Below, piece after piece: positions 1 to 64,000 of a stretch of DNA of 64,000 bases (positions are counted from its first letter, which is position 1; the number at the start of each line of letters is the position of its first letter). The notes below the pieces were generated by a model that saw only the letters and a program-made list of their open reading frames with translations, did not search any database and was not told where the DNA came from. The stretch is from Trigonopsis variabilis (lineage: Eukaryota > Ascomycota > Trigonopsidomycetes > Trigonopsidales > Trigonopsidaceae). A program made the translations under genes and the position numbers. The DNA lies in contig PPXM03000001.1 of assembly GCA_003707065.3 (NCBI GenBank), positions 496,001 to 560,000 on the forward strand, read 5' to 3'.

Positions 1-295
1 ACGACGATTTCTTTCGATCGACCCATTCTCCCTCTCCGTTGTCAACGAGGGAATCTAGAATCTCTCGAATCAGTGTCCTATCGGCTTTACGTCCTATCTC
101 ATTGTTTGAAAACAACGCGCTATCTGCCACAGACGAAACATCTATCCTCCAAAGACGGTAGTGACGACAATATTGTAGTATCAGCTCTCGCCATGCTTTC
201 ACCTGGCTGATCCATGTCTGCAGTGTTGGCTGACGGGTGAAAAAAGGAGGAAAAGAATAAATCTTTGGAAAAGCAAACGGTCCTACCTCTGCCAT
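1..295 (-). CDS. VPS25: ESCRT-II subunit Vps25, N-terminal part (cut by window edge)
   Basis: Reading the minus strand from an ATG at 295 gives an uninterrupted frame of 98 codons that runs off the left edge. It starts MAEVGPFAFPKIYSFPPFFT, has a conserved QP just after, and contains an SALFSNNEIGRK stretch and a GEWVDRKKS stretch. These match the order seen in Vps25 (FPPFFTxQP, then SPLFNN, then LEWLDKSKS). Vps25 is the winged-helix subunit of ESCRT-II; two copies with Vps22 and Vps36 sort ubiquitinated cargo on endosomes and recruit Vps20 of ESCRT-III. The family is about 175-200 residues, so roughly half is visible. The start is chosen because the conserved FPPFF motif lies only 15 residues in. 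Transposon-derived sequence begins about 30-45 bp upstream of the ATG. Another minus-strand frame across this region is a shadow. Confidence 0.88.
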   Translation of the reverse strand, partial: MAEVGPFAFPKIYSFPPFFTRQPTLQTWISQVKAWRELILQYCRHYRLWRIDVSSVADSALFSNNEIGRKADRTLIREILDSLVDNGEGEWVDRKKSS

Positions 296-309
296 TGAAA
301 AGATAGGAA

Positions 310-1088
310 ATGGTGTGGAGGGCGATTGTAACGGTAGTGAAAAAGAGAGAGGCGCCTAGGTGGACCGGTCCATGCAGTGTTACTTGGACGGCCTTGGACC
401 GCCTTGTAGCGGTACAACAAACTTCCCAGGTTGAAGGAATCCACAGCATGCTTAAGGGGTACCTGAAGGCCTCTAACTTGGACCTCTTATTAGCTTGGAG
501 TGCTATCGATCGCGCGTTAGTGAAGCAGGTGAATGAGCTTCGCGCAAACAAAGCGAAACAAGAGGTGTGTACCCCAATCGAACTCTCAAAAGCCTTATAT
601 GGTAGTTTCCAGAGTTTTGTGATCCATTATGCCCTACGAAAAGCTGAAGCTCAAAGAAAACGACTTCTTTGTTCGCAGGAACCCCTTGCTCCCTGTACGG
701 GGGTGTTTACTAAAACATATGGGCTGCCATGTGCTCACACTCTTAAGACAGTCAGAGATCAAGGAGGTATACTCCACCTTGATTGTTTTCACGAGCACTG
801 GCATCTCCGTAAGCGAGGGGTCCAACCCCGCTTCTAGAGCCTCGATGCATCGTGACGGTAAGAACTGCTAGACCCAGGCAAGCTGCTCGATCCGGGCAAC
901 CTGTTTCTAGTACAAGGAGGTCACCAAGTTCCTTCGAAGCTGTTGAAGCTATTGGCAGGACTCTCCCGAGGGCCCCACCGAGGTGCAGCAGATGCAACCA
1001 GGTGGGGCATACAACGGCATCACGCTCATGTCCTCGTCGGCATCAACAGCTTGTAGAAGGGGTTGTCCAGGAGCAGGGGCAGGCAGGC
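310..1088 (+). mobile_element. Mutator-like (MULE) transposase fragment, copy A, decayed
   Basis: The plus frame at 310-837 encodes the C-terminal part of a MULE/FAR1-type transposase. Visible landmarks are SQVEGIHSMLKGYL (the usual R-x-SQ-x-x-x-LKxYL motif), a SWIM-like CxC/H finger ending GLPCAHTL, and then FHEHWHL. A second frame, 852-1106, carries a CCHC zinc knuckle, CSRCNQVGHTTASRSC, which normally lies at the C-terminal end of the same protein. The two parts are in different frames with a stop between, so at least one frameshift or deletion separates them. The N-terminal half with the first catalytic DDE residues is missing. No terminal inverted repeat or target duplication could be identified by eye. 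This is a dead remnant of a DNA transposon of the Mutator superfamily. Confidence 0.8.
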
Positions 1089-1249
1089 TTGCCTCGCGAG
1101 CGGTAATGTCTATATAGCATCACTGAGGGAGATGGCGTTTGATTTAGATATTGAACGTATGTGCCTTTGTTGGCCACGATATTCATCATGTAGCAACAAT
1201 TTTATTTCGGATTTTTTTATTGAAGTCATCGCTTTATAAACTGTATCTG

Positions 1250-1690
1250 TTTAGGCTCTGTAAATGCTCATTTATAGTACCCGGGGAGAAAGCGTGAGAA
1301 CATGACAGCCTTTGAGTTTAATAGATACACTCGTAAGGGGGCACCGAACATCAAGAGTGCACCTTTGTTCTTCACCTTCTGTATAGAATAGTGAGATACA
1401 AAACTTTGCAAACCACTATATAGGGCTTTCGAGAGTTCGATAGGAGCGCGAGCCTCCTGCTTCGCTTTGTTGCTTTGTTTGCACGAAGAGAAGTAGCTTC
1501 TTGTTTGACTAAGGCCCGATTGAGAGCTTGCGCTTTAAGCTATAAAGAATCCAAGTTATAGGTCCTACAGATTAAGTCGAAAATAGTGTTCTGCTATGCC
1601 GCTACAAGAGTGTCCAAACCCATCCAAGTAACGCTGCACGGACCCGTCCACCTAGGCGTTGCCGAAAAAGAGCAGTACCACTTTCGCGTT
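1250..1690 (-). mobile_element. Second MULE transposase fragment, copy B, inverted relative to copy A
   Basis: The reverse complement of this stretch aligns with copy A from about 325 to 745. For example, the reverse complement of 1612-1660 matches 355-405, which shares CCTAGGTGGAC and GTCCAAGTAAC-type words. The reverse complements of 1380-1560 retain CAAACAAAGCGAA-like and ATCGAACTCTC words seen at 545-590. The copies are similar but clearly diverged, and copy B has lost the reading frame. It lacks a recognisable zinc knuckle. The two copies face each other tail to tail across about 160-180 bp. They may be two insertions of one family or a rearranged inverted duplication. Confidence 0.72.
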
Positions 1691-1948
1691 ATCTGTAAGT
1701 ATCATTATACTGGTTCTTTTATTGGAGTTGAAGAACTTCAAGTCAAGGCCTATTCAAAAAAAAAAAAGCCCGGTATCTTACGTAGTCGTATTGGAACTCA
1801 GTTTTCTCTACTTTTAAGCTACTGATATCCAATTACTGTACGACAGCGGAGACAACCTTCAATAAACCCTAGATACACAACCTCTGCGAGCATATTAAAA
1901 TATAAGACTAACTCTAGATGCAACCCGAACTCCTAACGATGAAGGCAA

Positions 1949-2914
1949 TTATGTTGAAGCATTTGCCCGTGATAGGTAAGCATTCCAAAACACGCCTATC
2001 GTTGAAGCGAAGGGGATTTGGAATTTTGCAGGCATCAAGCAAAAATTCACAAGCTGGGCAGCCGGCCAAACGGACCAATTCGCTATTAAAGTGGTGAAAA
2101 AAATGAGGTTCAGCTTTTCTTTAAGCATTTTCCCATCACCATCATCGAGAAAATTGTTGAAGGCGAAAAAAATGACAAGCTGGAGTGGAGAGTAGAAGCC
2201 TTGGTCGGCCGCAACTCTTTCCAGCGCAGGGACGAGAACAGAAGAGTTCATGGGAAACAAGACAGACAATATATAATACCAATAGAACTGGGGTACAGAA
2301 ACAATGAAACCCCAAGCCATGAATCTGGTTAATCTAGAAAGATTGAATTTTTTAAGTTTCATTTGACTGATCGGGGTGACATGAGTTTCGGGATGTGCAG
2401 AATGCTCCTCAAGCAACCTGGCAAAGTTGATAAAGCCCTCATCTTGATCTTCTTCCTCTTCGCCTTCACTCTCTGCAGTTGACATTAAATTCTGATTCTC
2501 AACATCATCCTTTCTCTTAAACGGCAATCCCAATAATTTGGTCCATTTTCCCTCTCGTCTTACTAAATGAAGCGAATGCCCCGTTCTATTCTTGACAGCT
2601 ATTTCCCCTATTGAATTCAAGGTTTGCGCTAAAACGTCGGAGAGTCCATAAAGGAGAATATTCGTGGTGGCCATTGTAGTCCATGGTAATCCCTCGTAAA
2701 GCGTATTGAACTTATATATCAGCCGACATAAAAAAATAGTATAAAATATCAGAGCTACCCAGTTCACCAGTGGAATGGAGATAATCCGTTGATTATTGAT
2801 GAAATCTATCATTCGCTCGACTTTCGACTTTCTCCCCAATCTTTCCTCTTCTCCACCATCCGTTCCATAACTGTTGAGTGATATTGATGGCCCCACAGTC
2901 CCAGTGGAAGTCAT
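1949..2914 (-). CDS. Mpv17/PMP22-family membrane protein
   Basis: A 321-residue protein with no intron. The family signature is visible in three blocks: an N-terminal block with YGLSDVLAQTL (the GDxxAQ region), a middle block with RFMAWGFIVSVPQFYWYYIL and FP (the R-x-x-x-x-G-x-x-x-x-P-x-x-x-x-WY pattern), and a C-terminal block WSVWPAAQLVNFCLMP followed by VFWNAYLS. Four hydrophobic segments are expected, as in Mpv17, PXMP2 and yeast Sym1, which sit in the mitochondrial inner membrane or peroxisomal membrane and may form small-solute channels. The protein is longer than the usual 180-200 residues because of a charged, Glu-rich insert at about residues 110-190. Which subfamily it belongs to cannot be decided by eye. 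The ATG at 2914 is preceded by non-conserved sequence. Confidence 0.8.
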   Translation of the reverse strand: MTSTGTVGPSISLNSYGTDGGEEERLGRKSKVERMIDFINNQRIISIPLVNWVALIFYTIFLCRLIYKFNTLYEGLPWTTMATTNILLYGLSDVLAQTLNSIGEIAVKNRTGHSLHLVRREGKWTKLLGLPFKRKDDVENQNLMSTAESEGEEEEDQDEGFINFARLLEEHSAHPETHVTPISQMKLKKFNLSRLTRFMAWGFIVSVPQFYWYYILSVLFPMNSSVLVPALERVAADQGFYSPLQLVIFFAFNNFLDDGDGKMLKEKLNLIFFTTLIANWSVWPAAQLVNFCLMPAKFQIPFASTIGVFWNAYLSRANAST

Positions 2915-3524
2915 AGTCGATCTCTCTACCTTTACGGCAGTGTAGTTTGCCCCCTCTTGTGTATGTCAATATTTGTAACACCGAACCGTTGATCTCGGCG
3001 ATGGCCGCTCCCAAGTATTTTGCGCACATTAACGTCATCGCCATGCGCCGTTCGAGGAAGGAAATAATTAATGCACCTTCGTTGCAGATTTATAACATAT
3101 TGTTACGACCAAGGGCAGTCTGTGAGATGGACGAATCATATAATATCTTTGCACTGTCTCAATTCAGCTTAGAGTACTAGCATTCTGATGAATTCCATCC
3201 CCTGCGATCTCTGAGTTCCATAGCAAAACAATTCAGGGACGAAGAAAACTATCGTAACTCTTAATTAGAACTAGAATTATTGGGAAAAGAGATGAAATTC
3301 ACTAGACGGGCAAGTAAGCTAAAAGTCACGTAGAGCAAAAGCTTGGGATGATATCGATTTACCTCACTGAAAGAAGAGAAAATTGTCGTAACAGATTGCA
3401 AGAGGAGCCCACAATTAGTATCTTTTCTGATTACAGTGGCCTAATAGAAATGTTTTATTTTAGTATTATTGTATTATGCCGCTGAAAATTCGTAAGAGGC
3501 TCTCTTTGAGGGGAGTACGCCTTT
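2915..3524. other. Intergenic: upstream of Mpv17-like gene, downstream of TRS65
   Basis: No open frame here resembles a known family and no RNA gene is recognised. It should hold the promoter and leader of the Mpv17-family gene and the 3' end region of TRS65, both on the minus strand. Confidence 0.5.
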
Positions 3525-5177
3525 TTATAGACACACTTTCGGGGATCGGCTTGCAAACTTTTCGGCAGGAAGGGACTCTACTGGAACCAATTTACATTCA
3601 AAAGATTCCTTTGAGTTCAAGTCATAAAGCTGGACACCTTCAATATTAAGGAGGCCCGTGCTAAAGGGAAAAGCTTCAATTTCCGTCTCAAAGCACGAGC
3701 CCGGGGCTAACTCTCCAATTTCTACATCCGTGGATAAAGGCATCACCGAAATGACATTATTTTCATGGTCCAACTGGCGAAACCATCCCGCAAGGTCGGG
3801 AATTATATGTTTGGCGTCCCAGCCGGGGAGATCTGGTAGTTCTTTTGCGGGCGAAGGTACACCCAAAGGCAAACCAGCTTTCTGCCAGCCACCTCTGCTG
3901 GACGGAATTATCAACCGTAAGCGGCGAATTTGGGGAGAATCGTTGACGATTGACACCGAGTAAGAGTAAGGTGTCCCTTGGGTGACAGTCATGGGAGAGA
4001 TAAAGGTAGCAAGAACTGCGGACTGAGCGACGAGACTCGTTCGAGCGGTGTTTAACTGACCAGCACCTGAAACAGTAGGTACATTTGGACGGTGCACCGA
4101 AGATCTTCGAGGAGGTATGCGAGATGGAGAACGTTCTGATGTTGATCGGAGAGTATGGGCTGCGGAAAGAGGTGCAAAGTCCACCGTGGCCGGCCAAGTT
4201 GTAGTGAGAACCGGAGCAGGGACCGTCTGCTCGAAAGGAGTATGCAGAGGGTCATTCGTTGCATAGTAATCAGCATCAGCAGGCGTGCCATCGGGTGCGA
4301 AGATAAGGGCCTTTGATGAAAGAGTGAATGTGACGGGAAGCATGAAGGAAGACGAGGAAGACATGGGGAAGGCCGACAGCTCAAAGACTAGACTTATACC
4401 ATCCATAGGCCAGCAATGAATAGGCAAAAAGTCTCCATCGTAGAGCTTTCTGACGGTGCCGTTTTCGAACGAGACCTCACAATCCGTAATAAGAACATGG
4501 ACTCCTGCAAAGGCCGGAATATCGATGTCTAAATTAGCAATCACACTTCCTTGGGATGTAGTAGCCAGCCTAGCGGTTTTCAACCGAAGGTTTATGCAAG
4601 GAAATACTGGTCGTACAACTTTCTGGGTGAGATTGTCCAACTTTATACATTGGGGAGCAGCTGGCCCAGAATGAGACGCGCTTGAATCAATCACATGGAT
4701 CGGAAGAATTACCGGTTTAGACTTTAGTTCTGGATCCCCAGCGAGTCCTTGGAACAAATTAATATCATCCGGTGCGCGGAGAACCATCGAGGCAGGGATG
4801 TTCGAAGAGGACCCATCTATTCGTTGCTTAACTTCCTTGTAGAATCCTGAGCAGGATACGGATAACTTGGGATTAGTAAGACGGCCTTTAGGATGCTTGA
4901 CAAGAAAAGCGTAGTTCCAAGTGAAAGTCGTGGAATCAAATAAGTCCTTATTGGTCAAACTGACCCAGTGAACTAAGTGAGAAGAGGATGAATCACCAAT
5001 ACGGCTCTCTGATGCAATGGATAATCCATTAAGGTCAAGCTCAGATTTGTTAAACTGATCTGGCACCACGAGCCGTATCGAAACAGCAAGCAATTGATCA
5101 TAAAAGACCTTTGGGCTCTGAAGCTCAATTTCAAGCATGCTTTCCTTGAGCCATTGTATTTTTTCAATGGAAGTCAT
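3525..5177 (-). CDS. TRS65: TRAPPII complex subunit Trs65
   Basis: A 550-residue, intronless protein with the layout of fungal Trs65: an N-terminal beta-rich region, a low-complexity serine/arginine linker around residues 325-375 (STSERSPSRIPPRRSS), and a C-terminal Ig-like domain beginning near PMTVTQGTPYSYSVSIVND. The C-terminal block has LSTDVEIGELAPGSCFETEI and GLLNIEGVQLYDL, matching the family pattern of a V/I-G-x-L-x-P-G motif followed by a VxLxDL strand. Trs65 is a fungus-specific TRAPPII subunit that joins TRAPPII monomers and supports Ypt31/32 (Rab11) activation at the late Golgi. The assignment rests on remembered family pattern, not on a search. The start at 5177 is the first ATG after upstream stops. 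It is divergent from IML2. Confidence 0.7.
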   Translation of the reverse strand: MTSIEKIQWLKESMLEIELQSPKVFYDQLLAVSIRLVVPDQFNKSELDLNGLSIASESRIGDSSSSHLVHWVSLTNKDLFDSTTFTWNYAFLVKHPKGRLTNPKLSVSCSGFYKEVKQRIDGSSSNIPASMVLRAPDDINLFQGLAGDPELKSKPVILPIHVIDSSASHSGPAAPQCIKLDNLTQKVVRPVFPCINLRLKTARLATTSQGSVIANLDIDIPAFAGVHVLITDCEVSFENGTVRKLYDGDFLPIHCWPMDGISLVFELSAFPMSSSSSFMLPVTFTLSSKALIFAPDGTPADADYYATNDPLHTPFEQTVPAPVLTTTWPATVDFAPLSAAHTLRSTSERSPSRIPPRRSSVHRPNVPTVSGAGQLNTARTSLVAQSAVLATFISPMTVTQGTPYSYSVSIVNDSPQIRRLRLIIPSSRGGWQKAGLPLGVPSPAKELPDLPGWDAKHIIPDLAGWFRQLDHENNVISVMPLSTDVEIGELAPGSCFETEIEAFPFSTGLLNIEGVQLYDLNSKESFECKLVPVESLPAEKFASRSPKVCL

Positions 5178-5839
5178 TAAAGTGAAGAATATATTTCAGC
5201 GCACAGGAACTTCCGCCTTTTCTCAGGTCGGGTGGCTGCTGATGATGGCTCTCTTCCTAATATCAACACGGCATAGCGTTCTACAGCAACAATATCTACA
5301 AACATGTATCGACATATTATAAATCTATACCATGATTTGTGTGCCTACCATTAATCTGAAAATAGGAATTATTAACATTCTGACTGCTCCGAAACTCACA
5401 TAAGCGCTAAGGTCTAACTTTTTGCTAATTGGACAGTGCCTCTGCTGCCTTCAAACGGCTGTCCTATATTGACCTTTGACAGAATCAACTTGGTTTCATG
5501 TCATCATTTAAACATGGCTCTAAGGCTCATCTCGATCTGTCTTTTCAAGGGCCATTTCCCACGTGGATAGCAGGCGCTGACCTCACGAGATATGAGAAAT
5601 AGTTCGAAACAATTAGTACTTAATGTAAGAGGACCACTGAGGACGTAATAACAATGAAAGCGTCACTAGGAACTAACCAAAGAGATTATTCGCTCTGTCC
5701 AAAGAGCCAGGTTCGTCACACGTGACGGTAACATACGCGTACATCTCCGATTGACCCGGAGGTACAATACCATTCTTTTTAGACTGAATTGAGGAAGCTT
5801 ACCTGGTTAGATTAGCCTAATTAGGCTCATATAAAAAGG
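5178..5839. promoter_or_regulatory. Divergent intergenic region TRS65 / IML2 with two CACGTG sites
   Basis: The 662 bp between the two divergent start codons hold no recognisable gene. CACGTG (E-box, the core of the Cbf1-type site) occurs at 5560-5565 and again at 5719-5724. The second lies in a near-palindrome and is about 115 bp upstream of the IML2 start. The regulatory role is inferred only from the motif. Confidence 0.45.
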
Positions 5840-7735
5840 ATGTCTCCATGGTTCAGTTTCAGAAAAGCACACGTGGAACACCTGAGTGACCAAGAGGTCA
5901 TGAAATTAAATGAGCAAGCCATGGAAGATCTAGACGGGGCGTTGACTGGAATGGATTGCTTGTTTGATGATCATGTCGCTAAAGCTCGACAAATATTAAG
6001 CTCGCCGGGACCTTTTCATGAGCTAGGCCAGTCTGTTGTGGTTTTTATTGAAGCCATATTAGGCTTCGAGCACGACCAGATAAAAAAGGCAAGCGAGGTT
6101 ATATCCAAAGTTGAGAATGTCCTTCACAAAAGTCGACAGACTGCAGTACGACAGAACCGACAGCTGAGTGTAAAATTTGGTCCTGGAACCGAATATTATC
6201 TAGCGCAAGCCGAGGCTCAGATCATGCATGCAGTCATGCTAATCATATCTGAATCGATCATGGATATTATGAAGGCTTTATATCTACTACGTAAAGCCTA
6301 TCAGATCTTGCGAGAAATTCATGTCTCCAAAGGAAGATCGAGTCTCAACTTGACCCGGACTATTTCTGTCACTGATACCCAAATGCAGAAAGATATTAAC
6401 GCCTTGAGTAATGGCGATAGTATAGGAGATGACTTGGCCCGCCATACTACTCTGGTCCGACCATTATCTGCAACGCTCGATGGAAATTTAGCTGATGATT
6501 ATATCCAATCAGGGGTAAATTTCAATCTTGGGCTTCTTCATTTAATCTTGTCTCTGATACCTCCCACTATTGGCAAAATGCTCGCAATTGTCGGCTTCCA
6601 TGGTAATCGTAAGGCCGGTTTGGATATGTTATGGATGTCAACCAAGTCATCGAATATCCACGGTGCTCTAGCAATTCTAACCCTTCTCCAATATTTTAGT
6701 GGTCCTGCATTGATGGGAGATATTGAGACGCAAGACCAGCAGAAAGCTTTGCCACGGTGTGAAGAAGCTTTGAAAGCAGTAGTCAAACGGTATTCGCACA
6801 GTCTACTGTGGAAAATCCAGGATGTCCGGCTTGATTGTTGGAAGAATGGACCTGTTAGTGCATTGGACATGCTCAAATCTATCTCTCCCGAGTGTGAGTT
6901 GAAACAAATCAAGGCCTTGTACATCTTTCAGTCGGCAATCTGCCAGCTGAGCGCTCTGGAATGGGAGAATGCTGCTGATAATTTCATCCAATCAAGCACA
7001 GTCAACAATTGGTCCCATTCTATCTACTACTACATGGCTGGCTGCTGTTATCTCCAGCTATACAGAGACCTTCGATCGTCTGAACCCCATAAAGCAGAGC
7101 AGTGGAAAGCAAAGGTCTTAGAGTGTTTTGAAAAAGCACCCAAGCTAGTTGGGGGACGAAAATTCATGTCTAGAAAGATGCCATTGGAAGTTTTCTTGGT
7201 CCGGAAGATCGACAAATGGAAGGCAGCCGCACATAAGATTTCCCAGAATGACTGGGTTGAAATGATACCTGTAAGCCCTATTTTTGAGTTGGTTTACTTT
7301 TGGAACGGATTTAGAGGCATGAGACAGGACGAACTAGCGAGATCCTTGATCTGTCTTGACGACACCCCCGTTGGCGTGACCTTGGCCACCGACGACAAGG
7401 CTACCCAAAGTTTGTTAAAAGCAACAGTTCTGCGTCATCAAGGAAAACATCAAGAGGCGAGGAGACTGTTGGAACAAGACGTCCTGCGCTTCGACAAGGC
7501 CGCCGTACACGCCTTGCCTCCCTTGCATGATGAGTGGCCGTTCCCGAGCGGACGGTACGAATGTGCGGTGGATGAATGGATTACTGCAGGAGATACTCCT
7601 GAAGGATTGATGGAAGCCAAGGCCTACCTGGATGAGGCTGCCGACTGGGGGGATTACGAACTCAGTGCACGTCTAGGGGCACGAGTTAACTTGAGCAGGC
7701 AGGCTGTGGAGGAAATGATTGCACTAAAGGATTAG
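5840..7735 (+). CDS. IML2: Iml2/TTC39-family TPR protein
   Basis: A 631-residue intronless protein. The family signature is the block around residues 225-275: GVNFNLGLLHLILSLIPP, then a K-x-L-x-x-x-GFxGNRKAGLDMLW segment and an ALAILTLLQY segment. This is the characteristic core of Iml2/TTC39 (DUF3808), as are the early block with DALTGMD-like GALTGMDCLF and a helical repeat region in the C-terminal half. Yeast Iml2 is linked to lipid droplets and clearance of protein inclusion bodies; animal TTC39 proteins are linked to lipid and melanosome biology. The protein is all-helical in appearance with TPR-like repeats and no signal peptide. The ATG at 5840 begins a conserved-looking N terminus and no intron is needed. 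Its 3' end converges on PEX14 with a 117 bp gap. Confidence 0.75.
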   Translation: MSPWFSFRKAHVEHLSDQEVMKLNEQAMEDLDGALTGMDCLFDDHVAKARQILSSPGPFHELGQSVVVFIEAILGFEHDQIKKASEVISKVENVLHKSRQTAVRQNRQLSVKFGPGTEYYLAQAEAQIMHAVMLIISESIMDIMKALYLLRKAYQILREIHVSKGRSSLNLTRTISVTDTQMQKDINALSNGDSIGDDLARHTTLVRPLSATLDGNLADDYIQSGVNFNLGLLHLILSLIPPTIGKMLAIVGFHGNRKAGLDMLWMSTKSSNIHGALAILTLLQYFSGPALMGDIETQDQQKALPRCEEALKAVVKRYSHSLLWKIQDVRLDCWKNGPVSALDMLKSISPECELKQIKALYIFQSAICQLSALEWENAADNFIQSSTVNNWSHSIYYYMAGCCYLQLYRDLRSSEPHKAEQWKAKVLECFEKAPKLVGGRKFMSRKMPLEVFLVRKIDKWKAAAHKISQNDWVEMIPVSPIFELVYFWNGFRGMRQDELARSLICLDDTPVGVTLATDDKATQSLLKATVLRHQGKHQEARRLLEQDVLRFDKAAVHALPPLHDEWPFPSGRYECAVDEWITAGDTPEGLMEAKAYLDEAADWGDYELSARLGARVNLSRQAVEEMIALKD

Positions 7736-7852
7736 CATTGTATATAGTAGACATTTCAGGTTATCGGGTGAGGCCAGGATGGGCTGTGGAAAACTCGTAT
7801 GATAACTATTCTACAAACAAAGCACACAGACACATAGACACGAGATAAATTA

Positions 7853-8743
7853 TCATGACGAGTTGGCAAGTTGCCACGCTGGAATAGACGCAGTCTGCTG
7901 TGAAGCTTTAACAGCAGTTCCTGACAGCTGGTCGGATGATTGCTCACCTTCAGCAGATTGTGCCACAGAAGGTGGAGGAGGGCTGGACGCTGCCGAAGGT
8001 GGAATTGAGGATATCCCAAGAGTCCTTGATCGAGCGGAGAACAGGGATTTTAATGATAAGAGATCGGCATGTACATCTTTGAGAGCTTTGGAGTGGTTAT
8101 CTTTAACTTTATTGATGGCCTGAGGAAGATAATTCTTCAGTGTGGTTACTTCCTCCTTGATTTGAATAATTGAGGAGCCTTGTTCAGACGATTTCGACTT
8201 CATCTGTGACAAAACCTGCTCCACTTCGTTAAGAGCCTTGTCGACCCGTTCAGTTCGTTCACTTTCATTCTTGTTGATCTGTTCCATGTCGTCCTGCAGT
8301 TGATCCAGTAACGCCTGCATCTTGCCAAACTCTTCCGAAATGTCATCCTTGTCAGCTTGCAAGGCAGACGGAGCTGGTGGTATCACTACTGGTGCAATAT
8401 ACCGCCGGGCAGCTTCGTAAAGACCATAGAAAACGCCAACCGACACAGTAGCCATGATGAAAGTATCCCTCCAGTCGCGAGTAGGCAATGGAGGCGGGAC
8501 AGTTGGAAAATTATATTGCGGAGCAGAGGATTGTCTATAGGAAGTGCTGGTACTTTGACTGGAGGTTTGATTGGAGTTACCATTCGAGTCCAGTTGGGCT
8601 CTCTTCAATGCCTCTTGAATCTCCTCCTGGGTAAGTTCTTTTGATTCCAGGAAAGAAATTCGCTTCGCTAATGACGAGCCTGCCGTCTGTGGGTCCCGTA
8701 GGAACGTCACTGCATTATCAACCAAGTCTTCCCTTATGGCCAT
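7853..8743 (-). CDS. PEX14: Peroxisomal membrane docking protein Pex14
   Basis: A 296-residue protein, intronless. Residues 1-50 form the Pex14 N-terminal domain (MAIREDLVDNAVTFLRDP, then KRISFLESKELTQEEIQEAL), which binds WxxxF/Y motifs of the Pex5 receptor. A proline-rich stretch (PTVPPPLP) precedes one hydrophobic segment at about residues 90-110 (FIMATVSVGVFYGLYEAA), then a long charged coiled coil to about residue 220. The C terminus is Ser/Pro/Gln-rich. This is the canonical domain order. Pex14 with Pex13 and Pex17 docks cargo-loaded Pex5 and forms part of the matrix import pore. The PPPLP motif is of the type bound by the Pex13 SH3 domain in yeast, which is consistent. The ATG at 8743 begins the conserved domain. 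Confidence 0.93.
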   Translation of the reverse strand: MAIREDLVDNAVTFLRDPQTAGSSLAKRISFLESKELTQEEIQEALKRAQLDSNGNSNQTSSQSTSTSYRQSSAPQYNFPTVPPPLPTRDWRDTFIMATVSVGVFYGLYEAARRYIAPVVIPPAPSALQADKDDISEEFGKMQALLDQLQDDMEQINKNESERTERVDKALNEVEQVLSQMKSKSSEQGSSIIQIKEEVTTLKNYLPQAINKVKDNHSKALKDVHADLLSLKSLFSARSRTLGISSIPPSAASSPPPPSVAQSAEGEQSSDQLSGTAVKASQQTASIPAWQLANSS

Positions 8744-8967
8744 GTGGACAACTAGATGGAACTACTGCTGAAGTCACAAACCTGTTACATGTACTCTGTA
8801 GCAGTGTCGCCAGCTCTTCCCCCACACCTTAGTTCTGGTTGCCGTGAAAACGAGTAGCCATATCACCATGGGCGAGAAACCTTTGACTTCTCAGCTATTG
8901 CTTTAGATCTATTAGTTACAAAATCGATTGACTTGACTTTAATTACATATACTTATATACTAATACA

Positions 8968-11900
8968 TTAACCCTGATTAGCCTTGGATATTTTCTTGTA
9001 CATGGCCATGATCTTTTTTGACGAGACTTTAACAGGCCAGAAATGGCTGGCAAAGACCCAGAGATGCTGCTCCATCCGCGTTCTATCCGCAGCTGGGACG
9101 GTATTTACTGTAGCAGAGATGTAATCTCCGACCACAGTAAGCTCTTTTCGAAGAGTGGCAGCCCATTCTTTTCTATCCAATCCATCTTCTCCCTTCTTCA
9201 GACGGCGGAGACTGTTGCGGACGGGATGCATGGTCGCCTTACATTCAGCCTCGTCGATGCTCTCATGGTCACTATGATCTCCGCTCTTGTCTTTTTCTCG
9301 CTCCCGATCTCTAACGTCGCGACTCTCGCTCCCGGCTGGAGTTCCATTAGGAGAGTTCGGTCGCTTTTTAAAGAACTTTGTGATCTTCTCTGTCTTAGGT
9401 CCGCTTGACCTTCCAGCAGATCGAGGACGGTCTGGCTGCCGTCCATCGGAATGATGGGGCATAGGCGATGCCGTCCGACTTTCTCCAGAGCCTTTAATCT
9501 GGTGGGCCCGCTTCCTCTTCTTTTCATTCACTTTAGCATCTTCAACTGGATCATCGTCTCGCAGCACCGATAATAAATATTCTACTCGTCGAGCTAGATG
9601 GACCGCGCCAGGCATCTTTGGTCCAACTTTCGACTTCTTCTTATCTTCTTTACTCTGCGTCCCAAGCTTATTCCGCTCTTCTTTCTTATCAACACGATGC
9701 TCCTCCAAGAAGAACTTGTCGCTCATGCCTAAAATAGGATCGTCCCGAATAGACGTCCACGCGCCATAGCCATACTTGCGCACACCAATCAACAACATTG
9801 AGTCCTCTCGTTCGCCCCATTCACAATTCCAGCCATGTACACTCTTTATAGGGCGCGGGATCCGATAATCAGGCCCAGCACCATCAGGTATTTTATCGGC
9901 TAGCAATTGCATATCAAGTGGCCGCTGGACAGTCAACTCTGCGTTGAAATTCTTCACTCCTTTATAATCAAACAAGATAGCCTTACGCTCCTTTCTAATT
10001 TTATCAGCATCGCCACCTTCTGCGATCAATTTTTCTCGCCGTGCTTCTTCTGCAGCTATGTGTTTTCGACTCAGTTCTTGGAGTTCCTCATAAGTTCCAA
10101 TAACTAAGGATCGGTTGCGGTCAGGCAATGTGCCATCACTGAATAGCTTCTCTTGCTGAGCCTTGAGGTTGCCATAGCGTAAAATAGCCTTGTAAAGATT
10201 TCGGATCTCTTTCTCAGTGAGGCTATTACGATTGAGTTGAGACTCCTGCCTCTTTAGAGCCCGTTCTCGCTTCCGCCTATCTCGCTGATCACTGACGTCG
10301 GAATCAACATCGGGTGTAGCCGTCTTGGCCGCTGCTCGGCGATGGCTGTACATTTCAATTTGTTGGTTGAGATATTCGTCATCTTTCCTCTTCTTCTCCT
10401 CTTCTTTAATCTTGGATAGCTCATCTGCAGGAATAATATCATCCCAGCTCACATCCGCTTTGTAATCTGTCACCTCGAACTGTTTGAGGAACTCTTCACC
10501 TCCCAGGTGAGACTCTCCCAGATCTGGACTGGTGTTATGATCTTCAGCGTGCTCTAAAACGTCATCTAAATTAAGATCCTCGAGCTTTCTTTGATTATCT
10601 GAAGCTCGGAACATATTGGCAGCCCCAAATTTCAAGATAGCACTCAATTCCTTGGACGTAGGATCGCTTTTCTTACCGGCATTGCTTTTGTCGGTTACAC
10701 CCAAAGAAATAATGGCATATTCCAAAATCATCTTTCGTCGAGCTCGTTCCAGGACTTCCTCTTCAACCGTATCTTTAGCAACAAATCTATATACCATCAC
10801 ATGATTCTTTTGTCCTATCCGATGGGCACGAGCCATAGCCTGCAAATCAGCCTGAGGATTCCAATCGGAATCAAATATAATCACAGTATCAGCCGTCATT
10901 AAATTGATTCCCAGACCCCCAGCTCGGGTGCTTAGAAGAAAAATGAAATCAGGACTTCCTGGAGCGTTGAAATGATCAATGGCAATGCGACGAGTAGCCG
11001 CTGGTACAGTTCCGTCCAAGCGTTGATATGGTAGACCACGAATTGTTAAATAATCTCCCAGAATATCTAACATTCTCACCATTTGAGAAAATATCAATAC
11101 ACGGTGGCCATCTCGCCTTAATCGAGTTAATAGCTTGTCCAATAATACCATTTTCCCGCTCGTCATAATCAGGCCTTTGAGCACTGTATCTCTGGAATGT
11201 TCAGCCCCCGCTTTAGCAAGAAACTGATTTTCAGCATTGGGAAATAAGTATGGGTGATTACTGGCTTTCTTCAACTCCACCATAATGTTCAATAGACTCA
11301 TCTGTGAGGCACCGTTTGCCCCAGCATTTAAGGCAGCATAATTTCGCGAGATGATATTTTTGTAATATTCAGTTTGCATATCTGATAGTTCGACTCTCAG
11401 AATCCGTTCAGACTTGGATGGTAATGATTTTTCAACGTCCTTCTTGAGACGTCGTAGAATGAAAGGTTTCAGACGTTCATGTAGAGTTCTGATGTAAGCT
11501 TCTTGTTCCGCATCAGGACTTTCGAAATCAATCTCTTGTTCAATGGCAAACTTTCCGGGCATCAAAAAATCAACCAAGGCAGCCAATTCCTTAATATTGT
11601 TTTGAAGAGGGGTACCTGTGATCAAGAGCCTATTGTTCACGCGGAAACTTTGAAGTGCTTCATATAGTGATGACTCTGCATTTTTAAGACGATGTGCTTC
11701 ATCGACGGCAAGATATTGCCATTTGATTGTCCCCAACTCGTTTCGATCTTTGAGAATATACTCGTATGTAGTCAACAAGATATTGAACTGAACTTTCTTA
11801 CTGTTGCCATTCTCGTAAAACTCATAGTCTCGGATCATCTGTCGCGACGCGGTGTTTCCAAGATACATGATGAAATTCAGGTCGGGCGCCCACAGCTCAA

Positions 11901-13476
11901 TCGTTTCCTGCCAGGAAGGAACTGTCGACAAAGGTACCACTACAAGGAAGGGACCATTTTGTTTGCGCGCATAGACTAGCCAAGATAGAAATGCAACAGT
12001 CTGCACTGTCTTCCCTAGTCCCATCTCATCAGCTAAAATTCCATTTTCATTTCTTGACCATAAGAAGGCCATCCAATTTAAGCCAGTCAACTGGAAATCC
12101 CGTAACTCGCCACCTTTAACAAATGATGGTTGCTCAGTCAATTTTTCGAATCTAGGTCTTTGGCTGGTATATTGAATACTGTAGTATGGTGCTATTCTTG
12201 ACTTTGATCGCCGTAAGAACTGATCAACCTGTTTTGGCGCTAACTTTGCAATTTGTTCAGCATCTTCCCAAGTGCAAGAATCATAATATAACCGTCGCCA
12301 TTTAATAAGGTATTCCAATACATTAACGCCATCAACATAAGTCCGTCGAGAGGACACCACCCGTTCAACGGTTTTGAATTCTTCGTAAGATTCTCTCAGG
12401 CGCTCGCGCTCGATATCCATAGCTTCAATATCTTCCTTAGTAGTCATGGGATCATTGCGTATATCGTCATCAAAGATAACACTCTGCTTTATGTAGTTAT
12501 CTAAGCGCTTTTTGCCCTTATATTGTTTGAGTTCTTCATATGTCTCCCATGTATTATGAAGATGAGACATTCCTGACCATTTGATTAGATATTGTAAATC
12601 TTGATAAGGGTCATCTACGACAGACGAGTCATCTCCTGATAGCTTTCGGTGATCCAAAATTGCTTCGATTGCCGGGGTGTTATCTTCATAAGTAGAATTG
12701 CCTCCGTAGTAATCAGTTTCACCTCCATAGAAATCATCGTCATCTTCATCGCCGCTGATCCCATAATCATCATAACTACTTTCATTATAATTAACGGACC
12801 TATTATTCCTAGTGCTAAATCGAACTTCTCCGAGATTGTCAACGTGATTACTTTTCGCTAACTTTCTCCGTTTTAATTTCTTAGTCGTTTTTCGTTGATG
12901 ATAATCGCTGTCATCTTCATCGTCGTTGTTATCTTGGTCCTGATCCTCATCATCGTCATTCTCTTTAGCCTTTGCAGCTAGAAAGTTAGAAACAACTCGA
13001 CCCATATGGCTCATACTTCGGCGACGGGGAGCAACTTCTTCATCATCGCTGGATTCTTGAAAAGTCTAGAGTAAGTCATATACGTCAGCATTTGTCATAC
13101 AGTTGAACCAGCAGGACGATGAGAACGGGTCTAAAGTTAGGCGACTGGATATTGTAGAACATACGCTTCTTCTTAAGCCGTAAAGCTCTGGGTTCTCTTC
13201 CCATTCGGTCTTGGTCTTGATCTTGTGTCCATGTAGGGACGATTCGTCATATATGTCCATCTTGTCCTGATCATATCCATCATCAGAACGTACTGGATGA
13301 ATTTCTTCATCCTCTGTAGACTCATCTCTGTCGCTAGACTTCTGGAACCCATCTTCATCCTCATTCTCGGATTTGATTCTACCTTCTGAGGCATCATGCC
13401 CTTCAATTCCATGATTATCATTGAATCTTATCGGCGTATCCACACCTCGGTCGTCTAAAGACTCCGCTACAGTCAT
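8968..13476 (-). CDS. CHD1: Chromatin remodelling ATPase Chd1 (2 exons)
   Basis: Model: complement of 8968-13065 joined to 13165-13476, giving about 1469 residues, close to yeast Chd1 (1468). The 99-nt intron starts GTATGT and ends CTAG; splicing joins [10 protein letters not shown] to [10 protein letters not shown] in frame. Domains in order: acidic N terminus; paired chromodomains at about 260-385; Snf2 ATPase with [12 protein letters not shown] near 453 and DEAH near 560; helicase C domain with the RAHRIGQ motif; SANT-SLIDE-like DNA-binding region ([24 protein letters not shown]); and the CHD1 helical C-terminal domain at about 1380-1465 ([14 protein letters not shown] through [11 protein letters not shown]). 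Chd1 spaces nucleosomes over transcribed genes with the Paf1 and FACT elongation factors. The start at 13476 (MTVAESLDD) is the likely one, but the frame is open further upstream. Confidence 0.93.
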
Positions 13477-15310
13477 TGCGGTCGAGTCCACTATTATGTT
13501 AGCGTCAAGTACAATAATATGAATAGCATAGCGAAACAAATCATTCAACATTAATGCAAAACATGATATAAAAATTAGATCGTGTCTAATGGCTGTTACG
13601 CTATTAAAGACTCTCTTCTCGCTTTGATCGTAGACAAAAAGGTGAGGATACAATAGATATCTTATCAAGACAATAGAGCGTGGAGCTCTGCGGGCGAAAC
13701 AAGCAATTCTCTAGAGGTCCACCTTGACTTTATTCGTAATGCAAGTAGACTATTGGAACATATTGCTCCTGATCGAAGCTGGAGCCTTATTCCCAAATTT
13801 TAAACGCGCAACTGACAGCAATGATGGCGAGGATAACGACGACAGAAAGACAGAATAACTTACAATTCATGAGATTTTAGATTCTAAAATCAATCTCGTC
13901 AAAGAAAGGTCCAAGTGCTGGCTTACTTTCTTCAACCGTGCGCGGGGCTGCCAGATCGACAAGATTAAGAAAAAGAAAGGAGGACTGCAACACCAATGAC
14001 AACTACACCAGACAAGCTACAGTTCTAGTATTCTATGATCACGATTGCCTACTAGTGAAGATGAGATAGACTGAACTACGGTCTCATAAACCAGTCACGA
14101 CAGACACAAAGAGAGCCGAAAAAATTTTACCGCTATAGATAGGGTGGCGTTCAACAGTTTCATTGGCAAGAAAACTGTTGAAACCAAGAAGAATGGATCC
14201 AGCAGACTCAACCTAATCACCCTTAACTCATGAGTAGACTAACCAGAAAGGGAAGAATAAAGAAAAAAACGAAAAAAAGCAAATGAGAAAGACAAAAAGA
14301 CGGCAAAGCTCAGTCGCTAATGATATATGATTGACTCAGTCTCAGCATGGAACAAAAATAAAGTCGATCGCGCCGAAATTCCCGTCTTTCTTTTGCTGCT
14401 CTGAAGGTCTAGTGACTGGCAGGATGTCAGCTTAAGGTGATAGGACAGATGACATATATATATAACGTCACGGAACGGGAGCTTTGTGGTATAACTGTCA
14501 CGCAGCATGATATCTGTCACGCAAGTGAGCAAGCAGCCAAGCAGCACCTTTTAGCCGCTAAGCTTAAAGTGAAGTCCGCACTAGAAATCTGCAATTGAGT
14601 GATATCATCATATTATGACTGTTTTATTCTTTTATTATGGCTGAACTTCAATATGAACTTGTGTTGGAAATACAATGCTGGCCTCGTTGATCACGTGATA
14701 TGAACCTGGCTAACACCACCATTCAATGCTTCAGCAGTAGTTTTACTTCCCCTGCACTGAAACTTTTATGACGGATCTTGTGAGATTATTGCTAAGAAGC
14801 GATATTCAAGAGGTCGAATCTAAGTTGAAGACTTCCTGACCAACTTTTAACAACTGAGCAATTAACCACCATAACAATAAGCCGTTATAGTCACGCGACT
14901 CGCAGATCGCTTTAATAATGCTTTCCAAGTTTATAATGGAGGAATTTTGAGTAATTTGAAATGTCTGGCAATCTTAGAGTTGTACATATTAGTAACTGGA
15001 GTGATAATGACGAGTTCTGGGCAAAAAGACCGTTACCCTTTTTGGCTTCTTCGCAAACACAAATGTAATCCTCCCAAACATAGAAACACTATGGTTGCAG
15101 AGCTTTGAAACTTTGAACAAAAGCTTGTCCTCTCAAAAATATTTTCAATAGTTATGGTTTACAATGACTGCGATAAGAGATGGCAAATGTCTCGTAAGCT
15201 TACCAACGCTTGATGAGTGATTGGCTACAACAGGTAGCGTGTAACGTTCCCTAGACAACAGCGCGTGTTAAGAAAATTTTTTGATTCTTGAACCTCAAAC
15301 GAAAAGAACA
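13477..15310. promoter_or_regulatory. 1.8 kb divergent intergenic region CHD1 / RLI1
   Basis: No family-matching open frame or RNA gene was found. The region separates two divergent genes and is long for this compact window. A strong Cbf1/CDEI-like site, GATCACGTGAT, lies at 14690-14700. A short plus-strand open stretch ending at 13803 was examined and not accepted as a gene. Confidence 0.4.
14692..14697. promoter_or_regulatory. CACGTG E-box in GATCACGTGAT context
   Basis: A perfect palindromic GATCACGTGATC-like core that fits RTCACRTG, the Cbf1 (CDEI) consensus. It sits about 614 bp upstream of the RLI1 start. Function is inferred from motif only. Confidence 0.4.
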
Positions 15311-17278
15311 ATGAGCGAGAAACTCACAAGGTAAGTTAGCGGCATGGTATTATGCTAATGCAAGAATCGCCATTGTCAATCAAGACAAATGTAAACCAAA
15401 AGTATGCATTTAGTATTTGTCAGCGTTGGTTAATCAGTTAGAAATGTCATCAAGAATGCCGACGGTCGTGTCCCGTGGTCAAAACTGGAAAGTTGTGTAT
15501 TGAGGTTACTCCCGCATCTAAGATTGCATTTATTTCGGAGACTTTATGGTACCTATCTCTCTGTTGTCGGAGCTAATGATTATAGCATCGGTTGTGGTAT
15601 TTGTTCGAAAAAGTGTCCGTTTGGAGGTATAATTGAAAGCCAAGATTTTGAATACTAATTGCATTTAGCTATTCATATTATAAATCTACCAACAAATCTC
15701 GATTCTGAGGTTACTCATCGTTACTCAGCGAATTCGTTTAAGTTACATAGGCTGCCTACTCCCAGGGCGGGAGAAGTGCTAGGATTAGTTGGAACTAATG
15801 GTATTGGAAAGTCCACTGCTCTGAAGATTTTGGCTGGGAAGCAAAAGCCCAATTTAGGAAGATATGATGATCCACCTCAATGGGATGAGATCATTCGATA
15901 TTTCCGGGGATCAGAGTTGCAGAATTATTTCACCAAAGTGTTAGAAGATAATTTAAAATGTATTATTAAACCACAGTATGTGGATCATTTACCAAGAGCT
16001 ATTAAAGGTCCGGTGAAGAAGGTCGGAGATTTATTGAAAGCTAGAGCATCCAATGATAACTTAGATGCATTACTTAAGAATTTGCAGTTGGGTTCAGTGC
16101 TAGAACGTGAAGTAGCGCAGTTATCAGGTGGAGAACTTCAACGGTTTGCAATTGCCATGTCAGCGGTCCAGAAAGCTGATGTCTATATGTTTGATGAGCC
16201 CTCTTCCTATCTAGATGTCAAACAACGTCTCAAGGCTGCTGAAGTCATCCGATCTTTGTTGAATATAGAAGTTTATGTCATTGTGGTTGAACATGATTTG
16301 TCAGTGCTGGATTATCTTTCTGACTTCGTCTGTATTCTTTATGGTGTGCCTTCGGTATATGGTGTTGTTACTCTTCCTTTGTCGGTTCGTGAAGGTATTA
16401 ATATTTTCCTTGATGGTAATATCCCTACTGAGAATCTCCGTTTCCGAAATGAACAGCTTCAATTTCGAATGATTGATGCCCAGGATCAAATGGCTATCGA
16501 TAGAACCCAACAATTCCAATATCCTTCAATGGAAAAGACCCTCGGAGATTTCAAGTTGACTGTTCAATCTGGAGAGTTTACCGATTCAGAGATCGTTGTC
16601 ATGATGGGAGAAAATGGCACTGGTAAGACCACATTCATCCGGTTGATGGCGGGTTCTTTAAGTCCTGATAATGGCAAGAAAGTCCCTGAACTTCGGGTTA
16701 GCATGAAACCTCAAAAAATTGCGCCCAAGTTTACCGGTACTGTCAGACAACTCTTCTTCAAGAAGATCAGAGCCTCTTTCCTTCACCCTCAGTTCCAAAC
16801 TGATGTCTGCAAACCTCTTCGCATCGACGATATCATCGATCAGGAAGTTCAGAATTTGTCAGGTGGTGAACTGCAACGAGTGGCCATTGTTCTTTCCTTG
16901 GGTGTGCCTGCTGATATCTATCTTATTGATGAGCCCTCCGCTTATCTCGATGTCGAGCAACGTATCATCTGTTCAAAGGTCATCAAGCGTTTCATCATGC
17001 ATGCCAAGAAAACCGCTTTTGTGGTTGAGCATGACTTTATCATGGCTACTTATCTTGCTGATCGGGTTATTGTTTTTGAGGGAGAACCATCCGTTCATGC
17101 TATTGCCACCCCGCCGCAGAGTTTACTCACAGGCTGTAATACCTTCTTGAAAAACTTGAATGTTACTTTCCGGAGAGACCCTGTCTCTTTCCGTCCCCGA
17201 ATTAATAAACTTGACTCGCAGATGGATCAGCAACAAAAAGCATCGGGAAATTACTTCTTTCTTGAATCAGTGGAGTAA
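15311..17278 (+). CDS. RLI1: Ribosome recycling Fe-S ABC ATPase Rli1/ABCE1 (5 exons)
   Basis: Model: 15311-15330, 15365-15401, 15442-15548, 15586-15626, 15669-17278; 604 residues (yeast 608). All four introns are tiny (34, 40, 37, 42 nt) and end in TAAT-containing branch sites followed by AG. Splicing restores the two 4Fe-4S motifs: one with [11 protein letters not shown] and a later LC, the other [18 protein letters not shown] domain 1 has Walker [10 protein letters not shown] near residue 112, signature LSGGELQR near 221 and [10 protein letters not shown]. Domain 2 has GENGTGKTT near 381, a second LSGGELQR near 465 and [10 protein letters not shown]. The C terminus has NYFFLE. Rli1 splits post-termination 80S ribosomes with eRF1 or Dom34 and is an essential cytosolic Fe-S protein. 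The first exon codes only MSEKLT plus two bases. Confidence 0.96.
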
Positions 17279-17405
17279 TTTGTCTCATGGGGTTTGTCGG
17301 AGCATTGTTGTGTACGTTAGTAAAAGTTTTTGCGATTAAAAAGGATCTAGATCCTTGATAAACTAACATCCACGCTAATCTTATTTACAAACTAAATCTA
17401 AAATT

Positions 17406-19268
17406 TTATTTAGACCGTAAGGGGCCGTCAAAGTCATACCGAATTCTTTTTTTAGCTCGGGGATCCGCCCTTGGATCTTGTGGCGGGCGCTGTTCGTCCT
17501 GAGATCTAGAACGGATGCTCCCTCGCCGTTCTTTGTCTTGCTCCCTTGGTCTGGGTCGGTCGACTGATAGCTCAACAGGTTCGATACCCTCTAATTTATC
17601 TTTGAGGCGTCTAATATGTTTCTCAAACGCTTGTTCACGAGTGGCTTCGTCAGGTAGAGCAAGGAATTCTTCCGAATCTTTGATTCTTTCACGTACTGAC
17701 TCCCATGAGTCTCCTATCTCAACTGGGGGCTCCAAGTACTTAATATGATGGCGAAGATCGTCAATTTTCCTTCGCAACCGCCGCTTTTCCAGGTATTCTT
17801 GATCCTCCTTTTTGGCTTTAGCCTTCTGATGCAAGTAGTCAAGCTCTACAGTAATAGCCAGATCTGATATTTTATCGCCATATTTATCTTTTTTGATCAG
17901 ATCAATCAGTTCTTCGCGTGTGGTTGATTCTGTGTAAGGGAACCTCGTATCGTGGACTATATCAGCAATCACATCTCGTTCTTTATTTAAGCGAATGTCT
18001 AAAACATCAATCAGATCCATAAAGAGATCCAAAGGAGTTGATCCAGATTGATGGCATAGCTCAATCAATCGGGAATCATCGTGAATAGATGAAAAAACAG
18101 AAGTCCAACGAGTCTTTGCTGTGATTTTCCCTTTATCTTCAAATTCCTGTAGTAGTTGCTTGAAATTTTCTCGAACTAAACGCTCTTTACGTCTTTGAAT
18201 CATTTGCTTTTCTTCCCGACGATGAACTTCAGACTTTTCAAGCTCTCTCATATGATGCTCAAAAAGGACGAGGATGTCTATTTTACTGAGCTTTGACATT
18301 TCCGGATCTGACGTAAATACTGAGTCACCCGTGATTTCATCGTATGATTCTAGCCAGTGAGCATTTGGATCTTTGATTAAATGTTTCAGTAGTCCATCTA
18401 GTTTGTCTTGGCTGCGCTTAGTCAAAGCCTCGTATTCATTGTTATGTTTCTCACGCAAATCTTTGACGAATTTCTTGAAAATTCGATGTTTAAGAGTATC
18501 TTCATCCCAAGAATAGAAAGCGACGTCTCCAGATAAGATTCTTTTGGCCGTTGTCCATGAGGTATAATATTTGATCTCTGGAGTTTTGTTAAGTAATTTT
18601 AAAAAACTCGAAATGAAGGCTTTCCGCTTTGAATGGTACTCGCGGAGATATTTTTCTCTGTATTCTTCGATATAAATCTCAAACACTCGTTTTCGATCCG
18701 TCGGAGTACGCAGAGCACGATAATCCGGATCGTCCACCAATAACGGTATAGCATCAGTCCAAACGCAATCATGAGGAAGCTTATGACGTTCCAACATCCG
18801 AATAAAAGCATCTTCTGCATCGTGTAATGACTTATATTGAGTCGGTGGCCGCTCAATCTGTTCCGTTCGACTTCTCCTTTCCCGGTCCCACTCTTCTTCT
18901 CGTTCTCGTTCTCGTCGCTCACGTTCAGCTTGCGTGTTTTCAGCTTCTTGGGCTTTTTCTACATTTCTGACTTCTTGTTCAGCTTCTTGCATCAGTTTCT
19001 CAAGCTCGGGAGGAATTTCCCAAACGCTTTGCTTTGTTTCCTGATTATGCCAATACTTTCTACCCCCTTCTGCTGTATATTCTTTCCAAGGAGAATCAGC
19101 TACTCGACGCTGTCCTTAGCTCTCATATTCGAAGCTTCAACCCTAATGTTCACTCACCTCGGCTGGGGTCATCAATTCTACCGGTTTCGTCCAGACTGAC
19201 TCCCGAGTCTGGGAGTTATAGTAATATTTCCTTCCATCACTGTTCGTGAACTCTTGCCAAACGGACAT
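17406..19268 (-). CDS. PRP40: U1 snRNP protein Prp40 (2 exons)
   Basis: Model: complement of 17406-19109 joined to 19158-19268; 604 residues. The 48-nt intron begins GTGAGT and ends GACAG; the nearer GTAG acceptor would break the frame, so this site is inferred from frame closure. Two WW domains lie at about residues 3-33 ([17 protein letters not shown]) and 44-75 ([15 protein letters not shown] ... SVWEIP). An Arg/Glu-rich coiled segment follows, then several FF domains from about 130 ([36 protein letters not shown]). The C terminus is basic and Arg/Glu-rich. Prp40 is a U1 snRNP component that bridges the 5' splice site to the branch-point proteins and binds the RNA polymerase II tail. It is divergent from SEM1 with 168 bp between start codons. 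Confidence 0.92.
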
Positions 19269-19436
19269 TGTTCAATTGGATTTCTGCCAAAAGATATAAT
19301 GCTCGGGACAGGTCACTCGCGAGTTGCCAGATAGGTCGCCCTTTCTAAAACAAACGTTCACCGCTCCCAGTACCTTGGTCTGTCCAACCTATGTAACGTG
19401 GCAACCATTCGTGAACCTTCGACTCTCTCTATTAAC

Positions 19437-19751
19437 ATGTCGGAAGATCGTCTTCAAGATAAACAGAACGAGGATAAGACACAGCAAACCTTAGAATCAC
19501 TTGAGGAAGATGATGAATTTGAAGATTTTCCAGTTGAAGGTACGAGAATCGGAGAGTAGACTGACCTCTCAGATTGGCAGGAACAAGAAACGGAATTAGG
19601 AATTAATGGGGGAAAGGAACACTTCTGGGATGTAAACTGGGATGATGATGATGTTGGGGATGATTTCTCCACTCTCCTGAAGTACGTATTTTTGAGCTCG
19701 GACTGAATCTAACATGATAGGGCCGAAATTGCTAAAGTGGAAGCTAAATAG
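19437..19751 (+). CDS. SEM1: Proteasome lid subunit Sem1/DSS1 (3 exons)
   Basis: Model: 19437-19539, 19573-19681, 19721-19751; 80 residues. The introns are 33 and 39 nt. The spliced protein has the two acidic, aromatic-spaced blocks that define the family: EEDDEFEDFPVE followed by W, and FWDVNWDDDDVGDDFSTLL. It ends KAEIAKVEAK. Sem1/DSS1 is a small, largely disordered acidic protein found in the 26S proteasome lid, the TREX-2 mRNA export complex and, in animals and some fungi, with BRCA2. The gene is too small and too split to appear as one open frame; the identity rests on the spliced sequence. It shares a short divergent promoter with PRP40. Confidence 0.93.
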
Positions 19752-20537
19752 TGTATGTTATGAATTGATCCTGCTGATTATGCATTGTAATATTGCTCTA
19801 TATGATATTGTTTGGATGGAATTTGATTGATACTAAAGTATGGGGAGATCGACTTCTGCAGGAGCCATCAGGAGTGGTCACGAGAGATTCTCTGATCTTC
19901 CAACTTGAATGAGCTCTCGATTAATATTAGTGGCTTGAACGAATGACTTAAACTCAAACAGTGGTCTGGTATTAGTGTTCACACCAAATGAACTACAGGC
20001 AGCTCCTTGCATATTAGATCCAGCCGAGATATCATTGTCTATCATTCGATTCTAGAAGGGTACAGTGGCGGGATAGACTCTGTGGCTTCCTCATGCATCC
20101 ATCCACAGATGCGGTGAATTTGTGCCAACGCAATGTCACAATTTGCGAACTCGGACACTTTGAGAAGCATCGGTCCTAAATACAAAATTGTAGGCGGCCA
20201 GGTCTAGACAATAAGGCGTAGGCAGTAAGAAACATTGTGGTTGTTCTTATCACGTGGGTCATATGATTTCTCAGCTTACCTACTTTGGACTTCACCATTG
20301 CTGGCCACGCTAGAGTGATGTCATTAGAAAGTGCTTGGATAGAGGCGGAAGCGTAGTTTTCACCATTTATGAGTTAATAGTTAATTAATTCATGAGCGAC
20401 TGGGGCCTCGTGTAGAAAAGAGTTTCATTTGATACCATATCAATACTATGGCCTTCTCCCGTAGAATGATCTCACTTCATGCAGCAGCCGTTACCCCGCC
20501 GTAACGTCATGGATCATTCTCCTTCTTCCATCTCTCA
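19752..20537. promoter_or_regulatory. SEM1-PGK1 intergenic region, presumed PGK1 promoter
   Basis: There are 786 bp without a recognisable gene. It contains CACGTG at 20251-20256 in an ATCACGTGGG context (Cbf1-like) about 285 bp upstream of the PGK1 start, and CT-rich tracts close to the start codon, as is common in strongly expressed fungal genes. Confidence 0.4.
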
Positions 20538-22041
20538 ATGTCGCTTTCAAACAAACTTGCAATTACTGATTTAGACCTCAAAGGAAAACGAGTCTTCATT
20601 CGTGTTGGTAAGTGAACTCAATAGCCCATTCTGTTCATCCATTTCGTGTATTCGGTCCGGAAGAACGGAGAAAGCTTTGAGAAGGTAAAGTTGGAGGCAT
20701 TTCTCAATTGCTCTTCTTATGATGATTATCATCCTTCATAATTTTTTCATTGGCCATCAATATGATAATCATTGACTCTTCATCACCGTTGGTCCTTGAC
20801 CTTTCTTCCTCCCCTTTTGCCGTGTGATAATAGAACTATGACTTTTTTCTAATCTATCAGACTTCAATGTTCCTTTGGATGGATCCACTATTACCAATAA
20901 TGCTCGAATTGTGGCTGCTCTGCCTACAATTGAGTACGCCATCAAACAGCAGCCAAAGAGTATCGTCTTGGCTTCTCATCTAGGCCGCCCCAACGGAGAA
21001 CGTGTTGCCAAATACTCCCTTAAACCTGTCTCGACTGAACTTTCGAAGCTTCTTGGGAAGTCAGTGACTTTCCTAGATGACTGCGTTGGACCTGAAGTTG
21101 AAAAGGCCGTTGCCAATGCTAAGGATGGAGAAATCTTCCTTTTGGAGAACCTTCGTTTCCACCCAGAAGAGGAAGGTTCCCAGAAAATTGATGGCAAGAA
21201 AGTCAAAGCTGATCCTGCTAAAGTCGAGGCTTTTAGAAAATCATTGACGTCTCTCGCTGACGTCTATGTCAACGATGCTTTCGGTACTGCCCATCGCGCT
21301 CACAGTTCGATTGTTGGCATTGAACTTCCTCTCCGTGCATCTGGTTTCTTAATGAAGAAAGAGCTCGATTACTTTGGCAAGGCTCTTGAGAACCCAGACC
21401 GTCCGTTCTTGGCTATCTTGGGTGGTGCCAAGGTGGCCGACAAGATTCAACTTATAGACTCGATGTTGAGTAAGGTCAATAGCATCATTATTGGAGGTGG
21501 TATGGCCTTCACTTTCCTAAAGGTTGCAGACGATGTCAACATTGGCAAATCCCTTTTTGACCCTGAAGGAGCCAAGATTGTCAGTGACCTTCTTTCCAAG
21601 GCTAAAGCTAATAATGTCGAAGTCATTCTCCCTGTTGATTTCATCACTGCTGATAAGTTCGATAAGGATGCTGAGACTGGCTATGCAACCTCCGAACAAG
21701 GTATCCCCGATTCCTGGCAAGGACTTGATGCTGGCCCCAAGTCTCGAGAGCTCTTTCGCAAAGCTATTCTCAAATCTAAGACCATTGTCTGGAATGGACC
21801 ACCTGGTGTCTTTGAATTCGACAAATTTGCCGAGGGCACCAAGTCCATTTTGGATGCCTGTGTCGAAGCTTGCAAAAAAGGCGCTACTGTCATTGTTGGT
21901 GGAGGCGATACCGCTACTGCCGTCAAGAAATACGGTGATGAAGATAAAGTATCTCATGTGTCTACCGGTGGCGGTGCCTCTCTTGAACTGTTGGAGGGCA
22001 AGGCCTTACCTGGTGTCGTTGCCTTGACCGACAAAAAATAA
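20538..22041 (+). CDS. PGK1: Phosphoglycerate kinase (2 exons)
   Basis: Model: 20538-20607 joined to 20861-22041; 416 residues, the same as yeast Pgk1. The 253-nt intron is one of only three longer than 100 nt that I placed outside CHD1. It splits the conserved [10 protein letters not shown] motif (R-V-D codon, phase 1). Other signatures are the substrate-binding [50 protein letters not shown], and the C-terminal [11 protein letters not shown] and [14 protein letters not shown]. The enzyme makes ATP and 3-phosphoglycerate from 1,3-bisphosphoglycerate in glycolysis and runs in reverse in gluconeogenesis, in the cytosol. The gene shows C-ending codon preference stronger than its neighbours (for example GCC, GTC, AAG, ATC), consistent with high expression. 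Confidence 0.97.
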
Positions 22042-22204
22042 ATATTATATCTTCCTTAAATAGATAAAGGATATTTTGTTTACATGTTCCCTGCATTTTA
22101 ATGTCGTTATTTGCCCGTATGTACTCTTCCATTTCTCTTGGGGTTCCAAAAAAATGCTTTCTCACCAATAAAACCTCCACTGTTACTATACTATCTGCGA
22201 CCCG

Positions 22205-24433
22205 TTATTTACAGTTTCTCAGCTCAGGTGGACGATATTCAATCCCAAGAATTTCAAATATTTTCCTTTCGCTAAAGCTTTCGACAAGATCTTCAGGTGC
22301 ATGTCTGCCTTCTCCACGACTAGTGCCAGTGTATCGATAGAGACCACTATTAGTAAGAGAATATCCTTTTTTTCGAGCATGCAGTCTCATGCTGCGGTTG
22401 AAAATATCGTCACCAGTCTCGGTCTTAGCCAGAAAAACGTGCAGTAAACTTACAAAGTAGATCAACCGAGCTCCTAGCTCTGACCAACGGATAGCAATGA
22501 AGTCTTGCGACATGTCAGAGAATCGCGAAGTTATGAACTTACCTATCCGGCGATAAATCCCAACAGATGGTAAAACTGAGGCACCATACCATTTACGACC
22601 TGAAACTGTCAAATCGAACTTTAGAAAACCAGTTGTCTTAAGAATCGCTATGATTTTAGATAGAAGTTCTACAGTTAGAGCAGAAAGTCGTCATGCCTTA
22701 CCTTCGGCTTCAGATATTGTCGCATTTTCCTTGGTAATTAGGAGGTCGATCTTGATATTAGAAATAATCAGAAGAGTAACATACATCTCCGCTATCAGGA
22801 GCACCACGACGGTAGCTTCCCATTATATAAGCCTTCGCGTCTTTATCGATCAACTTGAGAGCTTCGATCACGATTTGTCCATGTTGGGCAACTTCTTCTC
22901 GAGGGATCCGGCTATTAAAGTCCTTGATATGTTACCTTGAACTTATGAATTTCTCATACCTTATAGTATTTGAGCCCTAATTTCTGATTATGACTCAATT
23001 CTGCTTTTTTTCTTATGTCGTCCAAAGTCCGGAACCCTTTTGCATACCAAAGCTCGGCTGTACTTGTTCCCACGCCCCAAATTCCCAGAAATAACTGGAT
23101 TGTTCTTGTTCTGGGGTTTGTCTCGGCATAAGCCAACTGCTGAAGATCATTAGTCTGGACGATCTCTTCCAATTTAGCGGCTAATTTAGTGCCCCACCCT
23201 GGAAGGCTAGTATTAGATTATATGATTCACGAGATATCCTACTTCATAGCTTCCTTCGCAGTTTTTATTTCGTGAGGAGCTCTTTTTAAGCTATTCAGGG
23301 CCTTTCTATAGGCCAGAGCATGATATTGATCCCCTAATGTCTCGTAATATTTCTGCAGCCGACCCAACTAGAATTATTAGCGATAAAATTTTACAGTCTT
23401 ACAATAAATTCCACTTTTGCGTTAGGGCGGTTTTCCATTTTCTGGTGGCTGGTTCCATTCGTGCATGTGAATGCCTGTAGCCAGGTTTCTTTCGATTCTT
23501 CACCATTCATATATTTTTCGATAGATTCATCCATTTTTGTTTCATTGATCATTTCGCTCAATTCATCGTAAAGGGCAGTTGGATGTGAAGTTTTATTGGT
23601 ATCTTCATGTGGAGGAGACAAAGCTTCTAACTGCTTCAAATCTAAGCTATCATGTGGACCACTTGATTGAGTATTACTCTCTGACTTGCTTGATTCTTGA
23701 GGCCGCGCTTTGGTAAGATCCAACATTTGGTAGGCAGCACAGTTCGGATCAAGCAATTCGCCAAGCTAGATAATTGTTCAGAAAGCATGGCTATAGTGCA
23801 CTTACCTCAATGCAGTCAGAAACCCAGCCCTCGACTACAAATGAGACATTCGATGGAAGAGTTTTTAAACCCAGCTCCTTTAATACTTGCTCTTTCACCC
23901 ATGGTTTGGTGCCTTTCGAGTAGCTGTCGATAATAACATTGGTGACCTTGTCATCTAGTTTTGAAGCGATCTCAGCTCCATGTTGGTGCGCGACTCGCTC
24001 TTTTAACTGTCTCACTTTGGTGTGCGAAGGCGGGAAGTAATCTTTCCATGTTAGTAGGACACATGTAGTCAAACACACAAAATCTTAACCCTTGGAATAT
24101 TTGTTTAGATAGGCCAATAGTACTCTTCACCAACGAATGACTGATTTTCCCTGACGCTTCTCTATTATTGTTCCCCTTATCGCTAATAGTAGAAGAACAG
24201 GCTAGATGCGATACCGATGGAGTATTTTTCGAGTCAATGGTATCACCAGTATTTGAACCAGATACAATATTATGTGAGGCAGGTATCTTTCCTTCTCTTT
24301 CACTATTCTTTGGCATTTTCCCTAAATCTCGCTCGCTCTGTGGATATTCCTCCTCATCGGATAACGAATCAACATAGTTTAAATAGTTGAAATATTTCCT
24401 CTTTCTGACATAATGGCCATCATCTGAGCTCAT
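22205..24433 (-). CDS. POL4: Family X DNA polymerase (Pol4 / Pol lambda-like), 10 exons
   Basis: Model: complement of 22205-22417, 22454-22503, 22543-22668, 22702-22750, 22785-22922, 22960-23206, 23243-23367, 23403-23765, 23806-24041, 24079-24433; 633 residues. All nine introns are 33-40 nt. Order: disordered acidic N terminus; BRCT domain at about 112-197 (IFQGLRF, LKERVAHQHGAEIA, VVEGWVSDCIE); Ser-rich linker; 8-kDa region and helix-hairpin-helix motifs (GIWGVGTSTAELWYAKGFRTL); palm with MGSYRRGAPDSGDIDLLIT (Asp488, Asp490) and YRRIDFIAIR (Asp547); then YFTGDDIFNRSMR. All three catalytic aspartates and the YF-TG pair are present, so it should be active. Family members fill gaps in non-homologous end joining and base excision repair. 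Assignment to Pol4 rather than Pol mu or lambda is by fungal context. It is divergent from the sirtuin gene. Confidence 0.88.
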
Positions 24434-24559
24434 AATATTGGATCAGACTGTCATAGCCGTCAATGCTATTCGAATGACAGCTCAGGATCTGATGTAATGT
24501 CATCAGGTGAAGTAGCGGCGAAAACCGTTACTATTCCCACCCAGTAATTCCCCCATCCT
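24434..24559. promoter_or_regulatory. Short shared promoter, Pol X / sirtuin
   Basis: Only 126 bp separate the divergent start codons of the family X polymerase and the Hst3/4-type sirtuin. No TATA box or known damage-response site was recognised. Shared control is inferred from spacing alone. Confidence 0.4.
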
Positions 24560-25822
24560 ATGCAGCAGGCTGCTGAGTTTATACCTGGTTCTAATGAACT
24601 GAAGGTGAATAGCAGTCATCCTCATGTGGCTATAAAAGAAGATCCTGATCGGAATGACACTCCTAATGGCCTTAACAACGAAGATGCTTCAAAGAAACCC
24701 CCTGTGGCTAGAGCAAAGCGAAAACCTCAAATACCGAGAATCGAACCTAATTCTATTCTCAATATCATGTCCACGATTCCTAATTTCAAGGAAAATTATG
24801 ATAAGCTAGCTTTTTTGACTCATATATGTTTACAAAGTCGACGGCTTCTAGTGGTGACTGGAGCCGGAGTTTCAGTCTCGGCAGGAATTCCCGATTTCCG
24901 ATCGAAAAGTGGCTTATTTAATCTCATGAGAGACAAGTTTCGATTGAAAACCAGTGGCAAACAAATGTTTGACGCTGAGGTTTACAGGACTCCTGAAATG
25001 ACGGCGAAATTTCACTTTATGATTTCTCAGTTACATAGCCAATGCAGTAAAGCTGCTTCTACTCCATTTCACTATTTTCTCTCGGAAACTTCTAAAGAAA
25101 ACCGATTGCAACGACTTTATACACAAAACATTGATGGTCTTGACACATGTCTTGAAGGACTGGAAACCCAAGTCCCTCTCCGTCCGAAACGTCCATTTCC
25201 AAAAGTGGTCCAGCTCCATGGAAGTTTAAAATACATGACTTGCACGAAATGCTCAAGTACTCGACCGTTAGATCCGGCCATCCTTTCGGAGTCGGGAGCG
25301 ATAACGGAATGTGACGAATGTGCGGAGGCTAATCGTCTAAGAGTAATCGCTGGAATCCGAAGTAGAGGGAGCGGGAGGCTACGGCCACGTATCGTCCTGT
25401 ATGGGGAATTCAACTCTGACGGGGATGCAATAGCTGCAATAGCAAATACAGACGTGCGGTCACGACCAGATGGTCTCATAATTGCTGGCACGAGTCTTCA
25501 GATCGCTGGCGTAAGCAATATAGTCAAAGAGATGGCACGAGCAGTCCATGCTGCTCGTGGAGGAGTAGTCTGGGCCAACTGGGATCCTCCTCCTAAAGAA
25601 ATTGCCGGATGTATTGATCTGATTGTGCAAGGCGATGTGCAACTAGTCCCTGAAATCGTTCATGCGTTTAATGATTACGCCAGCACGCAAAAGAAGAGGA
25701 GGAACAAGACGGCTATTAAGACAGAGAAGACAAAAACCAAAGGTCCTGTTCTCACTGATCATTTCAGAGTTGTTAAACAACAGGCGCGGGCGCCGAAGAT
25801 AGAAGGTGTCAAGAGTCTTTGA
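24560..25822 (+). CDS. Sirtuin of the Hst3/Hst4 type (NAD-dependent histone deacetylase)
   Basis: A 420-residue intronless protein. The sirtuin core runs from about 80 to 370. GAGVSVSAGIPDFRSKSGLF near residue 101 is the NAD-binding GAGxSxxxGIPDFR motif. Next are LYTQNIDGLD (NID near 186), QLHGS (catalytic His near 218), a zinc site with CTKC and CDEC, and IVLYGEFN (replacing the usual P-x-V-V-F-F-G-E). Late motifs are IIAGTSLQIAGV and ANWDPPP. The long basic N-terminal tail and the SLQIAG-type motif fit the fungal Hst3/Hst4 subfamily, which removes acetyl groups from histone H3 Lys56 after replication and limits genome instability. The C terminus is Lys-rich, a likely nuclear signal. The subfamily call needs a tree. 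Its 3' end is 50 bp from the GPN3 stop. Confidence 0.85.
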   Translation: MQQAAEFIPGSNELKVNSSHPHVAIKEDPDRNDTPNGLNNEDASKKPPVARAKRKPQIPRIEPNSILNIMSTIPNFKENYDKLAFLTHICLQSRRLLVVTGAGVSVSAGIPDFRSKSGLFNLMRDKFRLKTSGKQMFDAEVYRTPEMTAKFHFMISQLHSQCSKAASTPFHYFLSETSKENRLQRLYTQNIDGLDTCLEGLETQVPLRPKRPFPKVVQLHGSLKYMTCTKCSSTRPLDPAILSESGAITECDECAEANRLRVIAGIRSRGSGRLRPRIVLYGEFNSDGDAIAAIANTDVRSRPDGLIIAGTSLQIAGVSNIVKEMARAVHAARGGVVWANWDPPPKEIAGCIDLIVQGDVQLVPEIVHAFNDYASTQKKRRNKTAIKTEKTKTKGPVLTDHFRVVKQQARAPKIEGVKSL

Positions 25823-25872
25823 TAAAAGGTTTATATGATACACTAGTATAAAGTCTTAAGAGCGAGTATTAT

Positions 25873-26724
25873 TCATTCGTCATCAGGGATTTCAAATTCA
25901 TCTTTCGGCGGTTTCGGTTCTTGTGATTCAGCCCATTGAGTAGTGTCATCTATATAGCTGAGAATTGTATTAACAGACTCTGTGTCTTTGGCGCTAAGCG
26001 GTAGGAATGATACCATACCAAAATCGCTAACCAGTTGAGCTATAGCGGAATTCAGCCTGTGAAATTTAGGATTAGTGGTACGATCTACCTGGTCTACCAA
26101 AAGTAGAGGATCAGGATTCAAGAATCGTTTCAGCTGCTGCCTAGACATGTCATTCTCAACCAGATCAACCTTTGAGAGGATATTGATGTGTGGAGTCTCC
26201 ATCAATATCATTGCAGACATCGCACTGAGTACTCCAGAAAAGAATTTCGAGCGGTCAATCACAAAGGGAGCTTCTAACAAGTAACAGGCACAGATTCTAA
26301 ATCCGACATGTTCTTGAAGGTGATTGACAATAGTTGGTAAAATAGGAATATGGGTATACAATTCTATCTGGCCTGGACAATCGAAAATCAGGTAGTCATC
26401 TTCATAATCACCAAGCGCCTCATCGAACCAGTCCAGATTATTCAATAAAAACTCAAAACAATAAATCATTCCACCATTAGGGCCTAGTTTCAGTTCCTCC
26501 ATAACATCTTCCAGCGATATCAGGTCCCGAATGTCGATCGTAAATTCGTACTGAGACGCTTCGGCAGCTGGATCCAAGTTCACCAGATGACCTCGTCGAC
26601 CTATCGTTTGCATATGAGCAATCAAAGCATTGCAAAAAGATGACTGCTATTAGAACTGATTATTCTTAATTCAAACCTTGCCAGCTCCAGCTGGACCCAT
26701 AACCAAGACCCCAACTCGACTCAT
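25873..26724 (-). CDS. GPN3: GPN-loop GTPase 3 (2 exons)
   Basis: Model: complement of 25873-26643 joined to 26677-26724; 272 residues. The 33-nt intron begins GTTTGA, a non-standard donor context, and splits the P-loop (GPAGAGK then SSFCNAL). Motifs: NLDPAAE, the defining Gly-Pro-Asn loop in [16 protein letters not shown], switch [14 protein letters not shown], and NILSKVDL for guanine specificity. The C terminus is acidic. The [12 protein letters not shown] segment and overall length fit Gpn3 rather than Gpn1 or Gpn2. Gpn3 pairs with Gpn1 (Npa3) to assemble RNA polymerase II and bring it into the nucleus. The start is well supported because the conserved G1 motif follows within ten residues. 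Confidence 0.9.
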
Positions 26725-27304
26725 GATAATTTCAGAATGGAGGGTGTATTGGTAGCGCCCGACAATGACATAAAGCGAAACGTCTACAGATAGACCCAAC
26801 AGGTATCTACCTGAATCTTAATAAAATAGGCGTAAATCATAACAATGCTTCTGGAGAGAAAGCTCAGCTACGAGCTGAACGGCGAAATACTCTGAAAATC
26901 TTCCTGCATAGAATATGTATCTACATTGGCATCAAAATTAATCTCTTAATATATACACTACGTAGGCTATACTCTCCCAGATAGGATAAATGATGTTCTA
27001 TCCGAAGCAAGAAATCGTGATATGCAATGATTAGTTCTCAGAATCGCAGTTCTTTCTTTTCGTGGAAGATCTCAGGTACCATATATTTTATGGAAGGGCT
27101 GGAAATCGAAAAAGGCACATAAAGCTTCATATAATAAGATGAACGATAAGAAGAGTCGCTCCAAGTCATTTGTCATATGCTTTTCTTTGTATCAGTCGAA
27201 AAGTTACTTAACTGGTGAATCGGATGTTGGTGATATTTCCAGTATACTTCATTCCTTAGACATAGGAGAATAGCGTCCTTGTCTTTCTTCATCTCAACTC
27301 CACA
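26725..27304. promoter_or_regulatory. Divergent intergenic region GPN3 / SAM synthetase
   Basis: There are 580 bp between divergent start codons. No further gene or RNA is seen. CT-rich sequence (CTTGTCTTTCTTCATCTC) lies just before the SAM synthetase ATG. Confidence 0.4.
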
Positions 27305-28788
27305 ATGACTGCCAAAGAACGATTTTTTTTCACTTCCGAGTAAGTTCCAGAGGATTATTTGTAGTTAACTCCAGATCTGTTGGCGAAGGTGTAAGTGCTT
27401 GAGATCATTAGATGGATTTCTGTGCTGCTGAAGAGTTACTCCTTGAATGGCGAATCCTCTGATAGTGTGCTTATACGAAAGACTTATGATTCAATTGTCT
27501 GTATTATGTCTAATAATGCATATTATTACATATATACGTTTATACTACTCTCTTTCTCTGTCTCAAAAATCATCTGAGCCTTGCTAACCCGAAAACGCGC
27601 CCTTGTATAGGGCTTCTTCTGCGATAGCATCCTGATAAGATTGCCGACCAAATTTCAGACGCTATTCTCGATGCCTGTTTAACTGTTGACCCTTTATCAA
27701 AGGTAAGTTTGGTTTGAAAATTTTTCCACAGTGCGGCTAATCACGTTTTCTCGCGTCAGGTAGCCTGCGAAACTGCCACGAAAACCGGTATGATTATGGT
27801 GTTTGGTGAAATCACAACCAAAGCCGTTCTCGACTACCAAAAAATTATCCGTGATACTATCCGTCATATTGGCTATGATCATTCCGAGAAAGGTTTTGAT
27901 TTCAAGACCTGTAACGTTTTGGTCGCCATCGAGCAACAATCCCCGGATATTGCCCAAGGTCTGCATTATGAGAAGGCTCTTGAGGAGCTAGGTGCTGGAG
28001 ACCAAGGTATCATGTTTGGCTATGCCAGTGATGAAACCGAGGAGCTATTACCCCTGACGATTCTCCTTGCTCACAAACTTAACAAGGCTTTAGCTGATGC
28101 TCGACGAGACGGTTCCTTACCTTGGTTGCGACCTGATACTAAGACTCAAGTCACCATTGAATATGAAAAAGATGGTGGTGCGGTCATACCCATTCGTGTC
28201 GACACTGTTGTCGTCTCTGCTCAGCACTCGGATGACATCTCCACCGAGAAGCTCCGTGCTGAAATCAAGGAGAAGATCGTTAAGAAGGTTATCCCCGCAA
28301 ACATGCTTGATGATAAAACCATCTATCACATCCAACCCTCTGGCCGCTTCGTCATTGGTGGTCCCCAGGGTGATGCTGGTTTAACTGGACGAAAGATTAT
28401 TGTCGATACTTATGGTGGATGGGGTGCCCACGGTGGTGGTGCCTTCTCTGGAAAGGATTTCTCCAAGGTCGATCGATCTGCTGCCTATGCTGCCCGTTGG
28501 GTCGCCAAGTCCCTTGTTAGTTCCGGCCTTGCTAAGAGGGCTCTTGTCCAATTCTCTTACGCAATCGGTGTTGCTGAGCCTCTCTCGATCTACGTTGATA
28601 CCTATGGCACCTCCAAATACACATCTGAGGAGCTCGTTGGCATCATTAATCAGAACTTTGACCTCCGACCTGGTGCTCTCGTCAAAGAATTGAACCTCGC
28701 CCGCCCAATCTACTTCCAAACCGCCTCCTATGGTCATTTCACGAACCCCGAGTACCCTTGGGAAAAGCCCAAGAAGCTCCAATTTTAG
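27305..28788 (+). CDS. SAM2: S-adenosylmethionine synthetase (4 exons)
   Basis: Model: 27305-27339, 27375-27390, 27628-27702, 27760-28788; 384 residues, equal to yeast Sam2. Introns are 35, 237 and 57 nt; exon 2 is only 16 nt. The spliced start reads [17 protein letters not shown] then [15 protein letters not shown], restoring the ATP-binding GHPDK region that no single frame contains. Other signatures are the [12 protein letters not shown] motif, [29 protein letters not shown], and [16 protein letters not shown]. The enzyme makes S-adenosylmethionine from methionine and ATP, a homotetramer or dimer pair in the cytosol. Codon bias is strong, as in PGK1, and both genes carry a long intron near the 5' end. 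The symbol could equally be SAM1; yeast has two copies. Confidence 0.95.
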
Positions 28789-29056
28789 AGTGCTTGCATA
28801 AACGGGTGCTGGCTGCCCGGACGCTCAACTCGTCGCGGCACGGTTGACAAAAACGCATGGCGATTCAACAAGCCTTGCGATGTATTTTTTAGAATAGATA
28901 GAATAAGAAAAGAAAGCTGTCTCATAGGTATTTAGTCTAGCCTCTAACACATCCCCATCCACCTCTTTCTCCCAAGTAACTCCCATCTGACCTCCCGCTT
29001 TACCTCTCCCATCTGGCAACCGTCACGGTCTAATTTGGGACACTCACTCCAGGTCG

Positions 29057-29500
29057 ATGGATCCGTCCTTCACCGTCTATCTTCGCTTTCCTTTTCCCCG
29101 AGGGCCCTTCAAGGACCCACCCATTGTTCGTGTGCTCCATCTTCAGCTTAACTAACCCAAGATCAACTGGACGCCGGCCCGAGATCAAGCTCTTTGGGCT
29201 GCTCTAAAGGATAATCCTGACTGGGAGGCTCTGGCGGATAAGTTCAGTGTCTCACAGGCATTCTTACTTCAGAAAGCTGCCGCCCTGTATCAGCATCAAC
29301 TGGACCATGTGAGATCAGCGATGGAACGGATGGCTATGTCTTCACAGCAACCCCGACGATCTACGTCGTCCAATAGACTTGATATCCCTCTTGGTGAGCT
29401 GGACTGCCCACCACAAAAAGTTGCTGGTCTTGCACTCGATTCAATGGGGTCGTCGCTGGAAAGTGCGGATGGTTCGAACTTCTCCCATCTGTCAGAATAG
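29057..29500 (+). CDS. ATG29: Autophagy scaffold protein Atg29 (2 exons)
   Basis: Model: 29057-29125 joined to 29162-29500; 135 residues. The 36-nt intron starts GTTCGT and ends CCCAAG, with a CTAAC branch. A donor six bases later (GTGCTC) would also keep the frame, so the exon 1 end is not certain. The N terminus reads MDPSFTVYLRFPFPRGPF, then after splicing INW, ALW, DWEALADKFSV, FLLQKAAALY and QLDHVRSAM, the conserved Atg29 N-terminal domain. A short Ser-rich tail follows. Atg29 works with Atg17 and Atg31 as the scaffold that starts autophagosome formation in ascomycetes. The protein is shorter than yeast Atg29 (213) because the disordered C-terminal part is short. Confidence 0.85.
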
Positions 29501-29589
29501 AAATAAACGCTACATTATTATAAAAAGGCTACGAGTTAGAAGGAATAGTGAAGAAAAATAAACATGCATTCACCGTAAGATACACATTC

Positions 29590-31146
29590 TCACCCAATCC
29601 CACGAAAAAGAGGACTCAAAGTTATTGCGTTGTTGCTTGTAAATTCGGACGTGGTATCCTCGTCAGAAAGATTGAGCCACTCCGGACGTCCCCGGAACCT
29701 GTCATGCCTGCCCGATTTTGTACCTTCCAATCTCAATTTGCGCTCCCTTTTGCGTAGCTTTCGTCTTCGTTTATTTATCCGACTCTGAGACGATCGAACG
29801 GGCGTGATAGGATCTTGGCTTCCGACAAGATTCCGTCCATGGCCATCCTTTGTCTGAAACTTGAACGGCGTGCATCCTTCGCCTGAGCTGTTGTATTGTG
29901 TTTTGTTTCTAAATGCCGATAATGGCACCTTGCGCCGCGGCACTGTAGTTGGGGTTTGCAGTGCTCCATCCATTTCATCTGGCTCCAGTTCGCTTGTGCA
30001 AATGAATTCATCCCATTCTAACGGCGACACTTTACTTAGAGAATGAAACCCCTGCTCGGGGCTCAATGGTACATCGACATCAAAGACGACATCATCGAGT
30101 ATACTTTCCATTCCAAAGTCATTAGGATCTCCAAAAACGGTGTCATCAAGATTGCTAGAGGCCTTAGGCTGAAGAGGTGAGTTGACTGAGCGGACACTGA
30201 CACCATCAATGATGGCAACATTTTTGGAGCCATTCAGTACCCAACTGCCTAAAATAGGAGGACGACTGCTGGATGCGATGTTTGAAAGAATTTCAGTGGC
30301 TCGATGTTTAGTTTGTAGGCTTGGAGGAGGTAATGTATCATCCTCATCAGTAGAATCACCTGACATGTCACTCAAATCCGGGGCTGCAGATGCAAGGGCC
30401 TCGTTGATCTTGTTTTCCAACTCGGCGTCAGAGGGATCAAGAGAATCCTCGCTCTCAGAGCTTTCGTCTGATGAGAAGAAGTAGGACCATAAGTTCATGT
30501 CATCATCTTCGGAATCGGTTTGGAGGGCCATATGATGGTTATGACTGACAGAATTATTATTATTATCTAGATTATGAGAAGAAGACGAGTCAGAAATAAG
30601 ACCATACTGAGAGAGAAAATCGACGTCGGAATCAGCGTCGGAGAAGTCAGAGTCGGATGGGTTATTCAAAGGGTGCTCATCATCGGATATTTCTTGTAGA
30701 ATTGCCTTTTCTTCGGATCTCTCTACAAAATCGTCATCAAAATCTGATATATCTCGCTCATCTAATCCAACATCCGAAGACGATAGATATTCTTCTTCAA
30801 GAGCCAGCTCAGAAGGATCCGACAATGGTGAATCATCCTGACGATCTAAATGATCTAAAAACTGTTCCAAAGAATCATATTCTTCCAATTGCGAGGAAAT
30901 ACTCGACTCATCCTCGACCTTTGACAACCTCAAGTCCTCCTCATCCGTTTCTTCATCTTCGTCGTCTTCATCGTCATCATCTTCTTCGTCAACTTCTTCT
31001 TGTTGTTCAGTCAAACTATTTGATATCGTTCCTATGCTTTTATTCGATATCTTTGATCGATTCGATCGTGTCGGTATCACTTTTGGAGGGTCATGATGAA
31101 AATCCTGGTCGGAACCTGCTTCCGTATTTTCTCCAGGAGAACTCAT
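29590..31146 (-). CDS. Large acidic, Ser/Asp-rich protein of unknown function
   Basis: A 518-residue intronless open frame. The first 280 residues are extremely acidic with runs of Asp/Glu (for example EEVDEEDDDDEDDEDEETDE) and SDSD/SSDES repeats. A conserved-looking ordered patch follows at about 290-320 (PPILGSWVLNGSKNVAIIDG), and the C terminus is strongly basic (INKRRRKLRKRERKLRLEG). An acidic N terminus with a basic C terminus suggests a nuclear, chromatin- or nucleolus-associated protein. The layout vaguely recalls fungal Ifh1/Crf1-like co-regulators, but I could not recognise a diagnostic domain, so no function is claimed. The long open frame on a low-complexity strand is supported as a real gene by the patch and the tail. 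Its 3' end is 89 bp from ATG29. Confidence 0.6.
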   Translation of the reverse strand: MSSPGENTEAGSDQDFHHDPPKVIPTRSNRSKISNKSIGTISNSLTEQQEEVDEEDDDDEDDEDEETDEEDLRLSKVEDESSISSQLEEYDSLEQFLDHLDRQDDSPLSDPSELALEEEYLSSSDVGLDERDISDFDDDFVERSEEKAILQEISDDEHPLNNPSDSDFSDADSDVDFLSQYGLISDSSSSHNLDNNNNSVSHNHHMALQTDSEDDDMNLWSYFFSSDESSESEDSLDPSDAELENKINEALASAAPDLSDMSGDSTDEDDTLPPPSLQTKHRATEILSNIASSSRPPILGSWVLNGSKNVAIIDGVSVRSVNSPLQPKASSNLDDTVFGDPNDFGMESILDDVVFDVDVPLSPEQGFHSLSKVSPLEWDEFICTSELEPDEMDGALQTPTTVPRRKVPLSAFRNKTQYNSSGEGCTPFKFQTKDGHGRNLVGSQDPITPVRSSQSRINKRRRKLRKRERKLRLEGTKSGRHDRFRGRPEWLNLSDEDTTSEFTSNNAITLSPLFRGIG

Positions 31147-32570
31147 GTTTTAACTAATCTAGAATGTTAAATATGTAATGCATTTCACAAACAAATCTGT
31201 ACACAAATGTTTTCAAGTCAACAAATCACAGATTTCAAAAAAGAAATAGTTCAACGCCTTCAATCCACGTTCAAGGATGTAGCTATCCAAAAGTCTTCAA
31301 GGGCTTACGCTCTCAAGACGACTGACTTTTAAAAAGTATTTAAATTCTCGACATTGTACCTAGCAGACACTCGTCAGTCCTGGCGCTGCTACTTGTTCAG
31401 AGGCTTCAAAATTCCCAGGGTCAAAAACTTTTCTGTACGTCGGCCCGTTACCCTGTTGTGGGATCAAACCTTTTTGGAAGAAGATGTCCCAATTGCAAGT
31501 AACTTAATCAATGTTACAGAGAACCGGATCTTATAGGTCAGTGAGATAGTGTTCTCTGTATATTCTTGGTTTTCAGTAATGCGGAAGTTAGAAAAGTGGG
31601 AACTTGAGACCTTCAGGATAACTTCTATTGAGCTGTTGTTCCGAGTATCGTTGGAACTTCGCCCCAAAAAAATGTTTGCTCGATTGAATAGAATTGTGCT
31701 TGTATTATTAGTTTAGCCTTGAAATATCTCAATTCCAAAAGTTTGGAGCCATCCTCTTCTGGAGAACAGTTTCTCCTCGCTAAGACGTTCTAAACTAGAA
31801 TATGTAGAAAGACATCATCTTTGATAGAATTTACGTAATATAGTTTTCCATGATGCATTATTTTAGGCTTCAATCATATTTACATAGGTGATAGTATCTT
31901 TAGCAGCTCGGATATACTCGCGTAGTTGCTGTCTGCGATGACGAATCCAATCTAGTCTAGAGCAGCTGATAAAAGTAAGTTCCGAAGCTGGTTCTTTTCT
32001 GTTTGATCTAGAATACGCTTAACGTGATTCGTCTTTTTTTTCATCTTGAACTATTCTATTCAGACATCGCAACATGTCTTAATTTTAGTCTGTTTTTGAA
32101 ATATTCCAGTCGTTAACCTTTTGATCGCCTAATCCACAGATGCGAATGATACATCTCTTGATAGAGATAGCAGCGGCAGTTACCGAGATGATATTGTACA
32201 CAAGACGTACAAACATGTATTGATCGCCGTTTGGATTCACAGTTTTTGCCACATGTTGTTAAGCAGGATACTTATCTGCCTTTACTTGACACTTCCGTAA
32301 CAAGCCTTTCGATGTAAGAGGCATTCTTGATTAAAAATAAGATTGTATGTAGGAATAGGTTAGGTTCTGGTCTAGTTAAATTTTAACAGCATCTCTTTCA
32401 TTGATTGGTAACTTTCGTGATTTTAAGATTACAGTAATGAATTCATTGGGGATGCCAACAATTAGACACCTCGCGACTTCGTACAGTGAGCATGGTCAAT
32501 CGAGTAGATTTAGGCGTTACAACGAACTGACCGAGGCTATAGCAACCACTTAGCCATTGATAGTTATCTC
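31147..32570. other. 1.4 kb divergent intergenic region, no gene recognised
   Basis: This lies between the acidic-protein start and the MED16 start. Both strands were read for spliced family motifs, tRNA A/B boxes, U6-like sequence and C/D-box pairs; nothing convincing was seen. It is AT-rich and is presumably leader and promoter for both genes. Confidence 0.4.
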
Positions 32571-35141
32571 ATGGATAGCCGGGTAAAACAGGATATCAAA
32601 GAGAAATTCTGTTATGGAGCCAACAAGTAAGTGAAATAAATGACAACCTAATGTATTAGTAAGGTGTCGTGGTCTCGATCAGGATTAATTGCGTATATTC
32701 AAGATGACCGGGACCTACAAGGCAATTGTCGAGTATGTACGACCTATATGGAAACATTGAATGGAGAGGGCTGGTCATTGGCTCCTTCAACTCCAATCAA
32801 GGATCTGAATGGGAATATCCCACTAATATGTCTTGGCTGGAGTATGCTCGGGACAGATTTGATATGCGCCGATGTATTTGGCAGGATTCATATTTATTAC
32901 TTCTCTTCCATACAAGCTCCCACGGTCTGTATCTATCGGTCCAGTGCCCTAGGCGAAGATGACATGGAATCTTTGGTTATGCTTCAATGGCTCAGTAGTG
33001 AGAAACCTATCTACGTTGGCAATATGGCCAATAGAAATGGACCCAAATATGACTATATAATTCAACAGACCCGGCCTAGCAGACCAACCCATCCGCCAAA
33101 CATCCGACAGGCTGTCCTTGGTATCACTCAAAATGGCAAGATCAAGCTGTGGTACCAGACCGATATGAAATACAGAGAAATCTCCCAGCCTCTCGATCCC
33201 GACCTGACATGCCAAGATTTTTTTTCCAATGCCACCTTTGACAACTTATCAAACGACAACTGTCTTGTCATTGTTGCCTATGCCCCTGTGACTTCCCGCC
33301 TGCTGATGTATAAACTGATCATTAACTGGGCAGGCACATCATCAAGTCAATCATCTGGCTCACCTCAATCTCAAGATGGGGTCAGTTTTCAAATATCCAG
33401 GCTCTACTCCGCCCACTTCACTGTTCTAGATGCGTACTCTCTCAGTCATCTCGAACTGATTTCTTCTTTACCTCCTCAAAACAACCTGGTTCTGTTATCT
33501 GTTCTCTCAAATGACAGTCATTCAGTCATCCAACGTCATGAGGTCTCAAATTTTACTCCTTCAATTCACCCCAATCTCGATCAACTTAGTCACGGGGCTA
33601 AGTCTCCTAATGAAACTATGATCTCCCTGACAGCGAGAGACCCACTTCGTTGTTCAGCCTTGCTTTCCAAAATCGAAATTCCGCCTTACGAAAAGTTCAT
33701 TGTTATCACCTACTCTAATGGAGATATTGAGTTGAGAGATCGAAATAGCCTCCAACTCTCATTTTCTCAGTATCCACCGGAGTCTATCGTCACTTTTTTT
33801 GACGTTGGATTTTCCGTCCCCAAGATTGCTAATACCAGAAATATCACCCTTTCTCCTAATTTGGTCTGCTTTGTTGTTTATAATGATGATGATGATGAAA
33901 TGCTGCAGTTATATAGGCTGATTAGAGAGCAGCCATCAAACGATGATATACCTATTGTTGCGACTGCCATGGGGCTTCGACATTCAATTGCCTGTTTCAA
34001 AAACTCATTTAGTGACGATCTTATCTACACCATGTCTCAGCTTATTACAAAAAGTCACAGTAATTTTCTAGATAAGGTCTTTATGGAATGCCATAAAGGT
34101 CTAACATTCTCAATTGATATTCAGAGAGATGCTCAGGTTGACAAATTGATGGTCAATCCTGCCTTGCAACGATTAGTAAGCTTGCAAGTTGCTTTAGGAA
34201 CAAGAGCTCAATGGAGCCGCCCGCTCAGTGGGAGGGTTGCTTGGGGCCTACAAAATCTCCGTCATTTTGCGTTCGCCCTAACGTTTACTTTGCGAGCAGC
34301 TCAAGTCCAAAAACAGACCAACTTATCGGAAGGAGAAGCCAGGGCCGCTAACATAACTTGTATGTTGGGACTCATTCGTTGGTGCGTTGATTTTATTTGC
34401 TTTCTCGTGCAAGAAATTTTCCCGCACGTTCATGATCCCGAGTATTTCTTTCAACCAGACATGTCAAGTGTGGCTTTGGCTTTGTTGCTGGGCTCCGTTC
34501 CTCGAATTTTTCTTCTCTATGCAGTACGAGGAATCCGAGGCCTCGAGCAAACGATTGAACGTCATGCTGAAAAGGAAAATAATCCCCAAGGGCCGGTCGT
34601 TCAAGCTCGAAATTCCCTTCGAGCTATAGTCCAAGCAAGCCCGATACCCCTGGAGTTCTTTGAGAAGTTTACCAACGAGATTGATCGTTACGTGAAAGCC
34701 ATTTATGCCAATAGCAAGGAATCCGCATCCTTAGAATACAGCCTTCTTTTCCGGGGGAATGTTGGACGTGAGTTGCGACCGGTTGTCTCCCGCATCAATC
34801 AGCTTTTTGCTGAACGGCTTCTTGATGAGATTGACCTGATAAATACATTCTTCTATGACACCGTTTGGTTGGGACTTGATAGCGTCGGTCCCCGATACCT
34901 GGCTTCTCGGCAAAGGATAGATGGATTGCGTAAGGTCATTCTGCCTTCTAAGCTGCCCCGAGAGCGGGGACGAATCTGTCTTCGATGTGGTTCTATATAT
35001 GCAATAGAAGAGCAGATCTCCCGCCCTGTCAATGGGGAGAATCGCTTCCCACAGACTTGGACAATGGCTTTCCAGAAAACATGTCTTTGCGGAAGCCCAT
35101 GGACACGAGTTGCGATAGTAGATGGAAAAGTCATACGATAG
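32571..35141 (+). CDS. MED16: Mediator tail subunit Med16 (2 exons)
   Basis: Model: 32571-32626 joined to 32660-35141; 845 residues. The 33-nt intron starts GTAAGT and ends TTAG with a CTAAT branch. The N terminus after splicing, NKVSWSRSGLIAYI, is the start of the beta-propeller: SWSxxGxIA is a typical first WD-like blade in Med16. Further blades include LTIPLICLGWSMLGTDL-type and ITQNGKIKLWYQ segments. A helical middle follows. The C-terminal block at about 786-830 has CLRCGSIYAIEE and CLCGSPWTRV, the zinc-binding module conserved in fungal Med16/Sin4. Med16 joins the Mediator tail module (Med2, Med3, Med15, Med5) to the middle and relays signals from activators and repressors. Confidence 0.85.
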
Positions 35142-35464
35142 ATTATCCTCCGAGGAGTGTCAGGTGAAGAGCCCTTTGTACGATATTACGATAGATATTG
35201 TTTACTGAAAGTCTTGTAAGAAAGAAGAGTAAGTAACCTTGAGTAAAAGGGTAGTCTCAGTAGTATTTTGCATCTTACTACCTCAGAGGCATAGGTTATA
35301 ATTTATGGGCTCTATTGGTCAGTCTGGGATACTATTCGATACTTCTAGTGCCAATTTGTTAATAACTTGTGCTAAGTTTAAGACTGTATCTGAGAGTGAG
35401 GTCGCGTTGTGTAGCGCGATAGGAAGTGCTTCTTCTCTTGTTTCCAGCAACCCTCCCAGTCGGC
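35142..35464. other. MED16-PRP5 intergenic region
   Basis: There are 323 bp between tandem plus-strand genes; no gene is seen. It should hold the MED16 3' end and the PRP5 promoter. Confidence 0.4.
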
Positions 35465-38415
35465 ATGCCCAGAGAGTATTCGCCGCGACGGCGTTCTCGG
35501 TCCCCTCGACGAGACGAAGATAGATCATATTATAGAAAAAGGTATGATAGAGGCCGTTCGTATCGCCATGAGCGCTCTGATGATGAAGATGGGCAACAGG
35601 ACCGCAGAAGAGGCCATGAGCGAAACCAAGATCGATATCGAGGTTCAGAGCGAACCGGTGAGAAGCAGAATGACCAAAGGAACAAGCCTCGTGGCCTTGA
35701 GGAAGTGAGTGCAAAGAAACGAAGGAGTCGATGGGATAAAACGCCAGCAGAGGAGCAGATGAGTGACACGTCGTCTGATCTGATGCAGAAATCCCAAGAA
35801 TCCCGACATGCTGCTGATTCGAAGGAAGTGAGTGAAGATCGTAATGAAGCTGAGAAAGGTACATCCACTGAAAGAGAAAGCGGGGATCAAAAAGTTGACG
35901 CCGATCTCAAGAGTGAGCCTAAAGTTTTGACTGGGTTTAAGAAGGTTGGCTCTGGCGGAAAAAATGGAGAGAGATCTCAGGCTGAGATTGAACGCCAGAA
36001 GCGACTGGAGAAGTTGGAGAAGTGGAAAAGACAGAAACTTGCCAAATCAGGAGGCCTACCTCAGATTAAATTACAGATAGGAGGAAAGCCAAAGGAGCCT
36101 CTGGAAAATGAAACTACTAAAGTAGTCAAGAAGCCCAGGCTTGGTTTTAGCGATGATGAAGACGGTCAGGACGATCGACCGAGAAGAAAGCTAAGGCTCT
36201 TACCAAGAGGGGGCGACGAACTCGATAAAAAAGGTGAGGATGACCAAAGCTACGATGAAGATCAACTTGACACTATACTTAGAAATATGGATCAGTCGAC
36301 GATTAGTGAGAATAATTCAAGTCATTTGGCGGAGAAGGTCATGCTCGATGAGGAAGACTCCTCATATGGTCGTGCTCTAGGGACCGAAGAACTCGATGAG
36401 GATGTATTGGAACCGGAAGCTGTATTATCGTTGGTGAACCAAAAGAAAAAGAACCTGATTGCTGTTGATCATTCGAAAATTGAATATAAACCGTTTAGGA
36501 AGAACTTCTTCCATGAGCCCTCAGAAATGGCCTCAATGACCGAAAAGGAAGTAGACGAGCTGCGATTGGAGTTGGATGGAATAAAGATTCGGGGTCTAAA
36601 TTGTCCTAAGCCCGTTCAGAAATGGACACAATTTGGACTGCCTGCTCCTACAATGGGGGTTATTAATCGGTTAGGGTACGAGAAGCCGACTGCAATTCAG
36701 GCGCAGGCTATCCCTTGTATCATGTCAGGCCGCGATGTCATTGCAGTTGCCAAGACTGGAAGTGGTAAGACCATTGCTTACCTATTACCTCTCTTCCGAC
36801 AGATTAAAGATCAGAGGCCATTGCAAGCCATGGAAGGACCCATGGCTCTTGTTTTGACACCAACAAGAGAACTCGCCGTCCAGGTCTTTAAGGAATGCAA
36901 GCCTTTCCTCAAGGCGTTAAATCTTAGAGTGAGTGTTACTTTGGCTTAACTTTTGATTAACTTCAGGCTGTTTGTGCATATGGAGGTGCCCCAATCAAAG
37001 ATCAAATTGCTGAATTTAAACGCGGTGCAGAGGTCGTGGTTTGTACTCCTGGACGTATGATTGATATCTTGGCAGCTAACAATGGGCGAGTTACCAATCT
37101 TCGCCGAGTGACTTTTCTAGTTGTCGACGAAGCGGATCGAATGTTTGATATGGGGTTTGAGCCTCAAGTGATGAAGATTATCCAAAATATCCGTCCTGAT
37201 AGACAGACCGTTCTATTTTCAGCAACCTTCCCTAGGGCTATGGAGAATCTGGCTAAAAAGATCCTACACAAACCTCTCGAGATAGTAGTTGGAGCTCGAA
37301 GCGTTGTAGCTCCGGAAATTACTCAGGTGGTTGAAGTTAGAAACGAAAATACCAAGTTTGTGAGAGTGCTTGAGTTACTGGGAGATCTTTATAACCGAGA
37401 GTCCGATGCTCGGACTCTGATATTTGTTGATCGGCAAGAACACGCTGATAGTCTACTAAAAGATCTGCTTTCTCGTGGCTATCCTTGCATGTCGCTTCAT
37501 GGAGGCAAGGATCAGCTGGATCGGGATTCGACAATTCAAGACTTCAAAAGCGGCGTCATTCAGATTCTCATTGCAACATCAGTGGCAGCTCGTGGTCTTG
37601 ACGTTAAGCAGCTCAAATTGGTCATCAATTACGATTGTCCTAATCATTTAGAAGACTATGTCCATCGTGTAGGTAGGACAGGACGTGCTGGTAACACGGG
37701 CACTGCTGTGACTTTTATCACTCCGGAACAAAATTCTGGTGCCTTTGCAGTGTCTAAAGCTCTCAAATTTTCTCAGCAACCCGTTCCCGAGGCTGTTGCC
37801 AAGATTGCTGATGAGTTTTATGAAAAGTTACAAGCGGGTAAGGTCACTATGGGCTCTGGATTTGGTGGTAAGGGCCTCGAGCGATTAGATGAGGAGAGAA
37901 ATCTGACCAGGCGACGAGAAAAGCGTGCTTACGGTGGGGATGATGTGTCTGATGACGAGGAGGAAAAGAAAAAGACCAATGAAAGCACTCCTGCTGCCGC
38001 AGCGGCCTCCAAAACAGAAGAGGAGGCCCAATTCGATAGCAAGTTCGGCGCTACTAAGATCGTCTCAGGACATGCTCCTGAGAATCACGGACCGGATAGC
38101 GGTGCTTGGCATGCGATCATTGAGATCAACGATTTTCCCCAGAAAGCGCGTTGGGCAGTCCTCAACAGAGGAAACGTAACTAAAATCAATGAAATGTCAG
38201 GTGCGTCGATCACTCAGAAAGGCATCATCTATAAACCTGGCGAACAGGTTCCTCCTGGGGGTGAACCGAAATTGTACTTACTCGTCGAAGGGGAAAGCGA
38301 GCTGTCTGTGGATGTTGCTGTTCGAGAGCTCAAACGAATTCTATCAGCAGCTATCCTTTCCCAGGCAGAAACTGATAGCCGCTTTGGGGGATCAGGAAGG
38401 TATTCGGTTGTTTAA
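35465..38415 (+). CDS. PRP5: DEAD-box RNA helicase Prp5/DDX46 (2 exons)
   Basis: Model: 35465-36928 joined to 36967-38415; 970 residues (human DDX46 1031). The 38-nt intron is GTGAGT...TTCAG and restores [20 protein letters not shown]. Residues 1-110 are rich in Arg-Ser and Arg-Asp ([16 protein letters not shown]-like); then come acidic and Lys-rich segments. A DPLD-type motif, which in Prp5 contacts SF3b, was not clearly seen. The helicase core has Q motif [22 protein letters not shown] near 430, [22 protein letters not shown] near 543, SATFP near 573 and [10 protein letters not shown] near 720. A KH-like C-terminal domain follows ([18 protein letters not shown]). Prp5 proofreads the branch-site/U2 duplex and lets U2 snRNP join the intron. 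The start is the first ATG before the RS-like region. Confidence 0.92.
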
Positions 38416-38970
38416 TCTTGTATCATATCCAGGTATGTTAGCTAGTGTTTGTTTTCTTCTTGCTTTTAAAATTGTACATCATTCTGCTCACTTAGTAACT
38501 GAAGAGGCCTTTTGGCAACTGTGCCTCCTAGTATCTTTTTTTTTTAAAAAAGCTTCGGTATCCAATACCCCAAATAGCTACAGAACGATTAGAGGTCTAC
38601 AAGGGAACCAATAATAAAGCCGCGAAAACCCCTTGACGATTGACCCTATGGGGACAGTATTTGTATTGCAACCAAAATCCCTGCAGTTACATTATCCGTC
38701 ATCTATTGAAGATGGTTTCGAAGCCGTTCCAGGTAGTTTTTATTCGCACTTGGTATTTCTTAGCTACAAGATATTAAGGGAAAAAGGCCAAACTAGTCTG
38801 AAAAAACCCACTAAATTAAGAGTGTGCACGCAAAATTCAGGCCAAAACTTTTTCGTACTATCTCTCTATTGTTATACACACATTAAGTAGGGTGGTGCGA
38901 AGATTACATAATAATATTAGGCAAATATTTGTCAAAAAAGGTAGCCCATTATTCTTAGTAAGATCTGCAC
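38416..38970. other. PRP5 to tRNA-Pro intergenic region
   Basis: There are 555 bp of PRP5 3' region and tRNA 5' flank. Short open frames here show no family resemblance. Confidence 0.4.
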
Positions 38971-39059
38971 GGCTCGATGGTTTAGTGGTATAATTCTCGC
39001 TTAGGGTCAACTCTGAGTGAATTTGCGAGAGGTCCCGGGTTCAATTCCCGGTCGAGCCC
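38971..39059 (+). tRNA. tRNA-Pro (AGG) with a 17-nt intron
   Basis: The cloverleaf folds by hand. The acceptor stem GGCTCGA pairs perfectly with TCGAGCC and the discriminator is C. The D arm holds GGTTTAGTGGTA. The anticodon stem CTCGC/GCGAG flanks TTAGGG...T, giving anticodon AGG. The T arm is CCGGG-TTCAATT-CCCGG. The intron, 39007-39023, lies one base 3' of the anticodon, the canonical position for nuclear tRNA introns. Mature length is 72 nt before CCA, which is not encoded. The A box (TGGTTTAGTGG) and B box (GGTTCAATTCC) are intact, and a run of seven T follows for polymerase III termination. The decoded amino acid is proline, by anticodon and by likeness to yeast tRNA-Pro(AGG). Confidence 0.95.
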
Positions 39060-39066
39060 TTTTTTT
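39060..39066 (+). terminator. RNA polymerase III terminator (T7)
   Basis: Seven consecutive T follow the discriminator base of the tRNA directly. Confidence 0.85.
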
Positions 39067-39193
39067 GTCCTTAGTTCCTTAATCCTTTCAAGGAGATTGT
39101 TATGTTTTTTTTCTTCATCGTTTCTAAAGAACCAACTGGACAACTTCCTACTGCCTTTGGATGGGTTACAGTCACTGCCTGGGCTATAATTAT

Positions 39194-40969
39194 TTACATG
39201 AAAAGATCATCGTCACTTAAGTTACATAGCGATACCATGGTATCAGGGCGGGCTCGAGGACGACAGCATGACCTCCTTATTATTGGAACAGCAGGAGACG
39301 AGTATAGCCCATGCACATCTCTTAATTTCTCAAGAGAGAGTTCGTCCATGTCTGACTCAAGAGCCAGATCCGGACGTGGCTTCATGCGAGACTGTGAATG
39401 GGTTTTGATTCGCTTTGAGTGTGAAACCGGAAAAGGAGAATAGGAGTGTTTTCTATCCATGTAGCATTGCGTTATGGGCGAGTAGAGATCTGTGCTCTCG
39501 AGGGAAGACGACAAAGATGACGAGAGTTGAGCGCTCGAAGCGATCATATCAGGGTATGATGGAGGAGGTTGCAACTGTTTGAGCAGCATTATGGGGGAAG
39601 AGTCAGTCATTAATGTCGGATCGACACTGTCAGACGGTGTCGATACAGAATCCAGCTGAGATTTGAGGTCTTCCAATATGTGGTCCTCTGGACCTGTCAA
39701 AGAAGAAACCAAGAGTTGGGAATCATCCATGATATATTTGGCTAAAGCAATTAAGGGTGGAGAAGATGATGATAACAAAGCTGACATGATGGCGGAGAAG
39801 AGCTCGAAGGAATAGATAGAGGAAGACAAAGTAATCCAGCCCGGCCCGGTGACCAAGAACCGGATAAGAGACGAAGATAAAGTTTCTTCCTTATAGATTG
39901 AGTTTAGAAATAACAAGAAGTAGAGAATGTTCAACATGGAGGCTTCTCGAGGTATCACGGTGAGTAGATCAGGAAGAAAAGATGAACAAGAAGGCGAGTT
40001 AATTAGTACTTTTATGGTCCAAATGAGATTTTCTGATATAAAGCGCAATTCAATCGAGGAATAAGGCCCGTTGTGACAGCGGCTGTGGGATTCCAGCAAA
40101 CGGAGCAAGCACTGACACTGCATAGGGCAAAATGATGCATAAAACTTCGAAGACGGGGCTATCTCTTCAACAGAAAAAGAGCAAAAGTGTCGACTTAAGA
40201 GTTCAACAATGGCATGAGAGAGGCGTCTAGGAGGTAGCTTGAGCAGGAGCTTCGATAGAAGAAGCTCACGAGATCTCACTTGTAGTTTTTCAGGTAGCTC
40301 GGGAGCTCGCATATAAGATGTTAGGAAAAGCTCTGCCAGCTCATCAGCCCCTCTCCCAAGGCAGAACTCAGCCAAAGGCAAGAATAATTCATGGAAGCGT
40401 TTGGCATCGTCACAAAGGATATGTGTTACAAACCCGAGGCAAATAAATCGTGTATAATGTGTTACCACATCGCTGCACTCTAGCCACTGATCATACCCGG
40501 AATTTCGGTATGTCTTTGACATGCAATAGCCAACGCGAAGACAGCTTGTCCGCTTCAAGCCACCAAGCACCGAAGATGGAACAAATGTTTTATGAAAGAG
40601 GCGGCAAAACAAGTCCTTGACTGCAGCGTAATGAATAGAAAGCCGAGATTGACTCTCAGTTTCAGAAATTGTGGGACGAACAGTGGCAGACTTCCCACCT
40701 TGTTTATTCGTAACTCCCAAATCATTGTCATCGAATGATTCCAATATATCCCAGTGTTTTGTTTTTTCACTTCTAACGAGTGACCTGTTATAGGTCTGAA
40801 TTGCCCTTTTTTTGATGGTTCTGACTTCTTGTCGCAAAAGACTTGGATGACTTTCCAGAATTGTTGTTAGAGAATTGATCTGTGCCAGAATCGGTCGTAA
40901 AGCTCTGTGACATTGGCCTAGAGTCCATGAAATTGAATCTCCGTGCGCATCTTTCAGAGTCTCGTCCAT
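39194..40969 (-). CDS. Unrecognised Leu/Ser-rich helical protein, about 591 residues
   Basis: The frame is open from about 41023; the first ATG in it is at 40969 (MDETLKDAHGDSISW), giving 591 residues. A spliced upstream exon cannot be excluded, since the frame stays open for 18 codons above this ATG. The first 450 residues look alpha-helical and Leu-rich (LPLAEFCLGRGADELAELFL, RSRELLLSKLLLKLPPRRL), suggesting a repeat or scaffold fold. The last 140 are Ser/Pro-rich and disordered with a basic SHSKRIKTHSQ patch, ending NLSDDDLFM. There is no signal peptide, membrane segment or catalytic motif. I do not recognise the family. It lies 135 bp from tRNA-Pro and is followed upstream by CLU1 on the same strand. 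Confidence 0.6.
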   Translation of the reverse strand: MDETLKDAHGDSISWTLGQCHRALRPILAQINSLTTILESHPSLLRQEVRTIKKRAIQTYNRSLVRSEKTKHWDILESFDDNDLGVTNKQGGKSATVRPTISETESQSRLSIHYAAVKDLFCRLFHKTFVPSSVLGGLKRTSCLRVGYCMSKTYRNSGYDQWLECSDVVTHYTRFICLGFVTHILCDDAKRFHELFLPLAEFCLGRGADELAELFLTSYMRAPELPEKLQVRSRELLLSKLLLKLPPRRLSHAIVELLSRHFCSFSVEEIAPSSKFYASFCPMQCQCLLRLLESHSRCHNGPYSSIELRFISENLIWTIKVLINSPSCSSFLPDLLTVIPREASMLNILYFLLFLNSIYKEETLSSSLIRFLVTGPGWITLSSSIYSFELFSAIMSALLSSSSPPLIALAKYIMDDSQLLVSSLTGPEDHILEDLKSQLDSVSTPSDSVDPTLMTDSSPIMLLKQLQPPPSYPDMIASSAQLSSSLSSSLESTDLYSPITQCYMDRKHSYSPFPVSHSKRIKTHSQSRMKPRPDLALESDMDELSLEKLRDVHGLYSSPAVPIIRRSCCRPRARPDTMVSLCNLSDDDLFM

Positions 40970-41559
40970 GTCCCAATACTGTTGTCGATGGTTGGGAGTA
41001 AATAGGGCGGTTGTCAAGGGCAATCAGCGGACCTTCTGGCCTCTAACGATGGCATACCAAAATGTCAATCTATATTAGTCCCAAGCATGTAAGTCAGTCA
41101 TGTAACATAGTACTTCTGTGGTATCCGCGCTTCGGTCTGGATTCTAACTTATTATCCGTCATAGGGACATTTTAAAATTCATGCCATCCATTGGATATAT
41201 GACAAGTACAGATATTTGAGCAGATGATTTGGATATGGAACTGGGAGCTCCTATTGTAGTATTCCTGTAAGTTGTCTCTTAGGATATTGTTGTATGTGGC
41301 CAGCAAGGCTGTTTCTCTACTAGTCATTTCAGGATGTGGACTCTTTCTTGAATCGCAGGATGGACAATGAGATAATCAATCCAGCAGAAAGTCCCCCTTT
41401 TGCACAAAACCAAGAATCATAAAAGACAGACACTACGACTGGTGCAGAAAACGATCAAAGTAGAGACCGTTGAGACTGAGACTGCGAAGACAGTTCTCGT
41501 AATGATTCTACATATATAGATATTTACAAGTGGCCAGATATTATATTATGTACAAATAC
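40970..41559. other. Region between unrecognised gene and CLU1
   Basis: There are 590 bp upstream of the unrecognised gene and downstream of CLU1, both on the minus strand. A short first exon of the former could lie here, but no splice pair with normal donor sequence could be supported. Confidence 0.35.
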
Positions 41560-44500
41560 CTACTTTCCGGCCTTTTTCTTGTGTGAGTGTTTCTTCTTGC
41601 TCGGAGCAACCGTGGCAGGAGCATCAGCACCATTGATGTACTCAATCAGCTCATCGATGGAGCGATCGCCGATGTTTTCCAGAGGCTTTTGGGCCTGTTT
41701 CTGCTGCAGCTGCGGGTGTACAGAGGCTGAAGAAGATGGCATTGGAACAGGTTGAGTCTCCAGGGCCATTCCACCACTCAATTGTAGACGTCTGCGATTT
41801 CTAGTTTGCAGATCGCGAGCCTGCTTCGCCATACTCACGGCATTAGTTGTCAATTGGTTGAGCCATGCTTCGGCATCTCTGGTATTTTTATGGTCAGCTC
41901 CTAGATGCTTAAGGAAGATATCATAGGCGTCTCTCATCATATTGACAGATTCATGCGAATGATTGTTAAGTGCCATTGCTTGAGCCAGCTGGCTACTGAT
42001 GTTGGCAACGTTAAGGCTATCTTTTCCAAAAACCTTAACGGCAAGATCGTAGGATTTGTGGAACCAGGCTTCGGAATCCGAAAAGTCCTTGATCGATTGG
42101 AGCATGACTGCCGCATTGTTCAAAGTAGTAATCAGATCAGGATGGTCCGGAACAAAAGCCAAGTTCCAGTATTTTAGAGCATGGCTGATTGTGGCTAGTG
42201 CCTCAGAGGAATGACCACTAGAATGCTCAAGAAGACCCAAGTTAAGATACATTAAAATCGCGTCTACACTGTCCACACCTAGAGTGCGCTCAGCAATAAT
42301 GGTGGCTTTCTTTGATAATTCGATGGCCAGATCTTTGTCTCCCAGGCCGTTATAAATCATTGCCAGTTTGGAATAAGCTTGAGCAACATTCGGATGTACA
42401 ACTCCATAGATTTGCTCCTGCAATGATAGAGACTCAAGCAGCAGCTCTTTTCCGATATCTTCTTTACCCTGAAGAATTGTGAGCCTACCTGACTCCAAGG
42501 CTTCATCAGCCAACAGCGAGCGCGGTGCAGAGTCTTTGACTACAGGTAATACAGCCAACAAGTCGGAAATTTGGAGACCACAAGCCTTGGCGTTGTAGTT
42601 TTGCACCAGGAGGTCGTAATCTTTTTCTTTCCATTGAAGCCCAAGTCTAGTGGAGACTTCACGGAACAACGGTCCAGGTAGAATGTCGTTCATCCAACCA
42701 TCATCCAACGTATAGCGGAAGCGCAATAGCACCTGTTGTTTGATTTGCTGAGCCAGCGTTTCTGACTGGACCTCTGCAAAAGACAAGTCGGCACCGTCAT
42801 TTATGGATTTGATTGTGCTAGGGATGACGATAGAGGAAGCCTTACTTCCGCCAATCAATAAAGAGCAAAGATGGGTAACAGCAAATGGAATCAACCAAAA
42901 GTTTAATTTGCTCAAGTACTGTCCCAAAACGTGCTTAAATCCTCTGAAGATCATCTCTTGTTTCACTAAAGTCATGAAAGCTTGAGGTTTCCTGGCATGG
43001 GATTTATTTGCCGCTTGAGTCTCTAGTGTCTCAAGAATAAGACCTAAGTATCTCATGTTAATACCACGTTGGTGCAACGTTCTTGTCAAGTGAGCTCCAT
43101 CCAAGGGAGTATTGGTCGCCCCGGCTTCAATCTCAGTGAGATAATTGACAATCAAAGATTGAGTGACAAATCGGTTCAGCTGAATAACCTGTTGACGATC
43201 TTTTTCATACTCATATTTGTCTTGTTGCGACGAACCTTCCGGAGGAGCGATCGTCGAGACATCTGGATTCAAGGTGAACATAGTTGGGTCGATCTTGATC
43301 TTGTCCGTGAAGTCAATATCCTCTTTATTACCTTTAGCTTCCTCTTCCTCCTTGATTTTCTTCTGCTCGTCAATAATATAAGCCCTGACTTTGGATTTCC
43401 ACCATTCATCAACAGCCTCCAAGCGAACAAAGACCAGTTTATGGGGGTAAGAATCCTTCTCGTCGCCGCAGTGCTTTTCAAGGAATTCAAGATCAGGAGG
43501 TGCTAATCGATAAAGATCCAAGATATACCTGCGACCATCGGTTCCCTCGAGACCTTTGGTATCTATAGAAGTCTCAAGTCGTTTTTCCACTCCTTCTGAG
43601 TCCCAGACTTGATGGGCCTTCAGGTGAGCGGCCTCAGCGATTTTGTTCATCAAGGGCGCAAAGTCAGGCGAGTCATTTATGACATCTTGGCCATCGACCC
43701 CACCATAGACGATTTGATTGGACCCATCTTCCTTCTGACGGAAAATGCCCGGAACTGGGGATTGAGCAACCAGTCGGCGGCCACAGTAATCGATAATAGT
43801 AGTGGCCAGAGTATGGATACCGATCACGTCTAGTTGGCTGACGAATCTAACCCCGACAAGATCCTTTCCAACAGCCACTCGGGCCGCATCATCGCCACCT
43901 TCGTTGGTGAACACGCCGATTCCATCAGCTCCATAAGAATAGAAGATGCCAGCATGCATATAAATCTGAGCGTCTAAAGGCTCTGTAGGGTTAAGCGGCT
44001 GAACTTCTCCCTTGACGATGGCCACGGCGCCCTTAGCTGCGGCTTCGGAAAAATCAAAATTGAGCTTGTGCAACAGTCTTTCTCGGAGAACACGATCAGG
44101 AATAGTTTCAGTGCTCATTTCCCACGTAGCTTGAATATCCTCGTTCCAATCTCTATACCCCTCAGAAGTGTCGGGTCCATTAATGAGTAACGCCTCTTGA
44201 GCTCTACCTGCATCAGGTCGAGGAGGTTGGGGGGAATTAGCTAACCAAGGATTTGCCAAAAATGCGTTTGAAGGAGTAAAAGTAAGTAATGGATCTTTAG
44301 AAGATGCAGCCTTTTGTCTAGCTTCCAATTGGGCCTTGGCAGAACTGCTCAGTGCGGTAATTAAGCGAAGCAGTGAGTGATCTCTAAAGGCTTTGCCAGG
44401 AGTAGTTCTAGGGGTAGGATCAAACTTGGAATTTGTGCAATTGGAAACAAAAAAACCAGTTGCGTGGCCAGTGATGTGGTAGATCTCACCTTCGAGGGTG

Positions 44501-45338
44501 GTCAAAGTGACGTAAAGGAGATCACCGCTCAATGTTTGCTCCAGAGTGGGCGGATGCCAGCATGAAAGAGAAAGAGCCTTTAAGCACGGCTTAGGAAGAG
44601 CCTCAGGAGGAGGCAGAAACGACTTGGGTGACCTAGCAAAAGAGAACGACTCCAATGCGTTCTTCATATTCGCTTCCTTTTCATACTCCGGAAACAAAGA
44701 TCTTCCAGATTCGTATGCATTGAGAGATGAACCTGTTTTCCCACTGATTCCCAACAGTTCTCTAACTCGACAAAGGTGAGAACGAGCAGTTTTATCATTA
44801 TAAGGATCTAAATGTAGGGTAAGGGTTGACTTGTCAACCAGTCCCGGGATAGTATGAATCTCAGATAAATCGCTTAATGGCTCATCTCCCAACCAAAGAG
44901 AAAAGCATGTATAGTGGCACGTCGAGGGAAGGTCCAGAATACTTTGTTTAATATCATGAATGCTTTCTCGAGAAGATACCTAGTGAATTAGCCGGCTCAA
45001 TATCTTCAATCTTACAGCCACTAGAATTGATCCCGGAGGTCCAGGCAGTTTAATGTTCAAGCTAAGCATTTGAACCACTTCAGAAGGAAATCACACCATT
45101 CTCGATCAATCGTCGAATAGTCACTATATTGACTTATCCGACTCATGGATCAAGGAGCGAGATGCCAAAAAAATGTCGTTAGTCCAAGATCTAAAGCCAA
45201 GCAAGGAAAGAGCGATTCTTACCATTTACTTCATCGGGGACAGATTCCACTAGTTATTAGTGACATGCTTTCTCGGTAGCCAAAAGAGCTAATAAATATT
45301 ATAAACATACCTTGATGAGCTTCCGATTCACTGCTCAT
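41560..45338 (-). CDS. CLU1: Clustered-mitochondria protein Clu1 (4 exons)
   Basis: Model: complement of 41560-44979, 45016-45077, 45223-45249, 45311-45338; 1178 residues. Introns are 36, 145 and 61 nt, and the first three exons are only 28, 27 and 62 nt. The spliced N terminus reads MSSESEAHQ, VESVPDEVN, VVQMLSLNIKLPG, and then VSSRESIHDIKQSIL, the Clu N-terminal domain. The Clu domain lies at about 360-560 (HAGIFYSYGADGIGVF, DLVGVRFVSQLDVIGI, YGGVDG, RRYILDLYRLAPPD), followed by an eIF3-associated helical region. TPR repeats lie at about 880-1090 (AYSKLAMIYNGLGDKDLAIEL) and the C terminus is Lys-rich. Clu1/CLUH binds mRNAs for mitochondrial proteins and keeps mitochondria spread in the cell; yeast Clu1 copurifies with eIF3. 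The first two exons rest on frame closure and are less certain. Confidence 0.9.
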
Positions 45339-45907
45339 TGTGGTAGAAGGGAAAATTTCGGCGGATCCGGGGAAGCGTTGCTAGGCAGTCCTTACAGACA
45401 TTACCTGCTCGGAGAGTGACTCGGAAATAACTAAGTGGGGGAACCTTCCCTTATAATATGCTAGTCTTGAAGAATTGAAAGAATCACCCAAATTGCTGCA
45501 ATATATTATTACTTCTTTATAAGAAATCATACTGAATTATACAAGCTCGAATAATTACTGATTGGTTATGCTATCACAATCCACAATCTGAATACCATCT
45601 GGTGCGCGGGTTCAAAAATTGAGAAGTACTCTTAATTCAGCAAAGTTCCATGACCTTGAAGAACCTGTTACGTTCCATATGTATTTCCGACGATTCCAAA
45701 AAGAGAGCGAGGCTGGCGATTGCCGTCTCCAAAGCATAGAAAATCGCGCGTAAGATCCGCCTCTAATTCGGTTCAGTCAAAATAAACGGAAACTGCATTA
45801 TAGATGTTTCTTTACTATTATAGTCAAGTTTGGAGACAACGCAGCGCTCTAACTAACCACTTACATCTAATGTTAAGCCGCGTGTAGCGCTCTCTCGATC
45901 AAAGCAA
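45339..45907. promoter_or_regulatory. Divergent intergenic region CLU1 / AAA+ gene
   Basis: There are 569 bp between divergent start codons. No other gene or clear motif is seen. Confidence 0.4.
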
Positions 45908-47623
45908 ATGGTGCTGAGCTTAATAAGATCGCCGTCTAATGTTGTGAGAGCCTGGAAACTAAGTTACTGTAGGCCACGTTATAATCCAGGGAGAAGTATA
46001 TGGAAGACATATGGCCAGAGGCGATTCAGTGAACAGAAGACAGCCTGGTCTGAGTTCCAGATAAAGGCTGCCGAGACGGCAGGAGTGACTATAGTGAGTT
46101 TTGCTGTCTTGGGTGTATCTGGTTTCTTATATCACTACTTCTATGAGGCTCGAGTGCTGAAATTAATCGAGCATGCGTTCGAATCAGATGACAGAGAAAT
46201 CGACACTGTGATACTTAACCGGGGATCAAAGGAATCTGGATGTTTTATTGAACGACAATACCAGGCTTTGTTGGATGACATTATTAGTGGCGAGATAAGT
46301 GGCCGATATTATCTGATCACCGGAGAAAAAGGTACCGGAAAGATGTCGATGATCTTTGAATCTCTTCGGCGAGTGAACGGATTCAATTGCGCTTTCATGG
46401 ACGCTCATGCTGACCCTGAAATCTTTCGACTTCGACTAGGTAAAGCTCTTGGATTCAAATTCTATGAGGACTACATCGGTAGCTTGTTCAATTTTCGAGG
46501 CCCTAGGGATACAACTGCCTTACTGGATATAGAACGAGCCTTTGATAAATTGGAACAAGTGGCGCAGCGTATTCAGCAACAGACGAAGCGGAATAAGCCA
46601 TTGGTACTTGTCATTGGCTGTACCCATTTATTACGAGATGATGAAGATGGACGGGATCTATTAGAACTGTTGCAACAGAAAGCAGAAAGATTAGCATCTG
46701 CTAGATTAGTCACCATGATTTTTTGCTCTGACGATTATTGGGTCTACGGCCGCCTTCGTCCCCTTGCGACCCTGATGGATGTCATCTCGATCCATGATAT
46801 GCCGCATAACCAAGCCACCCAGATGTTACGCTTGATTCGGTCCCAATATTCTCCTTATCCTATTAGCGATAGTCTGGTGGATCAAATTTATAGTTTAGTT
46901 GGTGGTCGTCCCCAACACCTCGCTCAAGTCGCGAGTGCTTTGGCTAATCCCGAACGGTGTTTTCTAAGCGATTCTGTTGAACAGGACAATCAAGCTATGT
47001 TGGATGCCGCTCGAGCCGTGATTGAGACAGAAAAGTCTTGGTTTCTAAACCATTGTCCTCTTTTAGGTCATGAAATGGATGACGATGTCATTGACGAAGG
47101 CAAATTCAGTGCTGCTGCGAATGCTCTAGCTCTGGAGTTGGTGAAACAAGACAAGCTTCATAAGCTGTCCCTCCCAAATATGGAACATGTCGAATACCCT
47201 CAAATCCCTCTTCATTTGGCTAAGAGAATAATGACAAGGTCTGATTTCATTCAACAGTTTGATAACCTTAATCTTTTTGCCATTCACAATGTTGTCGCTC
47301 CTCCTAGATCCCGCTCCTCAAAGACGAAAGGTAACAATATTTGCAACTCTCTCATAGAAGACCATCCTATCACGTCGGTTGTGCCTGGCACGGCGTACGT
47401 CCGTGCCGACTCCGCAGCAATGATGCAGGCGCTCAGAGAAATCGTTGAAGAAAAGAATTTTCTCCAATTACTAGACGATACTAACGATCGTGTCTCGGAG
47501 ATTGAATCATTGCATCGAACAAGAGAGTTGGTAAGCAAGGACCTAGTCCTCGGTGGAAAGTACATCATTAAGGGTAACCACGGTTATGCTGTAGAACTAC
47601 AAAGTGCTGCCGAATCTGACTAG
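45908..47623 (+). CDS. Mitochondrial-type AAA+ P-loop ATPase with C-terminal winged-helix-like region
   Basis: A 571-residue intronless protein. The first 45 residues are basic and Ser/Arg-rich with no acidic residues until EQK (RSPSNVVRAWKLSYCRPRY), as in a mitochondrial presequence. One hydrophobic segment lies at about 55-75 (AGVTIVSFAVLGVSGFLYHY). The P-loop GEKGTGKMSM is near residue 139, and a Walker-B-like LVLVIGCTHLL near 230 is followed by DDEDG. The late part contains IYSLVGGRPQHLAQVASAL, a sensor-like motif of ATPase_2/STAND-type proteins, then a helical C-terminal part that may be a winged helix. This resembles a poorly studied fungal group of inner-membrane AAA proteins, so a function is not claimed. 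It is not the RNA12/Yme2 family by its motifs. Confidence 0.65.
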   Translation: MVLSLIRSPSNVVRAWKLSYCRPRYNPGRSIWKTYGQRRFSEQKTAWSEFQIKAAETAGVTIVSFAVLGVSGFLYHYFYEARVLKLIEHAFESDDREIDTVILNRGSKESGCFIERQYQALLDDIISGEISGRYYLITGEKGTGKMSMIFESLRRVNGFNCAFMDAHADPEIFRLRLGKALGFKFYEDYIGSLFNFRGPRDTTALLDIERAFDKLEQVAQRIQQQTKRNKPLVLVIGCTHLLRDDEDGRDLLELLQQKAERLASARLVTMIFCSDDYWVYGRLRPLATLMDVISIHDMPHNQATQMLRLIRSQYSPYPISDSLVDQIYSLVGGRPQHLAQVASALANPERCFLSDSVEQDNQAMLDAARAVIETEKSWFLNHCPLLGHEMDDDVIDEGKFSAAANALALELVKQDKLHKLSLPNMEHVEYPQIPLHLAKRIMTRSDFIQQFDNLNLFAIHNVVAPPRSRSSKTKGNNICNSLIEDHPITSVVPGTAYVRADSAAMMQALREIVEEKNFLQLLDDTNDRVSEIESLHRTRELVSKDLVLGGKYIIKGNHGYAVELQSAAESD

Positions 47624-48746
47624 CGAATCGTTTCACGCCACGATCCTATACTCGTTAAGATATTGCATTGATATCTTCGCATGCGCACCCATGCAGTTTT
47701 CGGCTACATGACGTTGCGAGAATCCTTGAATACGATGAAACTCTATATGTAAAATTTCTGTTTTTCATTAACCTAAGCATCTCTTGCTACTCCATGAGAA
47801 CATCTCTCATAATTGACTGGGAATCATAGAAATTAAGGGCTTGGCGCGCGCCTTCAGGCTCTACGGGTCAAATATATATCCTTCTACGTCTTGCATCGAA
47901 GATCTCGATTCAAACCTTGTGCAGGAAGCTTCCTTTCATGACCTTTTTTTTTTTGTCTGGCACTCGACAAGGCATCTGCACGCCTCCTGTAAAATAGCTA
48001 CTGTATCACTTGTTCTTCGTCTCTAAAAAAAAGATAACACAAAAGTTTTAGATGTCAGTGATAATCATATAATCTTTCGAGTAGAAAAAGGTCACAAAGG
48101 GCAAGCGAGAGCGGTCTTTTTTTGGCTATTTTGACAAGACAACCAAAAAACAGTCACTTCTGCATGGCAACGCCGCAGTTATCCTTTAGCGACTAGCTCA
48201 GGCTAGTACCTGCATATTGTCCATAACTGTCCATCCGGCTTTTGTCGCTAAATTTTTGCAGGAAAAGATGCGTTTTGATTTGCTACAAAAACATTCCCTC
48301 CCTCTTCATTAACTTTTTCAGCTAAGTTCCTTCCTTAAACCCAGCCATGGAGGGGAATTCGCCAAGTAGTCTTTGTCAAGTTGCCCTTTTTCCATATTGG
48401 AGCATTCCCTTACCGACGGTCCAATTGGGTGGCTAGACACGTAAAAACGCGTGACCCGCGCGCGTCAAAGAGGATGGCCGCGCGATCGTCATGTAAACAA
48501 AGGGCTCGAGGAGCAAAAGGGTCACGAGTTCAAGATTAAAAATAAAGGTCTGGCATTAACAGTATAGGATATGAAGTTCGTATACTGGATGAAGACTCAA
48601 GCCCATTACTGCTTGGTAAACAAACCACTGAAAACAGGGGTCCTACGATTATTCACAAATCAAACCATTCTTACAATAAACACACATGATACTACAGAGA
48701 GGGTACGCTCGCCTCACAGAAAAGTCCCTTCAGCGTTCCGCGCCTT
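47624..48746. other. 1.1 kb convergent intergenic region with MCB and forkhead-like motifs
   Basis: No coding gene is recognised between the 3' ends of the AAA+ gene and TOS1. It contains ACGCGT (MluI cell-cycle box) at 48447-48452 beside a GCGCGCG-rich stretch, and two GTAAACAAA forkhead-like words near 48493 and 48618. For a region between two 3' ends this is an odd place for promoter-type motifs. Confidence 0.4.
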
Positions 48747-50084
48747 TTAGCTCGAGAGACTGACGATTGAGGCCTCGTTGGACTTCCATCCTTCGATAGT
48801 AGCTTCATCTAATGATGAACCGTAATCAAAGGAATCGAGCTCGACGATGTAAATCGCACTGTCCGCGCTGCTGAAAATGATGGCAGCCGTCATGGTGCCA
48901 TCCACAGGACGGGTGAAATAGTCTGATGACCCACCACCGCCGTAGTTAGAGTCGGTTCCTTGCCATGAGTGTAAGTGATTGGTCAAGTACTGATTGCCAG
49001 AGTTGAGAACCTCGAAAACGTCAAACTCTCCGCACCCTGTATTCCAGCAAGAACAAGAGCAGTATTGACAAGTTCGAGGGATGTTGGCATTGAGGATCCA
49101 GATAGCTGGCATATCAACGTTATATGATCCGGAGTTATCGGTGGGCATGCCAAAGGTCAAGATGAAGATCTTGTCGGCCCCATCAAAGCCATGATAAGCA
49201 ACACTTCCAGGTCGTACGTACGAACAGGGGTTGCTGTCAGTGCATTCAGAGTCGGTAAAGAAGATGACCTCGGTGTTTGAAGGAAGAGTAGTCTCGGAAA
49301 GCACTTGAGCAGAAGATGCACCGCCAGTACCAGAGCTATCAGCATAAGCCAACGAAAGCCCAAATGTGTTATCAAAGACACCGGATCCTTGACCACCGTA
49401 ATTTCCAAGACAAGTGAGACCAGTCTGAGTTCCAGAAGAGGCCTCGTAATAGCCACTCCGAACAAAGGCACCAGTAGCGGCAGCAGAAGAGGAAGATGCA
49501 CCGGTAGAAGAAGCTACAGAAAATGTAGAAGGTGAGGTAGATAAGGTGATAGTGGGTGTCACCGAAGACGATTCGGAATCTCCGGCAGGCGACGATCCTT
49601 GGTTAGTGTCAGACTCACTATCGGAGTTGGCAGGGGTGCCAGATTCGGCGGCGACATAGACGTATTCAAAAACAGTGGTAGCAACCACGTCCAAGGCACG
49701 GTGGACGTTGTGAACATGTCGTTCACGAACGGGGGTGTCGCAGGCGGTGTCTTCAGCTTCTAGAAATTCTTGCTCTGACACATCGCGCTTTGCATTTGAA
49801 GAGCCAGGAGTGTAAATGGCAAAGTTCTTAAGAGCCAAAGGACCTCGGAAATGGAGTGAGACTTCCTCATTCAAAGGTGCGAGGGGCCCAGAGAACTCAT
49901 GCTTGCTGGTAGAGCACTCACCGCCCGAGCCCATGTAAGTGACCATATCATAATAATAGGAAAATCCAACATTCTGATACGTGATAGCAGTGACTTCATT
50001 GCAGTAGTAATTGCCGCTGATATATTGGCAACCGGCAGAAACATAGCTAGGCAAAGCCGCCAGTAAAAGCGCAGTGAAAATCAT
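48747..50084 (-). CDS. TOS1: Secreted cell-wall protein of the Tos1 family
   Basis: A 445-residue intronless protein. Residues 1-17 are a clear signal peptide (MIFTALLLAALPSYVSA). A Gly/Tyr/Cys-containing N-terminal domain (DUF2403 type) follows, with a dibasic NAKRDVS site near residue 99 that Kex2 could cut. A Ser/Thr-rich linker at about 155-205 is probably O-glycosylated. The C-terminal DUF2401 domain is recognised by FILTFGMPTD, MPAIWILNANIPRTCQYCSC, CWNTGCGEFDVFEVL and NHLHSWQG. Tos1 is a covalently or ionically bound fungal wall protein whose fold suggests a glycoside hydrolase; in yeast it is named as a target of the G1/S factor SBF. There is no GPI-anchor tail. Catalytic activity is not established from the sequence. 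Confidence 0.88.
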   Translation of the reverse strand: MIFTALLLAALPSYVSAGCQYISGNYYCNEVTAITYQNVGFSYYYDMVTYMGSGGECSTSKHEFSGPLAPLNEEVSLHFRGPLALKNFAIYTPGSSNAKRDVSEQEFLEAEDTACDTPVRERHVHNVHRALDVVATTVFEYVYVAAESGTPANSDSESDTNQGSSPAGDSESSSVTPTITLSTSPSTFSVASSTGASSSSAAATGAFVRSGYYEASSGTQTGLTCLGNYGGQGSGVFDNTFGLSLAYADSSGTGGASSAQVLSETTLPSNTEVIFFTDSECTDSNPCSYVRPGSVAYHGFDGADKIFILTFGMPTDNSGSYNVDMPAIWILNANIPRTCQYCSCSCWNTGCGEFDVFEVLNSGNQYLTNHLHSWQGTDSNYGGGGSSDYFTRPVDGTMTAAIIFSSADSAIYIVELDSFDYGSSLDEATIEGWKSNEASIVSLSS

Positions 50085-50900
50085 CTTTCCAAATCTCCAA
50101 TATTAATAGCAATGGCAAAAGTCACTTTGGAATTTTCAAGGCAAGAGAACGACAGTCAAGAGAGTGAATGAACAAAGAGAAGGACTAGGGTAGGATAAAC
50201 AATCTGCAATGTTAGAAAGACGCGTCAAAGACAACGGAAGAGGGGAACTTTGACTAGATAAAACAAATATGTCTGCCTTCACTCCTGTCTTTCATCCACT
50301 CACTCGTTCTATTTAAAGCTCGGTCTTGTCGAAAAGAAAGAAGCTTGCCGGTTAGGTGAAGAGGGAGGGGGGCTTTTTCACCAATACCGAGAAAAAGTCG
50401 GCTGCAATAGTTCCTGCCCCCCTTAACGGAGTGACCAATAGTAACCATCCCTCGTCCACGTCCTCGTGGCTGAATATCTTGGTGCGGCGCATCCGTGCGG
50501 CTTTAGCCAAAACTATGTCTTTAAGACAGCCCAATCGGGAAATGGTTTGTATGATCAATAGTGTAGTGAACTGTGGATAGACATCTGAAAGACATCACGC
50601 TGAAAACCTTATGATACAATGCAAAAACGAACTCCAATCGACAATAAAGACGTCTATCAGACGCGATCTACCGGTGAAAGATGCTTACTGTAAGCCGGGC
50701 GCATCTAATAATGGAACGCTCCCTGTGTATCGATATGCATATCTGCCCACTGGCTGATTCCCCTTTGGAACGCAATCGCGAGAATACATGATCAGCCTAA
50801 CGATGAGTCGTCGCACATTGCATTGCATAATCGCAATACATGTGCATTTGATTATCTCGGCGATTGCGGATTGCGGTCAAGTAACTTTCCCGAGGCTCCA
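50085..50900. promoter_or_regulatory. TOS1 upstream region
   Basis: There are 816 bp between the TOS1 start and the ATG14 stop, both on the minus strand. It should contain the TOS1 promoter and leader and carries one MCB-type site. No other gene was recognised. Confidence 0.4.
50220..50225. promoter_or_regulatory. ACGCGT MluI cell-cycle box upstream of TOS1
   Basis: ACGCGT within AGACGCGTCA lies 136 bp upstream of the TOS1 ATG. It is the core bound by MBF/SBF-type Mbp1/Swi4 factors. One copy only; a chance match is possible. Confidence 0.4.
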
Positions 50901-51998
50901 TTATCGGTTGCCATCAGGCGCGTCAATGATCGACCATTCTTCCCTCTCGGAAGAACCTTGGATGATCCTTACGCTATGGTCGTACAGCGATTGCCAAGAT
51001 CCCTCATACTGCGTTCCCGTACCCCTTAAAATAGCATCGTATAGAACTTGACCAAGATCAACCAAATCATCATCCGCGATAGGTTGGCAAGAAATTTCTA
51101 TTCCCGATCGCAGAGAGTACTCTTTTACCACGCACCAGACGTCCACACATAACATTGCCAATGCTCTTACTAGTTCGTCCAGGTGTCCCTCCTCGTGTGT
51201 CTTCGTATTAGAGATCCCGTCACTTTGAGCCAATTCATTCCGCCTTTGAACAACCACGCTCAACCCTTCAATTCTTGGTTCCGGTATACCACTAGACGGG
51301 ATTGACGGAACAAATGGAAGCAGCAAACCAAGGTAATTAGAGACTATAGTGACAAAGAGAACCAGCCTCTCCAGTGAGGAATTGACCACATGTCTGTTGA
51401 ATTGCCACACTTCGGTCAATCTGGGTATAACTGCAAAGCCAATCGTCATCATTTCTCGCACATGTCGGTGTCCAGAATCTGTCCGGCCTATCTTCTTATG
51501 ATCTCTCTGTTTAATTTTTCGGGGCTTCAGCCCCATTATATAGCAAACCTGACGACAGAGCATCGCCTGATAGGATGACAATGAGACTAATGTCTGGTCT
51601 ATACCGATAGTGACTTCTCCTCTATGATACCCTAGCTTGGCGAGTTCTTTGTCTCGCTGGTTATTCTTTGAATCAATCTGGTTGATCCTGTTCCGTCGCT
51701 TGGCTAACGCCGCCTTCCAATCTGCAGCGTGTCTGCTCTTTGCTAGATTATCATCTCGAACTTGACGAGTCTGTCTTGATAGTTCTTCTAGTCGCCGCCT
51801 TTTCGCCTCTACTTGACTCAAAGTATTGGCCAAATCGTCGTATAGTCCCTGACTGACTTCACTGATTCGCTCTTCCAGAGCACTTCGCTCAAGATTGAGT
51901 CGTAAGCAGTCGAAAGACGCATTAGAGATCTTATGCGATCCACAGGCAATGCACAATAAATTCTCTTTACCCAGATTGCAAATGCCGCAGACGGCCAT
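50901..51998 (-). CDS. ATG14: Autophagy PI3-kinase subunit Atg14
   Basis: A 365-residue intronless protein. The first 25 residues carry the paired cysteine motif typical of Atg14, CGICNLGKENLLCIACGSH. Residues about 35-125 form a charged coiled coil (LNLERSALEERISEVSQGL, KRRRLEELSRQTRQVRDD), which in Atg14 binds Vps30/Beclin. After it come the conserved patch around VCYIMGLKPRKIK and hydrophobic helices (VLFVTIVSNYLGLLLPFVPS). Atg14 directs the Vps34 lipid kinase complex I to the site of autophagosome formation. The yeast protein is 344 residues, so the length fits. Vps38/UVRAG-like proteins share the coiled coil but lack this N-terminal cysteine pattern. It is divergent from the ANCHR-like gene with 376 bp between start codons. 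Confidence 0.82.
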   Translation of the reverse strand: MAVCGICNLGKENLLCIACGSHKISNASFDCLRLNLERSALEERISEVSQGLYDDLANTLSQVEAKRRRLEELSRQTRQVRDDNLAKSRHAADWKAALAKRRNRINQIDSKNNQRDKELAKLGYHRGEVTIGIDQTLVSLSSYQAMLCRQVCYIMGLKPRKIKQRDHKKIGRTDSGHRHVREMMTIGFAVIPRLTEVWQFNRHVVNSSLERLVLFVTIVSNYLGLLLPFVPSIPSSGIPEPRIEGLSVVVQRRNELAQSDGISNTKTHEEGHLDELVRALAMLCVDVWCVVKEYSLRSGIEISCQPIADDDLVDLGQVLYDAILRGTGTQYEGSWQSLYDHSVRIIQGSSEREEWSIIDAPDGNR

Positions 51999-52374
51999 AG
52001 CAAGGTGATTTTTGACAGTTGGGAGTAGGATCGCTACAGGCTGATTGTGACGTATCAGTCTAATACACCAAACGCCAACATCCCATGTTTTTCATCACTT
52101 GAGCTGCTTTGTAGAATAATCCATTCTGTTATTGACTATTAAATTCATCATTAATATGGCACACAACTTGGTACAGCACAGCTCGTAAAAACGCTTTTCA
52201 GCATTAGTTCCTTTGAAACTCTCCTTCAGCGTGAGGATCTGTTTTAGTATCTCAAAAAAAAATACTTTCTTTTGTACTAGCTTTACTTAGTTTCTTTTTT
52301 CTGTCGTTATCGACTAACCAGCAAGAAGCTGTAGGCTCCATCTACCTCCCAAAGCAACCCGGGTGGTCAACATT
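51999..52374. promoter_or_regulatory. Divergent intergenic region ATG14 / ANCHR-like gene
   Basis: There are 376 bp between divergent start codons with T-rich sequence near the plus-strand start. No further feature is recognised. Confidence 0.35.
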
Positions 52375-53164
52375 ATGTCTTCAGGCGATCCTCTTGCCGA
52401 TAGATTTGCAGCTTTGAGCAGGTACGGAAAGAGTCTTTTGCAAAGTATCTAAGAAAAGAAAGTCTGAACGGAGACCGTTTGCTGTGAGCACGACCAAACA
52501 AGATGAAGAAGTGAATTCTAGTACTGGGATTCTGGTAAGACCGTTCCCGAACTCTCTTAATTGTTGAGGACGATGGCAATATGGATGATCTGAGATCGCA
52601 TGATCCGAAGTTAATGAGACTATTAGATAGCCTGGGCATCTCTTTAGAGGATGAGGATGAAGCAGACAATATGATGTCGCAAATCGTAGACCAACTGAGG
52701 CTTGAGGAATCAGCAGATAAACACCAAGACAAAGAAGAGACAGATAACGGATCTGATGACTCGGACAAAGAGCCATTGGGACCATCAGCTGATGAAATGG
52801 ATGCCAAAAACCGTCTACAGTCTGGCAAGTTTCGGTTAGAGACTTATCATAGCGAAGGCGGCCATTCCGGTTCTATAAGTTTCCCGACTGTACCAAACGA
52901 GGATCCGTCAACCTTAGCAAGGCGTCGACAGTCTCGACAGAAACTACTAGAATTAGCGACACTGGGATGCTGTGAGCCAAAGATGACGTTCCTTCTAAAC
53001 CTGTAGGTCTATGCCAACAGCCTGTGACTATCCTTTGCATGACTTGCAGATCATCAGCTCATGACGAAGACTTTCTTTACTGTGATGAATGCTTCACCAA
53101 AAGTATTCAAATCTTCAAATGTTCTAACGACAGGTCACGCGCAGTTTGGCTTAATGGATCATAA
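52375..53164 (+). CDS. ANCHR/ZFYVE19-like zinc-finger protein (4 exons)
   Basis: Model: 52375-52421, 52459-52534, 52569-52971, 53007-53164; 227 residues. All three introns are tiny (37, 34, 35 nt). The N terminus is MSSGDPLADRFAALSRK. The middle is acidic with DPKLMRLLDSLGISL and DNMMSQIVDQLRLEE, which resembles the MIT-interacting (MIM1-like) motifs of ESCRT regulators. After the third splice the C terminus reads LGCCLC, then LCMTC and LYCDECF. This is the spacing of the B-box-like finger at the C terminus of animal ANCHR (CC-x-C, C-x-x-C, FC-x-x-CF). ANCHR holds Vps4 in the abscission (NoCut) checkpoint. The FYVE domain found in animals is absent. The exact C-terminal end is unsure, because another short intron near 53128 is possible. 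Confidence 0.62.
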
Positions 53165-53754
53165 GAGTATAGACTTTGTTAGGTTTATCGGTTAGTCACT
53201 GGCTTACGTTGGAAAAAGTCTTTCAAGCAAGTCCAGTCCTTGTTTAAGATTTGACCCCTAACCTCGATGGTGAACGAAGGCCTCAGAACGAGCGTCACCA
53301 TAGTGTTATATCTTGACTACACGTGAGGCTGTTCGTATATAATCCATTAACAGTTCTCGTTTCATCTTCGGTTATATCATTGAACCGCATTGAGCCAAGG
53401 GAGACTTTCACTTCTGTGTTGAGATAAAATAATTCCGATAGGAGATTTATGACGTGTCAACGATTTTTAAGGTCTCAATTATCAAGAGGTAGAGGTGAGT
53501 CAACCCTGCTTCCTCGTAGCTTTAAATCTCTTTCAAAGTATGCATCATTTTCTTGTTTCGTCTCTAAAAATGTCCAATGTGGAGTGCGAATGACTCTGCA
53601 CTTTTGTCCAAATCTTAGTCTTGACCCTGAGGTAGAAGACTTATTCTGATACTTGCACAAGAGCGAGAATAATATAGAGGCGGTAGGTAAGGTAACGGCC
53701 TGTCCTCATCAGTAAAGTAACGGTTGAAAAGAAAATTATTCTCCCAACGACGCT
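53165..53754. other. Intergenic region before KRE33
   Basis: There are 590 bp with two short overlapping open frames on opposite strands near 53450-53660. Neither resembles a known family. It presumably holds the KRE33 promoter. Confidence 0.35.
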
Positions 53755-56700
53755 ATGGGAAAAAAAGTCCTGGATTCGAGAATTCCGGCTCTAATAAGGA
53801 ATGGTTCACAGGTATGGAGCAATAAATGGGTTAAAGACTAACTGAGTAGAAAAAAGAACGAAGTTTCTTTATTATTGTTGGCGATAAAGGCCGAGACCAG
53901 TTGCCTAATCTTCATTACCTAATGGCAACCAATGATCTGAAAATGAATAAGAATGTGCTGTGGGCTTATAAAAAGGATATGCTCGGGTTTACAAGGTGAG
54001 TGCAGCAGACGGAGGGCGAAACTGATGTCAGTCACCGCAAGAACCGTGAAAAAAAGATCAAACGAGATATCAAGAGAGGAATTCGAGAAGCCAATGATCA
54101 AGATCCTTTCGAATTCTTTATCACTAATACCAATATTCGATATGTATATTATCGAGAGACGGAGCAGATTCTAGGTAACACTTACGGAATGTGTATCCTG
54201 CAAGACTTTGAGAGTTTGACGCCCAATTTATTAGCACGGACTATTGAAACGGTAGAAGGTGGAGGATTAGTTGTCATGTTGCTCAAAAGTATGACCAGTT
54301 TAAAACAGCTTTATACCTTGACTATGGACGTCCATTCACGATACAGAACAGAGTCTCACCACGACGTGGTTGCCCGGTTTAATGAACGATTTTTATTGTC
54401 GTTAAGAGACTGCCCTACATGCTTGGTTGTCGATGATGAGTTAAATGTCTTACCTATTAGCGGAGCAAGAAATGTGAAGGCCTTACCTCCGCCTGAGAGT
54501 GATGAGGAAGATGAGGAAACAGACGAAAATGGCTTCCGATACAGAGCTAGAGAACTTAGCAATATAAAAGAGGGTCTTTCTGACGTTCAACCTGCGGGTG
54601 CTCTGGTAGGGATCACTAAAACTTTTGATCAAGCAAAGGCTGTGCTGACATTTATCGATGCCATTGCTGAGAAAACTCTGCGAAGCACCGTAGCTCTTAC
54701 AGCATCTCGTGGTCGTGGTAAATCGGCTGCCCTGGGTATTGCCATAGCAGCTGCTATTGCTCATGGATACTCTAATATTTTCATCACTTCTCCAAGTCCC
54801 GAGAACTTGAAGACTTTATTCGAGTTTATTTTCAAAGGTTTCGATGTTTTGAATTATCATGACCATCATGACTATGATATCATAAGATCTGAAGATCCTA
54901 ATCTTAATAAATCTATCGTTCGAGTCAATATTTTCCGGACCCACCGACAGACAATTAAATATATCCATCCGTCTGATGCCCAAGATCTCGGATTGGCAGA
55001 ATTAGTGGTTATAGATGAAGCTGCAGCTATTCCTTTACCATTGGTTAGAAAGCTCTTGGGACCTTATTTGGTATTCATGGCTTCTACAATTAACGGATAT
55101 GAAGGTACTGGGCGGTCTCTTTCATTGAAACTAATCCAGCAATTACGGGAGCAATCTAGAATTGTTCAACCAATCGATCCTGGTGCTAAAGGTCCTGAAG
55201 TCATCGTTGATCGTGTCACGGGTAAGCAGTCCAGAGATGCTCTTCCACCTGCTTCAGGTAGTCGAGTTTTAAGGGAAATTAAACTAGAGGAGTCTATCCG
55301 ATATGCTCCTGGGGATCCAGTTGAAAAATGGCTCAATAAGCTCTTATGTCTTGATGCGTCTAGCGGATTAGGTCGGTTTCCAAAAGGCTGCCCTCACCCT
55401 AGTAAATGCAATCTCTTCTATGTCAACAGAGATACACTATTTTCTTATCACCCTGTCTCGGAAGCATTTCTTCACCGCATGATGGCATTATACGTGGCTA
55501 GCCATTATAAAAACTCTCCCAATGATCTTCAACTTCTGTCTGACGCTCCTGCGCACCATCTTTTCGTTCTCTTACCTCCCATTGACGATAACGATAACCG
55601 CCTACCTGAGCCGTTATGCGTCGTCCAGATTGCCTATGAAGGTCAAATATCCCGACAGTCTCTCTTAAAGAGCCTTAGCAGAGGAGAACGCCCTGCTGGA
55701 GATCTGGTCCCTTGGTTGGTGACTACCCAATTTCTTGATGACGAGTTTGCTTCCTTGTCCGGTGCTAGAGTTGTCCGTATCGCGACTCACCCTGAATATA
55801 TGAAGATGGGATATGGATCCAGAGCACTTGAACTACTCAACCAATATTTTCAAGGCAAGTTTCCTAGTCTCTCCGAAAATGGTGATAATGATCAAGAGCT
55901 TGAATTCAGACGAGTGAACGACCAAGAACTGGAACATGCCTCCTTAGCAGAAGCAAAAATCCGAGATATATCCAAAATGCCTCCTTTGCTGCTAAAACTG
56001 GAAGAGAAACGGCCTCATAGCCTTGACTATCTTTCAGTATCCTTCGGATTGACATCAGAGTTATTAAAATTCTGGAAACGAGGCGGCTTTTGCCCATTCT
56101 ATGTTAGACAAACTGCTAACGATCTGACTGGAGAATACACGACTGCTATGATTAAACCTTTGCATGGTCAAGAATCATCATGGCTAGGAGCGTTTGCCCA
56201 AGATTTTCAGGGACGATTCCTTGAACTACTATCGTATGAATTCAAGTCTCTTCCCCTCGTTCAAGCCCTTTCGTTGATCGAAGCTGCGGACAACGGAATA
56301 GAGAAATTTCTTGACTCTTCGTCTGTTTTCTTGCCATCAAAAATTACCTCGAAAGCTGAACTTTATAGGTGGTTTTCTCCTTATGATCTCAAAAGACTGG
56401 ATTCTTACGCTTCCAATATGTCTGACTACCATGTGATAGTTGACTTATTGCCCAAACTAGCTCTTGCCTTCTTTGGCCATCGTCTCAATGACTTTAAACT
56501 GTCTGCGATCCAAAGCTCTATTATGCTGGCTATTGGATTGCAACGCAAATCCATAGAGGCAATCTCTAATGAGATCAATTTACCTGTTAGTCAAGTGCTC
56601 GCTATGTTTGCTAAGGCTATCCGGAAGTATTCTCAAGCATTCAAGACGACTCTTACTCAGGAGATCGAAACGTCATTACCCACATCTTCTGATGCTGCTA

Positions 56701-57059
56701 GAGCGGGCGCAATAGAACGAGTAGAAGGAGAAATTGAAGTAGATGACACGTTCCAGCCATTGAACGAGGATCTCGAAGAGGAGCTCCAAGAAGGTGGTGA
56801 TGAAGTACTCAGACAGATGAGAGAGAAGCAGAAAGAACTGATCAATTCTTTAGATTTATCCCAGTATGCTATTAGCGGAGACGACGAGTCCTGGAAAGAG
56901 GCTGAAAAGGTTGCTAAGAAGTCTTTGGACAAAGGAAAGATGGCTTCTGCCGTGAGTGTGAAGACCGGCCGCAAGAAGCGAGCCTCTGAGACGGCGGAAG
57001 AGATATACCAGTCCGAAATGGCGAAACTGGTGAAGAACAAAAAGAAGCGAAAAAACTGA
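53755..57059 (+). CDS. KRE33: RNA cytidine acetyltransferase Kre33/NAT10 (3 exons)
   Basis: Model: 53755-53811, 53850-53995, 54032-57059; 1076 residues (yeast 1056). Introns are 38 and 36 nt. The spliced start MGKKVLDSRIPALIRNGSQ, KKERSFFIIVGDKGRDQLPN and NVLWAYKKDMLGFTSHRK is the conserved TmcA N-terminal domain. The RecD-like helicase module has ASRGRGKSAALGIAIA near 293 and a DEAA box (VIDEAAAIP). The GNAT domain has VRIATHPEYMKMGYGSRALELL near 650, and the tail is Lys-rich and basic, nucleolar in type. Kre33 uses ATP and acetyl-CoA to make N4-acetylcytidine in 18S rRNA and in tRNA (with Tan1), and helps early 40S assembly. An ATG seen in frame at 54117 and others inside are not starts. 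It converges on ERG10 with a 71 bp gap. Confidence 0.96.
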
Positions 57060-57130
57060 TCAATATAGACTCAGGCAGTTCTACGTGTATGTATAGTACA
57101 GAGAAAACAAAACTTTATTCTAGTTGTACC

Positions 57131-58977
<1,847 letters not shown>

Positions 58978-61951
58978 ATGGATGATAATCTCTACGATGA
59001 GTAGGTAAAAAACAAGAATCAATTAACGGTTAGATTTGGGAACTTCATTGGAGATGTCAACGATTCGGATGCCGAGAGTGAAGTGATTGATCAAGAAAAT
59101 GAAGAGATTGAAGAAGAGAAATTTTCCGACGAGGAAATGCAAGGAGTCAAAGGTATGGACAATTGTATTCATTAACTGAGACCCAGAATATCAAGATCAA
59201 GACCAAGCCATTGTACTGCACGAAGATAAACAATACTATCCTAGTGCTGAAGAGGTGTTTGGTCCCAATGTGGAAACCTTGGTCCAAGAAGAGGACACAC
59301 AGCCACTCAGTGAACCTATTATTGCTCCTATAAAAGTTAAGAAATTCTCAATAGAAGAAGAAGGTTTGCCTCAGGTGTCGTTTTCCCGAGAATACTTGGT
59401 CGATTGCTTGGAATTTCCAGATATGATTAGAAATGTGGCTATTGTGGGACAGTTTGAGCATGGAAAAACTGCCTTAATAGATCTGATGATCTCCAACACG
59501 CATGAAATTAGATCTCTCGAGGGAAAACGCCAAGATGAACAACTACGGTATACTGACACGACTACTCTCGAACAGAATCGAGGAATGTCTCTAAAAGCTA
59601 AACCGGTCTCGATTCTATTCGAAAACACCAAAGGAAAATCTTATTTATTGAATCTAATGGATACTCCTGGCCATGTAAACTTCGTGGATGAGATGGTAGC
59701 TGGACTAGCTCTAGCTGACGGTGCTTTATTGGTAGTTGATGTAATCGAAGGTGTTGATATAAACACTGAAACCATTATAAATCATGCTATCAAGCAGAAT
59801 ATTCCACTGTCGCTGGTCATTAATAAAATCGACAGGTTAATCCTGGACTTAAAGTTACCCCCAGTTGAAGCTTATTACAAAATACGTCATACCATTGATG
59901 AAGTCAATAAAGTCATCTCTGATGCTTCTCCTGGTCGGCTTGACCTGCGCATATCTCCAGAATCAGACAATGTTGCCTTTGCGTCCTTCTCGACCGGTTG
60001 GTGCTTTACCTTATCTTCCTTTGCTGCTTTATATACGACATCCTTTCCTGAAATATCTGCCGCTGACTTTGCTAAACGGCTTTGGGGAGATATTTTCTAT
60101 TCAAATCGCAAATTTGTTCGTCGCGGAGTTGATCCTTCTGCTCCAAGAACGTTTGTCCATTTCATCTTAAATCCTCTCTATAAACTGCATTCGCTGGCTC
60201 TCGGAGAACCACCTGCTACTTTGTCAATAGCTTTAGCGAAACTAGGCCTTAAATTAAAACCAAAAGAATATAAACTCGACCCTTGGCCTTTGCTACGGGC
60301 TGTTTGCAAAGAATTTTTTGGTCGTCCTACTGGCTTGGTGGATCTAATGGTGGATTCCTTTCCATCACCCTTGTCTAATGCCTCTAATATCTCGTCAATG
60401 ACTTACACTGGTCCTTTAACAGCACCTCTAGGCCAGGCCATCTCTGGCTGCGCCATCGAAGGCCCGCTTGTTGTCCATGTCACCAAACTGTACCCTTCTC
60501 AGGATGGAGCTAGCTTTTATGCCTTGGGCAGGGTTATGTCTGGTATATTAAGAAATGGGGCATCCATAAAGGTTCTAGGAGAAGAGTTTTCCCTGGATGA
60601 TGAAGAAGATTGTGCTTTGGCTACCGTTGATGGCCTCTGGATATATGAGTCGAGATATAAGATCCCTGTCCATGTGATTCCTGCAGGTAACTGGGCTCTT
60701 ATCGGTGGAATCGATGCGACAATTGCAAAAACTGCTACTCTAGTCGATCCAGATGCTTTAGAGCCTTATATTTTTAGTCCCTTGAAGCATGTGACATCGT
60801 CCGTGGTGAAAATTGCTGTTGAGCCAGTCAATCCTTCTGAATTACCAAAAATGCTCGATGGACTTCGCCAACTGACCAAGTCATATCCATTGTTGGATAC
60901 GAAGGTAGAAGAATCAGGAGAGCATGTGATACTTGGTACAGGGGAACTATTTTTGGACTGTGCCCTCCATGATCTTCGTCGGATGTTTGCTGACATGGAA
61001 ATAAAGGTCTCGGATCCTGCTGCGAAATTTTCCGAGACTGTGGTGGAGATGTCTGCAGTAAAATGCTACGCAGCCACTCCAAATAAGCGTAATAAGCTCA
61101 CTATGGTTGCTGAGCCCTTAGATGATGGCCTAGCCGAGGAAATTGAAAACGGTGCAGTTAGTATACAATGGCCAGCTAAGAGGTTGGGCAGTTACCTTTC
61201 AGACAACTATGGATGGGACGTACTGGCTTCCCGCTCGATTTGGGCATTTGGCCCGTCAGACGCAGGTCCAAACATCTTGGTCAATGACACCTTACCGTCA
61301 GAGGTTGACAAGAAGTTACTGGGCTCTGTGAGAGAATCAATTCGTCAAGGTTTTCAGTGGGCAACAAGAGAGGGACCACTCTGTGATGAACCGATAAGAG
61401 CCACGAGGTTTCGACTGACGGATGCTTTCCTTGCACCTGAGTCTATTTATCGTGGAGGAGGTCAAATTATCCCCACGGCTCGCTTAGCTTGCTACTCTTC
61501 GTTTTTGATGGCAAGCCCAAGGCTGATGGAACCTGTTTATGGATGTTATATACTTGGCTCAGCTGACTCCGTGTCCGCCGTGTATAACTTGCTTGCCCGT
61601 CGACGAGGCCACGTCTTGCACGATACTCCGGTGGCCGGAACACCCTTGTATCGAGTCCGAGGATTGGTGCCAGTGATGGACTCGTTTGGATTTGAAACCG
61701 ACCTTCGAATCGCTACTGAGGGTCAAGCTACGGTGTCACTTGTCTTTGACAAATGGCAAGTCGTTCCTGGAGATCCTCTTGATAAATCGGTGATCGTTCC
61801 TCCATTAGAACCAGCAACAGGACAAGCTCTCGCGCGCGATTTTGTGATCAAAACGCGACGGCGAAAGGGATTGAGTGAAGAGCCAACTGTGACCAAGTAT
61901 CTCGATCCCGAATTAATTGCCAGTCTACGTGAAACTGGTTTGTTAGATTAG
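58978..61951 (+). CDS. SNU114: U5 snRNP GTPase Snu114/EFTUD2 (3 exons)
   Basis: Model: 58978-59000, 59034-59152, 59187-61951; 968 residues (human EFTUD2 972). Introns are 33 and 34 nt, and exon 1 has 23 nt. The spliced start MDDNLYDEFGNFIGD is the conserved acidic N terminus. GTP-binding motifs: GQFEHGKT near 135 (G1), RGMSLKA (G2), DTPGHVNF (G3) and NKID (G4). Elongation-factor domains II-V follow, with RFRLTDAFLAPESIYRGGGQIIPTARL cut here as RGGGQIIPTAR and the late PVMDSFGFETDLR. It is the EF2-like GTPase of the U5 snRNP and U4/U6.U5 tri-snRNP that works with Prp8 and Brr2 to control unwinding of U4/U6 and disassembly of the spliceosome. Divergent from ERG10. Confidence 0.95.
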
Positions 61952-62034
61952 TGTACTATATGAACAGTTGACTATTTACACCCAGGCGGACTCAATATTG
62001 TTGAAAAAGGACGTAAAAGATTGATAGTTAAAAG

Positions 62035-62184
62035 ATGGCGAGAGAGTCAAAGACCGTCATTGTTTACCATCTTCGTCGAATAGTATCAGACCTTGTTGGC
62101 CAGAAGATCAATGCAATCACAGAGACGGGGTTAATGAGACCAAAGCTAGCGAGAGGTTCCGCGTTCCAAGAAAACAACAAATAG
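62035..62184 (+). CDS. Possible 49-residue small protein
   Basis: An ATG in AAGATGG context opens 49 codons ending in TAG, 83 bp after the SNU114 stop and 6 bp before the CIA2 stop on the other strand. The product starts MARESKTVIVYHLRRIVSDL and ends GSAFQENNK; it is basic, with no hydrophobic membrane segment. A stop lies just upstream in frame, so the start is fixed. No family is recognised. It could equally be a chance frame in the SNU114 3' end. Confidence 0.3.
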   Translation: MARESKTVIVYHLRRIVSDLVGQKINAITETGLMRPKLARGSAFQENNK

Positions 62185-62190
62185 CTCATC

Positions 62191-62778
62191 TTATTTGCAA
62201 GTAGCCAGCATATTTTCTAGGACACTAACTAGCTGAGCGTTCTCACAAGCAGCTGCCACTCGCTCTTTATCATTTAATTGTCGATTTACTTGTTGTTGGC
62301 TCTGATGAGTACCCTCTCTGACTGTGACGGTGACTCTGAACCGACGAGGCAAAGCTCTAGCCAGCCTCACGCGGATGCTCAGCCCGATCAAAGTAGCTAG
62401 AGAGCAATGTGTGATCGTAGGAGTGATTTCGACCTTCACCTGGGAAAGCTTGGAGCTTTTCGGTCCGTGGTCAACCACAGAAATATGGTCCAGATTAACG
62501 ACGGCCAGCTGTCCCAATGTAAGAGGATGTTCAGGATCTGAAATTGTCGCGATGAGATCGTAGACCTCCTGGGCATCTACCAGCTCATTTTCATCAAGCA
62601 CAGGGCCTTGGACAGTGCTTTCACCTTCATCCAAATGTTTAGGAAATAGAGCCAGCAGCGACTGAGGAGCTCCTAGGTCTTCTATTGACCAGTCATCCTC
62701 GGCTTTACTATCGTTTTCACGGGTTGGTAGATCTGATGTATTCAAAACAGTGGGAGTCGCATTTATTATCTCGGCCAT
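62191..62778 (-). CDS. CIA2: Cytosolic Fe-S assembly targeting factor Cia2 (MIP18/CIAO2 family)
   Basis: A 195-residue intronless protein. The first 70 residues are variable and acidic. The MIP18 domain follows: DAQEVYDLIATISDPEHPLT (the E-x-I-x-D-I-x-D-P-E-H-P motif), LGQLAVVN, VEITPTITHCSLATLIGLSI with the reactive Cys, and then VREGTH and VNRQLNDKERVAAACEN. The pattern NKQLNDKERVAAAxEN is diagnostic of the Cia2/FAM96B group. Cia2 with Cia1 and Met18/Mms19 places 4Fe-4S clusters into cytosolic and nuclear proteins such as DNA polymerases, helicases and Rli1. The RLI1 gene in this window encodes one of its clients. Start at 62778 is the first ATG. Confidence 0.95.
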   Translation of the reverse strand: MAEIINATPTVLNTSDLPTRENDSKAEDDWSIEDLGAPQSLLALFPKHLDEGESTVQGPVLDENELVDAQEVYDLIATISDPEHPLTLGQLAVVNLDHISVVDHGPKSSKLSQVKVEITPTITHCSLATLIGLSIRVRLARALPRRFRVTVTVREGTHQSQQQVNRQLNDKERVAAACENAQLVSVLENMLATCK

Positions 62779-62988
62779 GGTTTTGTCGATTGGGAGGAAG
62801 TGGTGTCGAGATGGGACTTGCCACCCCTCTCTAAATTAGTAAGGAGATTGCGCTTGTTGACTACCAAAAATTCTGTGATTTTATAGTATAGTAACATATA
62901 ATTGAAGATGGATAGGCCTACGTTAAGATATGGGGAGTATATCTATAGATAAAAAAATCAAGCCAATTTTGCCCACCACCGCAAGGGT

Positions 62989-64000
62989 TTATGATTTACC
63001 TCTAGCCAATTCGACAATGAGGTAGACGTTTAAAATACAAAGGAAGATCCAAACAATGAGGGCAAAGCCGGTGGTTAAGATATTGTTGCTCAGATCCACG
63101 TACTGATCTTCAGAGTCGGAAGCGATCTGGGAGTCGGTGTGGTCATGGTATTCGGTGGGTAAGCTATCAAGCGGAACCCGCATGATATCTTTGCGACATG
63201 TGAAGTAGATCAAAGGGGCGGAAACGAAGGGAAGAAGAATAGTAAGGGCGACCTGGCTGGCATTGAGGATGGCAGATAGACCGGTGCGGCCGGTGAAGGC
63301 AGTGACAATGACACAGGGGACGATGGCGATAGATCGGGTGATGAGGCGGCGAATCCATGGGGTAAGAGACCAATGAATAAAGCCTTCGGATACCATTTGA
63401 CCAGCAAGGGTACAGATAATTCCGGCTGACTGGCCGGAGAAGAGAAGAGCAACCATGAAAATAACACCGGCAGCCTTCGAGAGGTTAGAGCAGAGCATGT
63501 CGTAGATTGAGAATAGATCTGCGTCTGCAGCGCCTGGCTGCCCGTAAAGAGTTGAGCCACCGACAATCAAGATGGCCGAGTTAACAAAAAGAGCAAAGGT
63601 GAATAGAGAGATGGCCAATTCGGCAATGGAGTATTTAAGGGTCCAGCGGATGGCAGCAAGGGTAGGTCTATATTTGATATCAGAGACCGGGTCATCAGGG
63701 TCATAAGAATAAAGTCCATGGCGCTCATCGTAATCTCGTAGGCGGGGTTGGACAAGGCCGGATCCAAGGTAAAGGGAATGGGGCATGACTGTGGCACCTA
63801 AGATACCGCACGAGAGATAAAGACTATCTCCTTCGATAAGCGTGTGTGAGGGACCATAGCCTCGTAGGATACCAGTAGCATCAAGATTGGGAAGTTTACC
63901 AAGAAGAACGGCAAAACAGACAATCACGCCCATAACGAGGAATGCCACCAGATACTCAAAATAGCGGACCAGGCGTAGCGATCCATTAGGACGATATGCT
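62989..64000 (-). CDS. NRAMP-family metal transporter, C-terminal part (cut by window edge)
   Basis: The frame is open from the right edge to a stop at 62989, about 336 residues, with no start in view. Recognised NRAMP blocks are GATVMPHSLYLGSGLVQPRL (the conserved M-P-H metal-site helix), SVSDIKYR-like loop sequence, a SAGIICTLAGQMVSEGFI segment with LFSGQSAG (the GQxAG signature), and further membrane helices to the end. About seven hydrophobic segments are visible. Yeast Smf1, Smf2 and Smf3 move Mn2+ and Fe2+ with protons across the plasma, vesicle and vacuole membranes; which one this is cannot be told. A GGTAAAT at 62996-62990 could be a splice donor, so the C terminus may differ. Confidence 0.9.
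   Translation of the reverse strand, partial: AYRPNGSLRLVRYFEYLVAFLVMGVIVCFAVLLGKLPNLDATGILRGYGPSHTLIEGDSLYLSCGILGATVMPHSLYLGSGLVQPRLRDYDERHGLYSYDPDDPVSDIKYRPTLAAIRWTLKYSIAELAISLFTFALFVNSAILIVGGSTLYGQPGAADADLFSIYDMLCSNLSKAAGVIFMVALLFSGQSAGIICTLAGQMVSEGFIHWSLTPWIRRLITRSIAIVPCVIVTAFTGRTGLSAILNASQVALTILLPFVSAPLIYFTCRKDIMRVPLDSLPTEYHDHTDSQIASDSEDQYVDLSNNILTTGFALIVWIFLCILNVYLIVELARGKS

Follow-up and report, generated by a model that had tools for sequence, protein, structure and literature searches.

The window, a 64,000-nt stretch of a Trigonopsis variabilis contig, carries a series of very short predicted introns in conserved protein-coding genes. Three of these genes encode the core splicing proteins PRP40, PRP5 and SNU114, which an earlier note on this DNA had named correctly. 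The limits given there for the series, 15331 and 59186, coincide exactly with boundaries of recovered introns. The features are as follows, each with the evidence on which it is placed.

15311..17278, + strand: RLI1/ABCE1 gene, 604 aa once spliced
15331..15364, +: RLI1 intron 1, 34 nt (permissive model; gapless against S. cerevisiae Rli1)
15402..15441, +: RLI1 intron 2, 40 nt (permissive model; homology to S. cerevisiae Rli1)
15549..15585, +: RLI1 intron 3, 37 nt (permissive model; homology to S. cerevisiae Rli1)
15627..15668, +: RLI1 intron 4, 42 nt (permissive model; homology to S. cerevisiae Rli1)
17406..19268, - strand: PRP40 gene, WW-WW-FF domains
19110..19157, -: PRP40 intron, 48 nt, separating the WW domains (gene model; WW1-WW2 gapless against S. 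cerevisiae Prp40)
19540..19572, +: SEM1 intron 1, 33 nt (gene model; homology)
19682..19720, +: SEM1 intron 2, 39 nt (gene model; homology)
20608..20860, +: intron of 253 nt (gene models) in a gene that we take, from recognising its sequence, to be phosphoglycerate kinase (PGK)
22205..24433, -: POLL, DNA polymerase lambda/beta (family X) gene, 9 introns
22418..22453, -: POLL intron, 36 nt, in frame (homology; missed by the gene models)
22504..22542, -: POLL intron, 39 nt, in frame (homology; gene model)
22669..22701, -: POLL intron, 33 nt (gene models)
22751..22784, -: POLL intron, 34 nt (gene models; homology)
22923..22959, -: POLL intron, 37 nt (gene models; homology)
23207..23242, -: POLL intron, 36 nt (gene models; homology)
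23368..23402, -: POLL intron, 35 nt (gene models; homology)
23766..23805, -: POLL intron, 40 nt (gene models)
24042..24078, -: POLL intron, 37 nt (gene models)
29126..29161, +: intron of a small uncharacterised gene, 36 nt (gene model only)
32627..32659, +: 5' intron of a probable MED16, 33 nt (permissive model; genome-wide pattern match; Med16 domains)
36929..36966, +: PRP5 (DDX46) intron, 38 nt, within the helicase domain (gene model; alignment)
44980..45015, -: CLU1 intron, 36 nt (gene models; gene named by its CLU domains, junction model-based)
53812..53849, +: KRE33/NAT10 intron 1, 38 nt (gapless against S. cerevisiae Kre33)
53996..54031, +: KRE33/NAT10 intron 2, 36 nt (gapless against S. 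cerevisiae Kre33)
57998..58039, -: intron of 42 nt (gene models; single open frame over the junction) in what is presumably an acetyl-CoA acetyltransferase (ERG10-like) gene, identified by recognition
58499-58762: doubtful intron, 264 nt
59001..59033, +: SNU114 intron 1, 33 nt (homology)
59153..59186, +: SNU114 intron 2, 34 nt (gene models; alignment poorly conserved at the junction)

Splicing out the predicted introns gives back conserved protein in RLI1, KRE33, SEM1, PRP5, PRP40, POLL and SNU114. In RLI1, removal of all four introns rebuilds the cysteine-rich Fe-S domain, which then aligns without gaps to that of the S. cerevisiae protein, and the N-terminus of KRE33 is likewise gapless once its two introns are taken out. 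Removing 22418..22453 from POLL restores the segment YFTG...FNRSMR as in Pol lambda, and removing the first intron of SNU114 restores MDDxLYDEFGNxIG. The PRP5 junction falls at residue 168 of the aligned fragment, with no gap at that point.

Introns were predicted anew in the 264 kb around the window (C1:396001-660000) with a self-trained gene model, run as a uniform model with a flat intron-length prior of 15-300 nt, as a final model using both learned sites and a prior on length, and at a permissive setting that is more error-prone (126 short introns in the 264 kb against 48 and 43 with two decoys). Between 15331 and 59186 the final model places 22 introns. Exchanging one wrong RLI1 call for four introns, and including an in-frame POLL intron placed by homology, brings the total to 26, including the doubtful 264-nt one, and 23 of the 26 measure 33-42 nt. 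The permissive setting yields 33 introns (up to 34) over the same interval, 28 of them of 33-42 nt, and the earlier count of 30 of 37 in this size range is plausible. RLI1 introns 1 and 2 were merged into one by the uniform model, and the donors of intron 4 were misplaced by the stricter models.

Across the 264 kb, the uniform model predicts 79 introns, 43 of them of 33-42 nt and none shorter than 31 nt. The final model predicts 109 introns in 117 genes (0.93 per gene) with a median of 37 nt; 81 lie at 33-42 nt and 94 at 31-53 nt, and the mean over all 109 is 53.5 nt, falling to 40.0 nt when those above 100 nt are left out. On these models, intron sizes in T. variabilis appear to be mostly 32 to 47 nt. 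The short size had been described as a window-wide property, which it is, but it is not confined to the window: outside it, in the rest of the 264 kb, introns of 33-42 nt make up 60 of 83 in the final model and 29 of 58 in the uniform model, and the pattern counts given below extend it genome-wide.

Such a class could conceivably be a gene-finding artefact, in which GT..AG pairs occurring by chance span short frameshifts or insertions. Decoy dinucleotide pairs do still produce 15-26 short pseudo-introns in the 264 kb, and a dinucleotide-only model without splice-site weights hardly separates real from decoy signals (37 GT-AG introns, with 31 and 32 from two decoys), a null that we attribute to high penalties and to a coding model that was still weak at that stage; the length peak was resolved in later rounds, once generic donor and acceptor weights had been added. 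The decoy yield, obtained with four decoy pairs, nevertheless compares with 94 introns of 31-53 nt for the real signals in the final model, and in an earlier round without a branch term 36 introns of 30-49 nt were called, while seven decoy dinucleotide pairs gave 3-12. CTRAY is present in 21 of these 36 introns, which were picked without it, whereas shuffled interiors contain it in 11.4% of cases; the final model scores the word favourably, and 71.6% of its introns have it. A scan with splice signals only finds 47 candidates of 30-44 nt, compared with 3.0 in shuffles, and the lengths of the 94 final-model introns are spread evenly modulo 3 (34, 32 and 28), unlike the outcome of frameshift bridging. 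A weaker control, in which the branch word alone was reversed, returned 73 introns (56 of 31-53 nt) against 89 in the real run, many being kept because the donor, the acceptor and the length prior were still active. Together with the homology across junctions and a genome-wide spacing peak that needs no gene model, these results make the artefact very improbable, and it was rejected on the decoys, the signal-only scan, the RLI1 homology and the branch-word excess. The ultra-short class first noticed in the window is real: it forms a length peak under a flat prior, gives no such peak with decoys, and is crossed by protein homology. Given the decoy and reversed-branch yields, some members of the model-only set are false. 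Gene model and motifs were trained on the same region in which they were tested; the pattern counts on other contigs make no use of the gene model, although their motifs were derived from it.

The learned donor motif in the 264 kb is RG|GTAAGT. Genome-wide, the pattern GTAAGT-N-CTAAY-N{2,8}-YAG occurs 6 times with a gap of 2-11, 234 times with a gap of 12-21, 169 times at 22-31 and 83 times at 32-61, against 52, 41, 45 and 111 for a reversed-pattern control that differs from it in composition; the counts take in only introns with GTAAGT and CTAAY. Among the 198 matches listed, which cover the first places, the gap runs from 15 upwards, two rows at 13-14 excepted, with its maximum at 18-20, which translates to a branch adenosine at intron position 25 for the floor and 28-30 for the peak. 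Motif calls put the best branch motif at position 25-33 in 67 of 91 introns, and the early calls (position 22 or less in 9 of 91, position 23 in 5 of 91) are probably wrong choices of motif; if correct, they would blur the floor. These sequences and the edge in their spacing are observed, and the sharp limit is the distance from 5' splice site to branch. The earlier note had placed the constraint between branch and 3' splice site. This distance is narrowly constrained, but since 14 of the 15 introns longer than 60 nt share it, with the branch adenosine 5-12 nt from the exon, it is not what sets intron size. The 253-nt phosphoglycerate kinase intron, for instance, has a 3' end like that of the short introns (CTAAT, with 8 nt after the branch adenosine).

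The splicing machinery otherwise appears standard. A U1 candidate (61.3 bits, below the gathering score of 69.5) has the canonical 5' end AUACUUACCUG, to which the donor is complementary; the U2 GUAGUA is intact and complementary to the branch word; and U6 has ACAGAG, so that the pairing regions of all three RNAs are canonical. SF1, U2AF65 and U2AF35 are encoded, as is a RED-like protein in a 631-aa frame (RED_N, 42.6 bits with a cut-off of 22), which matched no solved structure at E 0.01. Introns of the U12 type have the donor RTATCCTT and the branch TCCTTAAC and are served by a U12 snRNA; the learned donor and branch motifs differ from these, and a U12 identity was rejected for the set on these motifs, while a minor class may occur elsewhere in the genome. 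The GT-AG ends, the U1-matching donor, the U2-matching branch and the restoration of protein on removal are all those of U2-type introns. Nothing in the signals, gene models and homology described here links PRP40, PRP5 or SNU114 to intron size.

These are very probably ordinary GT-AG introns of the major class (U2-type), shortened in a compact ascomycete genome to just above a physical floor. The introns would have shrunk until most sit slightly over the minimal distance between 5' splice site and branch. This distance governs their length and hardly ever falls below about 24-25 nt, leaving the branch adenosine mostly at position 25-33. The 3' end is a fixed module, consisting of RCTAAY, a distance of mostly 6-12 nt to the exon and a YAG end, without a clear polypyrimidine tract; nearly every longer intron shares it. 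Recognition and removal from the transcript would follow intron definition, U1, SF1, U2AF and U2 occupying sites that almost adjoin.

As in human ultra-short introns, which depend on Smu1 and RED, the limiting variable here is the distance from 5' splice site to branch, and a RED-like protein is present. Human introns in which this distance is less than about 46 nt fail to splice, according to two reports (PMC6692369, PMC11291888), whereas a branch adenosine at position 25-33 is the norm here; the signals thus appear to be closer together than the human machine tolerates. In the human B complex, a U6/5' splice site helix of 17 nt, a U2/branch helix of 14 nt and about 21 nt between them amount to about 52 nt (PMC6692369). 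An assembly pathway unlike the known one may tentatively be considered, with helices that are shorter, or formed sequentially, or with U2 much nearer the tri-snRNP; under that reading, because the usual 25-33 nt is about the length of the two helices themselves, geometry or order must differ from those of the human B complex. Another account leaves the spliceosome unaltered and treats the floor as historical, the product of drift under deletion bias, with an edge near 25 nt set by collision of donor and branch pairing in any spliceosome. The unchanged core snRNA pairing regions are consistent with it, as are intron interiors that are just slightly AT-richer than intergenic DNA. Human spliceosomes, however, already fail at about 46 nt, so that an edge near 25 nt calls for either another machine or another pathway; the account is unlikely.

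The shortening might also be a lineage norm of Taphrina type with nothing special to this genome, introns of about 40 nt occurring roughly once per gene throughout the lineage. Compact Taphrina genomes of 12-16 Mb have mean introns of 48-51 bp and 1.9-2.0 exons per gene (PMC4007546), to which the intron density and means found here are similar; the median of 37 nt is lower, and the Taphrina mean of 48 bp may hide a similar mode. In an Rli1 tree the genome falls with Saitoella and one other row on weak support (81/74), and its U2AF35 is 70% identical to the S. pombe protein. The closest named Rli1 matches, however, are Lipomycetaceae at 81-84%, with Saitoella at 78%; the closest named Iml2 matches are Saccharomycotina; and no row named Taphrina occurs among the 120 SNU114 matches listed. 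In an SNU114 tree without Taphrinomycotina rows, the window sequence has a very long branch, and the genome is not placed by it. A Taphrina-type norm is possible but somewhat doubtful. Since Taphrina already stands at a mean of 48 bp, the present genome is an extreme case of short-intron genomes already known.

The introns were correctly described as GT-AG introns with CTAAY/CTRAY branch words that are much shorter than most fungal introns, and the range of 50-90 nt cited earlier as the usual fungal centre holds for most fungi in one table (PMC2483917) but not for the Taphrina means. In Table 2 of PMC2483917, all fungal medians are at least 55 nt save that of a microsporidian. Schizosaccharomyces pombe (56 nt) and Cryptococcus neoformans (55 nt) share GT-AG ends and CTRAY-type branch words with the present set but have medians 18-19 nt longer, and the median distance from branch to 3' end in S. 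pombe is 12 nt (PMC4079972), compared with mostly 6-9 here. Encephalitozoon cuniculi is closer in size (median 32 nt), although just 13 introns were studied there (PMC2483917), whereas here there are some 0.9 per gene. A review describes the introns of Malassezia as very short but gives no figure. Fungal introns of equal shortness may well have been published already. The ciliates Paramecium (median 25 nt) and Stentor (15-16 nt) likewise have minimal introns genome-wide, but theirs are still shorter, AU-rich and of weak branch consensus.

The set bears on the mechanical question of what fixes the minimum length of an intron. With hundreds of natural substrates whose branch lies at 25-33, unchanged snRNA pairing and a RED-like gene, T. 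variabilis offers a test of the human limit of about 46 or 52 nt, and its spliceosome is a candidate for structural study. Gene finders tuned to introns of at least 50 nt would probably misannotate this genome, and stop-free in-frame introns such as POLL 22418-22453 and 22504-22542 would be read as protein insertions.

The predicted short introns are clearest in RLI1: once segments of 34, 40, 37 and 42 nt are taken out, the five remaining exons encode a protein that aligns with S. cerevisiae Rli1 over 191 residues without a gap. All four are also called, without homology, by a permissive gene model, a looser setting with more false calls. With two introns (38 and 36 nt) removed from KRE33, the first 200 residues align gaplessly, as does PRP5 with DDX46 over the junction of a 38-nt intron, and PRP40 over that of a 48-nt intron placed between its two WW domains. 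In SNU114, the conserved N-terminus is restored by taking out introns of 33 and 34 nt, the second junction lying in a variable stretch, and SEM1 is assembled from three exons (50.6 bits). A family-X DNA polymerase gene contains nine introns of 33-40 nt, two of which (window 22418-22453 and 22504-22542) are in frame and stopless; their excision restores a Pol lambda motif. One gene-model run read both as coding and the final model only 22418-22453; in automatic annotation, such introns would look like lineage-specific protein insertions.

The window, C1:496001-560000, was extended by 100 kb on both sides (the 264-kb region) and modelled on two strands. The gene model took its codon statistics from long open frames, represented introns explicitly and set a flat prior on intron length between 15 and 300 nt. 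With dinucleotides only, no excess of GT-AG introns appears in this region. Once generic weights are put on donor and acceptor, with the branch still left out of the model, 36 introns of 30-49 nt appear, compared with 3-12 for seven decoy pairs (other dinucleotides in place of GT and AG), and CTRAY lies inside 21 of them versus 11.4% of shuffled interiors. Learned sites (donor RG/GTAAGT, branch word RCTAAY, acceptor TYAG) under the flat prior give 79 introns in the 264-kb region, 43 of which measure 33-42 nt, with no intron shorter than 31 nt. The final model, whose length prior is derived from genome-wide pattern counts and which was trained on the 264-kb region itself, predicts 109 introns there, spread over 117 genes, with a median of 37 nt and 81 falling in the 33-42 nt range; its short introns number 94, against 15-26 for four decoy pairs. 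A run in which the branch word alone was reversed still gave 56 short introns, and thus donor, acceptor and length prior bear much of the model. A coding-blind scan for splice signals only finds 47 candidates of 30-44 nt versus 3.0 in shuffled sequence. The class proposed in the earlier note, introns of 33-42 nt with a branch word, is therefore upheld by the flat-prior peak, the decoys, the signal scan and the restored proteins. The gene model also places three introns near the 5′ end of a CHD1-like gene, beyond the range covered by that note:

window 12978-13016, minus strand, intron of 39 nt
window 13066-13100, minus strand, intron of 35 nt
window 13131-13164, minus strand, intron of 34 nt

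Across the genome (11.35 Mb, 15 contigs), exact matches to GTAAGT, a gap, CTAAY, 2-8 nt and YAG were counted on both strands, with the reversed pattern as control; these counts capture only introns with GTAAGT and CTAAY. There are 6 matches versus 52 reversed at gaps of 2-11 nt, 234 versus 41 at 12-21 nt, 169 versus 45 at 22-31 nt, and 83 versus 111 at 32-61 nt, a bin three times wider than the others. Among 198 listed matches from the first contigs (99 from each of two lists), intron lengths are 31-53 nt, mostly 32-47. Two rows apart, with gaps of 13-14, the gap is never below 15, and it is most often 18-20. The branch adenosine thus sits at position 25 of the intron or beyond, and most commonly at 28-30. 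Two nested matches (C7:293363-293412 and C2:1723476-1723513, on other contigs) contain a 22-24 nt GTAAGT..CTAAY..AG unit whose donor is common to a longer one, and are candidate twin introns or cases of alternative acceptors.

Branch points throughout are motif calls. In 91 model introns the adenosine has a median position of 29, with 67 at 25-33 and 14 at 23 or less; in these 14 the call is probably wrong. From the adenosine to the intron end there are mostly 6-9 nt among model introns of the 264-kb region. Introns above 60 nt retain 5-12 nt here in 14 of 15 cases, the sole exception (window 58499-58762) being a doubtful call, so that the 3′ module is fixed and the donor-branch stretch variable. 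The tight branch-to-acceptor spacing in the earlier note thus holds, but long introns share it, and it is the donor-branch stretch that varies. No clear polypyrimidine tract was found, T making up 37% from branch word to YAG versus 33% upstream. Longer introns, which measure 66-273 nt, are a minority in the 264-kb region, and 9 of the 15 come before any other intron in their gene; one of these longer introns, called by the gene models, is:

window 20608-20860, intron of 253 nt in what we take, from its sequence, to be the phosphoglycerate kinase gene

Sequence, spacing and restored proteins are established here. Most likely, the spliceosome would recognise each intron as one unit, U1 binding the donor and SF1, U2AF and U2 occupying the compact 3′ module, and deletions would have shortened introns until further loss left too little room from donor to branch. 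The shortest distance from 5′ splice site to branch that is still productive in human cells is given as ~46 nt (PMC11291888), and B-complex geometry is described as needing ~52 nt, of which the U6/5′ splice site helix takes 17 nt, the U2/branch helix 14 nt and the span between them ~21 nt (PMC6692369), in contrast to the motif-called norm of 25-33 nt in Trigonopsis variabilis. Both helices at human length would roughly fill this whole stretch, so assembly should differ; from distance alone, a difference in helix length, order or U2 placement may be suggested, tentatively and at well short of an even chance.

Fungal intron medians are at least 55 nt in Table 2 of PMC2483917, except in the microsporidian E. 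cuniculi (32 nt, from 13 introns), and the shortest mean reported among 61 species is 56 bp (PMC3033335). Ciliate introns are described as lower still. Taphrina, with means of 48-51 bp and about one intron per gene (PMC4007546), indicates that short-intron ascomycetes were already known; we therefore rate Trigonopsis variabilis as an extreme case of known short-intron genomes. Best matches are 62% identical for SNU114, Iml2 is 36% identical to Blastobotrys and Rli1 84% to Lipomyces; in an unrooted Rli1 tree the window sequence groups, with weak support, with Saitoella and one other row, adjoining Lipomycetaceae. By these comparisons the genome is that of a deep-branching ascomycete, with no close relative among the matches listed. 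Intron density in the 264-kb region, 0.59 per kb of coding sequence, falls between the 1.1 given for Lipomyces starkeyi and the 0.04 given as the mean of Saccharomycotina (PMC8476143). In the same region, 46 of 109 introns lie within the initial 10% of their gene's coding sequence, a strong 5′ bias. Such bias is commonly taken as a sign of intron loss via reverse-transcribed mRNA.

The genome encodes SF1 (131.6 bits), the U2AF small subunit (304.7 bits), a RED-like N-terminal domain and, in a single 508-aa frame, a U2AF large subunit whose 281.4 bits lie under the curated cut-off of 310.3. U2 snRNA carries GUGUAGUA and U6 snRNA GAUACAGAGAAGAUUAGCAUGG; a U1 candidate, scoring under the family gathering threshold, starts at its 5′ end with AUACUUACCUG. 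The U2 (C1:580972-581163, plus strand, where C1 is PPXM03000001.1) and putative U1 (C1:582830-582984, minus strand) genes are convergent, 1.7 kb apart, and lie 21-23 kb past the right end of the window. A tRNA gene at window 38971-39059, 89 nt long versus a 71-position model, probably has an intron of its own.
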